Source of the DNA: Thalassia testudinum
Lineage: Eukaryota; Streptophyta; Magnoliopsida; Alismatales; Hydrocharitaceae
DNA length: 64,000 nt
Assembly: GCA_037157565.1 (NCBI GenBank)
Contig: JAZHRO010000013.1
Span: forward strand, 119,240,001 to 119,304,000
Direction: 5' to 3'
In this document: one piece after another, positions 1-64,000 of the stretch
How positions within the stretch are numbered: position 1 is the stretch's first letter
Layout of the letters: every line of letters begins with the position of its first letter
The notes under the pieces: model-generated
What the model was told of the DNA's origin: nothing
The model's database searches: none
What the model saw: the letters and a program-made list of their open reading frames with translations, nothing else
Translations under genes and position numbers: made by a program

Positions 1-408
1 GAATCCGATACAGACCGTGTTGAGAAGCTAATGCGAAGCTAGAAATAAAAAGAAAAGAGAGAGAAAAGCTCTCCAAACAAATAAATCCTCTATCTCTCTC
101 TTACAAAAAAAATGCACTGCAAACTGAGCGTAGGCTAAAAATGTCTCAAGCACGGGTGCTTTAACCGCAGAGTCCAACAAACCCTAGGATAGTTTTTGTG
201 GGCCGTAGAAACCTTTGCGAAGGACTGAGGCTAAAGCAGAACAGGTCCAGATTTTGGTTGGTACTGGAGTACCTCTAGGCCTATTGTCGGCATTCCTACC
301 TAATCACAAAAGAAGCACTTATCATAACTAAGGACACTTTGGGTCTAGAATGGAAGTTAAAACTTTGAAATTTTGCTAAGGGACTAGCAAAAGCTAGGCA
401 TGGGGGTA
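1..408 (+). mobile_element. E1: 3' internal end of an Athila-like retrotransposon
   Basis: Non-coding 3' tail of a plus-strand LTR element that enters from the left of the window. It resembles, read on the other strand, the stretch right of 39747 in E4: both share the run about a tract of pale repeats, the phrase 'acctctaggcctat' (near 272 and 39885) and the terminal polypurine tract. I see no reading frame in it. E1 and E4 are therefore members of one family in opposite orientation. Confidence 0.75.
371..408 (+). other. E1 pre-PPT hairpin and polypurine tract
   Basis: TTTTGCTA (371-378), loop AGGGAC, TAGCAAAA (385-392) form an 8-bp stem. The tract GCTAGGCATGGGGGTA (393-408) follows and abuts the LTR start TGATGA at 409. 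Polypurine tracts prime plus-strand DNA synthesis in LTR elements. The same hairpin occurs before the tract of A, N, E4, E5 and E8. Confidence 0.85.
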
Positions 409-1129
409 TGATGAGAGCCTCATCATGAGCCATAACTAGCTCATCTTGACCTAATAAAGAAGATAAAAGCTCCTACATAACCTAGAAGAAGGCTTAACTG
501 AAGGAACAAGTGCTCTGAGAAGAAAACATGAAATAAAGGTTAAAACTGCAATTTTACCATTGCAGTACATAAACGGGATTTCTCAGAAGCAAAACATAGG
601 TCAAATGGTCCAAAGTGGGTTGAATTAATCAGAAATGGGTTTATGTGCAATCTAAGAATTAAATGACACTTGGTAACCCTAAAACAGACCCGCTTAAATT
701 AACAAGGTTCCGGTCAGAATAAAAATCAAGCAAACCCTCTAAAAATCATAGAAAAACATCCTCTGGGGTTTAGAACACTTAATTTGGCCTTTGGAACCTA
801 GTTTGACCTAGATTAGGGTCTTAGCTCTTCAATTAACCTAATTTGGGTTTTTACGCAAAATGTCTAGTCAAACGAGGTCAAACCTAAAATCCAACTTCAC
901 CATTGGATTCTTTAGGGCCAAATTAGGTTTGTACCAAAATTTGGACCTAAGGGGAGGTCATCTTGACCTACTTTGCAAGTTAGTACACCCAAATCACAAA
1001 GAGGTCCCTATCTTTTGAATATCCTTGCAGAGAGCCCCCTAGGTTCCTCACCTTCTTTGCAAACCGGTCCTGCCGCCATTGCTAGGGCAGAACCGAGCTC
1101 CGACGAAGTTTCGAGAGAGATGGCTCTCT

Positions 1130-1181
1130 AATTCCTCAGAGATTCTCTCCCAGAAATGGAAGGGAGATTCTCTGAGGAATT
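1130..1181 (+). other. U3 hairpin upstream of the E1 TATA box
   Basis: Arms 1130-1151 and 1162-1181 are near-complementary (AATTCCTCAGAGA... against ...TCTCTGAGGAATT). E4 has a hairpin of different core sequence at the equivalent place (38942-38991), and E6 has one at 10764-10789. All lie upstream of a TATA-like box. Confidence 0.7.
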
Positions 1182-2771
1182 CCCTTCCTTCTAAAGCCAA
1201 TCAAATTCGCTAGCGTGAACCCAATCTCTCGTGCGAACGCACGAGAGATGTGGGTATCTTTCTTCCTTCCAACTCCGACGAACCGGCTGACCTAATTGCG
1301 CGTCTTTCACGCACTGATAGGAGCGGCCAGCACCTATAAAACACCCCTCGGACCCGGCCACTCATCTTAAGCTTGATTTTGACGGAGATCCCCTCCAAAT
1401 TTCTTCTCTCCCATCTCTGGCCAAACGACCCACAAGCTCCGGCGACCGCCTTCCCTCCTTCTCGTCACTCTGCTGCCATACCAGCAGCAGAGTCCTCTCT
1501 GCCTCTTCCTCCCGCGGCGCACTGTACCCTGCGTGCAAGCTCCTGACCTCATCTTCGTCACCGCTTCCTCCCCCAGGGTCTTTCTTCCCCGACGACGGCA
1601 GTCACGAGCCATTCTCTCCGCTGCCTCCCTTCACTCCAGACAACCCCAGATACGTTCTCCATCCTCTTCTCTCTTTTTTCCCCCTATTATCTCCCTTGAT
1701 CGACCCTCGACAGACGCTAACCACCTCCATCGTCTTCGCCTCCGACCGCACTCCGGCGAGCCGCCCACACCACTCCAGCCCTCCACACGGCTCGCCAACC
1801 ACCTCGAAAGCTCCGCCTCACCTCCAGGAACACACTCCACCCTACCACTGCCACTCCAGCCCTCCACAACCACCCCCCGACCAACCCACCATCTCCGGCC
1901 ACAGGTTGACCTAGGCACGCACGCCTTGGCCGACCTGCGGCCTGCTGCACTGCCCACCGCCTTCGCCATGCCACGACGAAGGTCTCTATCTATTCTGATT
2001 TGGCTGAGAGGCGCATTTTGTGTACGACAGGATTCGAGCCGCTGCCGCCATGGACGACCTCTGATGAAGCTCCCGCGAAGCTCCAGGCACCCGGTCTTCC
2101 AGACTACAGGTGCTGCATACTAACGCAAGTGTCGCGAGGTGAACGAATCCAGCCAAGGAGCGCTAGCAGAGCCAGCAGCTGCGGGGCAATCGCACGACGA
2201 GGTTTCTGCAGGCGCGCGTGAAGGCGAGACCAGATAGTCCCACATCGTGGGATTGCAACCGTCAGGTACCGTATAAGTTGTTTTTACGCTTTACTCTTAT
2301 CGCCTCAGTAAGCACAGGGGTGAGGTCCCTCACTGACCCCACCCGCCTCGTCCGCGGCCTGACCACGCGGACCTGGCGGATCCGACCCGACCTAGACCTA
2401 CGCACTCCTCGCGCATCACACACCTGCAGGTGCGCCTGGTCCCAGGTACAATCCGACCCGATTGAGACTGTGGCTCTGGTAGAGCGGTTAGAGTGAATTG
2501 CTTGAGAGAGAGACGCGCGGGTAGAGGGAGAAGGGTTAGGTTTTGTTCCCTGTGCAGGCAGGCTGATTGCAGGAGAAGGACTTGGCCGCTGCAGAAGAAG
2601 GAGAAGCAAGACAAAGAAGAAGAAGAAGGCAACGAAGAAAGGAGAAGCAAGACAGAAGAAGAAGAAAGAAAGAAGTCTTCGCAGGAGAAGAAGAAGAAGG
2701 ACAAGGAAAGATTGCAAAGAGATCCGAAAGGCAAAGCAGAAGAAGAAAAAGAGAAAGAAAGATCACATTTA

Positions 2772-2799
2772 AGACGTCTGATACATAAATCAGACGTCT
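2772..2799 (+). other. Perfect 11-bp-stem hairpin in E1 LTR
   Basis: AGACGTCTGAT (2772-2782), loop ACATAA, ATCAGACGTCT (2789-2799). The same unit, diverged, is present four times in the E6 LTR (11448-11682). Confidence 0.8.
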
Positions 2800-3275
2800 A
2801 ATTCTATTTTTTTTACATCTTTCTTAAAAACTCTTTGAATCAATTATATTTGCATTTAACAGTTGTATTCTTGGGTTTTACAAAGTACTGAGTTTGCTCC
2901 CTGTGTTCGACCTCGGATACTCTAGTTGTTCGAGTAATAAAATTATTTATATTTGTTTAAACGTTTTGTCGGTTCTACTGCAACGTAATACGCCTTTAAA
3001 TCCGCACAGAAACGCTGACAACATCCACTTAGCGTTCAGCTCAGAAAAATAATCAGTTATTTCAAGCATGGGTTGCACGTGAAAGATATCGTAAGGGTCC
3101 TGGTAGAAAGTAGGTGGTTTTAGGACAACAGGAACCCTTAAATCCAAATTATTTTTCCCTCAGAATTAACCTCCCAAATTTTCATTTCAACATTTCTATC
3201 CTCCAACATCAAGTGCTTAGGATCTAGGACCTCTAGCATACCGTTCACCCCATAAGATTTACCCAAGTCCAGGAA

Positions 3276-4460
3276 TCATGGCTGAATCAGAATTGACTCG
3301 GGTACAATGATTTCCAAATCAAAATCAATCCCTATGGGGTGTGGTTGAGGAATGGGGCTATTGATTGAATCTTCTTGTAAATGAGGATTCAAATCCTCCA
3401 AGTTTACCCCAATCGAATCTAAATATTCAATGAATGGGCTATCAATTGGTTCATCAGATTCCTCATGCCCGTTTGTCTCACTAAAATCATCTTCCTTATG
3501 CTCAAGTGAGACTTCACTAAGAGATTCTTCACCCTCAGAGTCAAAGAATTCATGATCCTCATTTATTTATGTCTCAAAATCGATTGTCATTTTTTGGTTC
3601 AAAGAGTCATATTTTTCCTCACTCCTTGGCTTGGAGATCTCGGGTGAATCAATCAGTTCATCCTCAATGGGTTGCTCTAGCCCAACCTGGTCATCCCCGA
3701 TCTCAAAAAATGTATCCCCCCCGACAGGCGCCTGAGTGGGTTCAGACATTGGCTCTCCTGAAGAGGGTTCATCTTGAGAATCATCCCAAGATTTGACTAA
3801 GGCAATCACAAATTTTATCCTCAACCTTGATAATTTCCCAAGAAGAAACTCACTCAGGTCCCTATCCCTAACATTTTGGAGCAAATCCAATAGAGAACTA
3901 TTAAGTTCATCAATCATTTTGATCATAGGTTCCAATGCTTCAGTGCATGGTATTGGCTAAGCTTCTAAAGATTGTATAATGTTCCTTAAATTAGCCAACA
4001 CCCTATCCTGGATCTGGTTCACTTGAATCGAATGATTCGGTTCAGGTTTGGGTGGGTTTGAGTTAAATCTAGGGGAGTCAAGATATCGAGGTTCTTGGGT
4101 CCCTCCCTGATAGCAGGTTGTCTCGGGTTGTTCAAAGAATGGAGGTGACCTACATTCAATGGAATACTGGGGAGGACAGATGTTGTAATCATCATATCCT
4201 TCCTGATTGTAGATTGGGTTGGTTCGATCATTAAAGGATGGAGATCTATAATCATTATAGCTCTGGGAAGCATAGTAATCATAGTCTTGTTGTCTAGGGT
4301 TAGGCCCTCGACACTGAGGTCCAGATTCATATCCCCAATCAAAGTTATCCCAGCTAATGGATGGGTAATTATAAGTCGAGTCGGGATAGTAACCATCTTG
4401 GGTATAAGTGGTAGTAGGAGGGTTGGATGGAAAATGAGTGTAGGATGTGGAAGGATACAT
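3276..4460 (-). pseudogene. E2 Tyr/Pro/Asn-rich and acidic protein, two in-frame stops
   Basis: From an ATG at 4460 one frame runs to a stop at 3276-3278, about 395 codons, broken only by stop codons at 3957-3959 and 3567-3569. The first part (about 168 residues) is rich in Tyr, Pro, Asn, Ser and Gln and looks disordered and prion-like (it contains NYPSISWDNFDWGY). A short helical stretch follows (MIDELNSSLLDLLQNV), then a long acidic tail with repeated Glu and Asp. The tail is clearly homologous to the E5 frame at 56034-56425, which reads through the second stop position. I recognise no Gag, zinc knuckle or enzyme motif. It occupies the place of gag in a pol-less element; whether it acts as a Gag substitute is unknown. 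Confidence 0.65.
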
Positions 4461-4920
4461 GGTAGAATAAGAGGGAAATTAGAAAACAGAAAGTGATCAT
4501 GGTATAAGTGATGTACCAGATCCACATCGATGTGAAGTGGTGCATCTTAAGGTGAGAAGTTGTGGGTGTTAAGTGTGTAGCTTTCAGTTAAATCCCACCA
4601 GAGAAGAGTATTTTTTTTATGTTTTTTATATGTGTGGGTGGGTGAGGTGAGTGGAGTGACAATCAAACAACCAAAATCTATCCTAGGGTTTATGCAAGCA
4701 CCTAAGTTGATTTTGGGTTTGAGTTATTAGGTTATGGAATGAAAACTAGGGTGGGGGTGGTGCGGGTACACTTACAAAACCTTCATCTGCACTTTTCTCC
4801 AATCTAACATCTCTAGCCCACTTAGGATGAGTACCTGCAATCACAATAAGATCAGAGAAAAGGTGAGATAAAAGTTATGTAAGACGGAAAAACATGAAAA
4901 AAAAACAAAAGAGTGTTGCC

Positions 4921-4938
4921 TCCTTGGCAATGGTGCCA
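4921..4938 (-). other. E2 primer binding site (tRNA-Asp type)
   Basis: Minus strand reads TGGCACCATTGCCAAGGA four bases after the LTR end. It is a mutated form of TGGCGCCGTTGCCGGGGA, the complement of the plant tRNA-Asp 3' end that Athila-like elements use. Confidence 0.8.
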
Positions 4939-4941
4939 AAA

Positions 4942-6685
4942 TGATCAACGTGTTTTGCATGGTGGAAATTAGGGTTTGAAGGAACCCGTCGTCGTACTTG
5001 CAAAACTCATTATCAAATACAATTTTACTGAAACTCCAAGGGAGTCCTGGGTCAAACACTAGGAGGCAACATTTACTTTGTTTGAAAATCGCTCTTCGTT
5101 TTGTTTCTTTTTGGTGTTATGGGGTTTTAATTTTTTTTTATTTTTTTTGAAATAAAATGACAAGCAAGACAAGTTCACAAAATGAGAGGGAACACAAGTA
5201 TGATATATTACACAAATGTTTGTTACAATAATCTATGGAAGCATAAAAGAGATAGGGGTGAGAGGAAATCTCCTAAATTAGCTGTTCGGCGAGACGACGA
5301 TGCCTGACAGAAGCTTGGATGAAGGAGGTGAGATGCAGGATGATGGAGGTGAGATGTAGGAGGATGCTGAGTAGAGGAATGCTTCGTCGAGGCTCTGGAA
5401 TGGAGGTGAGGAGATGAAGGTGATCTACAAGAATGGAGGTGGGAGGATGGCTCCAAGGCAACCTATGAAGGTGGTAGGATGAAGGATGAATTTTTGGTGG
5501 GAAGTAGAATCATTACACTAATCGGAGGCCATTGGAGCTTGAGAGTAAGCTCTAATGAATCTTTGGCAGGCTATTAGAGCTTAAGATTAGGTAGACATTA
5601 AGAAAAATGGGAGGGGTAGGGGTCCTTTTATAGTGGAGGGAAGAGGACAATTTGTGTAGAGGGCATTTAGTGACATCAAAGGCATCGCTGTAGATCCATG
5701 CCAGCCAATCCCCCAAAACGTTGCTAAAGCTTGCTGGCGCTCTTCAATTTATGTGCTGGCACGCGCATAGCACAGGCCGTTAGTGATAGCTACAAGAGTC
5801 ACTAAAGGCCCGCCCAACTGTCGCTAAAGATTTCACCCCCACCGCTCACGCCGCGCTGGCACGTGCATTGCGTGCTTCTTGTCATGCTCATGCTCGAGTG
5901 CTGGCGCCGCACTGTGCTACCCTACACGCTGCGCTGCGCTTGCGCGTGCGTGCCTCCTCTCACTATGCTACGCTTGCACTGCATGTGCTCAATTGGCCAA
6001 CTAGGGGGCTGCGGGAATTCGAACCCGCGCCCCTCCCTTGAAGGTCATGTGCTTAACCACTACGCCGAGATGTCCAAAAGGACGAGGGGACGACTTAGCG
6101 TGTGCGGTGGAGGAGCATTCTCAACCGTTTGATCAAGATCCAACGGCTGAGAATTGATGATGAAGATGATGAGGGTGTCTTCCAATTGCTGCTGGCTGGT
6201 GTTGGGCGCCCTGGATGGCACCACGTGGGGCCATCTGGGTCATCCATCTTTTGTCTATTGCAGAGGGTGCCACGATGCTCAGATTGAGATGATTCCTACG
6301 TTGTTGGACTGCGATCGTCGCTCCGGATCCATCCATATGGTCAGATTATTCATCAGAAGCCCATAAGGACGTTGCATTGCCCTCCTAGCCATTGATCTTC
6401 CTCGAACTTCATATGATCCTACGGGACTCCGATCTTGACGATTTAGGAGGCACTAGACTCCGATCGTTGTCTTGATCAAATTCGTACAGTCTGATCATCC
6501 ATCCGAGGCCCTAAAATGAATCCTCTTCTCTCTTGACCATAAAAAGGACCAAATTAACCTAAAATATATACTACTCTAAATGAAGAATGATGCATGCTAT
6601 GCAATATTTATAACATGAAATGCAAATCTAAGCCTAGGAACATGCATGATTATGCATTTTAACCTAAATAGATGTGTCTATATCA
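4942..6685 (-). repeat. E2 5' LTR
   Basis: A 1744-bp LTR on the minus strand from TGATATAG (6685) to ...GTTGATCA (4942). The TATA-like box reads ACTATAAAAGG on the minus strand (around 5627-5635). Upstream, at 5666-5690, is the paired motif CAGCGATG...GTCACTAAA, and related TTAGYGAC copies recur at about 5780-5830. A tRNA-like block lies at 6006-6071. The other LTR lies outside the window, so age cannot be judged. Confidence 0.85.
6006..6071 (-). other. tRNA-like block in the E2 U3 region
   Basis: The minus strand carries an A-box-like GGCGTAGTGGTTAAG and, about 35 bases on, a B-box-like GGTTCGAATTCC inside a perfect T-arm (5-bp stem GCGGG/CCCGC with a 7-base loop). The acceptor stem does not pair and no convincing anticodon stem forms, so it is not a functional tRNA gene. 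It is either a decayed tRNA-derived insert or a pol III promoter-like module in the LTR. Confidence 0.55.
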
Positions 6686-6689
6686 CACC

Positions 6690-7190
6690 ATCTGGTTATG
6701 GACAGAGTCAACCACCTTTACTACAAAATCCCACCTATTCTACCCCTTTCGCTCCTCCACCACCTCATGGACAGTATGCCGATGCAAAGTCTATCACTTT
6801 GAGGAGTGGGAAGACTACATAGAACACACCACATAGGCATGCGGGTCATGATTTTTCATGCCATCTACTGTAGGATGGCTCACCTCCTTCTTCCTCTCAG
6901 AAGCCACCTACTGTAGATAAGGGAAAAATACCAATTGACACTGAGATTCTCGTCCTGTTTCTCTAGGCTCTGAAGTGAGATTTAGCTCAGATAAAGGGCA
7001 AAATACCAATTGACCTAAAAACTATGTTTGAAGAGGTTCACATTTGGGTCCATCTCCTCGATGCAATAGATCACATCCCTACTGGTGTTAGGTTCTTCAA
7101 GGACTACTATACCCCGAAGAAACAACAGAAAATTGGACAACATGCAGTATTGTCAAAAAGAGGCCAGTGCCATGATTCTAGCAGAATTAC
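6690..7190 (+). pseudogene. E7 gag C-terminal region
   Basis: Pro/Gln-rich residues lead to the phrase ITLRSGK (near 6796), the Athila-type gag motif also found as AVTLRSGK in E8 and N. After several stops there is a diverged version of the IHIPLLDAI...IPAY segment that precedes protease. No start codon remains because E2 removed the upstream part. Confidence 0.7.
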
Positions 7191-7197
7191 CACCTAA

Positions 7198-7610
7198 AAA
7201 GAATGACCTTGGCACCCCACTCATTTCCTGCTTCTTCTAGGATTCTCCATTTGATCGGGCCCTTCTTGATTTGGGTTTGTCTATCAACCTAACTCCCACT
7301 GTAGTATTTAATCGATTCTGATTTGGGGAGTTAAAACCCCCCTCAGTTACCATACAATTCGTCGACCAATCAGTAAAAACACCGAGGGGGTGGTTGAAAA
7401 TGTGATCGTAAAGGTCCAGGGATTCTGCTTTCTAGCGGACTTTTTTGTTCTCGATATGGAGGTTTGTCCTAATCTTTGTGATGCACCAATTATTTTGAGT
7501 CACCCATTTTTGGCGATAGGTTGCGCAAACATTGATTGTGCATCTGGGTGTATGGAGATAGCCCTAGGAAATGGAAAACTTAAACTAGACATATTTAGGG
7601 CTTTATGAAA
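7198..7610 (+). pseudogene. E7 aspartic protease
   Basis: A broken reading frame matches the protease of N, A and E8: an LLDLG active-site segment near 7262-7285, then a 72-residue open stretch (7390-7608) with LADFFVLDMEV and the family phrase PIILSHPFLA, where other copies have GRPFLA. A stop and a frameshift separate the two halves, so no enzyme can be made. Confidence 0.75.
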
Positions 7611-7723
7611 CCTTGACTGCAATCTAATAGAGGAGGATGGTGAAGATGAAGACTTGACTTTTTGTGGGAACATTGGGCTCCTCTACAATGACCTAATGTC
7701 ATTCATCTTTACTATCAGGGTTT

Positions 7724-8367
7724 TTGGATCTTGATCCACACAGGACTGAGGTTAATAGCATGCACATTTCATCTCGCGAATCTGATTGTTTGGGGTGTTC
7801 AACTGATCACAACACCCCAGATTCGGATTATCCTGTCCCACCAAGTACTGATTGGCCCCTGCTAAGGCAGGGTGGTGTGACCGCAGCAAGCGGATTTCCA
7901 GTCAGCGCAGTCACAACCAACCTCTTCACAGGAGGGGAATCAGTGAGAATTTACGAAAGCCAGGATTATCATATTTTCGCTATTGATTCTTCTCCTCCCA
8001 TGCACGAATTTTCCTCCCACCCACCCATAATTGAGTTGATGCCCTTACCTGATCCACTCAAGTATGTGTTTTTAGGGGATAGTGAGAAATACCCAGTGAT
8101 ATTTGTGCTCACTTGACCCCAGAACAACAGCATCAATTAATCTCTATCTTACTAGCACATAGGGCTGCTATCGGGTGGAGCATTGCTGATCTTCGTGGGA
8201 TTCACCCCTTGCATTGCACTCAACATATATACATAGATGAGTGGGTGAAACCTTCTAGACAACCTCAGAGGTGGCTGAACCCGAGTATGTTGGAGGTTGT
8301 CAAGAAAGAGATCATTAAATGGTTGTATGCGGGCAGTGTTTATCCTTTTCCGACAGCTAGTGGGTGA
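7724..8367 (+). pseudogene. E7 protease-RT linker and RT N-terminus
   Basis: Two overlapping open pieces (7724-8116 and 8113-8367). They contain the linker phrase LKYVFLGDSEKYPVI and then HRAAIGWSIADLRGI and the IKWLYAGSVYP segment that opens the Athila-type RT. A frameshift near 8115 divides them. The same order is found in A (19612-19980) and N (31740-32100). Confidence 0.75.
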
Positions 8368-9487
8368 ATCCTATTCAAATCGTGCCCAAGAATGTAGGAC
8401 TCACCATAATCAAGAATTATAAGGGTGAATCCATCCCGAACTGCACCATGACTTCGTGGTGGGTTTGCATCGATTATAGAAAACTGAACACGCCTACCAA
8501 AAAGGATCATTTTCCTTTGCCTTTATTGATCAAATCATAGAAAGGTTAGCTAGGCGCAGTTTCTTTATTTTCTGAATGGATACTCCAGGTATAATCAGGT
8601 TGCGATCAACTCGGAAGATCAGGACAAGATAACTTTTATATGTCCCTTTGGAACATTCACTTTTAAGCGAATGCCCTTCGGCCTCTGTAATGCACCAGCG
8701 ACATTTCAGCATTGTATGATGGCCATTTTCTCTAATATGATTTGGGACTATGTAGAAGTATTGATGGATGACTTCTCCATTTTTGGAGATGATTTCTCAT
8801 CTTGTCTTGATAACCTCATAAAGATCTTGAAAAGGTGCATAAAAGTTAACCTAGTACTTTCATGGGAGAAAAGCCATTTTATGGTAAGGGATGGTATTGT
8901 ACTAGGTCATAGGATCTCTTCTAATGGACTTGAGGTTGACTGAGCTAAATCCAAAATCATTTCTCGACTACCTCCACCTAGCTCGGTTATGCATATCAAA
9001 TCATTCTTAGGACACGTCGGAATTACCAAAGATTCATTCGTGATTTTTCCAAAATTGCCTGCCCTTTGACGAATCTTCTAGTAGCTGATGTCCCCTTTAA
9101 CTTCGATTCCTCATGTCTCAGTGCTTTCGAGACCTTACGAAGTGCTATGTTTAGCTCACCTATTCTCCAACCACCCAACTAGTTTCTTGACTTCGAGATG
9201 ATGTGTGACGCCTCCGATTTCACTATCGGAGTCATTCTAGGCCAACGTCGGGAGCGCCATCTGTTTGTAATTTACTACGTTAGTAGGACACTGAATGAGG
9301 CTTAGCACAATTATACTATGACTGAAAAGGAACTGCTAGCCATAGTTTTTGGGTTGAAGTTTAGATCTTACTTACTCAAGTAAAAAGTGATTATTTTCAC
9401 TGACCATTCTACCCTCCGGCATTTGATGGCAAAGAAGGATGCCAAACCTTGTCTTATCAGATGCATCCTTCTTTTGCAGGAATTTGA
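8368..9487 (+). pseudogene. E7 reverse transcriptase and RNase H start
   Basis: RT finger and palm segments are recognisable in changing frames. The longest open part (8671-8943) has [13 protein letters not shown] and the catalytic LMDDFSIFG. Then comes the connection LGHRISSNGLEVD and, with stops, the RNase H start (MCDASDF near 9205, TEKELLA near 9325, and [10 protein letters not shown] near 9400). The sequence ends at 9487 in LLLQEFD, where the E6 LTR begins. Confidence 0.8.
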
Positions 9488-12133
9488 TGTTTTAAAAGCT
9501 ACTTCGTAGTATAGGTCAAAATCGTTTGAAAAAAAATAATATTTATGCTCGAAAGAAATTCGTGGTCGAACACAGGGTGCAAGTAACAATTAACTCTCAA
9601 GATTGCAATTCTATCAATGTATAACAATAATTCCAAGCAAGAATGATATATATGATAAAGCAAATGTCAATGAAGCAAAAAGATTAGGGTAATTGGTGAT
9701 TCAAATCACCAATTACCCCAAAGCACAAATAAGCTCAAGTATCTTAAATAATGCAACAGTAATATCAATGCAACAGTAGTATCAGTCGAAGGTCAGGTCG
9801 ATCAATCGATGATGGAAGCCGTTTTCGTGCATTTTAAAGTCGTCAAAAATTGTAGTATAGACACACTAAAACGTTCATCAAAAAAATAATTTTGTAAAAA
9901 TAACGAGACTTGAGTCCCGGTTGTTCATCTATGGGAGGCTTTTAAGCAAATCTAAAGTTGATCTTTTCCACTCTACTTATTGAAAATCGCACGCTGGTTT
10001 CCAATCGTCGGTTAAAGTTTTGCCACTTTCATTGTGAACCCTGATTACATGTGCATATGTTAGATAAATGATGAAGGTGAAAGTGTGAGTTTTAGAACAC
10101 ATGATTCTAGTTATGTGGTTGTTTACGGAAAATGCATTAATAGTTAAATCCTCAATATTTTCTGGCACCGATATGCTGGTTGCAATAGATAATATTTAAA
10201 AATAAGTAACTTTGATCACACAAAATATATTGCAATCAATAAGCTCATGGTGATTCTCAACACAGATATATATATAAAAGTTTCTTTCATTCATTCAGAA
10301 GGATGTTTGCAACATGGAATTAGAGGAAAGCTTATAGAAGAAAGCTTGAAAACATAAAACTAGCTAATAGAAAACGATTGCATACAGGAATCTATGGGGG
10401 GATTTTGCATGCATCATTGGAGGAGAATAAAGAGCTACACTACTAAGTAGTAATAAAAGCATGTAAATATGAAGAACTAGCTACTAATCTAGTAGAAATA
10501 ATGGCATTCGGAGGTGATCTCCAATGGCCTTTGAGTGGTTGAGAGGAGGAGGGGCAGGCAATGGTGCTTAGGCCAACCCTTGGAGAGAGGTTGGAGAGGT
10601 GATCCAGCATCCTGGCGTGGAGATGGTGGTAGGCATGGTGAGCAACTCATGGAGGTGGAGTGGAAGTGAATGTAGCAAACCTAAATGGAAGTGAATAATG
10701 CCAAGAGATGGATGGGTGCAAATGACCACCCCTTAGGCCTTTTTATAGACCTAAGGGAAGCTCTCTAGAGAATTATGGAATTCTCTAGATAGGCCTATGG
10801 TGGGAGCTCATGGGAGAGTGAGAGAGAGAGGATGAATGGTGGTTTTTAGATCCACCAAATGTGGATCTAAAAATTGAATGGCTCTTGGTCGCTAATTTTA
10901 GCAACCAAGGCAACAACACATGGTAGAGAGTTCTAAAGAACTCTAGGCTAGGTATTTTCATGTGGATGGTGTGTGTGGGTGTGTATGGGTCAAAACCTAG
11001 GTGGCTAGGTTGATTAGGTTAGGTTCTAGTGGGTTTAGGTCAAGGTAGTTCTCAAATTAGGGTTGTAAACCCTAATTCACTAAGGTAAAGTGCAATTAAA
11101 CTTAATACAAGTTTAATTATGTGTGTGAAAGTTTAATTGAGAGTAAAATAACTCAATTAAGTTAGGTCTAGGTGAATTGGACTCTCATTGAGTCCAATTG
11201 GATAGTGTGTGTTGAGATCAGGGCTCAATTGGACTCAATGAGTCCAATTGAATAGGCTGATGGAATTGAGTAAGATCCAAGTCAATTAGGTTTAGTGAGG
11301 ACCTAATTAGGTCCTTACCAAGGTCTAGAGGTGATGTACTAGGGTTAGGGCTCCTTAATTTAGGTTCCTATGGGGTTAGAATTGGGTTTAGGGGCTAGAG
11401 ATCCAAGATCAAGGCTTGAATACCAAAACAAGAAATGGAGGACAGTATTAAACGTCTAATAATAGCATCAGACATCCTATAATGAAAAATTAGAAGTCTA
11501 GACTTATTTTCTGGACGTCTAATCAGAGTCAGAAGAGATTCTAGGTTCTATCTTGGGTATTCTGTAGAAATTGGATGTCTGACCAAGTGTCTGGACGTCC
11601 AATAACACTACAGAAGTAGGTTTAAGGTATGCAGGAGTTGGCTAAGGGTTTTGGATGTCCTATAACTCATCTGGACATCTAGATAGAGGTTGGAATTTGG
11701 GTTTTAACGTTTCCTAGGGTGCGGTGACCTAATCTAATGGTGGCTAAGGTTTAGGGAAGCTTCTAGGCTGTCCTAGGGCTAGGATGGTCCTAAGTTCTTC
11801 ATATTTTACTGCTTTATTCCTACTTAATAGAAAAGCATACCTTAACTCCCTTACATTATTATCTATTACATCTAAGCTAGGTCTTCTGCTCTAGCTCTGC
11901 TGCAACACTAGTTATTCCAGCTTCAGATCCAGCTTCCGATCTACCTTCTGGTCAGCTTATTACCTGTAATTGTCATAATGCACCTAATCAGTACATTATA
12001 TCATTATTTTATGCATAGCTAAAGGAAAGCAGTAAGGATGCAAGTAATGCTTATGCATGCGTGAATTACCCTAACTTATGCTAAGTCCTAGCCTAATTTA
12101 GGTCAATTAAGACCTATGATTGCTGTGCAATCA
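9488..12133 (-). repeat. E6: lone LTR
   Basis: A 2646-bp LTR on the minus strand, from TGATTGC-ACA-GCAATCA (12133) to ...GCTTTTAAAACA (9488). TATA-like TCTATAAAAAGG lies at about 10738-10748 with an 11-bp hairpin beside it (10764-10789) and the promoter repeat CTTGGTCGCTAA...TTAGCAACCAAG (10883-10908). The U5 box CCTGTGTTCGACC lies near 9572. No primer binding site or polypurine tract flanks it, so it is a solo LTR. The flanks do not give a matching duplication (TTTGA left, GTCGA right). Confidence 0.75.
11448..11682 (-). repeat. Four diverged hairpin repeats in the E6 LTR
   Basis: Four units of about 30-36 bp at 11448-11484, 11489-11524, 11568-11603 and 11650-11682. Each is an imperfect inverted repeat with a GAYGTCT/GGACGTC type arm pair. 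They resemble the single hairpin at 2772-2799 of E1. Confidence 0.65.
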
Positions 12134-12799
12134 GTCGACCTAAACAGTAGGTGCTACAGTGCTAGGGAAGCACTATTCTTCTTTATCCTTTTCCTCTTCT
12201 CTTCTTCTTTGCCTTGGCTTCATCCACATAGGGGCTCTGATTTTGGCTAAGTGTCGAAATATGCTCAGAGCAAAACCCTCCCTTGACCCGTGCACTCTAT
12301 CTCTCTTTCTCTCTCTGGGTTCTACTCTCCCAGAGTCTTCCACAGTCACGGGTAATCGAATTTGGATCTAAGCGCACCCAGGACCAGAGTAGCGGGCATG
12401 GGTCACAGCTGAGGTGTGTGCGGGTTAGGAGGGTTGAGTTGGAGCCAAGCGCACGTGCACAGTGTCTCGGGCGAGGCGGTGTGAATGGGTGGTGGGGGAC
12501 CTCACCCCCAAGTGTGTTGACGCGATAAGCCCCAATCACATTTTACTTTTATGCGCTGCAGAAGATCCGTCGCTCTACGATGTGGGACTAAATTCCCTAC
12601 CTTGTTTCTTCCCATGAGTTACAGGTCGTGAATGTTCGAATTGGCAATGGAGACGACCCCTGCAGCTGCAATTGACGACCTTGGGAGGTTCCTGGAACTG
12701 GTTCGCACCACCTGGAGTGGACACCTGGGCTGTAGCTGCAAGAACAGCATTTGAAGCTTGGCCAAAGAAGTTTGTCAATGGCGAAGATGACCTGAAGAC
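12134..12799 (-). repeat. E4 3' LTR, distal part
   Basis: Continuation of the LTR at 38120-39746, separated by the insertion of A. Read on the minus strand it aligns with E1 2235-2600: TCCCACATCG, GGGGTGAGGTCCC, CCTGGT and a GAGAGAG run all recur in order. The last few hundred bases expected from E1 are missing; the E6 LTR starts instead at 12133. Bases 12795-12799 (AAGAC) are the target duplication of A. A 67-codon open frame on the minus strand (12575-12778) matches nothing I know. Confidence 0.75.
12795..12799. other. Target-site duplication of A, left copy
   Basis: AAGAC, identical to 38120-38124. It fixes the element ends and shows that the DNA on both sides was once continuous. Confidence 0.92.
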
Positions 12800-15610
12800 T
12801 GGTGTTAAGCCCGAATAGGTTGTTAATATGGTGATTTTATCGTTGAAATGTGTATAGTGGTTAACCTAAATCGGACCTAACCATCTCTTTACAAAATTTT
12901 TTAACTTGGCCTACTTGATTTTATCTTGTCACTTTTAGGCCTAGGATTGAACTCAAGGAAGTGGGGTTACAAGTCAATTTTCTATGCCTTTCCTACAATG
13001 AGCTTCTTCAGTTCGTTTATTGTGTTTTTGGTGTTTTTCTTATTTAGAATTTTCTTTTTGGTAATCTTTGTCCTTGAGGCACACCCTCAAAATTGGGTTC
13101 TTGGCTTTGAGCCAAAATAGAGTTCCAAAACGAGTCTATCTATTCACAAGACGGGGTATCTGCAAGTCAAAGATTATCTTTTCTCTTTTATATATATAAT
13201 TTTTCTCTTTTTTTCTAAAAGGAAAGAGAAACAGAAATAAAGTAAATATAGTATATATATATATAGGTATATATTATGTATATAAATGGGTGGGGATGGA
13301 GTTGGAGATGGAGTGTAGCATGGTGTCGAGTCGGTCGTCATCTAGAAAGATGCAACCAATAGGACTAGGTGCCGCGTGGAGTATGGTGTAGGATGGATGG
13401 TGGAAGATGTATGTAATCACGCTTTTTGTATGCGTGTATCGAGGAATACCAGCAACTGGTGCAGATATTCCCACGATGCCCCGTATGGTAAATAATGTGA
13501 AAATATATGTATATATGTATATATGTAAATATATCTATATGTATATATGGTTATTTATAGGTATATATATGTATATATATATATGTATATATGTATATAT
13601 ATATAGATGATATATGTATAGATGTATATATATATATATATGTATGTATGTATATAATACTATATAGATGTCTATATATGTATATATATACATATATAAT
13701 AATATATGTATATATAGGTATACGTAGCTAGATATGTATGTATATGTTTATAGTAATATGTGTATATAGATATATGTAGCTAGATATATATATACATATA
13801 TATATATGTATGTATATATAAGTAGGTGTGTATATAAGTATATGTATATATATATATATATGTATCTATATTTAGTTATATAGGTAACAGTATATATATA
13901 GATATATGTATATTTATACATATATATGAATATAAATGTATGTATATATATCAGTATATATATGTGTATATATATATATAAGTATATAGATATATATATA
14001 TATATGTATGTATACTAATACATAAGTATATAGGTACTACTATATGTATAAATATAAGTATATATATATATGTATATATATATCAATATATATAAGTATA
14101 TATATAGGTATACGTATATATATATGTTTATAATAGAGTATAGGTGTGTGTGTGTGTGGAACTGTTAGTGTAGGTGTGTGTGAGCGTCGGTGTAAAGAGA
14201 GAGTGAGAGAGAGAGAGAGAGCGGGAGAGAGAGCAGCTGCACTGCTGAAGGCAAGGGTGCTGTTAGGGCATCTGGGCTTCAGGGTCAACGTCTGATCCAC
14301 ACGCGCATGTGCAGGCGTGCATTCGGAAAGAGGAGCGCGCGGGAGGATTGGGCACGGAGAGGAAAGGTAGCGCACAGCGTTGCGTAGAGTTGCTGGAACG
14401 GGTGCTCGCAGGCACGGGCGAAGGGACCGGGCGAAGCAGACACGCGGGCTAGTGCGGGTGACGTTGGGGTAGACGAGTAGGAGGGCGCGCACAGGGGCGA
14501 GGGCCGGTTGTGGCGCGCCGCGTGACCGGTAAAGTGAGGAACTCTCCGGTCACGCCACTGTAGCCACAGTGTCGCACAGACTCACGTTAATAGTGGCTAT
14601 AGTGGTCGTCTGCGCCGCGCAACCGGGAGGTGCAGGTGGTGTGAGTGTGGCCGGCTCTCGGCTGGCACCTGTGGGCTGGCGTGCGAGGAAGGAGGTCTGC
14701 ACTGGCCAGTTGCAGGCACAGAGAAGGTCGCGACAGAGCAGAGAAGCGGGAGGCGAGGTCTCTACAAGTGTGTGCGGAAGCTTGCGGGTGCTGCTGAGGT
14801 GCTTGGCCGGCTGCTGCAGAGGCACGCAGAGGCTAGTTGCGGATGGAAGCGAACGTGCGATAGAGCGAAGAAGCGGGAGGCGGAGAGACGACACAGGTGC
14901 ACGTGGAAGGGGCTGGGGCTGCTGTTGCTGCTGCCGAGCTTTGAGCTTCAGACCTTGAAGTGTGTGGCCATGGCTGAAGGTGTGGGAACGTAAAAAAAAT
15001 GAGAACAGAGCCACCACGCCCACCGGCTCTTTGAAGAGCTGGGCGGTGGTGGTCTCACTGTGGTGGTGTGCACCACAGTGAGGGCTCCTACCTGCCGGGT
15101 GTCTCCTTGGAGGAGGAGGGTCGGTGTATGGAGGGAGACGGAGGAGAGGGTGGTAGCCTGGAGAGTTGCTGTGTTGGGGTTTTTTTCGTGGAAGGACCAG
15201 GCTTTCCCTTGCGAGAAGGAGCCGTGGCATTTTATAGGAGAAGAAGGCATGGCCGTGCATGGCCATGGCAGGGAATGGCAGCCGCAGGGAAGGGCTGGCA
15301 AGGAGAGGGATGGAGAGTAGGGAATGGCAAGTTGTAGCCGCGGGAAGCATGGCTTGAGGAGAAGTTGCAGCCGCAGGAAGCATTTCAAAATCAAGAGGGA
15401 AAAAAAATAAAATGATGGTGGATTTTGCAAAGATGCACTTGAGGAAAAAAGTAAAATGCAAGGCCACTTATTTCATTCTCCTCCCCTCTCAATTAAATGC
15501 ATGCATGCATGCATTTTTACAATGCAACTATGGAGTCCTAATATGCATTGGTAATGCTAGGAAATAGCACAAGATGACACAATTGCAGGCGTATTTTTGC
15601 GGTGCAATCA
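12800..15610 (-). repeat. Element A 3' LTR
   Basis: A 2811-bp LTR on the minus strand, TGATTGCACC...ACACCA. TATA-like CCTATAAAATG lies at about 15229-15240, so most of the LTR is downstream of the start of transcription. That part holds a GC-rich block (about 14230-14990), a (GT)n/(GA)n run and then a TATA-rich tract of about 0.95 kb. A U5 box related to CCTGCGTTCGACC lies near 12945. The 305-codon open frame at 14550-15467 begins upstream of the TATA box and is broken in the other LTR, so I do not call it a gene. Confidence 0.92.
13185..14135. repeat. TATA/TATG tract inside the A LTR
   Basis: About 950 bases of almost purely alternating pyrimidine-purine sequence (TA and TG steps). The same tract occurs in the partner LTR (about 24770-25720), with many indels, so it was part of the element when it inserted. 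It is able to form Z-DNA or cruciforms. The small open frames in it are composition artefacts. Confidence 0.9.
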
Positions 15611-15647
15611 TAACCCCATACCTATCTTTTGCTAGTCCCTAGCAAAA
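15611..15647 (-). other. Element A polypurine tract and pre-PPT hairpin
   Basis: On the minus strand, TTTTGCTA-GGGAC-TAGCAAAA (15647 to 15627) is followed by GATAGGTATGGGGTTA, abutting the 3' LTR at 15610. Confidence 0.85.
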
Positions 15648-16886
15648 TAGTATTTAGAAATGTTCTTAAGCTGAAGATTTTCTTCTGAGGCGATATAGGT
15701 GTGTTTATTGTTGGATATTGTGAGAACCATTTGTGTAGAAGACTATCAATACTTTAAGTCTCACATGACATAGATCATCTCTCGACTAACCAGGACTCTT
15801 GATATTTAAACCTTAAGTACGATTTCCAAGATCCAGGGGGTTTTTACCATACTCGAGAGCTCAAGAGATTATGGCTTGTGCATAGTGAAGGATCAAGACT
15901 AACTAAATGAACATTAAGGCTCAAACCCAGGGTTTCACGAATTTTTAAGTAAAGGTTGGTCCCAGTTTCAGCTTGTGTCTTCGGATTGACCCTTAAGAAG
16001 GTGACGGAAAACTCAACTCCCATTTTCTGACATTTGTGGCTCACAGGAAAATAAGGTATTTGTAACCTGCTCTGAAGAACTTCTTGTAGGGCGAAGACTT
16101 TACAGACATTTGTGAGATTTACTGACTTATTTGCTTCTTTTTTTTTCTGAAACACATGTCAGTATATCTCTTACAACATTTTTTTGAAGGAGCACACTTT
16201 TCTTTTTGGTGGGAGAGTTTCTTTTTGGTAGAAAGAGTTTCTCCTAAACACAAGACTAAAACCTGGGATAAAAAGTATACCTACGCGCACAGGTAAGGAC
16301 TCCACCTTCCCTAATGAACACTAGGGTTGGATCTTATGTTCACCTGGTCTTTCCTGATATGTGTAGTGTGAACCAAGTTTACTTAAGCTCTCAAGTAAAA
16401 GCAAACCAACGGATCCTGTACTAGTATCTCAGGTACAAGAATACATCCTTAGTTAGGAGCGATTCTGATCTATTTTGTCAATGCTCAAGTGAATTAAGCC
16501 CGAGCCTGAGTAAATCACGCTTCTGTGGCCTGGAAAGCCTTCAAAACAGAGATTGAATATCCATAAACACTTATTGTATTTTGGTTTCAGCCTTTAGATC
16601 ATTACTAAACACCATTTTCTCTCTGTTTATATATATATATATATAGAAACTACATGATACCATAAAATACCCAGATCCTAAGGATGCCTATCCCCCCCCA
16701 TGCTAATCAATGCTATGTCCTTATATGCATGCAGGGAAGGGTAGAGAAAGGACGAAAGATCGGGTAAGGAGAGCTGAAGTGCAGGGTATATAACAGGGTG
16801 GTAGGGTGGGTGGATGGTGGGTGGTGAAGTTAAAAGTGAAGCGATCGTAACAATGAAGTGAAAAGTGATGGTGGATGGTGAGTGTT
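15648..16886 (-). other. Element A 3' non-coding region
   Basis: About 1.2 kb between integrase and the polypurine tract. I see no envelope-like or other coding frame; the small open frame at 15844-16155 has no family resemblance. It holds a short (TA)n run near 16630. Confidence 0.7.
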
Positions 16887-16926
16887 GTTGGGGTGCCTCC
16901 CAACGAGCGCTGAATTTAACGTCACC
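16887..16926 (-). other. Post-pol hairpin motif in A
   Basis: On the minus strand CCAGCTGGTGACGTTAAA is followed by TTCAGCGCTC and then a perfect 6-bp stem GTTGGG-AGGCAC-CCCAAC (16904 to 16887). It begins about 27 bases after the integrase stop. Counterparts: N 34655-34700, E4 41303-41345, E8 46583-46622. Confidence 0.8.
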
Positions 16927-16952
16927 AGCTGGACTTAGAATGAGGCAAAGAA

Positions 16953-17828
16953 TTAGTTACCCTCCCGCAGGGTAACGGTTTCTCCAATGGGGGCAAGTTC
17001 ATGAGTCAGATAGGGTTTCAAACGCTGCCCGTTGACCATAAATTTACCCCCAGATTTGGGATCTTCGATCTCGACATCCCCGTTGGGGAATGGTCTTGAG
17101 ACTAGGAAAGGACCAGTCCATTTGGACTTCAATTTCCTAGGAAAGAATTTGAGTCGGGCATTGTAGAGCCAAACTTGCTGAGATGGCTCAAATTCTTTTT
17201 GCCGAATACGGCTGTCATGAAAAGCCTTAGTGCATTGTTTAAAGGTTAAAGTAGAATCATAGGCTTCACGACGGAGCTCCTCCAGCTCTTGGAGTTGGAG
17301 TTTCCTTTCTCGACCACACAGGTCTGGGTCGAGGTTACATTGGCGAACCGCACAATAAGCACGGTGCTCCAACTCCACGGGCAAATGACAAGGCTTCCCG
17401 TAAATGATTCTATACAGAGACATACCAAGGGGAGCCTTGAAGGTGGTCCGATATGCCCGAAGTGCGTCAATTAGCTTGTTGGACCAATCCTTACGGTCAG
17501 GCCGAACCATTTTTTGGAGAATTTGCTTGATTTGCCGATTCGACACTTCCACCTGGCCGTTCGTCTGAGGATGATACGGGGATGCAATACGATGGTGGAC
17601 TCCATACTTCCTCAGAAGTGCCCGAAAAGAAGCATGGGTAAAGTGGCTTCCTCCATCTGAGATAATGGCTCCAGGGATCCCAAAGCATGCGAAGATGTGG
17701 TCTTTGACAAATCGGGTGGAAATAACATGGTCAGCACGGCGCATGGGAATAGCCTTGATCCATTTCGAAACATAGTCAACGGCGATGAGGATGAATTCGA
17801 AGCCATTGGAAGGAGGAAAGGGACCCAT
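16953..17828 (-). CDS. Element A integrase, catalytic core and C-terminus
   Basis: A 291-residue open frame holding most of the integrase, the enzyme that joins element DNA to the host chromosome. The catalytic Asp residues are visible in AVDYVSKW (about residue 18) and ISDGGSHF (about residue 60), and the Glu in [11 protein letters not shown] (about residue 94), as expected for a DDE enzyme. The C-terminal part has KWTGPF and NGQRLKPYL, a GPF/Y-like module. The apparent Met is internal: the true N-terminus, with the HHCC finger, is in the frame that ends at 17612. A one-base change near 17835-17840 shifts the frame, so the copy cannot make whole integrase. The post-pol hairpin follows the stop. 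Confidence 0.88.
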
Positions 17829-19417
17829 GAAATCAATTCCCAGATGTCGAAGATTTCTGCAGCTAGGATGGGTTGTAAGGGCATCATGTCAAGACGTGAC
17901 ATTGACCCTAATGACTGGCACCTAGTGAAATGCTTGGAATAATTGTGTGCATCCTGGTGAAGGGAGGGCCAAAAGAAACCGCACTGCAACACCTTGGCTG
18001 CAGTTTTCCTCCCAGAGAAATGGCCTCCGCAGGCCTGATCGTGGCAGAAGGATAGCACACTGGGGAACTCGCTGTCAGGAATACAGTGACGGATGATTTG
18101 ATCAGCACCTATCCGAAAAAGAAGTGGATTATCCCAGAAATAATACTTTGCTTCTGCCATGAGACGCTCATGCTGGTTTTTAGGCCAATCACATGGAAGG
18201 GATCCAGAAGCAAGGTAATTGCCAATGTCGACATACCACGGTCCACTTACCGCATTTATTGCCAATAGGTGCTCATCAGGAAAAATTTCATTGATCGGCA
18301 GAGTAAGTCCAATATGGTCAGGGTCTAGTTTGGAAAGGTGATCAACCACAACATTCTGGGCTCCAACCTTATCGCGAATCTCATTGTCAAATTCCTGGAG
18401 CAAAAGGATCCAACGAATCAGTCTAGGCTTGGCATCCTTCTTGTGCATGAGATGGCGAATGGCCGCGTGATCAGTGAAAACAATAACGTAAGAGCCCAGA
18501 AGGTAAGAGCGGAATTTCTCCAGCCCAAAGACGACCGCCAGTAGTTCCTTTTCAGTGGTAGTATTATTACGCTGGGCCTCGTCCAACGTCTTACTGGCAT
18601 AGTACACCACGAAGGGGTGTCTATCGCATCTTTGTCCCAGGATGGCTCCGACTGCAAGGTCGGAAGCGTCACACATGAGTTCAAAGTCGAGGGACCAATT
18701 AGGCAGCTGGAGAACAGGGGCCTTAGTGACAGCATTGCGCAACTGCGTGAATGCTTGTATACAGTCGGGGCCCATATCGAAGGGTACGTCGGTTGATAGG
18801 AGATGAGTTAAGGGTCGAGAAATTTTGGAGAAGCCTTTGATGAATCTCCTATAGAAACCAGCATGTCCCAAGAAGGAGTGGATTTGTTTGACAGAGCCAG
18901 GCACAAGTAAATCAACAATGACATCGAGCTTAGCTCTGTCAACCTTGATACCACTATTGGAGATGATATGTCCGAGAACAATTCCCTCGTGTACCATAAA
19001 ATGACTTTTTTCCCAGGAAAGCACGAGGTTTACATCAATACATCTCCTAAGGATACGAGTCAGGTTGGAAAGACATTTGTCGAAAGATGGTCCAAAGACG
19101 GAAAAGTCATCCATGAAGACCTTGAGAAAGTCACCCACCATGTCATGGAATATCACCAGCATACATCTCTGGAAAGTTGCTGGCGCGTTGCAAAGTCTGA
19201 ACGACATCCTTCTAAATGCGAAGGTGCTGAAAGGGCAGGTAAAAGTGGTTTTCTCTTGGTCTCGGGGGTCAATTGCCACCTGGTTATATCCTGAGAATCC
19301 ATCCAGGAAACAGAAAAATTTATTTCCCGCTAACCACTCCAGGATTTGGTCAATGAATGGTAGCGGAAAGTGATCTTTCTTGGTTGCAGCATTGAGTTTC
19401 CTATAATATACACACAC
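17612..19417 (-). CDS. Element A reverse transcriptase, RNase H and integrase N-terminus
   Basis: A 601-residue open frame. [21 protein letters not shown] at the start, [12 protein letters not shown], and the catalytic FMDDFSVFG at about residue 110. The RT-RNase H connection has [13 protein letters not shown] and [12 protein letters not shown]. RNase [39 protein letters not shown] and the WILLLQEFD...DHLSKL tail with its Asp. The integrase finger has H-x-C style residues ([18 protein letters not shown]). After EIFDIW the frame departs from the family pattern, the mark of a frameshift, and the last residues are not genuine protein. RT and RNase H themselves look intact; the frame lacks its real start because of a stop near 19450. 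Confidence 0.9.
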
Positions 19418-19980
19418 TCTCCAAGATGTAGGAGTGCGTGTAGGGATGGATTAGCCCCTGTCATTGACACGGATGGTGAGTCCTACCTTTTTGGGCACAA
19501 CGTGAATCAGACTCACCCAGGGCTATCGCTGATCGGGTAGATTATACCCGCATCCAACCACTTAATAATTTCTTTCTTAACGACCTCTCGCATGTTAGGG
19601 TTGAGATGTCGCTACATCTCACAGGAAGGTCGAGCCTCCTCCTCCGTATATATATGGTGAGTGCAGTAGGAGGGGCTAATGCCAGATAAGTCTGATAAGG
19701 ACCATCCAATAGCTGCCTTGTGTTCTATGAGGACCTTAGTTAGTTTGAACTCTTGCTCCCTGGTCAATTTTGAACTGATGATTACAGGGAGCATTTCATT
19801 TGGTCTCAGGAAAACATACTTAAGTGTACTGGCCAGCTCTTTCAGCTCGGGAGTGGATGGTGAAAGATCTGGCATTTCATGGGACGAGAGTGTCCCAGGC
19901 GGGTTGGAGAACAAGTTAGGAGGAAGAAATTGGCCTTTAGATTGGCCAAGAAGAGGGGTTTCTTGGATGGATGGATCCAA
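19418..19980 (-). pseudogene. Element A protease-RT linker
   Basis: An open stretch at 19612-19980 holds LKYVFLRPNEMLPVI, HKAAIGWSLSDLSGI and SYCTHHIY, the segment that joins protease to RT in this lineage. Stops near 19612 and 19453 break it before RT. In an intact element this would be one frame from gag or protease into RT. Confidence 0.8.
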
Positions 19981-19992
19981 AAAGGAATAACC

Positions 19993-20811
19993 CTAGTGAG
20001 AAGTATATGGGATCAAAGTCCCAGTGTGGATTTGTAAATCCGCCTGATTTTGTGGGGAAGAAAGGGTAATCAGGTCTTCAAGAGTGTGGACCGGCGGTGA
20101 GTAGCCCGGATATGACTCAGACCACAAGGTATGGGAAGCGGAGAAAACCTCGTCAGAAGTCTGGTCAGGAGAAGGTACGGGACAAGGGTGGGATGGGGGA
20201 ACGTCACAATATGTGTTGGTCAAGCAGTCATCAGTGTTTATAGGTAATCCGCAGTAGTCCGAATAGGTCCCAATTAGCCTGATACACGCGCTGACGGCCA
20301 TGTCCTCGTCAGACGTGTCATCCTCGATGCAATCGCAATCAAAGTTCTTGGCTGCCTTGAAGATGTTAAGCTTGATCTTTTCAGATCCAATGGCAATCTC
20401 AATACAGCCTGACTCGCAGTCGATATGGGCGCAGGCTGTGGCCAAGAAAGGTCGACCGAGGATGATCGGACAATCAGAAAGTGAACTAGGAACTTCCATA
20501 TCTAAAATAAGAAAGTCAGCAGGAAAACAGAGACTGTCGACCCTAACCACCACGTCTTGCACCACACCCTTTGGGATTTTGACAAAATGATCTACCAACT
20601 GTAGCGTGACAGGGGTGGGTATCAGATTTCCCAAGGAAAATTTTTTGAGCATGATGGTCAGTATGAGATTTATGGAAGATCCTAGATCAAGTAGGGCATG
20701 GTTAAAACTACAGCCTTGGATGCTACAGGAAATAAGCGGTGTGCCCAGATCTTTCTGCTTCGGTGGTAGGTTTGACAGTATAGCACAACTCGCATGAGGC
20801 GAGAGAACCAC
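19993..20811 (-). CDS. Element A aspartic protease
   Basis: A 272-residue open frame containing the retroviral-type protease that cleaves the Gag-Pol polyprotein. The active site reads ALLDLGSSINLIL (about residue 40), with Asp-Leu-Gly in place of the common Asp-Thr/Ser-Gly, which is usual for Athila-like elements. Further on are FPADFLILDMEV and PIILGRPFLATA, the flap and the hydrophobic-hydrophobic-Gly segment. An acidic, Ser/Pro-rich tail follows. It lies between the gag tail and the RT linker. Confidence 0.88.
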   Translation of the reverse strand: MVLSPHASCAILSNLPPKQKDLGTPLISCSIQGCSFNHALLDLGSSINLILTIMLKKFSLGNLIPTPVTLQLVDHFVKIPKGVVQDVVVRVDSLCFPADFLILDMEVPSSLSDCPIILGRPFLATACAHIDCESGCIEIAIGSEKIKLNIFKAAKNFDCDCIEDDTSDEDMAVSACIRLIGTYSDYCGLPINTDDCLTNTYCDVPPSHPCPVPSPDQTSDEVFSASHTLWSESYPGYSPPVHTLEDLITLSSPQNQADLQIHTGTLIPYTSH

Positions 20812-21610
20812 CGGATTTTTAGTTTTCTTTGACTGTCGCCTGAATGTTGTGTAGTCTTTGAAAAATCAGGCGACAGTAGGTATGTGGTCAATAGCCTCTA
20901 GTAGGGGTACCTTGATTTCTACATCCCTGACCAAATTATGCAGGTTATCAAAGGCCTGCATATCTTTCTTTTTGCCTTTTGGCTCCCTCAGTAGAGCCTT
21001 AGGGAATGGGATTGATTCTGGCAACAATTTGGGTGTATCGTCCTCTCGCGAATGCGGTGCACATCCCGAATGAGAGGGCGATGAAGAAGAAGACGGGCTA
21101 GGATCAGGTCAAGGCGGATCAATGGTCTGCTTACCGCTCTCGTAGTGATAGCATTAGACGATACGGGTCTAGTGGGATCATACGGTGGAGGAGGGTTTGC
21201 AATAGGGACATAAGAGTACGGTGCTGCAGCGGGATTAGCCTGAAATCTTGATGGAATGCTTAGAGCTTGCAGAATTTGATTAACCTGTCCCTGTGAAGGT
21301 CGTACCTGTGGTTGAGGACCACAGGGTACAAAGTTTCACGGGTTTGGAATAGGTTGGGAGGGAAGAGTCCCCTGAGATCAAGTTGTCATGCATAGTTGAT
21401 TGATCTCAGCATTCTACTACGCCAATTGGTGCTGAAGAGAGGTCATGTTCTCTTCGTGGCGCTTTGACATATCCGTCATCATTCGCATCAATTTGTCAAA
21501 AGGACTTGATGCATGCTCTGCTTACGGTACGCAAGGGCTTGATGGCGGATTCACCATAGGATTAGACTGGGCCCTTGGGATGGCGGGTGCGGACGGTCGC
21601 ATAGGTCCAC
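20812..21610 (-). pseudogene. Element A gag C-terminus, frameshifted
   Basis: The three frames together still show gag-tail signs: a Pro/Gln-rich stretch with LPSQPIPNP (also in E8 and, as LPSQPQPNP, in N) near 21350, and a helical LHTSLQHQLA-like segment before it. Stops and shifts separate it from the 460-residue gag frame and from protease. Confidence 0.65.
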
Positions 21611-22993
21611 TCACGGGGTTTTGGCACTACGGGTTGTTGGACCATGCGAAGTTCGGATGATTGCGCCACCCTGGGTTATACGTGGCAGAGAATGGGTTTT
21701 CCCCAAGGCGCAAGCGTCTTCTATGCCAAAAGACTCGTTCGCATGTAAGTATGCATCCGAGCACACGGAGGCTTGCTCCTCCGTGTTGAAATACTGGCTC
21801 GCAGAAGCTAGTTCCACATGACTTACCGAGTCGCTCGGTGCGACACTCGGTAAGGAAGGTCTTATGGGATTTCTCGGGATAAGCCTAGTGTTGGAAGAAT
21901 TTGGATTGTGATGAAGTGGTGAAGAGGTGGTGTTTGCCATAGAACTGACGGGGTTGGCCAGAAGCTCGTCCGACTTCTTGTGCACGACGAAGACTTCATC
22001 TAGTTTTTGTGAAATAAAGCTTAGATTAGTGGATGAAAGGGAGGGTCCCGTGTCAACTTCGTGGACATTTCGGGGTTGGCTAGTACTATTAAAGGTGACA
22101 ATGGAAGCATTGTTCATCGAGTTTTCACTCATATTTTCAAACAGTTCAAATGCTCCATTATCATCTTTATTCATAAAGTTCCCTCTGCAGAAAGCATCTA
22201 CAAACTGCTTCAAAGTCTCATTTAGCCCATAGTAGAAAATCTGGGCTATATGCCACTTAGGCAGACCGTGGTGCAAACACTTCCTGAGGAGGTCATTATA
22301 CCTCTCCCATGACTCATGAAATTGTTCGTCATTTTGTTGCGTAAATGAGGTGATAGCACGACGAAATGCATTGGTTCGCCCAATTGGGAAGAACTTCTTG
22401 AGAAACGCTGTTCGCATCTCTTCCCAAGAGTGGATGGTTCTCCCAAGGGTGCATAACCACTGCGACGCTTTATCCCGCAATGAAATCGGGAACATTTTCA
22501 TGACAACTATAGGTAACTCGACATTTCTTGGTTTAACAGTTTCAGCTAGTCGGGTTAGGTCTTCCAAGTGGAGAAACGGGTCTTCACTTGCAAGACCATG
22601 AAAGTGAAAATTTATTAGGCCAATTATGTACGATTTTAGTTCAAAGTCGTCCCTGCCCATGGGGACCTGAATTTGTCCTATGGTCTTTGTAGCAGTGGGA
22701 TTTTGGTAGGAGCTAAGAGACTTAGGCCCCTCCTGTTTGGGAGGGTTCTGCATTTCCTCCAATGTTTCCTGAATGACTTCAATTTGCTCATTATACATTT
22801 CCATTTGGGCTTGGAGGCGGGTTATGGGATCTACGGCTCCACCACCTAGCGGGTTCTGAGGGCAGTTTCCTCCCTCGGGATTTGGGGGTGGGCGTGCAGC
22901 CATGTTTGTGGAGGAGGAGGATGATTCGGCTTGTTTTCTAGATTTATCAGTCAATTCAAACAATTCAGGGTTTTGTGACCTCCTCCTAAACAT
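21611..22993 (-). CDS. Element A Gag
   Basis: A 460-residue open frame for the capsid-forming polyprotein. It begins MFRRRSQNPELFEL, like the E8 start MHGRRSQNPHLEG and the N start MHGRRSLHPEL, which supports this Met. The conserved capsid core runs from about residue 115 to 270: DDFELKSYIIGLI, LRDKASQWL, FLKKFFPIGRTN, ESWERYNDLLRKC and FELFENMSENS. I see no CCHC zinc knuckle, typical for this lineage. The frame ends early by a shift; the tail continues in other frames to 20812. It is transcribed from the LTR at 24386-38119 after a leader of about 1.4 kb. Confidence 0.9.
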   Translation of the reverse strand: MFRRRSQNPELFELTDKSRKQAESSSSSTNMAARPPPNPEGGNCPQNPLGGGAVDPITRLQAQMEMYNEQIEVIQETLEEMQNPPKQEGPKSLSSYQNPTATKTIGQIQVPMGRDDFELKSYIIGLINFHFHGLASEDPFLHLEDLTRLAETVKPRNVELPIVVMKMFPISLRDKASQWLCTLGRTIHSWEEMRTAFLKKFFPIGRTNAFRRAITSFTQQNDEQFHESWERYNDLLRKCLHHGLPKWHIAQIFYYGLNETLKQFVDAFCRGNFMNKDDNGAFELFENMSENSMNNASIVTFNSTSQPRNVHEVDTGPSLSSTNLSFISQKLDEVFVVHKKSDELLANPVSSMANTTSSPLHHNPNSSNTRLIPRNPIRPSLPSVAPSDSVSHVELASASQYFNTEEQASVCSDAYLHANESFGIEDACALGKTHSLPRITQGGAIIRTSHGPTTRSAKTP

Positions 22994-24355
22994 GCACTAC
23001 CGTAGGAAGAATTGGGGAGATCAGAAGGGAAAAGAGATGAGAGAAATGATGCTGCAAAGGTACACTTGATGACAAATCAATTCAGTCAAATTCCTAACCT
23101 CTACAGTGTGCCCTTAGACCTAAAGATCTAAGTACCTACTATCACGAACTACGGAACCGAATGCGAGCACCGCGGAACCACCAGGCCAGATTGAAAGGCC
23201 GTTTGCCCCAGTCTTAGACACTCGATAGCAAGCGGGAACTCTCACCAGTACATAGCCGCTACACGTAGGTAGTTATACCTCCAATCCTTAAGAAGGGTCA
23301 AGTTACTACCAGTTTTAGTTAGAGGCTTAGGGTTAAGTGCTTTTGGAATGTGAAGGGCGTTGTTTAAGGGTAATGCCCAAGTGATTGATTTTTAGAGTGT
23401 GTAAAACAAGCATGCAACGTGGAAATCTCCCCAAATTGAAGTTTTTACTGGAGAATGATTTTTAGAGTTCAACCTTAAGTAGAATGAATTTTAGAATTTC
23501 TCTAAATTACCAATTCAACCAATCTCTGGGTTTTGTGAAATACAAGTTTTCTTTCTAAGCCCAACAAACCCTTCTTCAATATCAGTTAGTTAATGCATGC
23601 TAAAATGCAATGGGCTACCCTTAATGGAGATTTCTATGTGTGGATGCACGAATCAGTTTTAGATTTCTGTGAAAGGGAGCCAAAGCACTTCAATTCAAGT
23701 GCTCCCAATCATCAGAAAGATTTCCACACACAAGGCTCAACCAGAAGAAAATCAAATTGTTGGGGGTTGAGGTATTCGGGATCAAATCTTAGGCAAGTTG
23801 AAAAGTCATGGTGGGGTTGGAATTAACTCAATTCCAAGTCTCCCCACCAAAAAAGGTGATCCCGAATTGTAGATAAGTGAGGCAAAAGAGAGGTGCAATC
23901 AATCTTTTTGTGTTTGCCTCAAAGAATACTTCACATGACGAAAAATTCAAGAATCAAGATTCTTGGATTTTCGCGATGCGAAGTAAGGCGGGAAATCCCA
24001 GGGCGGTGGGAGTGAAGACAATCAATCAAACAAGTGAATTTTAATCCACTTGCCCCAAGAGATCCCAAGAAGTTTTTATAGTTTTTTTTTTTTTAGTTTT
24101 TCATTTTTTTTATTAAGGTGACAAGTTAACCCTAGTTGCTAAGAAAAGAAGACCTACTTGTTCAGCCACGTGTGCAAAGTTCCAATGCGGTGTCGGCGTC
24201 TTCACTCTCTCGTTCCTGCCTTGGATTTGCTCACGTCTTCGACTTCGTCTGCCTACCTTCTCCTTGCACCAGGTTCACCTGCACACCAAAACTAGAGATA
24301 CTTGTGAAGAGAGAAGAGGAAAATTGAAAGGAATTGAATAGAAACTTGAAGGCGC
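22994..24355 (-). other. Element A leader
   Basis: About 1.36 kb between the primer site and the gag Met, with no family-like coding. It contains GGGGCAAACGGCC (23196-23210), similar to the leader motif GGCAGTGTCAAACGACC of N and its E8 match. A Phe-coding T-run near 24080 is a simple repeat. Confidence 0.7.
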
Positions 24356-24376
24356 ACCTCCCTTGTAACGGCGCCA
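24356..24376 (-). other. Element A primer binding site
   Basis: Minus strand reads TGGCGCCGTTACAAGG, nine bases after the LTR end. The first ten bases match the complement of plant tRNA-Asp; the rest has diverged. Confidence 0.8.
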
Positions 24377-24385
24377 GAAAAGATG

Positions 24386-26440
24386 TGGTGTCGAGCCCGA
24401 ATAGGTTGTTAATATGGTCATTTTATCGTTGAAATGTGTATAGTGGTTAACCTAAATCGGACCTAACCATCTCTTTACAAAATTTTTTAACCTGGCCTAC
24501 TTGATTTTATCTTGTCACTTTTAGGCCCAGGGTCGAACGCAGGGAAGTAGGGTTACGAGTCGAGTTTCTACGCCTTTCCTACAACGAGTCTCTTCCGTTA
24601 GTTTATTGTGTTTTTGGTGTTTTTCTTATTTAGATTTTTTTTTTTGGTAATCTTTGTCCTTGAGGCACACCCTCAAAATTGGGTTCTTGGCTTTGAGCCA
24701 AAACAGAGTTCCAAAACGAGTCTTGGTATTCGCAAGACGGGGTACCTGCAAGTCAAAGATTATCTTTTCTCTTTTATATATATATTTTTTATCTTTTTTT
24801 CTAAAAGGAAAGCGAAACATAAATAAAGTAAATATAGTATATATATATATATATAGGTATATATTATGTATATAAAGGGTGGGGGTGGAGGCGGAGGTGG
24901 AGTGTAGCACGGTGTCGAGTCGGTCGTCGTCTAGAATGACGCAACCAACAGGACTAGGTGCCGAATGGAGTATGGTGAAGGATGGATGGTGGAAGATGTA
25001 TGTAACCACGCTTTTTGTATGAGTGTATCGGGGATACCAGCAACTGGTGTAGATATTCCCGCGATACCCCGTATGGTAAATAATGTGAAAATATATCTAT
25101 ATATGTATATATGTAAATATATCTATATGTATATATGGTTATTTCTAGGTATGTATATGTATATATATATATGTGTGTGTGTGTATATATGTATGTATAT
25201 ATGTATATATATAAGCATATGTATATATGTATATAAATATAGATAGATATATGTATAGATGTATATATATATATATATGTATGTATATAATACTATATAG
25301 ATGTCTATATATGTACATATATATATAATAATATATGTATATATAGGTATATGTAGCTAGATATATATATACATATGTATATATGTATGTATATATAAGT
25401 AGGTGTGTATATATGTATATATATATATGTATCTATATTTAGTTATATAGGTAAAAGTATATATATAGATATATGTATATTTATATATATATATGCATAT
25501 AAATGTATGTATATATATCAAAATATATATGTGTATATATATATGTATATATATATGTATGTATGTATACTAATACATAAGTATATAGGTACTACTATAT
25601 GTATAAATATAAGTATATATATATATGTATATATGTATATAAATATATGTATATATATATCAATATGTATAAGTATATATATAAGTATACTATATATATA
25701 TATGTTTATAATAGAGTATACGTGTGTGTGTGTGTGTGAGTGTCGGTGTAAAGAGAGAGTGAGAGAGAGAGAGAGGGAGAGAGAGCAGCCGCACTGCTGA
25801 AGGCAAGGGTGCTGTTAGGGCGTCTGGGCTTCAGGGTCGATGCCTGATCCATGCGCGCACGCGTAGGCGCGCATTCGTAGAGAGAAGCACGCGAGAGGAT
25901 TGGGCGTGGAGAGGAATGTCAGCGCCCAGCGTTGCGCGGAGTTGCTGGAATGGGCGCTAGCAGGCGCGAGCGAAGGGAGCGGGCGAAGCAGACGTGCGGG
26001 CTGGTGCGGGCGACGCTGGGGTAGACGCGCAAGCGGGCGCGCGCACGGGCGAGGGTCGGTTGCGACGCGCCGCGTGATTGGTAAACTGAGGAACTCTCCG
26101 GTCATGCCACTGTAGCCACAGTGTCGCGCAGACTCGCGTGAACAGTGGCTACAGTGGTCGTCCGCACCGTGCAACCGGGAGCTACAAGTTGTTTGAGTGT
26201 GGCCAGCTCGTGGCTGGCGCACGTGGGCTGGCGTGTGAGGAAGGAGGTCTGAACTGGTGGGTTGCAGGCGTGGAGAAGGTCGCGACAGAGTGGAGAAGCG
26301 GGAGGTGAGTTGTCTGCAGGCATGCGCGGAAGCTTGCAGGTGCTGCTGAGGAGCTTGGCCGGCCGCTGTAGAGGCGCGCAGAGGCCGGTTGTGGGTGGAA
26401 GTGAACGTGCGATAGAGCGAAGAAGTGGGAGGCGGAGAGG
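24386..26440 (-). repeat. Element A 5' LTR, part adjoining gag
   Basis: Aligned with 12800-14880 of the other LTR. It contains the TATA-rich tract (about 24770-25720), the GC-rich block and the U5 box near 24525. Element N interrupts it at 26440; the rest is at 37355-38119. Confidence 0.92.
26436..26440. other. Target-site duplication of N, left copy
   Basis: AGAGG, identical to 37350-37354. Confidence 0.93.
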
Positions 26441-27824
26441 TGATAACACTACACAAGGGGGTGATAATTATGTTGAATATGGCCCATCTTTAGAATAAAA
26501 GGCACAACATAATTAGAATAGGAGCATTGCTTGCATCATGTACCAAGATTGCTTATAAACTGTATTAATGGCCATTTGTGTAAGCATTTGTCAAAGCAGG
26601 CCTCAGATGAGCAATCGGACTGCACAGATGGATTCAGAATGACGAACGGAGTCCAACGGACTCAAGATCGGCCAAATCCGACATCCGGAGGTCCTACAAT
26701 GGGCCCAAGAAATTCTGACCGTTGATCTGGAGATCAACGGCCCAGATTGCGCCACGTCAGCCTCGCCCCCTCCGCTCGCGTGCCTTCAGCTAGTTGAGAA
26801 CAAATCTCAGCCGTCGATCTTTGATCGAACGGCCGAGACCCGCGTGCCTGCCCGCAGTCGCCGTGACAAACCGTGGGTGTGGCGCAACGGCGCGTTCGAG
26901 CTGCGCGGGGTGGAAATTGAAGACGGGAGACGGGCGCGGAGAAATTGGGCCACCCGATCAGTAGCAAGTGGCCGGGATCTTGCCACGTGGCGCGACCGTA
27001 GCTCACGAGCTCCCACGCGCGCGTGCACGCTTGGCGGAGATGCGCGCGCACACGCGCGCCTGAGGCGCGATCCCAGCGTAGGCGAGGAAGACTCTCAGCC
27101 GTCCGATCTTCGATCGGAAGGCTCTCGTTCATCGGCCACGGATTGCGCGAGGAGAAGGAACGAGGCGGGCGGCTGACCAGTGGTGGGAGGGCTTCATTGA
27201 TGATTTAGGAAGCGGTTTTAGCGACGCTCTGGATGTCGCTAAAGCCCCTTCTTCTTTTAAGAAGGCCTTAACTCTATTTAAACCCCCTCCAACCTCCATT
27301 CAAGGCATCCACCCCCCTTTCAACTACTCCACCCCTCTCTTAGCTAGCTTTAGGCACTCTTGTAATCGCCGGAGACGACAAGCCACCGACGGAGCCTCCT
27401 CCACCGCCGTGGCTACCTCGTTGCTCTCCACACACACACACTCTCTCTCACTTTTAAGCTTTCTATTACTTTTGTTGAAGCACGTATTTAATGTTGTAAG
27501 TTATGAACTACAAGTGCATGTTTAATGAAGTTATTTTCCATTTAATTGCCATTTTAATTTCTGTTCAAGTTGCATGATCAAAACAAAGAGCTTTCTAACC
27601 CTAAAACCTTCTCTCTCTCTATCTCTCTCTCTTGCTTTTCAAAATCGCATCTTTCGCAAGAAAAACTCCGCACTTTCCGTGACAACAACTAATAAGCAAA
27701 AATCTGATTTCCACACCTCCCTGCGACCGACACTCGGACTCACCTACGTTTAATTTTTTTAAAACTGATGTTGCAAGTGTGACTATAATGACACTCCTTA
27801 ACACACACACACAACGACACGTCA
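26441..27824 (+). repeat. Element N 5' LTR
   Basis: A 1384-bp LTR, TGATAACACT...ACACGTCA. The promoter repeat TTAGCGACG...GTCGCTAAAG (27218-27243) lies about 30 bases before a TATA-like CTATTTAA (27274-27281). A CT-rich run and a U5 stretch close to CCCTGCGACCGACACTCGG follow. About 30 bases present in the 3' LTR (inside a tRNA-like block near 36430) are missing here near 26890. Confidence 0.92.
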
Positions 27825-27829
27825 GTTTT

Positions 27830-27847
27830 TGGCGCCATTGCTGGGGA
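27830..27847 (+). other. Element N primer binding site
   Basis: TGGCGCCATTGCTGGGGA, five bases after the LTR; it differs from the tRNA-Asp complement at two positions. Confidence 0.9.
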
Positions 27848-28954
27848 GGCAATGGATTTGTTTTAGCACTTCCATTCCACATTCATTCTCACATCGTCTA
27901 ATGCCCTATTTTCCTTTTTACTCGACGGTTGCAGGAATTCGACGCATGGACGGCGAAGCGATGCATCCCACGGCGGTAGCAAGGGAGTAGGCGCCTTGAG
28001 GACCGATAGTGAGTAACCTCTCTCTCATTGTTTGCTTGTGTGAAAAAGCTAAAAAAAATTGTGAAAACTGAAAAAAAATTGGCGTGGTGTATGATTGCTT
28101 GACCCACATCCTTAACACATCACCCCACAAAAAAATGTACACTCTAACATTCTGAACAAATTCTTGGAGTGTTCTTTTCTTTTTCTTGAGTGGTGTTTGC
28201 GAAGCCACCATGAGTTGACCTGGGCCACACCACTCAACCCTAAAACTAGCTCATCTAATAGAAGCTGCATGTTCATTAGGATGAGGACACTAGGGTTTTA
28301 GAGCGTCTACAGAATAAAAAGGAAATCTACTTTCATCGAATTGTGTGCAGAACTTGACGTGCCCACTGAAACTTGGTTGAAAACATTAAGACACGTCAAC
28401 CCTAAAAAGTACTAAAGTAAGGATGAAACACTAAAAGACACCACATCTTAATAAATCCTTGCTTGAAAACCATGTTTTGCTAGAAGCACACACTTTCAAA
28501 ATGGAAAATTAAGAGGCACCACCCCAATCAACGCCTCATCACATCACCCTAAGCACAAGTACTATCCTAACCCTTTAAAACTGAGTAGACGTGCCCTAGG
28601 CAAGACTGAGTTAAATCTCAAAAGGGGAGGTTTTGTTCAATAGGCACTTGGCTTTCATTCCCTTGGTAGAATCTAGTGACTAGGCTGCGGGGCAGTGTCA
28701 AACGACCACGGTTGTGGGGTCTGTGGAACCGGAGGCGCAAGCTAAATGAAGAACCTTCCCTGCAATCCCCTCGTAATCAATCTAGCCAGATTAGCCTTGG
28801 GAAGGGGAGTCCAGTGCTTACGGACTTAATCACCCTTTGTGAGATTTCTAGGTCTCCTAAGGAATACACCATAAGGATTAGGCTTGTGTGCTTGATTGAA
28901 ACACATTTCTTGCATCTGTCGCCCTCTGCATCCCCTCTTGTTCTTCTCTAGTGT
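27848..28954 (+). other. Element N leader
   Basis: About 1.1 kb with no supported coding. It holds GGCTGCGGGGCAGTGTCA at 28684-28701 followed by AACGACC, a motif also found in the E8 leader (49901-49925, minus) and weakly in A. Confidence 0.7.
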
Positions 28955-31020
28955 ATGCATGGGAGACGCTCACTGCATCCCGAGTTGTGTGTTTTGGGGC
29001 AGGAATCTAGGCGACGTAATTCTGTTGAAAACATGGCTGAACCTAGGATAGATGAGGCTGAAGATCAACTCCCACCAGACGCTATGGCCATCATCCAAGC
29101 TCAAATCAATGCTAACCACCGGCTTCAGCAACAACAAATCCACACCATCATGCAAGCCATACAACGGTTATAGAACCCACAAGAACAACCACCACCTTTC
29201 CACGACATACCAGGGCAACCACCACTTGATTTACCGCCATTTCAGGATCAACCGAGGCCCCTCCGCGATTTCTATAATCCCTCTGCTATTAGAGTCGAGC
29301 CACACCTTAGGATCCACGAGGGGGGAGATGATTTTGAGCTGAAACCAAATGTCTTAAGTTTGATCTAGAGCCACTTTCATGGAAGTTCAAATGAGGACCC
29401 CTTTCAGCACCTAGAGGATCTCGACCGCATAGCACGAACTATGAAACCTAGGAACATTAGCCTTGACATTGTTCTAATCAAGACGTTTCCCTTCTCCTTA
29501 AGAGACAAGGCTTCTTATTGGCTTAGAACCCTAGGTAGACCCATCACCACCTGGGAAGAACTGAGGCATGCATTTTTAAAGAAATTCTTCCCCATAGGAA
29601 AGACCAATGCCCTCAGAAGAGCTATCACTACCTTCACACTCTAGGGTGGGGAACAATTTCATGAGGCATGGGAAAGATTTAATGAACTTTTGAGGAAATG
29701 CCCACACCACGAAGTTCCAAGGTGGCAATTGGCCCAGATCTTCTACCACAGTCTAGACAGCAACCTACGAAACTTCGTAGATCCTCATGCGAGGGAAACT
29801 TCCTAAACAAAGATGAGGAGAGCGCGTTTGAGCTCTTTGATTCTGTGAGCGAGAATTCGCTCAACAATGCCTCCATGAACCCGTTTAACAGGTCCAGTCA
29901 ACCCTGTGGAGGGATTTATGAGGTGCAAGCAAATTATGGAATGGTTGACATGGACATCATTGGCAAAATGTTGAATCGAGTGGAATTGGTGGACAAAAAG
30001 ATTGATGAGCTACTGAACCAGACCAGGAACCCCTTGTAGACTTTCTCCCTAGCAAAGGGAGCACATAATGTTGACCTGGTCCAACCCTTTACCCAACTGA
30101 ACCTGGAACAACCCCTAGCAACGTTCCAGGGAGGGACCTTTGCTCCCTCGACCCTTGATTACTCCCTTCCCTCTTCATCAACATCGGCTATCTTAGAAGA
30201 TGTGAAAGCTGTCCAAGGTTATGCGAAACCTGACCCTTTCTCCAACACTTACAACACTGGCTGGCGTAACCACCCCAACTTTGGTTGGACAAACCAGAAA
30301 CCATCGCAATTCCAAAACCAGCCCAGGCCAAACCAGCAGCCACACTTGCCCCCCTATCAGCAAGGACCACCAGTTAGACCCCAATATAATTAGAATAGGG
30401 TGGCCCCACCCCCAAAAAATCAAATGGATACCCTAATAAAGATGATGGCTGACATGAACCAGAAACATCAGGAGGAAATGGCATTGGTAAAGGGACAATT
30501 AGGCCAACTCTTGGACTGTAAACAACAAGGATCCCTACCTTCCCAACCACAACCGAACCCGCGAAACATAATTAACAGAGGCCCCAATTCGCAAGGGTTC
30601 CAAAGCAACCCCGGGCAGGCTCACATGGTCCAGCCAGCCCCACAAACACCTCTTGGGTTTGGCGCTTCTTCGTCCTCGTCTTCTCAAGGATCAACCCATG
30701 GCCCCAATGCCTCTGGAAATGCGGTGACCTTGAGAAGCGGCACCAAAACCCAGGATCCCAAATGGCCGACTCTTCCTGAGACTTCACCCGTTATACCCGA
30801 CTCAGAAGAGGCACTAACCAAGGACTCAGACATGGAACCAATACATATTCTGACACCCTACCCTGAGGCCTTGGAATCAATCAAGAAAAAGAAGAATACT
30901 GTGGAAACTGAGGAGCTGTTGGAAATTTTTAAGCAAGTACAGATTAATATTCCACTCCTAGAAGCCGTCAAACACATCCCTGCTTATGCCAAGTTTTTAA
31001 AGGATGCCTGCACACCCTAG
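28955..31020 (+). pseudogene. Element N gag
   Basis: Starts MHGRRSLHPEL at 28955, like the E8 and A gags. The capsid core is readable: DDFELKPNVLSLI, LRDKASYWLRTLG, FLKKFFPIGKTNALRRAI, EAWERFNELLRKC and FELFDSVSENSLNNASM. Stops lie near 29171, 29367 and 29642 and a frameshift near 29780. Then follow YNTGWRNHPNFGW, a Gln/Pro-rich tail, AVTLRSGTKTQ and VQINIPLLEAVKHIPAYAKF, with a stop near 30391 and another at 31018. An intact gag would run on in frame into protease. No zinc knuckle is seen. Confidence 0.88.
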
Positions 31021-31053
31021 CGTAAGCCGAGACCTCAAGCACCTAGGAAGGTT

Positions 31054-31620
31054 GTGCTCTCTGAGCAGGCAAGTTCTGTGATATCAAGCAACCTTCCACT
31101 TAAGCAAACTGACCCAGGAGCACCCCTGATTTCCTACAATATCGGGGACATGACGTTTGATAGAGCGCTCTTGGACCTAGGTGCTTCTATCAACCTAATT
31201 CCAACAACCCTGTACCACCAATTTGGTTTTGGGGAGCTGACACCAACCCCTGTCACCATCTAGTTGGCTGATAGATTAGTGAAAACCCAAAGGGGGTTGT
31301 CGAGGACGTGATTGTACGAGTGAAGGACTTCTATTTCCCGGTCGACTTTTTGGTGCTTGACATGGAAGTCTCTGAAAATTTACAGAACGCACCCATAATC
31401 TTAGGCAGACCTTTCTTAGCTACGGCTAAAGCAAACAGTGATTGTGACACGGGATGTATGGAAATCGCCTTTGGGGATTGGAAAATGCAATTGGATATCT
31501 TCTGGGCAACAAAGTCTTTTGATTGCGATTACATTGAGAAACATGATCCCGTGGAAACTTTAATCGAGGAATGCCTCACCCTCAGTTCTGTCTCAGACCA
31601 CCAAACCCGTAGTGACTATT
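31054..31620 (+). pseudogene. Element N aspartic protease
   Basis: RALLDLGASINLIPTTL (near 31165-31215) carries the active-site Asp-Leu-Gly. A stop at 31261 and a frameshift follow, and the second half (from 31308) has FPVDFLVLDMEV and PIILGRPFLATAKA. The part before the stop is in the same frame as the gag tail, which shows that gag and protease were one frame, as they still are in E8. Confidence 0.88.
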
Positions 31621-31739
31621 CTGACCTGTCACCATCATTACCCATGGACCTCTATAAGGTTGAGTACCATCACATGACACCATTTGAAGAGATCGATGTT
31701 GATCAACTCCCGCCCTTTCCCTTCCCATCAACTGTGATC

Positions 31740-32794
31740 CCACCTGCACCTAAACTTAAACCTTTGCCCGAGAATCTCAAGTACATCTTCTTGGGACCTG
31801 ACCAGACCTTCCTGGTGATTATTAATTCTCATCTAACCAAGGATCAGGAACTCAGGTTGACTGCGACCCTTTCAGAACATCGGGCCGCCATTGGTTGGAC
31901 CATTTCGGATTTAAGAGGAATTAGCCCCACCTATTGCACCCATAAGATTTACCTGGATGACAGGGCCCGACCTTCCCGCCAGATGCAGAGACGTTTAAAC
32001 CAAAACATGCGGGAGGTCGTTAAAAAAGAAATTATCAAGTGGCTTGATGTCAACATCATCTACCCTATCTCCAATAGCCCCTGGGTGAGCCCCACTCAAG
32101 TGGTTTTCCAAAGAAAGCTGGGCTCACCGTTGTCACCAATGATCGTGGCGAATCCATCCCTACTCGCACCACCACTGCATGGCGGGTGTGCATTGATTAT
32201 AGGTAGCTTAATGAAGCCACTAACAAGGACCACTTCCCCTTGCCATTCATTGACCAAATCCTTGAAAGATTGGCAGGGCAGAATTATTTTTGCTTCCTGG
32301 ATGGATATTCAGGATATAACCAAGTCGCAATTGCTCCGGAAGATCAGGAAAAGACCACATTCACTTGCTTGTATGGCACATTTGCATTCCGTCGAATGCC
32401 GTTCGGGTTATGCAACGCACCTGCGACTTTCCAGCGTTGCATGCTAGCCATTTTTTCAGAAATGGTGGGTGAATACTTGGAGGTCTTTATGGATGATTTC
32501 TCTTTATTCGGGAATTCATTCGACCATTATTTGAGCAACTTGGAGAAAATCCTGAAATGATGTATCGAGGTTATCTTGGTGTTAAGTTGGGAAAAGAGCC
32601 ATTTTATGGTTCAAGAAGGAATTGTCCTCGGTCACATCGTTTCGCATAGGGGCATCGAGGTAGATCGAGCTAAGGTTGATTTAATTTCCAAACTTCCTCC
32701 ACCTAGTTCGGTCCGGCAGATTCGCTCCTTCCTAGGACATGTTGGCTTCTACCGAAGGTTCATCAAAGACTTTCCAAGCTTTCCAAACCCTTGA
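31740..32794 (+). pseudogene. Element N reverse transcriptase
   Basis: Linker LKYIFLGPDQTFLVI and HRAAIGWTISDLRGI, then QRRLNQNMREVVKKEIIKWL and NSPWVSPTQVV. A frameshift near 32110-32200 passes into VCIDYR-like sequence, then 32240-32560 reads [33 protein letters not shown] and the catalytic FMDDFSLFG. A stop near 32558 and a shift near 32790 follow, with LGHIVSHRGIEVD and [15 protein letters not shown] between. It synthesised element DNA from RNA when intact; this copy is dead. Confidence 0.9.
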
Positions 32795-33417
32795 CCGACC
32801 TTCTAGCCAACGACGCCATATTCCACATGTCTCCTAATTGCATCCAGGCTTATCACACCCTCCGGGACTTAGTCTCCACCGTACCTGTACTTCAACCCCC
32901 AGACTGGTCCCAGGACTTTGAGATTATGTGTGATGCATCAGATTTTGCCATAGGCGCTGTCCCGGGACAAAGGCAAGACAAGAAGCCCGTGGTGATCTAC
33001 TACGCGAGCAAAACGTTGGACGAGGCCCAACGTAATTATACTGTCACAGAGAAAGAGTTGCTCGCTGTAGTCTTTGGACTTGAAAAATTCTGATCATATT
33101 TGCTGGGATCCCACGTGACTATTTACACTGACCATGCAGCCATCCGGCACCTATTGGCCAAAAAAGACGCAAAGCCCAGGCTCATCAGATGGATCCTGCT
33201 TTTGCAGGAATTTGACCTGGAAATCCGAGACAAGGCCGGATCAAAGAATGTGGTGGCTGACCACTTGTCTAGACTTCATCCAGACCACATTGGACCCTCC
33301 CTACCTCTATCTGACACCTTCCCTGATGAACACATCCTAGCCGTGCAAGACAAGAAAATGCCATGGTATGCTGACTACGTCAATTACCTGGTTGTAGGAC
33401 AAACCCCGCACAACTAG
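32791..33417 (+). pseudogene. Element N RNase H
   Basis: Catalytic segments [46 protein letters not shown] and [11 protein letters not shown] show the Asp-Glu-Asp-Asp set. One stop lies at 33091-33093, just after GLEKF. It removes the RNA strand during reverse transcription. A tail of about 40 residues leads toward integrase. Confidence 0.88.
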
Positions 33418-33428
33418 TCCAGACAGCA

Positions 33429-34640
33429 ATGGACAGGTTCTTGGCTGAGGCCAAGCACTATTTCTGGGATGATCCCATGTTGTTTTGCCTCTGTGCTGAT
33501 CAGATCATCAGGAGGTGTATCCCCGAAGATGAAGTTCAGAGTGTGCTTTCCTTTTGTCATGACCAAGCGTGTGGTGGCCACTTCTCTGGAAAGGAAACGG
33601 CTGCAAAAGTTTTGCAGTCTGGATTTTACTGGCCGTCCCTATTTAAGGATGCACACATCTTTGCCAAGACTTGCTCACGCTGCCAAACACTGGGGACCAT
33701 GACCAAGAAAGATATGATGCCCCTTCAGCCCATTTTGATTGTCGAAATCTTCGATGTTTAGGGTATCGATTTTATGGGCCCCTTTCCACCATGCAATGGC
33801 TTCGAGTACATCCTGGTCTCGATAGACTATATTTCCAAATGGATTGAAGCCGTTGCCACCCGACGATGAGATCACAGGACTGTCATGGACTTTGTTAAGA
33901 AGAACATTTTTTCCCGGTTTGGAATACCCAAGGCCATGATCAGTGATGGTGGAAGCCATTTTATCCATTCCCAATTCCGTGCCCTACTTAGAAAATACGA
34001 GGTAAACCACCGCATTGCCACCCCGTATCATCCACAAACAAATAGGCAGACCGAGGTCTCAAATAGACAAATCAAGAACATTTTACAAAAGACTGTGAGA
34101 CCTGACAGGAAAGACTGGTCCACATCACTTGATGATGCCCTGTGGGCATACAGGACCGCTTTCAAGACCCTGATAGGCATGTCACCTTATTGCCTGGTCT
34201 TTGGCAAGGCTTGCCATCTTCCTGTCGAATTGGAACATCGGGCTTACTGGGCTATCAAGCAATGTAACATGGATCTCCAGTTAGCTGGTGCGTAGAGGAC
34301 ACTCTAATTATCTGAGCTCGAAGAAATTCGTCGGGACGCCTTTGAGAATAGCCGGCTGTATAAGGAGAAAATGAAAGTCATCCACGACCGACTCATTCAT
34401 AGAAAAACCTTTGAGCCTAACCAACAAGTCTGGCTGTTTGATGCACGCCTAAAACTCTTCCCAGGGAAACTCAGGTCCAAATGGACAGGACCATTTCGGG
34501 TGGTTAAGCCCTATTCTAATGGGGCGGTTGAAATCGCTGATCTTAACACTGGGCACACTTTTACAGTTAATGGTCAAAGATTAAAGCACTTCCTGGCCCA
34601 GGTACGCCCTAAGGAAAGTGTCACCCTCGTTGACGGTTGA
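33429..34640 (+). pseudogene. Element N integrase
   Basis: The zinc-finger part (33429-33761) has [17 protein letters not shown] and CSRCQTLG. A stop at 33759-33761 replaces the Trp of the usual [12 protein letters not shown]. The core continues with [17 protein letters not shown] and [13 protein letters not shown], so the three acidic catalytic residues remain. A stop occurs after 34293. The C-terminal part (34371-34640) has FEPNQQVWLFDARLKLFPG, KWTGPFRVVKPY and NGQRLKHFLAQ. Confidence 0.88.
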
Positions 34641-34654
34641 CATCGAGCATCGCC

Positions 34655-34700
34655 CAGCTGGAGGCGTTAAACTCAGCGCTTCCTGAGAGGCAACCCAGAG
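34655..34700 (+). other. Post-pol hairpin motif in N
   Basis: CAGCTGGAGGCGTTAAAC, TCAGCGCTTC and then CTGAG-AGGCAA-CCCAG. The stem has one mismatch here (A against C), where A, E4 and E8 have perfect pairing. It begins about 16 bases after the integrase stop. Confidence 0.75.
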
Positions 34701-35943
34701 GATTCAGACTGATCTGGTAGTTTACATCACTCAAGTACTATCTTTTTGAACCCTTTTGCATCCATGTACTTGCCAATGAGGACATTGTCCAACTTAAGCA
34801 TGGGGGGGTGGTAAATTGGATAATCTTGAGCTCAATTAATTAGTCTGAATGAATAAATTAATTAAAAAAGAAATTGAATTTAGGAAGAAAACTTAGGCAT
34901 TAGAAACTTGTCAATAATGGAAAATAATACAAAAAGAACTTAAACACTTAGACTTTTCAGGCCTTCAGGCTTAATCAGCCCTGGTGTCCATTAAAATATG
35001 GATTTAGCGATGAATCCTCGCAACCTTAAGCTATTCTAATCCACCTATTAAATAAGGTAATAAGTATACGACTTATCAACTCACCCTCTAACTCAGAAAA
35101 ACTGAGTCTAAGCATCTGCACACATTTCTACACAGACTCACTTCTCGGAGATTTTGACAGAAATTGGGTAGCTAATGAACTCTCTAGGGTAGTATGGCTA
35201 GCAAGTTGTCGTGGGCAACAACCCATTGGCAGGTTGTCCAGAACCCAGCCATAGGCCATTTCTTTTCATTGCCTCTAGGTACATTTGAGATCAGGGAAGC
35301 CACCTACGAAAAAAAAAAACAAAGAAAATAAACCACACTTCACTGCACAAGTATGGCTGACAAGTGATCGTGGGTAACAGCCCATTGGTCGGTTGTCCAG
35401 AGCCTAGCTCAATAATTGGACAAAAAAGACCAAAACACCTAAGGAAGAAGTGGGGAAGTAGTACAAGTCGGGGAGATATACACTGGAAAAATCCTTATGT
35501 TGACCCCAATTAAAATAAACGTAGGGAGAAAGCTACCAATCGAACAAATACACCTTCAGGCAAAAATTTATTTCCTTTTCCGGTCACCTAGAAGTGTAGA
35601 AACTCGAAGTCTGTCTCAATTACCGTTAAGTGAGTCTATCACAACATTCACACCAAGATGCTTAGCACTTAGGGTTTTGACCGAGTTTTGGGTGGGTTGG
35701 GTAGCCGTAAAAAGTTACCAACCCACACTAAATTCCGAAAAAATTCTAAAAATATATATATATACATATGTATAGTTATATACATTAAAGCAAGGATTCA
35801 GGTGATTCGTATTTTGGCAGACACCCGGGCGATGCTTAATCTTTGTAGATTAAGATCTTGGTATATTTCCTCTTATTGACAAGTGACGAAGTGTCTAAAC
35901 AATTACTTCTTAAATTCTAAAAGGAAATAAAAATTAGAATAAA
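34701..35943 (+). other. Element N 3' non-coding region with duplicated motif
   Basis: No coding seen. Two copies of a motif of about 55 bases, at 35191-35250 and 35350-35410, each with GTATGGCT, a GTCGTGGG/ATCGTGGG segment, CCCATTGG and GGTTGTCCAGA. E5 carries two copies of the same motif on the minus strand (54653-54716, 54873-54930). Much of this region aligns with E5 54130-55200. Confidence 0.75.
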
Positions 35944-35979
35944 CCTTGCTAGGGCTAGCAAGGAGCAAGCATAGGGGTA
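35944..35979 (+). other. Element N pre-PPT hairpin and polypurine tract
   Basis: CCTTGCTA-GGGC-TAGCAAGG (35944-35963), then AGCAAGCATAGGGGTA up to the LTR. The first two bases of the stem differ from the TTTTGCTA form of other elements and the partner bases differ to match. Confidence 0.85.
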
Positions 35980-37349
35980 TGATAACACTACACAAGGGAG
36001 TGATAATTATGTTGAATATGGCCCATCTTTAGAATAAAAGGCACAACATAAGTAGAAGAGGAGCGTTGCATGCATCATGTACCAAGATTGCTTATAAACT
36101 GTATTAATGGCCATTTGCGTAAGCATTGTTAAAAGCAGGCCTCAGATGAGCAATCAGATTGCCCGGATGGATTCAGAACGACGAACGGAGTCTAACGGAC
36201 TCAAGATCGGCCAAATTCGACATCCGGAGGTCCTACAATGGGCCGAAGAAGTTCTGACTGTTGATCTGGAGATCAACGGCCCAGATTGCGCCACGTCAGC
36301 CCCGCCCCCACCGCACGCACGCCTTCAGCCAGCCGAGAACAAATCTCGGCCGTCGATCTTCGATCGAACGGCCGAGACCCGCGCACCCGCCCACGATCGC
36401 TGCGACAAAGTGCGAGCATGGCGCAATGGTTAGCACGCATGCCTGCACCCACGCGACGCGCATTCGAGCCGCGTGGGGTTGAAATTGAAGGCGAGAGTCG
36501 GGCGCGGAGAAATTGGGCCGCCCGATCAGCAGCGGGCGGCTGGGATCTTGCCACGCGGCGCGACCGTAGCTCATGAGCGCCCACGCATGCGTGCACACGT
36601 GCCCGAGGCGCGATCCCAGCATAGGCGAGGAAGACTCTCAGCCGTTCGATCTTCGATCGGACGGCTCTCGTTCAGCGGCCACGGATCGCACGAGAAGGAA
36701 TGAGGCGGGCGGCTGACCAGCGGCGGGAGGGCTTCACCGGCGCTTTTGGAAGTGGTTTTAGTGACGCTCTGGATGTCGCTAAAGCCCCTTCTTCTTTTAG
36801 GAAGCCCTTAACTCTATTTAAACCCCCTCCAACCACCATTCAAGGCATCCACCCCCCCTTTCAACTACTCCACCCCTCTCTTGGCTAGCTTTAGGCAGTC
36901 TTGTAATCGTCGGAGATGACGAGCCACCGACGGAGCCTCCTCCACCGCCGTGGCTGCCTCGTCGCTCTCCACACACACTCTCTCTCTCTTTTATGCTTTT
37001 TATTACTTTTGTTGAAGCATGTATTTAATGTTGTAAGTTATGAACTACAAGTGCATGTTTAATGATGTTATTTTCCATTCAATTGCCATTTTAGTTTCTG
37101 TTCAAGTTGCATGATCAAAACAAAGAGCTTTCTAACCCTAAAACCTTCTCTCTCTCTCGCTTTTCAAAATCGCATCTTTCGCAAGCAAAACTCCACACTT
37201 TCCGTGACAACAAGTGATAAGCAAAAGTCCAATTTCCACGCCTCCCTGAGACCGACACTCGGACTCACCTCCGTTTAATTATTTTAAAATCGACATTGCA
37301 AGTGTGACTATAACGACACTCCTTAACACACATGCACAACGGCACATCA
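35980..37349 (+). repeat. Element N 3' LTR
   Basis: 1370 bp, TGATAACACT...GGCACATCA. The promoter repeat lies at 36757-36783 and the TATA-like CTATTTAA at 36813-36820. A tRNA-like block at 36411-36480 has GGCGCAATGGTTAGC (A-box-like) and CATTCGAGCC (B-box-like) in a T-arm-like fold. Confidence 0.92.
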
Positions 37350-37354
37350 AGAGG
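37350..37354. other. Target-site duplication of N, right copy
   Basis: AGAGG, the partner of 26436-26440. Confidence 0.93.
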
Positions 37355-38119
37355 CGACGCTGGCGTGCATGGAGGGTGAGGGCGCCTGTAGGCGCCCACG
37401 GAATGGGTTGGGGTTGCTGCTGCAGCCATGTCACAGCTGCTGCCACCAAGCTTCGAGCTTCGGACCTTGAAGCGTGTGGCCATGGCTGAAGGTGCGGGAA
37501 CGTAAAAAAAATGAGAACATAGCCACCACACCCACCAGCTTTTTGAAGAGCTGGGCGGTGGTGGTCTCACTGTGGTGGTGTGCACCAAAGTGAGGGCTCC
37601 TGCCCGCCGAGTGTCTCCTCGGAGGAGGGTCCTGCGTATGGAGGGAGACGGAGGAGAGGGTGGTGGCCTAGAGAGCTGCTGTGTTGGGGTTTTTTTCGTG
37701 GAAGGACTAGGCTTTCCCTTGTGAGGAGCCGTGGCATTTTATAGGAGAAGAAGGCATGGCCGTGCATGGCCATGGCAGGGAATGGCAGCTGCAGGGAAGG
37801 GCTGGCAGGGAGAGGGATGGAGAGCAGGGAATGGCAAGTTGCAGCCACAAGAAGCATGGGTTGAGGAGAAGAAGTTGCAGCCGCAGGAAGCATTTCAAAA
37901 TCAAGAGGGAAAAAAAATAAAAAGATGGTGGATTTTGCAAAGATGCACTTGAGGAAAAAGTAAAATGCAAGGCCACTTATTTCATTGTCCTCCCCTCTCA
38001 ATTAAATGCATGCATGCATGTATTTTTACAATGCAACTATGGAGACCTAATATGCATTGGTAATGCTAGGAAATAGCACAAGATGGCACAATTGCAGGAG
38101 TATTTTTGTGGTGCAATCA
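37355..38119 (-). repeat. Element A 5' LTR, promoter part
   Basis: Continuation of 24386-26440. It aligns with 14880-15610 of the other LTR, including a TATA-like box at about 37737-37743 and the LTR start TGATTGCACC (38119). Confidence 0.92.
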
Positions 38120-38124
38120 AAGAC
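38120..38124. other. Target-site duplication of A, right copy
   Basis: AAGAC, the partner of 12795-12799. Confidence 0.92.
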
Positions 38125-38941
38125 CTAAAACCCAAGATACGGCTTCCCGGCCCTGTCAAATAAGTTCAAAAGCTTAGCCGTGGAATGACAAGTATGGTGG
38201 TGGGTGCACCGTGTCGTGAAGGTGGTTGACGAGGCCTGTCGACCTCGCGGAGGGTAGAGGGAGGAGTGTGAGTTCAACAGAGGATTTGGAGGAGCAATCG
38301 ACCTAACTATGTTAGGGCCTTTGCTCCTATGGTTGAGGTAGAGGTGTGGAGCATGGAAGCAGCGGCGTAGGTGGTCTGTGGTGGTTGCTAGAGCTCGCCA
38401 GTGGTACGTCAGCGAGGTGGAAGATGAAGTCGTGAAGGGCGGTGCGAAAGTTGAAGTGGAGTGTTAGAGGTGCTGTCGTGACATGGAGAAGCTGAGGAGT
38501 CGATAGAGATAGCTAGCGGACGAGGGGGATCGTAGTTAGCTCCAGTTGTGGTATGGCCAGTGCCGGAGACGAAGATGGCTCCGATGGGGGTTAGACGGCG
38601 AGGACGAAGGAGGTAGGGACGTCGGTCGATTTTGCCCGACGCAGAGGAAGACAAGGAAGGAGTATCTACCACCGATATTGTGGTTAGACGATGAGAGAAG
38701 TTGGAGAGGATTGTCAGAGCACGAGGAGACTTTTGGGTGGATTAGGAGGGAATTAATTGGGGTAGATCCAGTCGAAATCGAGCTTAGGGAACTCAGCGAT
38801 GTCTGGGGGTTCTTTTATAGGGGTTTAGAGGGTGAAAAGAGCTTGGAAGGTTTGCCAGAGATGGTGACCCGAATCTTTCAAAGCTTCACGCTAGGATTTG
38901 GGCCAATTTTAAAGCTCCGAATCTGGCTCAAAAGGAAGGGA

Positions 38942-38991
38942 ATTCCTTGACGAACTTCCCTTTCAAATCTGATAGGGATTCGTCAAGGAAT
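38942..38991 (-). other. U3 hairpin upstream of the E4 TATA box
   Basis: Arms 38942-38961 and 38974-38991 pair around ATTCCTTGACGAA. Flanking GGAATTCCCTTCC-like sequence is the same as next to the E1 hairpin, but the stem core differs. Confidence 0.7.
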
Positions 38992-39746
38992 CAAGGAGAA
39001 AATGCCAAATCAAGATTGTCGGAGTTGTAGGATTAGAATTTTATGGTGGGAGGGACCTATTTGAAGAAGAAGGCGATAAAGTTGGGGACCTATTTGTAAA
39101 GGATTCAAAAGTTAGGGGCATGTGTGTGAGATAAAAGAGTCAGGCAGGACCAAATTGTAAATTAGGTCAAGATGATCTCAGAGTGGGCTCAAATTTTGCT
39201 AAGAACCTAATTTGGACCTAAGGAATTCAATGGTGAAGTTGGATTTTGGTTATGACCTAGTTTGATTGGGTAATTTGCATAATTACCCAAATTATGGCAA
39301 ATGTTTGTTCGAGACTCTATTTTGGGTCAAGACGGGTTCCAATGGTCAAATTGAAGGTACCAAAACCTAGAGAACATTGTTCTATGATTTTTAGAGGGTT
39401 TAGGTTAATTTTATCCTAACCGAAACCTCAGTAAATCATGCAGGTCTATTTTATGGGTTTCGAAAGTCATTTAATTCTCAACACACACGAAAACCTTTTT
39501 CTGTCTGTACTAACCCACTTGTTAGACTCTTAAGATCATTTGACCCTTAATTAACCCCTGAGAAAACCCGTGATTGTTTTTCCTTCATGATATGATGGTA
39601 AAATTATAATTTTAACCCTGGTTTCTTGTCTTCTTCTTAAATCAATGTTTTATGCCCTTAAGACCTCTTGAAAGATATGTAGGAGCTTTTATTGACCTAA
39701 GCAGATCAAATTGAGCTAGTTATGACTCATGATGGTGTTCCCATCA

Positions 39747-39784
39747 TACCCCCATGCCTAGCTTTTGCTAGTCCCTTAGCAAAA
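39747..39784 (-). other. E4 polypurine tract and pre-PPT hairpin
   Basis: On the minus strand TTTTGCTA-AGGGAC-TAGCAAAA (39784 to 39763), then GCTAGGCATGGGGGTA, then the LTR. Confidence 0.85.
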
Positions 39785-40216
39785 CCATATGAATCGAACC
39801 AATTATCTTGGTTAAGTTTTAACCGTTAGGATAACTTTACTAGGCCACATCTCTAGGAATCAGATCTTAATACCAACTATAGGCCTAGAGGTAATCAAGT
39901 ACCAGCCTAGATCCAGGCTTGACTAGCTTTCGCCTCAGTCTTCCGCGAAGGTTTCTAAGGCCCGCAGGAGCTAACCTAGGGTTCATTGGACCCAGCGGTT
40001 AGAGCACCCATGCTTAAAACATGGTTAGTCCGATTCAGTTTGCCAATGCATTCTGAGAGAGACATAGAAGGAGAATTTTATTTGTGGAGAGCTTTGTCTC
40101 TCTTTTCTTTTCATTATATTTTTCCTTAGATCCATCCTCAGGTTGGTCCTAAACACGATCTGTATCAGATTCTTTGTCCCTACCATCAATCCTCGTAGGG
40201 TCCTTACCAATCGATG

Positions 40217-40352
40217 CTTCAAGATAGCACTACCCATGGCAACCCCCAGAACCTTGGCTTTTGACACTTCGGGATAGTGCCACCCATGGTGTTCTATAGC
40301 TAAATCTAGACCCTAGCAATCGAGATTTTGGGATAATCCTGCCCATGGTATC
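40217..40352 (-). repeat. Three diverged copies of a 3' non-coding motif in E4
   Basis: Plus-strand copies near 40218, 40265 and 40327 share GGGATAGTGCCACCCATGG or close variants. E8 carries two related copies (45718 and 45819). Confidence 0.65.
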
Positions 40353-41302
40353 TGAACCAGCACAAAGTGCTTACATGCCCCTAGTAGGATATTTAGATAT
40401 CCTAGGAGACAAGCACTGAGGAGATGGTATGTTCTTGCACATCTTCAAGGGCCGCCTCTTTGCACTGAGAACTCATCAAAATCAACTTGTGTTTTCAACC
40501 TGCTCCTAATCTAGATCTTAGGACCATTTTCAGAACAAATTAAATGCCTTTTGGCATTATTTTAACTTTAGAGTTCACCGAACCAAATTGTGTGTGATTT
40601 AGGGTGCTTAAGTTACCAAGTCCCGTAAACTAGAGGCCAGTTAACGAGGTCGAATAATCCTTACACCTTAGACCTAATACATAAGCTTTGCATTTTCCCC
40701 AACCTCTTGAGGATTAATCTAGATCTTGACAAGTACATGAACATTTAAATCCAATATAGATCCAAGAGGCCTAAGGTTGGTATTCACCACTAATTCCTTA
40801 AGTTTTAGCCTTTCAGGTCTTAGTTCATCATTCGATCCAACCTAGAAGGTGGGTAGGTTCCAAATTATTTCTAAGGGACTCAATTTTATTTTTCTTTTGT
40901 GCTTCTTTCTTTTCATATCAATTTTCATTCATCCTTTTCAAAAATGGCTCTTCTTTTTCCTCAACCTCCTTTTTTTTTTTTGGAATATGTAATTTTTTTT
41001 GATGAAACCCTTTCTTGTGAAGTGATTGTCACAACATTGTGCACTTTAATACCCCCCCCCCCCCAATGCCTACGAGTTACAATGTCCTTATTGTAAATTA
41101 GGCAGGTTCGAGTTTAGCTTAGATCATACATTAGAACAGGTTTCAAGTGGGTGGATGGGTCTAGATGACTGTTGCGAACGATTTCAAGTTCTGGTATGAA
41201 TACCAGAGGTGGAGTCAGTTGTTCTAATCGATAAACCCTAAAGTGCAATATGAGTTCAGCACGGGATGTGTCAAGAAGGGTTTCAGGCTTTTCAAGAAGA
41301 TG

Positions 41303-41345
41303 ATGGGTTTCCTCCCATTAAGCACTGAGTTTAACGCCATCAGTT
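41303..41345 (-). other. Post-ORF hairpin motif in E4
   Basis: GATGGCGTTAAACTCAGTGC, then a perfect stem ATGGG-AGGAAA-CCCAT (41318 to 41303). The stop codon of the acidic frame lies at the upstream edge of the motif. Confidence 0.8.
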
Positions 41346-42085
41346 TAGCGCAATAAGCTCAAGGAGATGTGATTGGCTGCATAAATGATCTGAGAGCATA
41401 TATGATCATGATGAATGAGAATTGGATGGCCACAGATAAGTATCAAAGCATGGTGGAGAGTCATTCCAGAATGTCTTAGATATAAGTCAGCCTGGTTCGT
41501 TTCTGGATGATCTTTCTTAAGTTTCTGCGAAGGAAATAGTTGGAAGGTATAGTGATCATGGGATTCTGTAGTAGGATTGTGGTGATTCCAAGGCTCAATA
41601 GAAATGGGTCTTGTTATTGTACCCCAGATGTGTGGTTCCTCTCGCGCTCTGTGACCTAATAGATCAATCCTCAGTGAGTCAACGTGATTGTCTTCTGTAG
41701 AATGTGAGATTGTCTCCTTAAGAAATGACTCATAACTCGGGTCTTCCAGTGAATCTTTACTATAATTCTTCTTCCAATCAAAAGTAAATGTTTGAAAAGT
41801 GCCTCTTGGATCATGTAGCTCAAATTCTATAAAGGATTCATATTCCGGGTGGAGGCTATTCTCAGTATCTTCCAAGCCTGATTCTAGGAGATCCTCAAAA
41901 TGAAATCTTTCCATATCCATGGACTCTGAATTTGGTTTGTCAGCATGTTTCCTGACATTCCTAGGTATATCTTCAAGTTCAAATGTGAAGGCCTCCATTG
42001 TGCTTATGTCATTATGCTTGACTAGATCATCATCTAGGATGTGAAAGGTTTCCAATTCAGGTTCTAGGTTTTCTACTAAGGATAT
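41345..42085 (-). pseudogene. E4 acidic protein, 5' end removed by E5
   Basis: An open frame reading into the E5 LTR boundary: no ATG starts it, and it runs back unbroken to 42085, so it is the C-terminal part (about 245 codons) of a longer protein. It is rich in Glu, Asp, Phe and His (for example ETFHILDDDLVKHND and FIEFELHDPRGTF). I recognise no domain. Place and character resemble the acidic tail of the E2/E5 protein, but I cannot align them. It is followed at once by the post-ORF hairpin. Confidence 0.6.
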
Positions 42086-42951
42086 TGGTCACACGTGTTT
42101 CGCAAGTTTAAAATCGGGGTTACAAGTAACCAGTCGTCGTAGTTGAAAAACTCGTGGTAAAATAAAATTTATATCGAAACTCCAAGTGAGTCCTAGGTCA
42201 AACACAGGGAGGCAATGTTTTACTTTAACTAAAATTTGCACTTCATTTTGTTTGCTTTTGGTATTTTAGGGTTTTGTTATTTTTTGTATTTTTGAAAGAA
42301 AAAGACAAGAAAATGAATCACAAGATAAAAATGGAACAAATATGATATATATATCACTCCAATGTCGATTACAATAAACTATGAAAGCAAAAAAAGAGAG
42401 GGGGTGAGAAGAATTCTCCCAAATCGGCTGTTTTGCGAGATGACAGCGCCTAGTAGAAGCTCCCGAACGAAGAAGGTGCGGAGCCGGATGATGGAGGTGA
42501 GATGTAGAAGGACGTTGGGTTGAGGAAAGCTTTGGCGTAGTTTGGAATGGAAGTGAGAAGGTGGAGATGATCTGCTACCGGAATGGAAGTGGGCGGACAG
42601 CTCCAGGGTGACCTATGAATTGGGATGGGAAGTTGGTGGAGTATTTGATGGGGCAGAGGTTCGCTATACTAATAGGTGCCTTGGGAGCTTGAGAGCAAGC
42701 TCTAACAGAGCATTGGTAGGCTTGCTAGAGCTTGGGAGTAGGTGGGAGTAGAGTAGGTAGAGATGGCATAGAAGGGAGGGGGTGTAGGTCCTTTTATAGT
42801 GGAGGAGAAGAGGCAAAAATAGGTATGGGACCATTAGTGACCTCTAGGCCGTCGCTGGAAGCATTGCGGTAGGTCCAGCTCATGTGTCGTTGTAGGCCCA
42901 GCTCATGCATCGCTGGCGCTACGTTGTCCCCGCCTTTGCCGCGTGCACGCA
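42086..42951 (-). repeat. E5 3' LTR, distal part
   Basis: Holds the TATA-like box (minus ACTATAAAAGG, about 42792-42801), the promoter repeat CAGCGACGG...GTCACTAA (42834-42858), the U5 box CCTGTGTTTGACC near 42196 and the LTR end ...GTGTGACCA. Together with 53500-54085 it makes an LTR of about 1.45 kb, homologous to the E2 LTR. Bases 42947-42951 (ACGCA) are the E8 target duplication. Confidence 0.85.
42947..42951. other. Target-site duplication of E8, left copy
   Basis: ACGCA, identical to 53500-53504. Confidence 0.95.
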
Positions 42952-43924
42952 TGATGGCCAAAATACGCGGTTTGTTAAAATACGTCGTTGTAACGCGTAA
43001 ATCCGCTTTCGCTTTTAAAATTTATATCCTAGATAGGGGAGTATCTAGGGTCGTCCAAGGAGGCAATATGGTTGCAAAATTGATTCTCTTGCTTGGAATA
43101 CAATCTCAACTTTCTTTTTGGTATTTTTCAATATATCATTTTTTTGTTTTAAATTAAGACAACATGCGGAATGGTGACGGGAAGGTGATTTACACTTCAA
43201 TTTAAAATACTACTTCTAAGTGGCAAGTAGAGCCTCTCCCTAAGCTCACTCTAGGCAAGTGGAAACCTAGAATAATTAGGGAGAGGAAGTGAAGAATGCT
43301 GAAAATAAGCAAATAGAAATGCAAACAAGATATACGAAGAAGGCAACTAGATAGTTGATAAAGTGTTTAACAAAAATGCCTAGTAGAGGAATGCTTCTAC
43401 TACTAGATAATTGAAGTAAAAGGAAACACAAATCCTCTAAATAGATGGTGAAGAAGAGGGCTTCTTGCTCCAAGGTTGGTGGCTCCCAAGCTTGAAAAGA
43501 ATCCTTCAACTCCTTCCTTGCAGAACTCCGCCAAAGTGATGACCTCCAAGGCAAGCCCTAAGGGGGCGTGCCCTAAGTTTCTCTCCAAGGGTGGACGTCC
43601 ACCCTAAGCTTTTCTCCATTGCCTGGCCGTCCTCCTTGAAGTGGGAGAGTCCTCCTCCTTGGCGTGGCTCAAGTTGAAGAGAGTGGGGAGAAGAAGGCAC
43701 CAAAAGGGCTGGTGATGTGCCCCTTTAATCTCCTTCTCTACTCCTTCTTCTTGGCCGTAGGTATAGGTGGATGTAGGTAGAAAATACACTAAGGGAGGAT
43801 GCCTCAAAATGGTGGTAGGTGGTGGCCTTTTATAGAATAGGAGGGGGGGCTATGGTGACCTTTGAAATGGATGGCTAGGATGGAAGGAGGGAGGTGGTTA
43901 AGGATCCAATGGCCAAGGGTGTTT

Positions 43925-44150
43925 GGCGCCACCTTAAAGGACACCTAAGGGGTGGTTATGTGTGTTGACACCCCTTGATATTGGCGCCAAAAGGGCTTCT
44001 AGAAGAAGGTCTAAGTTGGCGCCAAGAAGGATTCTAGAAGGGGGGTTAGGTGGATGGCTAGGATGGCTTATGTGGGTAGGTGTAGGGTGGATTAAGGGGC
44101 TGAAAGTGGCGCCAATATAGAGGTGGTTAGGGGTGGTTTTTGGCGCCAAC
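43925..44150 (-). promoter_or_regulatory. Cluster of TGGCGCCA sites and HSE-like motifs upstream of the E8 TATA box
   Basis: GGCGCC cores at 43925, 43983, 44018, 44109 and about 44142, four of them in (T)TGGCGCCAA context, resembling plant E2F sites (TTTSGCGC). Two TTCTAGAA cores (about 43997 and 44032) resemble heat-shock elements. They lie about 90-320 bases upstream of the TATA-like box. The right LTR has the same cluster 8298 bases further on. Confidence 0.55.
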
Positions 44151-44205
44151 TTGAAGTGTCTTTTGGTGGAGATAATGGGGTGAAGGGATGGCTAGGAGGT
44201 GGTGC

Positions 44206-44985
44206 CAACTTGAGTAGGCTAGCTAGCTTAGGTAGGCTTGAGTTGGTGGAGCTAGCTAGGGTTGATTTTTGGAGGTAATGAATGGCCAAGGAGCTGGTTG
44301 TTAGCTAAGCTAAGCTAAGCTAAGATAAGCTAAGCTAGCTTAGCTAAAGGTGGAGTAGAGGAGAAGGTGTTGGAGCTAGGGTTTGGAGCAAGGAGCTGAG
44401 GAGAAGAAGTCTGGAGCTGGAGCTGGAGCTGGCTGCTGCTGAAGAGGCTGGCATGGGGCTACTCTAGCTGGCTTAGCTTGCTAGTTCTTTGCTAGCTACT
44501 AAGCCAAGCTAAAGTGAGCTAGCTTCTACCAAAATGAGCTGAGGTGAGCTAGGTCTGGTGCTTCCGGGGAGAATCAAGCTGGTTGAGGCAGCTAAGGTAG
44601 CTTAGCTCAACTGAGTTGAGCTAAGCTGAGTCCCCGGGAGCTGGACTTGAGCTTCCTGAGCTGAGATGAATTCTTCTTCAGCTGGCTGGAGTTGAGTGGA
44701 GCTGGATGTAGCTGGATCTGAGCTGGGGTGAACTCCTGTCAACTCAGCTGAGCTAGCTAGAGCTCCCTGTGAACTAGTGGGAGCTGAGATGAGCTAGACT
44801 CAGCTAAGTTGAGCTGGATCTGAGCTGACTTGAGCTAGGGTGAGCTAAGGTAAACTCTCTTGAGCTGCCATCCAGCTGAGATTAGCTGAATGGAGCTGGG
44901 ATGAGCTAACCCTAGTTCAAGTAAGCTAGGTTCCAGCTATGGTGAGCTGGATCAAGCTGGGTTCCAACTAGTCTGGGCTTCTCCT
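44206..44985 (-). repeat. AGCT-rich tract in E8 3' LTR
   Basis: Dozens of AGCT tetramers in irregular repeats of GAGCTGAGCT / GAGCTGGGATGAGCT type, about 780 bases, in the distal U3. It includes pure runs such as GCTAAGCTAAGCTAAG near 44310. Confidence 0.85.
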
Positions 44986-45201
44986 TCACCAATTGCCTTC
45001 TTGAGTGCTAGGGTTTTACGAATCTGTGAATCTGTACATCCCTAACACTCACAAAAACACATTAAAACAATAATAAAAAATGCAATGCATGCCTATCCTA
45101 ATTTATGCCTAAATGCAGCCCAAAAACCCGTTTGCGGAGTAAAATCCTAAGAGCTAGGTTAGTTTTAAAGCATAAAAATGATGATAAACTGGCGTTTATC
45201 A

Positions 45202-45239
45202 CACCCCCATGCTTATCTTTTGCTAGTCTCTTAGCAAAA
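45202..45239 (-). other. E8 polypurine tract and pre-PPT hairpin
   Basis: Minus strand TTTTGCTA-AGAGAC-TAGCAAAA (45239 to 45218), then GATAAGCATGGGGGTG next to the LTR. Confidence 0.85.
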
Positions 45240-46582
45240 CATTAATTTTTTTGGAAAACGGAATCTTTGGGAAATCTAATTTTTTTTTATTTTTGAGGAG
45301 AAAAAGAGATTAAGGGACCTTGGTAGATTAAAACACAGGAGATACGGGATTTGTTGAAGATAAACATCAGGATTTGTTTTTGGATCCAACCATTAGATAG
45401 AACGGGATCAATATATCCTCAGAAAATTCGCAAATTAACCCCTTGTTAATTCAGATGACTTGAAATGTTTGTTTTTAGGATTTTTCTGGCTCGTGAATCT
45501 GATTCGCAACTTGCAAATTCCTTTAAAACCTTGTGTCTGTGCTTGTGAAAAACCAACTTTTATAAGGACGTGTTATTATTATTATTATATATATATATTT
45601 ATTTATTTATTTTTTTTTTTTTTTCTCCCCCATGCTTATTTTTAGCTTAGTCTTACAACAGATGTGTCGGTATCATCATTCCCGTTACCATTCCTCGAGG
45701 GGGCTCTGGCGCCAGTACTTCGGGATAGCACTGTCCATGACACCACCTAGGAGCTCACAACCCCAAAACACGATGCGGTGAAAAGGGGCGCTCCAAGCAA
45801 ACTCAAGCTCTTGCTCCGACGCTATAGGTAGAGCACCGTCCAAGACACTTGAGCTGCTGAAATGCGCTTTAATGCTCCGTCTAACGATATGAAATATAGA
45901 TATAGAGCAGCGCCGAGGCGGTAACATGTTGACATCGCGTCCTCAAAGAAGGTTTTTTCCTTCTTCTCGACGGTGGGAACTCAAACCAATGATCTGCTTC
46001 AGACTTTTACTAAATCCAAACAAGGGAGTTTTTTCAAATTTTTAGTTGTTGGCTTGTGTGTAAAAATTGACACAAGAAGTTTCTCAAGAATCGCAGGTTT
46101 TTGAATCAAAAACTAAGTCAAATACTTTCCATATTACAAAATAGGATCAAGTCACCTGAACTATCATGAGTTCAGGTGGAATTTTAGAGAAGGATATCTG
46201 ATCTAGTCTAAAATAGACCCTGGAATTCTAATGATCAGATCCATATCCTTATCCTTAGTTTGTTAAGGATTAAATCCCATTGTACCAGAAGTGAATTTTT
46301 CGACCTTAGTCCTGATTTCAAAATTTTTCCTCAAAAAGTTTTCAACAATTTTTTTTTTTTTTTTTTTTGGTATGCAAGCAGGAAATAAATTAAAGAAAAT
46401 TGCATGTTTTTAGGTTTTAAACATCCTAAATCGATCGTAAAAATTTAAAAACACCCCCCCCATGCTCAAGATATGCCATGTCCTCATGCATTAGGAGGGA
46501 AAAGGAATCACCTTAGTGAAGAACGGTCAGGTTTAGGATGAATAAAACCTGGAAAAAGAAGAAAAAAGGAAAGCAAGAAAAT
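45240..46582 (-). other. E8 3' non-coding region
   Basis: About 1.34 kb without a supported gene. Two diverged copies of a short motif (ACTTCGGGATAGCACTGTCC near 45718; a variant near 45819) resemble the E4 triplet. Several T-runs and a CCCCCC run (near 46455) are simple repeats. Confidence 0.65.
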
Positions 46583-46621
46583 GATGGGTTACCTCCCATC
46601 CAGTGCTATCTTTTACGCCAT
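46583..46621 (-). other. E8 post-ORF hairpin
   Basis: AATGGCGTAAAAGATAGCAC followed by a perfect 6-bp stem GATGGG-AGGTAA-CCCATC (46600 to 46583). It starts directly at the stop codon of the gag-protease frame. Confidence 0.8.
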
Positions 46622-49600
46622 TCAGCCGGGCGTGAAGGTATGCACAGAAGACGGAAAATCATGTAAATAATTGGACACTTGAATGCCCGCAAAAAAGGTG
46701 TCTTCGTCTAGATCCCTAGAAAATTGATTAGAAATAATATTGGGATCAAAGTGAGATGGAAATTGATAAGTGTGGCCCGAGTCTGGCCATGGTTTTAATT
46801 CAGGTTGGGTGCCAAACTCGGGCGGGGTTGGTGGCAGGTCCGTAAGAAAGGGGTCGGGGAAGGAATGGTGAGTTAGTGTGGAAAAATTAGGTGCGTTAAT
46901 AGTGGGTGGGTCAGGGGGGGTATCAGGAACAAATTTGGAGTCAAGACAAGTTTCCGGATCACAGATCTCGCCGACCACTGAGTTTGAATCAGAGTCCTCA
47001 AAAAAACTGTGGTCGGTAAGGGTATCTATTAACATTGTCTCCTCCACCATATTAGAAATTTCAGTATCTGAGTCCTCAAAGAAGTTATCATCATGGAATC
47101 TCCTGGAGGATTTAAAAATATCTAAGGTGATAGTTTGGCCTGCACAGTTGATATCCATTTTGCCTGTGTGGCAATTGATATTTGCCTTTGCAGTAGCCAA
47201 AAAGGGGCGTCCAAGGATTATCGGGGAGTCCAGTAATGATTCGGGTGCCTCAATGTCAAGAACCAGAAAGTCTGCAGGGAAGACACAATTCTGGACCTTG
47301 ACTAATACATCCTCAACAATCCCACGAGGTTTGATTGTAGATCGGTCGGCTAATTGCAGGGTAACCTCGACGGGTTTTAATTCACCGATCTGAAATTCTT
47401 CAAATAAATTTGTGGGAATAATATTTACAGAGGCACCAAGATCAAGGAGGGCGCGATTAAATGTAGTGTCATCAATAATTACAGAAATTAAAGGCGCCCC
47501 CGGATCTTTCATCTTAGGAGGCAGCTTACTCTGTATGACAGAGCTTACTGTCTCTGAAAGATGCACCTGTCCTAGATTTTTAGCCTGCCTTTTAGGAGTA
47601 CAAATATCCTTCAAAAATTTAGCATAGGCAGGTATATATTTGATGGCATCTAGGAGAGGGATATTGATATGAACTTGCCCAAATAGCTCCATGAGTTCTT
47701 CTGTAGTGGGCTCAGATTTCTTTCTTTTGTTGGTGGTAGGGTAGAGAGCTTGTGGGAAAGGGATAGGAATCTTGTCTTGAGATTTTTGTTGTTCTTTTTC
47801 TTCCTGATGGGGAGGTGGGGAGTCAACTTGCACATGTATCTTACCAGGTTCGTGTGAAGGCCCGGGGTCAGTGGTGGTTTTCCCACTCCTCAAGGTAACT
47901 GCATGTGCAGTCGGATTATTATTTAGAGGAGGTGGGGGGGCCTGTGATTGCAGGAACCTGGGCGGCTGCTGAGGTGGATTAGGAGGAGGCTGATTTGGAT
48001 AATGTGGATTTCTACCCATATAATGGTTCCCTTGGTGATTGGGATTGGGTATGGGTTGGGACGGAAGATGTCCTACAGGTCTTTGCGTGGGAGCAACCCC
48101 AATCTGATTGTTCAGATTTGTGATGTTGCGGGTTACTTCCGTCATTTTTGTTTGCATATCCTGCAGGGTCCGTAGCATCTGGGCATTGATATCTTGTTGG
48201 GATGGCCCAGGATGGAAATTTGGATTCGACCCATACCCATTAAAATGATATGGTTGGGAGGAAACTTGATTATTCCAGGAGTAGTTCGGGTAATTTTTCC
48301 AATTGGAAGAATTTTTAAAGGGCTCCTGGATGGCAGAAATATTTTCGGTGGGGTTAAGATCTGGATAATTGAAATTCCCCAGTGAATCATGGGCAACCTC
48401 AGAATAATCAGCAGGAGTGGTGTTGAGATTGTGCAAATTTTCTCTTCGTGGAAAGTTAGGTTGGGTTAGATGTGGGTGTGGAGCTTGAGTTGAAGTGGCT
48501 AGTCTTTCCTCAATTTTCTTTTGATTAATATGCATCTGGTCGAGTTTTTGAGCAATCAATTGAAGATCGTCTTGGGTGACAGGGATAGATTGAGTGCCTA
48601 TTTCATGAACACCGAACTGCGGGTTTTGGGTTCTGCAAAATGTGTTCATGGAAGCTTGATTAAATGAGTTTTCACTCATTTCTTCGAACAGGTCATAGGC
48701 ACTTTCTGCATCTTTATTTAAAAAGTTGCCGCCACACGAGGCGTCGACAAACTGTCGGATTTGATCTTCTAATCCATGATAGAAGATTTGCACGAGCTGC
48801 CATAAAGGAATCTCGTGGTGCGGGCAACTTCTTAAAAGGTCTTGAAATCTTTCCCAAGAATCATGGAAAGTTTCACCAGATTTTTGGTGAAAGGTCGTAA
48901 TAGATCTTCGTAAGGAATTGGTACGACCTATGGGAAAGAATTTCTTGAGGAAGGCACTCTTGAGTTGAGGCCATGTTGTAATGGGTCGGCCAATAGTCCT
49001 GAACCAATAAGCGGCCTTATCTTTAAGAGATAATGGAAAAAGCCGCATCAGCCATATGTCTTCTTGCACATTTCGGGAACGGGTTGTCTGTGCAAGAAGA
49101 GTTAGTTCTTCAAGGTGGCTGAAAGGGTCTTCCCTAGGAAGGCCATGAAAGTGTTTAATCAGGTTCAGGACGGCTGGCTTGATCTCAAAGTCCCCCTCCG
49201 GTATGACCACCCCTGGTCGTTCCTCATAATAAGATGGATCATAGAAATCTTTTAGAGGAACAACAGGCTGCTGACGGGGTGGTGGGTTTGGCCTTGGATT
49301 GGCTAGGTTTTGGATGTTCCTAGTCAATGTTTGTTGATTGGAATTTAATTTATTAATTTGATCGGCCATCAATTTTAAAAGATCAGGTAGGGGGTCTTGA
49401 TGTTGTGTGTGGGGCAACTCAAGATTGGGGAGCTCCAAGTGTGGAAAGTTACTGGTGGTTGGGTTTTGGGTGGAAGGGTTAGAATTAGGGTTAGAGGTGG
49501 GGTTAGAGGTAGACGTGGAAGGGTCAGTGGACCTATTTTGTTGTGTTTCCATTTTTTCAGGAGAAGACAGAAAAAGTGGTCTTTTTACGTGGGGGGCGAA

Positions 49601-49648
49601 ATCAAATGGTCCTTCCAAGTGCGGATTTTGAGACCGTCGCCCGTGCAT
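46622..49648 (-). CDS. E8 Gag-protease polyprotein
   Basis: An unbroken 1008-codon frame. Start MHGRRSQNPHLEG matches the gag starts of N and A. Residues about 150-330 are the capsid core: DFEIKPAVLNLIKHF, LKDKAAYWFRTIG, FLKKFFPIGRTNSLRR (about 236), DSWERFQDLLRSC and LFEEMSENSFNQASM. A Pro/Asn/Gln-rich linker holds HAVTLRSGKTT. INIPLLDAIKYIPAYAKF precedes the protease, whose active site ALLDLGASVNIIP is at about residue 735, followed by FPADFLVLDIEA and PIILGRPFLATAKA. The last 140 residues are acidic and Pro-rich. No zinc knuckle is seen. The frame ends before the RT linker and no RT follows. It could make particles and process them, but needs RT and integrase supplied in trans. The near-identical LTRs and open frame argue that it is functional. 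Confidence 0.95.
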   Translation of the reverse strand: MHGRRSQNPHLEGPFDFAPHVKRPLFLSSPEKMETQQNRSTDPSTSTSNPTSNPNSNPSTQNPTTSNFPHLELPNLELPHTQHQDPLPDLLKLMADQINKLNSNQQTLTRNIQNLANPRPNPPPRQQPVVPLKDFYDPSYYEERPGVVIPEGDFEIKPAVLNLIKHFHGLPREDPFSHLEELTLLAQTTRSRNVQEDIWLMRLFPLSLKDKAAYWFRTIGRPITTWPQLKSAFLKKFFPIGRTNSLRRSITTFHQKSGETFHDSWERFQDLLRSCPHHEIPLWQLVQIFYHGLEDQIRQFVDASCGGNFLNKDAESAYDLFEEMSENSFNQASMNTFCRTQNPQFGVHEIGTQSIPVTQDDLQLIAQKLDQMHINQKKIEERLATSTQAPHPHLTQPNFPRRENLHNLNTTPADYSEVAHDSLGNFNYPDLNPTENISAIQEPFKNSSNWKNYPNYSWNNQVSSQPYHFNGYGSNPNFHPGPSQQDINAQMLRTLQDMQTKMTEVTRNITNLNNQIGVAPTQRPVGHLPSQPIPNPNHQGNHYMGRNPHYPNQPPPNPPQQPPRFLQSQAPPPPLNNNPTAHAVTLRSGKTTTDPGPSHEPGKIHVQVDSPPPHQEEKEQQKSQDKIPIPFPQALYPTTNKRKKSEPTTEELMELFGQVHINIPLLDAIKYIPAYAKFLKDICTPKRQAKNLGQVHLSETVSSVIQSKLPPKMKDPGAPLISVIIDDTTFNRALLDLGASVNIIPTNLFEEFQIGELKPVEVTLQLADRSTIKPRGIVEDVLVKVQNCVFPADFLVLDIEAPESLLDSPIILGRPFLATAKANINCHTGKMDINCAGQTITLDIFKSSRRFHDDNFFEDSDTEISNMVEETMLIDTLTDHSFFEDSDSNSVVGEICDPETCLDSKFVPDTPPDPPTINAPNFSTLTHHSFPDPFLTDLPPTPPEFGTQPELKPWPDSGHTYQFPSHFDPNIISNQFSRDLDEDTFFAGIQVSNYLHDFPSSVHTFTPG

Positions 49649-51226
49649 AAAATGGAAGAACGGGGAGGGGAGGAGAAGAGAAAGAGATGAGAGAAAGTGT
49701 GCAATTCAAACAAACAAAAACTAGACCTAACTTGATTGTGACTCCCTAATAATAACCTAAGACTTGGTCTATATAGGAAATAAGTAGTCAATAGTGAATA
49801 CCCGTTCTATCAACAAATCTAGCCAGGTTGCTTAAGGGGAGGTTTGGGCCCAAACGTTTCCCAGGGAAAACCCCAGGTGCTTGTACAAACCCGCGCCTGG
49901 TCGTTTGACACGGCCCCTCAGCCTGAACACCAGATACAGATGACAGAATTGGTACTAACTAAAGAAAACTTAAAACCTAAATAGCAAGCCTAAGTTGATA
50001 AAGCCTTAGGGGTCAAGTTGCTACAAATTTTAATTAGGTCTAGGATTCTACAGTGCACACGGAATGTGGAGGGCGTTTATTGGGTTGTTGCCCTGTTATT
50101 TGATTTTTTTGTGTGTGTGCAGGAATTGGAGAGTGGCTCCAATGAAAATCAAGTTGTCACACAAATTTTTTTTTTTTTTTTTGTATTTTTGTCTTTTAGG
50201 ATTTGATTTAATTGAATGTATTTTAGGGTTTCTTTAGTTAAGTTTTCAAACAAGTTTGAAAGTTCACAATCAAAGGAAAGACCAGTTGTATGTGTGATTG
50301 TATATTTCCTTTTAATTGAGTCTCTAAAGAGAAAGAAGAAACCCTAAGCCAATTATCCCTAAGACAGAAATTTAACTACCAATGAATTATTTTTAGCTTT
50401 CAGAATTAAGTAGTGGTCCAAACAAGTCAAACAACACCACTACTTTGAAGAAAATCAAACAAGGATTCCAGAAAAGATTTTTGTAAGATTTTAGGAATTT
50501 GTTTGATAATAGTTTTGAATTTTTAATTGTACTGGTGTCAAAGTCCAGAAATAATACCCGTGGGTATTATAGATTTTTCAGTATTACCACCGACCTCAGA
50601 AAATTTTTATTATTTTATATGATATGTAAAATTTCACAGGGATTCCAACAAGATAAATTTCACAAAAATTGGATGAGTATAAAAATTCTGAAAATTCGCG
50701 GACAAAAGCAAAACAGGAAGATTAGAGGGTGTGACCCCTCTGTAATCCACGAATTTTTAAAAATTAAATACAAATCCAATTGATCTGAAATTTGGAACAG
50801 ATGTTCCAAACTTACTTGGGAATCACTCTATGAAAGTTTATGATTTTAGGAGGCCTGTGGTGTTAGGAATCAATTTTTCAAGTCTGGACAGAAATCTAGA
50901 CCCGAAAAATAGAACACCAATACTTGCAATGGAATGGTGCTAAAGAAGCATACAAGCAAACAATGGATTTTAAAATGCACCACTTCACTTAATTTAAGTG
51001 TTTATGGTCCTGAAAGCCAAGTTTAATATATTTTTGGTAGTTTTAATTATTTATGTGACCAGAAAGAGGAACCAACCTGAATTTTCGCGGGAAGAAAAGG
51101 ATCTTTAAGCTCTCGCTTCCAGATTCCCGCTTTCCTGCTGTAGTTCCTGCACACACAAAAGAAAGAAAGAGAAGGGGATGAGATCCACTTCAAGCAATAG
51201 AAAATGAGTTAATGCAAAGCCGTGCC
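49649..51226 (-). other. E8 leader
   Basis: About 1.58 kb between primer site and gag Met, with no supported gene. It carries the leader motif GTGTCAAACGACC preceded by GGCTGAGGGGCC (minus, 49925 to 49901), shared with N. T-runs near 50168 are simple repeats. Confidence 0.75.
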
Positions 51227-51244
51227 TCCCCGGCAACGGCGCCA
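51227..51244 (-). other. E8 primer binding site
   Basis: Minus strand TGGCGCCGTTGCCGGGGA, an unmutated complement of the plant tRNA-Asp 3' end, five bases after the LTR. Confidence 0.95.
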
Positions 51245-51249
51245 AAAAG

Positions 51250-53499
51250 TGATGGCGAAAATACGCGGTTTGTTAAAATACGTCGTTGTAACGCGTAAAT
51301 CCGCTTTCGCTTTTAAAATTTATATCCTAGATAGGGGAGTATCTAGGGTCGTCCAAGGAGGCAATATGGTTGCAAAATTGATTCTCTTGCTTGGAATACA
51401 ATCTCAACTTTCTTTTTGGTATTTTTCAATATATCATTTTTTTGTTTTAAATTAAGACAACATGCGGAATGGTGACGGGAAGGTGATTTACACTTCAATT
51501 TAAAATACTACTTCTAAGTGGCAAGTAGAGCCTCTCCCTAAGCTCACTCTAGGCAAGTGGAAACCTAGAATAATTAGGGAGAGGAAGTGAAGAATGCTGA
51601 AAATAAGCAAATAGAAATGCAAACAAGATATACGAAGAAGGCAACTAGATAGTTGATAAAGTGTTTAACAAAAATGCCTAGTAGAGGAATGCTTCTACTA
51701 CTAGATAATTGAAGTAAAAGGAAACACAAATCCTCTAAATAGATGGTGAAGAAGAGGGCTTCTTGCTCCAAGGTTGGTGGCTCCCAAGCTTGAAAAGAAT
51801 CCTTCAACTCCTTCCTTGCAGAACTCCGCCAAAGTGATGACCTCCAAGGCAAGCCCTAAGGGGGCGTGCCCTAAGTTTCTCTCCAAGGGTGGACGTCCAC
51901 CCTAAGCTTTTCTCCATTGCCTGGCCGTCCTCCTTGAAGTGGGAGAGTCCTCCTCCTTGGCGTGGCTCAAGTTGAAGAGAGTGGGGAGAAGAAGGCACCA
52001 AAAGGGCTGGTGATGTGCCCCTTTAATCTCCTTCTCTACTCCTTCTTCTTGGCCGTAGGTATAGGTGGATGTAGGTAGAAAATACACTAAGGGAGGATGC
52101 CTCAAAATGGTGGTAGGTGGTGGCCTTTTATAGAATAGGAGGGGGGGCTATGGTGACCTTTGAAATGGATGGCTAGGATGGAAGGAGGGAGGTGGTTAAG
52201 GATCCAATGGCCAAGGGTGTTTGGCGCCACCTTAAAGGACACCTAAGGGGTGGTTATGTGTGTTGACACCCCTTGATATTGGCGCCAAAAGGGCTTCTAG
52301 AAGAAGGTCTAAGTTGGCGCCAAGAAGGATTCTAGAAGGGGGGTTAGGTGGATGGCTAGGATGGCTTATGTGGGTAGGTGTAGGGTGGATTAAGGGGCTG
52401 AAAGTGGCGCCAATATAGAGGTGGTTAGGGGTGGTTTTTGGCGCCAACTTGAAGTGTCTTTTGGTGGAGATAATGGGGTGAAGGGATGGCTAGGAGGTGG
52501 TGCCAACTTGAGTAGGCTAGCTAGCTTAGGTAGGCTTGAGTTGGTGGAGCTAGCTAGGGTTGATTTTTGGAGGTAATGAATGGCCAAGGAGCTGGTTGTT
52601 AGCTAAGCTAAGCTAAGCTAAGATAAGCTAAGCTAGCTTAGCTAAAGGTGGAGTAGAGGAGAAGGTGTTGGAGCTAGGGTTTGGAGCAAGGAGCTGAGGA
52701 GAAGAAGTCTGGAGCTGGAGCTGGAGCTGGCTGCTGCTGAAGAGGCTGGCATGGGGCTACTCTAGCTGGCTTAGCTTGCTAGTTCTTTGCTAGCTACTAA
52801 GCCAAGCTAAAGTGAGCTAGCTTCTACCAAAATGAGCTGAGGTGAGCTAGGTCTGGTGCTTCCGGGGAGAATCAAGCTGGTTGAGGCAGCTAAGGTAGCT
52901 TAGCTCAACTGAGTTGAGCTAAGCTGAGTCCCCGGGAGCTGGACTTGAGCTTCCTGAGCTGAGATGAATTCTTCTTCAGCTGGCTGGAGTTGAGTGGAGC
53001 TGGATGTAGCTGGATCTGAGCTGGGGTGAACTCCTGTCAACTCAGCTGAGCTAGCTAGAGCTCCCTGTGAACTAGTGGGAGCTGAGATGAGCTAGACTCA
53101 GCTAAGTTGAGCTGGATCTGAGCTGACTTGAGCTAGGGTGAGCTAAGGTAAACTCTCTTGAGCTGCCATCCAGCTGAGATTAGCTGAATGGAGCTGGGAT
53201 GAGCTAACCCTAGTTCAAGTAAGCTAGGTTCCAGCTATGGTGAGCTGGATCAAGCTGGGTTCCAACTAGTCTGGGCTTCTCCTTCACCAATTGCCTTCTT
53301 GAGTGCTAGGGTTTTACGAATCTGTGAATCTGTACATCCCTAACACTCACAAAAACACATTAAAACAATAATAAAAAATGCAATGCATGCCTATCCTAAT
53401 TTATGCCTAAATGCAGCCCAAAAACCCGTTTGCGGAGTAAAATCCTAAGAGCTAGGTTAGTTTTAAAGCATAAAAATGATGATAAACTGGCGTTTATCA
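51250..53499 (-). repeat. E8 5' LTR
   Basis: 2250 bp, the partner of 42952-45201. The only difference I found is at the eighth base (G here, C there). It drives the gag-protease transcript; the TATA-like box is at about 52124-52132 and the AGCT tract at about 52504-53283. Confidence 0.95.
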
Positions 53500-53504
53500 A
53501 CGCA
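53500..53504. other. Target-site duplication of E8, right copy
   Basis: ACGCA, the partner of 42947-42951. Confidence 0.95.
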
Positions 53505-54085
53505 CGCTCACGCACTGGCACTGCACTATGCACATGCGTGCCTCCATGTGCGCACGTGCACCCACAATGCTACATGAGTGCGATGGCATGTGCATACGCA
53601 TGCACGGCTAAGGCTGTGCCATGTGGCACAATCTAGGCCGTCCATCTTCTTTTCATTGTAGGGGCTACTACAGAGGCCGGATTGAGTTGATTTTTGTACC
53701 ATTAGGCTACGATCGTCAACCCAAATCCATCTGCATATTCGGATTTGTCATTTGAAGCTTCAAATTATGTCACCTATTCCCTTGGCCGTTGATCTTCCTC
53801 AGACTGCATATGGTGCTCCGGGACTCCAATCGAGGTGATTTCGAAGGCGTTGGACTCCGATCATTGTCTTGATTAGATCCATACAATCGGATCATCAATC
53901 CAAGGCTCCAAAATTAATACCCTTCTCTCCTGACCACAAAAAGGATGTAATTAACCTAAATTATATACAACTACTCTAAATGCAGAATGATGCATGCTAT
54001 GAAATATTTATAACATGAAATGAAAATCTAAGCCTAGGAACATGCATGAATAGGCATTTTACCCTCAATAAATGTGTTTACATCA
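53505..54085 (-). repeat. E5 3' LTR, proximal part
   Basis: Starts on the minus strand at 54085 (TGATGTAAACACATTTATTG), next to the polypurine tract, and matches the first part of the E2 LTR. E8 separates it from 42086-42951. Confidence 0.85.
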
Positions 54086-54122
54086 TACCCCTATGCCTAT
54101 CTTTTACTAGTCCCTAGCAAAA
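54086..54122 (-). other. E5 polypurine tract and pre-PPT hairpin
   Basis: Minus strand TTTTGCTA-GGGAC-TAGTAAAA (54122 to 54102), one pair being a G-T wobble, then GATAGGCATAGGGGTA next to the LTR. Confidence 0.85.
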
Positions 54123-54652
54123 TTAAACTATATGCTATGCATAAAAGAAAAATTAGGATTAAATCTCCTAGGCCTAAGTCGTTTATTAATAATAGAAAAT
54201 TTCAACTAAGGTCCTAAACTACAAAAACTCAACAGTACCCAAATGCTTGCCAGAATGCAGACCACCCAAGTCCTTGCCTTATTTGTAAAGGGAAGATACA
54301 TTTTTTATTATTTTTCTTCTTTTCTAATTTTTTTGTACTTTTGGAGTTTGAGAGTTCTGGGATAACTTTTTACGGCTATCCGACCCGCCCAAGACTCAAA
54401 AAGGATTCTAAGTGCTAAGCATCTTGTGAAAATAGTGAAAGACTCACTAAGCGGCCGTTAAAATGGACTTCAGGTTTCTACAACCCTAGGTGACCTTGCC
54501 TAGAGGTTTATCTTTTCTAACGATAGCTTTCTCTCTACTTATTTTATTTATGGGGTCAACACAAGGGCGAACCCAGTGCATATCTCCCTGGTTTGTTCTA
54601 CTCCCCCGCTTCTTCCCTAAGTGTTTTGGGAGTTATTGTGCATTTTTTTTTG

Positions 54653-54930
54653 TGAGCTAGTTTCTGGACAACCGACCGATGAGCTGTTACCACCGACAAC
54701 CTGCCAGCCATACTCGTGTGGTGAAGTGTGGTTTTATTTATTTTTTTATTCTCCTTTTTCTATTTTTTTTCTATATTTTCTTTTCTTTTATTTTCTTCTT
54801 TTTTTGAAGTAGATGGCTTTCCTGATCTAAGATTTACCTATAGGTAGTACAATGAAAATGGTCTTGTGATTGGGCTTTAGACAACTGGCCGATGAGCTAT
54901 TACCACCGACAACTTGCCATCCATACCACC
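54653..54930 (-). repeat. Duplicated 3' non-coding motif in E5
   Basis: Two copies (54653-54716 and 54873-54930) with GACAACCGACCGATGAGC or variants and ACCACCGACAAC, about 220 bases apart. They match the pair in N at 35191-35250 and 35350-35410. Confidence 0.75.
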
Positions 54931-56033
54931 CTAGATAGTTCATTAGCTACTCAATTTTCGAAGAAACCACCGAAAAGTGAGTCAGTGCAAAAAATGTTTA
55001 TAGATGGTAAGGCTTAAAGTCCCCCCAAATCAGAGGGTGGGTTGATAAGTCACATACTTATCAACCCAATTTATTAGCCAAATTAAAAATGAATTTGAAT
55101 TGGTGATGACTTGAGACTAACTCCACATTCGAGTGGACACCTGGGCTAATTAAGCCCAATGACCTGAAGAGTCTAAGTGTTTAGGTCCTCTCGTATCATT
55201 TCCTAAAGTTAATAACTTCCAAATGCTTATGTTCACTTTTCCTAATTTCTTTCTTTTTATATCTTTTTCAAATTTTCAATTATTATTTTTTTTAATTTTA
55301 TAAGAAACTAAAAGAAATTCTATGGAGTTAACATAATGATTTCAGGAATTGATTATCCACCCCCCATGTCTAAATGATGCAATGTCCTCATTGTAAAAAT
55401 AAAGACATGAAAAGGGCGGAGTAAACAGAATATCACCTGAGTGTCGTAAAAATTTGGTCAACTCCGCTGAGAGAAGAGTGTATACACATGCACTAAGTTT
55501 AATGCCTTCAACTAGGCATAACATACATACAAAGAAGAAAATGAGAATTCACAAGTGCGGGTCAAAATCAAAATAAAATTATTGATCCTCAAACCTGCCA
55601 ATAGAATATGTCCACAGACGTGGACTAGATTATGGTGCAGACCCATGCCCCAGGGTCAAGTGGTTCTCAGGTTCTGGATGAAAATCACCCAGAACCGAAG
55701 GTTGTTAAGCTTACAAGGCCAAGCTTGCGGTTTTGGGGTGTGCAACCCAAGACCAAAATGGCGGACTATAGGTAGATTTGGTTCACTAGTTTCAGATGTC
55801 CAATTAACATTCAACTTAGAAAAATAATTAGTCATTTCGAGCTTAGGTTGCACGTGAAAGATATTGTAAGGGTCCTGGTAGAAAGTAGGTGGTTTCAAGT
55901 CCATAGGTACCCTTAGATCCAAAATCAAGGTTCTGTCAAAATTAGCCTCCCAAATTTTATTTCAACAATTCTATCCTCAAACATCAAGAACTCAGGCTCT
56001 GGGACCTCTAGCATATCGTTCACCTCATATGAT

Positions 56034-56425
56034 TCACCCAAGTCCAGAAATTGTGGCTGAATAAAGATTGACTTGGTTGGGCACAATGATCTCAGAAGTT
56101 AGCTCTTTGGGGTGTGGATGAGGAATGGGGTCACTGATTGAATCATCAAGATTCGGATCCTCCAAGTTAACCCCAACTGAATCAAATTTCTCTATTATCG
56201 GGCTATCAAATGGTTCATCAGATTCCCTATTCCCGTTTGGCTCACAAAAATGATTTTCCTTATGCTCAAGTGAGACTTCACTAAGTAATTCTTCACCCTT
56301 AGTTTCAAAGAATTCATGATCCTTATTTAAATATCTCTCAAAATCGATTGTCATTTCCTGGTTCAAAGATATGTATTTTTCCTCGCTCCCTGGCTTGGGG
56401 ATCTCAGGTGAATCAATTGGTTTAT
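56034..56425 (-). pseudogene. E5 acidic protein, C-terminal part
   Basis: About 130 codons homologous to the E2 protein tail (shared: DSPEI, EEKY, MTIDFE, FFETKGEEL/FFDSEGEE, VSLEHKE, VGVNLED). It is strongly acidic, with no recognised domain. The frame happens to stay open leftward into the E9 LTR up to 56522, but that part is LTR sequence, not protein. The upstream Tyr-rich half seen in E2 would lie beyond E9 and outside the window. Confidence 0.65.
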
Positions 56426-56840
56426 TGATAAACACCAGTTTATCATCATTCTTATGCATTAAAACAAACCTAGCTCTTAGGATTTTGCTCCGCAAATGGG
56501 TTTTTGGGCTGCATTTAGGCATTAACTAGGATAGTCATGCATTGCATTTTTTCTTGTATTTTTAACGTATTTTTGTGAGTGTTAGGGATGAACAAATATA
56601 CAGATCCCTAAAGCCCTAGCACTCAAGAAGACAAATGGTGACGGAGGAGCTCAAACTAGCTAGAACTCAGCTTGATCCAACTCACATAGCTAGAATCCAG
56701 CTCACTTGGATTAGGGTCAGCTCATCCTAGCTCCATTTAGCTCATCTCAACTGAATGGCAACTCAAGAGAGCTCATCTTAGCTCACCCTAACTCAGGTCA
56801 GCTCAGATCCAGCTCAACTTAGCTGAGTCTAGGTAATCTC
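56426..56840 (+). repeat. E9: LTR fragment of the E8 family
   Basis: Begins TGATAAAC-ACCA-GTTTATCA at 56426 inside the E5 frame and aligns with the first 415 or so bases of the E8 LTR, including the beginning of the AGCT-rich tract (from about 56641). It is cut at 56840 by the E10 LTR. It is clearly diverged from E8, so it is an older family member in the opposite orientation. Confidence 0.85.
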
Positions 56841-58237
56841 TGATGAGTGGCTACTCATCATAGCTAAAAGGCCGAAATTAAGCTAGATACTAAGCAAAAC
56901 AATATCAAATTAACACATAAAAAGGGTTAAGTGTGGGAATTAAAGAAAAGACCTAAAACTTGTAATGTGTGTTAAAATCTCCTAATTAGGTCACAAAAAT
57001 GGGATATTCTGAAAACTAAAGAACAAATGATGATCCATGCATCAATTGAACACATAAACAAGTTTGAAAAGCCAAATCAGAAGTAAAATCAATGTCGTAA
57101 ATGTTCAATTAAGCACATGTAAAAATTTGAAAGCAATTGGACATCATTTAGGCTTAGAAATAAATAGATTACAATTAGGTCCTTCATGCATTACATTTCT
57201 ACCCTTCAAAACTCCTTTTTGGACCTATTTGCAAGCCGCAGGGACCCTTTTATAAGACTGCAGGGCCCTTCCAGCTGCTATTCTTCTCGCTTTTGGGCCT
57301 GCATGCAAATGTTCTACCCCTTCTTCTAAGGGTCCGTCTGCAAATTTTCCCTCATTTCAGAGAGAAGCCTGTGTTCTTCACGCGCACTGTAGCGCGCGAA
57401 GAACACAGCCATTCTCGACCGTCCATCACACTTTTGATCTCGATCTGCGACTGGATTCAAATGGAACCTTCGCGCGATTCGGTGCGTGCGTTCACCTCTC
57501 TTCCCAGATCTCATCTGACGGTCAGATCTCTCTCTTGACTCGCCGCGCGCTCTACCCATCTCATCCTCACCGCCGGCCTGATTCTGATTAACCTCACCCT
57601 TGCGGTGATCTCAGTCACTGAGCTGCTATTTAAGCACCTCAGTGGTGTCGCGCGCGGAGGATCGCTCCCTCCTACATCTCTTAGCGATCAATTCTTCCAC
57701 TCCAGTCTCTCCTCCTCATCTGGACCCTGATTTCACAGCCACCGGCTGTGGAATCATCGCCTGCTCTCGACCCTCCTCGTCGCTAAGGACCTCGTAGCAC
57801 CTGAGGACGACCCTGGAGTCTCACTAGCAGACTCTTCCCTCCGCTGGTGTCACCCTCCTCCTTTCTTCCTCCTTAGCCGCCGGCTAAGGACCCATAGGTC
57901 CCATTCTTCCTTTTAGTTTAGTTTTTAATTCTGCACAAGTAGTGTTAGATTTAGTTTGCAGTAGTTTAGAATAGATTTAGTTTTAATTGTTAGTGTTTAA
58001 TGTTAGCTGTAGTTAGATTAGTCTTAGGAGTAGAATTAGTATTAGATCCCCTCCCTCACCTCCTCTGATCAGTCCAGATCAGAGGGGAAGAATCATCTGT
58101 TCATTAATCAATTTATCTCCCTCTTCATGTTTTGTTTTTCCACCATCCAATTCTGATTTATGTTCCTTTTAACGACGAATCTTTCATCTGTCACCCACAC
58201 ATCTGGACCCAATTCCAGATCTGATGGTGTACTGCCT
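56841..58237 (+). repeat. E10: probable 5' LTR
   Basis: Starts TGATGAGT-GGCT-ACTCATCA exactly where E9 breaks. A TATA-like CTATTTAAGC lies at 57626-57635. GC-rich and CT-rich transcribed-leader-like sequence follows, with TTAGCGATC (57680) and GTCGCTAAGG (57779). A possible end is ...CTGCCTCA near 58237, followed ten bases on by TGGCGTCACAAGCACC, which only weakly recalls a primer site. The start is well supported; the end is a guess. Confidence 0.55.
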
Positions 58238-59930
58238 CAGATCTGAAATTGGCGTCACAAGCACCATTTGGGGCTTCTCACTCACCCCATTTGTGTTCAC
58301 AAAAGCCCCTTTTATTTTAGATTGATTGCCTCAGTTTGTCAGATTCACTTTAACATGGGTTTTGAAGAGATTTTGCTTTCTGAAATGTCTTGACAGATCT
58401 GACAAATTGAAGGGATTTTGGTTTTCCTTGAGGGCAAGGATTCTGAGAAGTTCTCTGGTGACAGAGAACAAATCAGAAGAGCCTTTCATGAATTTGCTTC
58501 TGCCTTGATCTGAATGCATTTGCTAGCTTTTATAAATTCCTTTAATGCATTCTTTTTCTGATTTGTCATTTCAGAACTGCCATACACCACCTGTTTGATA
58601 ATTATTTTTGTATGGTGATTCTCTAACCTAAGGAGTTTTCCATACTCCTTAAGGTTGCAAGAAACTGGGATTGTATGTTTTTGGTTTTAATTGATTGAGT
58701 TAAGTCTTCCTTCATGCTGTCTATGGCATTAGGAAGACTAACTCAATGCCATTTGTGTTTTGATCTGAAATGATGCTTTTGATAAGGGCTTTTCCTTGTG
58801 GGTATTTGAACTGAATTCTTATGTGATTTTCGTGAGATTTATACCCTTATCAGATTTGGATTTCAACTCTTTAATTTTTAGTTTGTTCTGAATTTTCTCT
58901 TATTCCCAGTTATACAGTAAAATGCTGCAAACTGCAGCAACATTCCCCTCTTCTCTAAATTCTCCTCTTCTCTGTGAATGCTTTCCCCCTCTTCAAATGG
59001 ACTAACTGCAGCAGCAGTTAGCCCATTTCACAGTGGCTGAAGCCACTGACACTGCTAAAACACCCTGAACAGTACATTCTCTTCCCTCTCCATCTTCTCT
59101 GACAGTAGCTTAGCTGCTGTTTAAAATGAAATAAAAACTTAATTAACCCTCATTCCCTAAGTTCCTACTAAAACCTAATTATACATACTTAATTTCACAC
59201 TGTAAATATACATATCCATACTATTATAACTATAATATACAGCCTGATTATGTACATAGACATACATAGATATACGGTAAATACTGTATAAACTTGTACA
59301 TAAATCTATATACATATGTAATCTATGTAAATATATGTATAAATACTGAACTATTATGTATGTATTTACTGATATATGTATATGTATATATACAGATTCA
59401 TATGTACATATTCAGTAGCTATATTGTAGAATAAATTAGCTAAATTAATAATTTAGAGCTATAATTAAGTAAATAAATCTATAGACTTAGGTTAACATAT
59501 ATAGTAAGTAATTTAAGTTAGTTAAAGTACAATTATACCTAGCATAGCTTACTGTAACTTCGTTTTATTTAAAACACTCAGAACAGCTAGTTTAGCTTAA
59601 ATAAAATAGAAATAAATTCGTAAATATACAATAAAAATATGTATAAAATACTTAAGTATGTAAATTAAATCTGTATAAGGTCAATGAGACCATTTACTAA
59701 CTATTTTATAAGTAATTAACTATTTAATCACCTAAATCAACCTGTACAATCAGCCTAGTTTAGCGAATTTATTTGTATAGTAAACATATTTAAAATTCAA
59801 AATTAATTAATCAATTATGTAGTATTATGTAAATACTTTATTAACCATATTTTATTTTAATTTATTTAATAATTTATGGCCCCCAAATCGAGGGCCAAAA
59901 GTACGATCAGACGCAGCTGCGCCTGATTTC

Positions 59931-59973
59931 CAGCGCACGATGTGGCGCTGGAATAGCGCCACATCGTGTGCTG
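59931..59973 (+). other. Strong hairpin in the palindrome arm
   Basis: Arms of 19 bases (59931-59949, 59955-59973) with one mismatch and loop GGAAT, core ACGATGTGGCGCT. Neighbouring palindromes: ATCAG...CTGAT around 59906-59927 and GGGCGCCGGGCGCCCG near 60030. The mirror copy is at 62107-62149. Confidence 0.85.
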
Positions 59974-60606
59974 CAAGTCAAGTGCAGCCACATAAATGCA
60001 ATTCGTGTTTCCTATAGGCTAGTCGTCACGGGCGCCGGGCGCCCGAAACACTGCCTTTACCCGATTACCCGTTGAGCGCTGGTCTGAGTACTCTGTCTGA
60101 TTTGCGATTAGTGTGTGGCCGGGGGCCCGAGCGTGTGCGAGCATATGGCGTTGGGCTGAGGCCTGGCGCTGAGATTAAAGACATAATTAAGCCACCTAAT
60201 CTGAGATTAGGGCGCGCTTAGTAGAGGTCTGGTCCCACCCTTAGGGTGCTGTGTATCCCTCGAAAAGCGTGCCCGCAAACTAAACACGTTTTAAACTAAT
60301 GATATTAGCCTAATCCCCTCCCCACCGCAGCCTCTGAAATATGCTAAGACAGAAGAGTTAACAAAGAGAAGAACAAAGAGTTAACACGAGAGAAAAAAAA
60401 GCAAAGAGTACAAGAACAACAGAGAAAAGAACAAGAGTAATAAAAAGAGAAAGAAGAAGATGAATACTTAAAACAGAAATATGAACACAAGAAGAACAGG
60501 AGTTAAGAATACAAAGAACAGAGACTTAATGAAGAAAGAAAGAGAAACAAAGAATAACTAGTATACATACGTATAAGTAAATCTATATAATTACTAACAG
60601 AATAAA

Positions 60607-60698
60607 GTGACACTATAAACGTCGCTAAAGATCTCAGTTTTGCCTCTTTAGGTTGTATATAGTGTTTTCTGAGATTTAGCGACGCTTATATCTGTCAC
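60607..60698 (+). other. MITE-like inverted repeat with GTCGCTAAA arms
   Basis: GTGACACTATAAACGTCGCT and AAAGATCTCAG pair with CTGAGATTTAGCGACGC and TTATATCTGTCAC about 30 bases on. The arms hold the same TAGCGAC/GTCGCTA motif as the LTR promoters of N, E2, E5 and E6. The mirror copy is at 61382-61473. Confidence 0.75.
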
Positions 60699-60867
60699 TG
60701 AAACTGCTGTATATGTTACTGTACATAACAGACTAATAAGTTAAATTTCTACACCATTGCAGTCTAATGTATTATATACTATTATGATAGTACTAATAGG
60801 ATAACTTGTAAATACATAGTTTAGAGTATAATAATAGATTGTTTGATGCTTGTTCATAGTTAGTGTT

Positions 60868-61212
60868 TTTGCAAGCATTTCTTAGTAATTAGGTAAATAA
60901 AACACACATTCATTCATTCTTTAATAAAATGTAAAGTTTTTCTTTTTTTTGAATAAGAAGACAATTTTGAGATAATCAAAGAGTGACCGAATTAAATTCA
61001 ATAAATTGCCTCCCAGTGAACGACCTGGAACAAAACCAGTAAAAATTAGATAAATAAGCAAATGATAATAATGGTTGTAATGACTGGAACTCACCCATAC
61101 TCACCACTATACGACATCCTTAATGTTATATTGTACACCCTGTACTACAACGACATAATCAACAATTATTACCAATTCCAAACACAACAACCACAATTAT
61201 AGTTATATTACC
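60868..61212. other. Unpaired centre of the palindrome
   Basis: 345 bases not repeated in the arms. Its minus strand has CACTGGGAGGCAA (61004-61016), similar to the post-ORF motif TGGGAGGCAA of the Athila-like elements, so it may be the 3' part of a decayed element. No gene is seen. Confidence 0.6.
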
Positions 61213-64000
61213 AACACTAACTATGAACAAGCATCAAACAATCTATTATTATACTCTAAACTATGTATTTACAAGTTATCCTATTAGTACTATCATAATA
61301 GTATATAATACATTAGACTGCAATGGTGTAGAAATTTAACTTATTAGTCTGTTATGTACAGTAACATATACAGCAGTTTCAGTGACAGATATAAGCGTCG
61401 CTAAATCTCAGAAAACACTATATACAACCTAAAGAGGCAAAACTGAGATCTTTAGCGACGTTTATAGTGTCACTTTATTCTGTTAGTAATTATATAGATT
61501 TACTTATACGTATGTATACTAGTTATTCTTTGTTTCTCTTTCTTTCTTCATTAAGTCTCTATTCTTTGTATTCTTAACTCCTGTTCTTCTTGTGTTCATA
61601 TTTCTGTTTTAAGTATTCATCTTCTTCTTTCTCTTTTTATTACTCTTGTTCTTTTCTCTGTTGTTCTTGTACTCTTTGCTTTTTTTTCTCTCGTGTTAAC
61701 TCTTTGTTCTTCTCTTTGTTAACTCTTCTGTCTTAGCATATTTCAGAGGCTGCGGTGGGGAGGGGATTAGGCTAATATCATTAGTTTAAAACGTGTTTAG
61801 TTTGCGGGCACGCTTTTCGAGGGATACACAGCACCCTAAGGGTGGGACCAGACCTCTACTAAGCGCGCCCTAATCTCAGATTAGGTGGCTTAATTATGTC
61901 TTTAATCTCAGCGCCAGGCCTCAGCCCAACGCCATATGCTCGCACACGCTCGGGCCCCCGGCCACACACTAATCGCAAATCAGACAGAGTACTCAGACCA
62001 GCGCTCAACGGGTAATCGGGTAAAGGCAGTGTTTCGGGCGCCCGGCGCCCGTGACGACTAGCCTATAGGAAACACGAATTGCATTTATGTGGCTGCACTT
62101 GACTTGCAGCACACGATGTGGCGCTATTCCAGCGCCACATCGTGCGCTGGAAATCAGGCGCAGCTGCGTCTGATCGTACTTTTGGCCCTCGATTTGGGGG
62201 CCATAAATTATTAAATAAATTAAAATAAAATATGGTTAATAAAGTATTTACATAATACTACATAATTGATTAATTAATTTTGAATTTTAAATATGTTTAC
62301 TATACAAATAAATTCGCTAAACTAGGCTGATTGTACAGGTTGATTTAGGTGATTAAATAGTTAATTACTTATAAAATAGTTAGTAAATGGTCTCATTGAC
62401 CTTATACAGATTTAATTTACATACTTAAGTATTTTATACATATTTTTATTGTATATTTACGAATTTATTTCTATTTTATTTAAGCTAAACTAGCTGTTCT
62501 GAGTGTTTTAAATAAAACGAAGTTACAGTAAGCTATGCTAGGTATAATTGTACTTTAACTAACTTAAATTACTTACTATATATGTTAACCTAAGTCTATA
62601 GATTTATTTACTTAATTATAGCTCTAAATTATTAATTTAGCTAATTTATTCTACAATATAGCTACTGAATATGTACATATGAATCTGTATATATACATAT
62701 ACATATATCAGTAAATACATACATAATAGTTCAGTATTTATACATATATTTACATAGATTACATATGTATATAGATTTATGTACAAGTTTATACAGTATT
62801 TACCGTATATCTATGTATGTCTATGTACATAATCAGGCTGTATATTATAGTTATAATAGTATGGATATGTATATTTACAGTGTGAAATTAAGTATGTATA
62901 ATTAGGTTTTAGTAGGAACTTAGGGAATGAGGGTTAATTAAGTTTTTATTTCATTTTAAACAGCAGCTAAGCTACTGTCAGAGAAGATGGAGAGGGAAGA
63001 GAATGTACTGTTCAGGGTGTTTTAGCAGTGTCAGTGGCTTCAGCCACTGTGAAATGGGCTAACTGCTGCTGCAGTTAGTCCATTTGAAGAGGGGGAAAGC
63101 ATTCACAGAGAAGAGGAGAATTTAGAGAAGAGGGGAATGTTGCTGCAGTTTGCAGCATTTTACTGTATAACTGGGAATAAGAGAAAATTCAGAACAAACT
63201 AAAAATTAAAGAGTTGAAATCCAAATCTGATAAGGGTATAAATCTCACGAAAATCACATAAGAATTCAGTTCAAATACCCACAAGGAAAAGCCCTTATCA
63301 AAAGCATCATTTCAGATCAAAACACAAATGGCATTGAGTTAGTCTTCCTAATGCCATAGACAGCATGAAGGAAGACTTAACTCAATCAATTAAAACCAAA
63401 AACATACAATCCCAGTTTCTTGCAACCTTAAGGAGTATGGAAAACTCCTTAGGTTAGAGAATCACCATACAAAAATAATTATCAAACAGGTGGTGTATGG
63501 CAGTTCTGAAATGACAAATCAGAAAAAGAATGCATTAAAGGAATTTATAAAAGCTAGCAAATGCATTCAGATCAAGGCAGAAGCAAATTCATGAAAGGCT
63601 CTTCTGATTTGTTCTCTGTCACCAGAGAACTTCTCAGAATCCTTGCCCTCAAGGAAAACCAAAATCCCTTCAATTTGTCAGATCTGTCAAGACATTTCAG
63701 AAAGCAAAATCTCTTCAAAACCCATGTTAAAGTGAATCTGACAAACTGAGGCAATCAATCTAAAATAAAAGGGGCTTTTGTGAACACAAATGGGGTGAGT
63801 GAGAAGCCCCAAATGGTGCTTGTGACGCCAATTTCAGATCTGAGGCAGTACACCATCAGATCTGGAATTGGGTCCAGATGTGTGGGTGACAGATGAAAGA
63901 TTCGTCGTTAAAAGGAACATAAATCAGAATTGGATGGTGGAAAAACAAAACATGAAGAGGGAGATAAATTGATTAATGAACAGATGATTCTTCCCCTCTG
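61213..64000 (-). repeat. Right arm of the giant palindrome
   Basis: Reverse complement of 58080-60867, running to the window edge. Any feature of the left arm occurs here in mirror image. Confidence 0.95.

What the first reader, a model, noticed from the sequence alone, without database searches (positions are those of the whole stretch)
409..56860. LTRs of unrelated families begin with a hairpin that varies in sequence but keeps its pairing
Six LTRs start with a perfect short inverted repeat whose arms include the TG terminus: E1 TGATGA/TCATCA (409), E4 TGATGG/CCATCA (39746), E6 TGATTGC/GCAATCA (12133), E8 TGATAAAC/GTTTATCA (45201, 53499), E9 the same with another loop (56426), E10 TGATGAGT/ACTCATCA (56841). 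Loops are 3-5 bases. E2 has a weaker version and A only four pairs. Stem bases change together between families. The hairpin sits where integrase must bind, and at the cDNA or RNA edge next to the polypurine tract. I know no described role.
Basis: partly seen in the sequence, partly recalled or inferred. Interest (0 to 1): 0.78.

Follow-up and report, generated by a model that had tools for sequence, protein, structure and literature searches.

The report
RNA hairpin at retrotransposon LTR starts
Most of the Athila-like jumping genes sampled in this plant genome begin their terminal repeat with a small self-pairing hairpin that keeps its pairing while its letters change, and because it was found beside the primer of second-strand DNA synthesis and not at the other repeat end, it looks like a folding signal for copying rather than a site for insertion.

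Summary
The hairpins are real. All seven LTR starts named carry a perfect terminal stem of 6-8 bp including TG, beyond base shuffles (p 0.0003-0.0105; weaker by a dinucleotide control for E1 and E4). The families are groups of one Athila-like Ty3/gypsy lineage sharing a junction module, with 79,173 pattern matches in the 4.26 Gb genome. Of the first 20 matches listed, 17 have the stem, against 5 of 382 other TG sites. A swap test shows each group's 5' arm pairing with its own 3' arm (nine groups, p 0.001 or less). The stem is absent from 20 of 20 U5 ends and 17 of 20 internal polypurine-tract sites, takes G.U (12 cells) more than A.C (3), and seems to extend into the PPT segment (Fisher p=0.0002; other tests weaker). 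This favours an RNA structure of the PPT/U3 junction, used in plus-strand priming, over an integrase palindrome. Against: groups A (0 of 12 rows) and B (0 of 11) lack it, as do 8 of 23 D rows, and only one genome could be read. PPT-junction inverted repeats are known in copia elements: a new variant of a known kind.

The parts
409..425 (+). E1 U3-start hairpin TGATGAG/CTCATCA
397..406 (+). E1 polypurine tract GGCATGGGGG, followed by TA and the TG start
371..392 (+). E1 upstream hairpin TTTTGCTA-AGGGAC-TAGCAAAA
39730..39746 (-). E4 U3-start hairpin TGATGG/CCATCA
39749..39758 (-). E4 polypurine tract
39763..39784 (-). E4 upstream hairpin
12117..12133 (-). E6 U3-start hairpin TGATTGC/GCAATCA (no PPT in front of this copy; L163 and L164, alike in sequence, have one)
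45182..45201 (-). E8 3' LTR U3-start hairpin TGATAAAC/GTTTATCA
45168..45214 (-). E8 predicted long PPT-U3 stem (AAGCATGGGGGTG-TGATAAAC with GTTTATCA-T-CATTTTTATGCTT), PPT Gs in G.U pairs; prediction only
45218..45239 (-). E8 upstream hairpin
53480..53499 (-). E8 5' LTR U3-start hairpin (flank TGCGT = target-site duplication)
56426..56445 (+). E9 U3-start hairpin (same family as E8)
56841..56860 (+). E10 U3-start hairpin TGATGAGT/ACTCATCA
35944..35963 (+). Element A upstream hairpin CCTTGCTA-GGGC-TAGCAAGG (two outer pairs changed on both sides against E1)
35980..36003 (+). Element A U3 start, no terminal hairpin (counterexample)
15587..15610 (-). Element B 3' LTR start, only TTGC/GCAA, terminus unpaired
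54062..54085 (-). D-type 3' LTR start TGATGTAAACACATTTATT, pairing at background level
34773..34807 (+). Internal (second) polypurine tract with its own upstream hairpin CAATG-AGGA-CATTG
55360..55394 (-). Internal polypurine tract with upstream hairpin CAATG-AGGA-CATTG

Best explanation
The hairpin is a cis-acting RNA structure of the PPT/U3 junction of an Athila-like Ty3/gypsy lineage. In the genomic RNA the plus-strand primer GGCATGGGGG lies between an upstream hairpin (TTTTGCTA/TAGCAAAA, 14 nt from its 3' end to the last G in E1, E4, E8 and A) and a stem-loop that begins at the TG, two bases after the PPT, and in several families probably extends downward by pairing the PPT segment with U3. 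Proposed working (inferred): during minus-strand synthesis the upstream hairpin stalls reverse transcriptase so that RNase H, about 13 bp behind in Ty3 (PMC5371799 passage), lies at the PPT/U3 junction. The TG stem-loop lets the U3 RNA fold back on itself and leave the hybrid just past the primer. Together they mark the primer's 3' end and hence the exact cDNA end that integrase later needs. Shown: position, pairing above chance, family-wise covariation, absence of the terminal stem from the U5 ends read. Inferred: every step of the enzyme mechanism.
For: Terminal stem score of 6 or more in 17 of 20 first-listed and 14 of 20 variant-chosen junction loci, against 5 of 382 other TG sites in the same 40 LTRs. 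Swap test: self -6.2 against cross -2.5 to -3.3 kcal/mol, permutation p 0.001 or less in every run for nine groups, medians 0.008-0.011 for the five terminal-stem groups alone. Pairs 5-8 each show three Watson-Crick types between groups. U3 end only: 0 of 20 U5 ends. Only 3 of 20 internal PPTs, three near-identical sequences. G.U 12 cells against A.C 3 in 21 family stems, counted on copies and not on independent events. Pairing with the PPT segment: Fisher p=0.0002 over nine representatives, five of nine at p<0.07. 99 of 100 listed junction matches have the same gap within an allowed 6-10; in the starts held, 105 of 108 (mostly gathered with that pattern).
Against: Group A (0 of 12 rows score 6 or more, maximum 3) and group B (0 of 11, maximum 5) lack the terminal stem, and 8 of 23 D rows outside the TGB set miss it, although 3' LTR copies of these groups follow the same PPT. 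So it is not indispensable. By dinucleotide-preserving shuffles the 26-base hairpin alone is not below 0.05 for E1 (0.053; L070 of the same group 0.010), E4 (0.060), D1 (0.063), D2 (0.187) and L071 (0.217). The outer stem is unsettled: RNAalifold on 31 distinct D sequences chose another pairing at a weak -2.5 kcal/mol, the local duplex test gave p<0.05 in 4 of 38 sequences, the outer swap test median p about 0.045, and shuffling the left arm instead of the tail gave p<0.05 in one of nine. Folding predicts the PPT often paired, not exposed. Some U5 ends fold a few bases in from the terminus (L132, -5.5). Only one genome was available.
Confidence: 0.5

Rival explanations
1. A DNA palindrome for integrase: TGAT...ATCA is a two-sided binding site, or eases unpairing of the cDNA end, at the U3 terminus.
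For: It starts exactly at the terminus TG; TGAT follows the junction in about 77,000 of 79,173 matches (by subtraction); arms are perfect in many families. Integrase specificity is said to lie in the terminal 8-15 bp (PMC3601003 passage).
Against: Terminal stem absent at 20 of 20 U5 ends, which integrase also binds; G.U cells outnumber A.C; offset stems in F and L037 leave the TG unpaired; element A is inserted with a 5-bp duplication without it.
Confidence: 0.2
2. An RNA element with another task (packaging, dimerisation, 3' processing, or a U3 contact with the primer tRNA as described for Ty3), placed beside the PPT for reasons of its own.
For: Pairing and G.U tolerance fit RNA in general; Ty3 has a bipartite PBS with a part in U3 (PMC5371799 figure legend passage).
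Against: The position two bases after the PPT and the second hairpin at near-constant distance point to the junction itself.
Confidence: 0.15
3. Inheritance without function: an ancestral LTR start happened to be self-complementary and drift kept part of it.
For: The families share the junction module and TGAT, so they have a common ancestor; some groups and subfamilies lack the stem.
Against: Drift would break stems, not recompose them: E1, E8, E10, E6 and D have different bases at pairs 5-8 and still pair.
Confidence: 0.1

Closest known systems
[quoted passage not shown] 2010, PMC2829016; passages and sections 8 and 16 read)
   Same: Pairing set by position at the terminal PPT/3' LTR junction; right arm inside U3; the extra upstream PPTs lack it, as 17 of 20 do here.
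   Different: There one repeat (on average 28 bp in Sireviruses, 19 bp in classic elements) holds PPT and att site in its loop. Here a separate short hairpin starts at TG itself, a second hairpin stands upstream, and the PPT is predicted in the stem in several families. Copia there, Ty3/gypsy here.
Short inverted repeats TG...CA at LTR ends, integrase signals (Benachenhou et al. 2013, PMC3601003; passages read)
   Same: Share the TG terminus and the first bases of U3.
   Different: Those match one LTR end with the other; this hairpin pairs within the U3 end and had no terminal counterpart at the U5 ends read. That paper built no models for plant Metaviridae, and calls for a search for PPT-containing hairpins in other elements.
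Second, internal PPT of Athila4 and Calypso (mentioned in PMC2829016, passage)
   Same: This lineage also has an internal CATGGGGGG with an upstream hairpin.
   Different: The U3-start type hairpin follows only 3 of 20 internal PPTs.

Membership tests
Athila-like Ty3/gypsy retrotransposon | RT, RNase H, then integrase (gypsy order) | tested here: met
   RVT_1, RT_RNaseH and Integrase_H2C2 at 17612-19450(-), rve at 16953-17888(-)
Athila-like Ty3/gypsy retrotransposon | TG...CA LTRs and 5-bp target-site duplication | tested here: met
   E8 TGCGT, A AGAGG, B-type CCCCA
Athila-like Ty3/gypsy retrotransposon | PBS complementary to tRNA-Asp | tested here: inconclusive
   TGGCGCCGTTGCCGGGGA or close variants follow LTR ends; that it matches tRNA-Asp, and that this marks Athila, is recalled; the tRNA search did not complete
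Athila-like Ty3/gypsy retrotransposon | Athila ORF-1 domain (PF03078; found in 16% of Athila elements per PMC6317226, passage) | tested here: not met
   no hit in the 15 window frames scanned; absence is common, so the lineage name stays a label
Athila-like Ty3/gypsy retrotransposon | second internal PPT | tested here: met
   58,230 genome matches to GAGGACATTG-N8..16-CATGGGGGG
PPT/3' LTR junction inverted repeat of Pseudoviridae | inverted repeat positioned at the terminal PPT, left arm bordering the PPT upstream, right arm inside the LTR | tested here: inconclusive
   U3-start stem in 17 of 20 junctions; pairing of the PPT segment with U3 Fisher p=0.0002 but weak
PPT/3' LTR junction inverted repeat of Pseudoviridae | PPT and att site lie in the loop | tested here: not met
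   TG starts the stem and the PPT is predicted partly or wholly paired, mean probability 0.32-0.99 in 26 starts
Integrase-binding short inverted repeat | same signal at both LTR ends | tested here: not met
   0 of 20 U5 ends carry the terminal stem; 0 of 23 at p<0.05

The most novel reading that the evidence does not exclude
A two-hairpin primer cradle: one hairpin 14 nt upstream acts as a ruler that stops reverse transcriptase, and a second, family-specific stem-loop at the TG sets the edge of the RNA:DNA hybrid, so that the plus-strand primer and the integrase-ready end are defined by RNA shape rather than by the PPT sequence alone.
Probability: 0.25. Interest if true: 0.7.

Novelty: new variant of a known kind. 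Interest (0 to 1): 0.5.

Why it matters
How RNase H picks the one correct cut at the PPT/U3 junction is usually explained by the PPT sequence and hybrid geometry (general knowledge). A covarying structure on the U3 side in an abundant plant gypsy lineage would make an RNA-shape contribution testable, would answer the published call for PPT-junction hairpins outside copia and HIV, and gives a practical mark for placing LTR starts in annotation.

Tried and rejected
Other species: viral-contig scans found no relative (one match in an unrelated-looking contig, read; none); genome contigs none. Integrase palindrome as main reading: lowered by the U5 control. Requirement for every PPT: rejected, 3 of 20 internal sites. 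Requirement for every LTR of the lineage: rejected by groups A and B. Local duplex test of the outer stem: p<0.05 in 4 of 38 sequences; the test that keeps the hairpin and shuffles the tail did better and RNAalifold on group D did not confirm it, so the long stem is held as likely, not shown. The six-group outer swap test (p 0.0135) used groups chosen after seeing folds and is not counted. Rfam: no family at the LTR starts at gathering threshold. Rows set aside: the TGB set (40 loci; 8 score 6 or more) and TGAV set (20 loci; 0 score 6 or more) were picked for a changed 3rd or 4th base, mostly mutated copies, and are not used for frequencies. The second 20 of the 40 plain-pattern loci were picked by me from the same listing for PPT variety; only the first 20 are in listing order, all on contig C1. 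In the table of 21 stems the stem length was set per family and three rows are TGB copies. One start (E10b) was not located by the script and was left out.
Full report
What is there. The window is G000:C12:119240001-119304000 of an unnamed 4.26 Gb genome; the named protein relatives of its reverse transcriptase among the 120 listed are from plants. It is a nest of Ty3/gypsy elements: LTR pair E8 at 42952-45201/51250-53499 (99.96%), element A at 26441-37349, apparently inserted in the 5' LTR of element B, and single LTR starts. Gypsy domain order is met. E8 and A have exact 5-bp target-site duplications, so TG is the true LTR start.

The hairpins. All seven starts named have a perfect stem from the first T of the LTR. 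With TGAT held and the following bases shuffled 4000 times, p is 0.0013 (E1), 0.0105 (E4), 0.0003 (E8), 0.0005 (E10) and 0.0060 (E6); element A (0.90) and B (0.94) have none. The folding energy of 26 bases against dinucleotide-preserving shuffles is a harder test: E8, E10 (three copies), E6, L088, L105, F and L037 stay at p 0.017 or less; E1 gives 0.053 (L070 0.010, L089 below 1/300), E4 0.060, D1 0.063, D2 0.187, L071 0.217, and A and B copies 0.05-1.0.

The families. E8 and E9 are one family, E1 and E4 are related. Starts of each group occur elsewhere in the genome after the same module: hairpin TTTTGCTA-n-TAGCAAAA, a short spacer, CATGGGGGT, one base, TG. The pattern TAGCAA-N6..10-CATGGGGGT-N-TG has 79,173 matches, reversed control 0, and 99 of the 100 listed have a gap of seven. 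TGB starts number 1,096 and TGAV starts 1,067, so by subtraction about 97% begin TGAT. I clustered 99 starts (40 from the plain pattern, 40 from TGB, 19 from window and random stretches) by LTR bases 25-200 into 17 clusters: D (33), E1 (20), A (12), B (11), E8 (6), E10 (4), E6 (2) and smaller ones, E4, F (L029), L037 and L088 among them.

Frequency. Terminal stem score of 6 or more: 17 of the first 20 listed loci, the three misses all in group A; 14 of 20 further loci that I chose for PPT variety. Background: 5 of 382 other TG sites in the same 40 LTRs. By cluster: E1 17 of 20, D 21 of 33 (15 of 23 outside the TGB set), E8 4 of 6, E10 4 of 4, E6 2 of 2, L088 and E4 yes, A 0 of 12, B 0 of 11. 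F and L037 have strong stems that start some five or six bases in and do not count here. In the sets picked for a changed third or fourth base it is 8 of 40 and 0 of 20, as expected when the pick itself tends to break the stem.

Covariation. In 21 starts from five groups (stem length set per family), pair 1 is always T-A; pairs 5, 6, 7 and 8 each occur as three Watson-Crick types (for pair 5: G-C, A-T, T-A). G.U pairs fill 12 cells, A.C three, other mismatches two; these are copies, not independent events. In the swap test the 5' arm of one group was joined to the 3' part of another: self -6.2, cross -2.5 to -3.3 kcal/mol, permutation p 0.001 or less for nine groups and medians 0.008-0.011 for the five terminal-stem groups alone. 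Shared TGAT alone would not give this, since it is shared by the swapped pairs too.

Where it is not. U5 ends, read inward from CA: 0 of 20 score 6 or more; lowest p of 23 ends 0.091. Some U5 ends do fold a little further in (L132, -5.5 kcal/mol). After the internal PPT (58,230 pattern matches): 3 of 20 score 6 or more, three near-identical sequences, although offsets 0-4 were allowed; L128 reaches p 0.035 with a lower score. With the same freedom the LTR junctions give 31 of 40.

A longer stem. Folding -44..+50 often continues the hairpin downward, pairing the PPT segment with U3: in E8 AAGCATGGGGGTG with CATTTTTATGCTT, the five Gs on five Us. Shuffling only the U3 tail while keeping the hairpin gave p = 0.045 (E1), 0.017 (E8), 0.29 (E10), 0.030 (E6), 0.062 (D), 0.12 (F), 0.007 (L037), 0.34 (B), 0.57 (A); Fisher p=0.0002. 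Shuffling the left arm instead gave p<0.05 only for L037. RNAalifold on 31 distinct D sequences preferred another register at weak energy, the duplex test reached p<0.05 in 4 of 38, and the outer swap test gave a median p of about 0.045. I hold this longer stem as likely in some families, not shown.

The upstream hairpin. Eight of eight pairs in 77 of 108 starts, seven in 25, fewer in six (the 3' arm is partly fixed by the search pattern and the loop was chosen for best fit). Group A copies have CCTTGCTA/TAGCAAGG, two pairs changed on both sides, probably one event. Its 3' end lies 14 nt before the last G of the PPT in E1, E4, E8 and A. Ty3 RT has about 13 bp between polymerase and RNase H sites (PMC5371799, passage). 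That the two distances belong together is my inference.

Reading. U3-only location, covariation, G.U tolerance and the likely link with the PPT favour an RNA structure of the PPT/U3 junction working in plus-strand priming (0.5) over an integrase palindrome (0.2), another RNA role (0.15) or inheritance (0.1). The mechanism is inferred throughout. The main evidence against is that groups A and B do without the terminal stem.

Known work. Bousios et al. 2010 (PMC2829016; [quoted passage not shown] Benachenhou et al. 2013 (PMC3601003, passages) cite it and a similar case in HIV, call for a search in other elements, and had no models for plant Metaviridae. My searches listed no paper whose title or shown abstract start describes such a hairpin in Athila; passages of two plant gypsy surveys (PMC11963269; PMC6317226) did not mention one. 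Most subscription journals are outside that library. So: a new variant of a known kind.

Noticed in passing
window 58080-60867 and 61213-64000: An inverted duplication of 2.8 kb, 99.96% identical, with a spacer of about 345 bases, reaching the window end. Recent duplication, hairpin-like structure or assembly artefact; not examined.
   Followed up: no
window 29609-29715 (-): Rfam snoR71 (plant C/D snoRNA) match, 46.1 bits against gathering 40, inside the span of element A; possible captured gene or false hit.
   Followed up: no
window 34773-34807 (+), 55360-55394 (-), 41059-41094 (-), about 46458 (-): Internal polypurine tract preceded by CAATG-AGGA-CATTG or a variant, 58,230 genome matches; the listed matches, checked by eye, span 30 bases. 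Outer pairs vary together in some copies (ACAATG/CATTGT, GCAATG/CATTGC), but the stretch may be coding.
   Followed up: partly
window 26440 and 37350: Element A appears nested in the 5' LTR of element B; target-site duplication AGAGG.
   Followed up: partly
L034, L033, L041 (position +1 after the PPT): The Athila-like PPT is followed directly by LTR starts of another kind (TGTAACGACCCGG, TGTTAAGACCC); the first matches an LTR pair seen in L012-L013. Insertion at the junction or chimeric elements.
   Followed up: no
window 13592-14200 and about 25031-25560: Low-complexity repeats inside both LTRs of element B.
   Followed up: no
L116, L117, L127: Three near-identical loci have a hairpin TATAAGT-gcaaa-ACTTGTA directly after the internal PPT.
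   Followed up: partly
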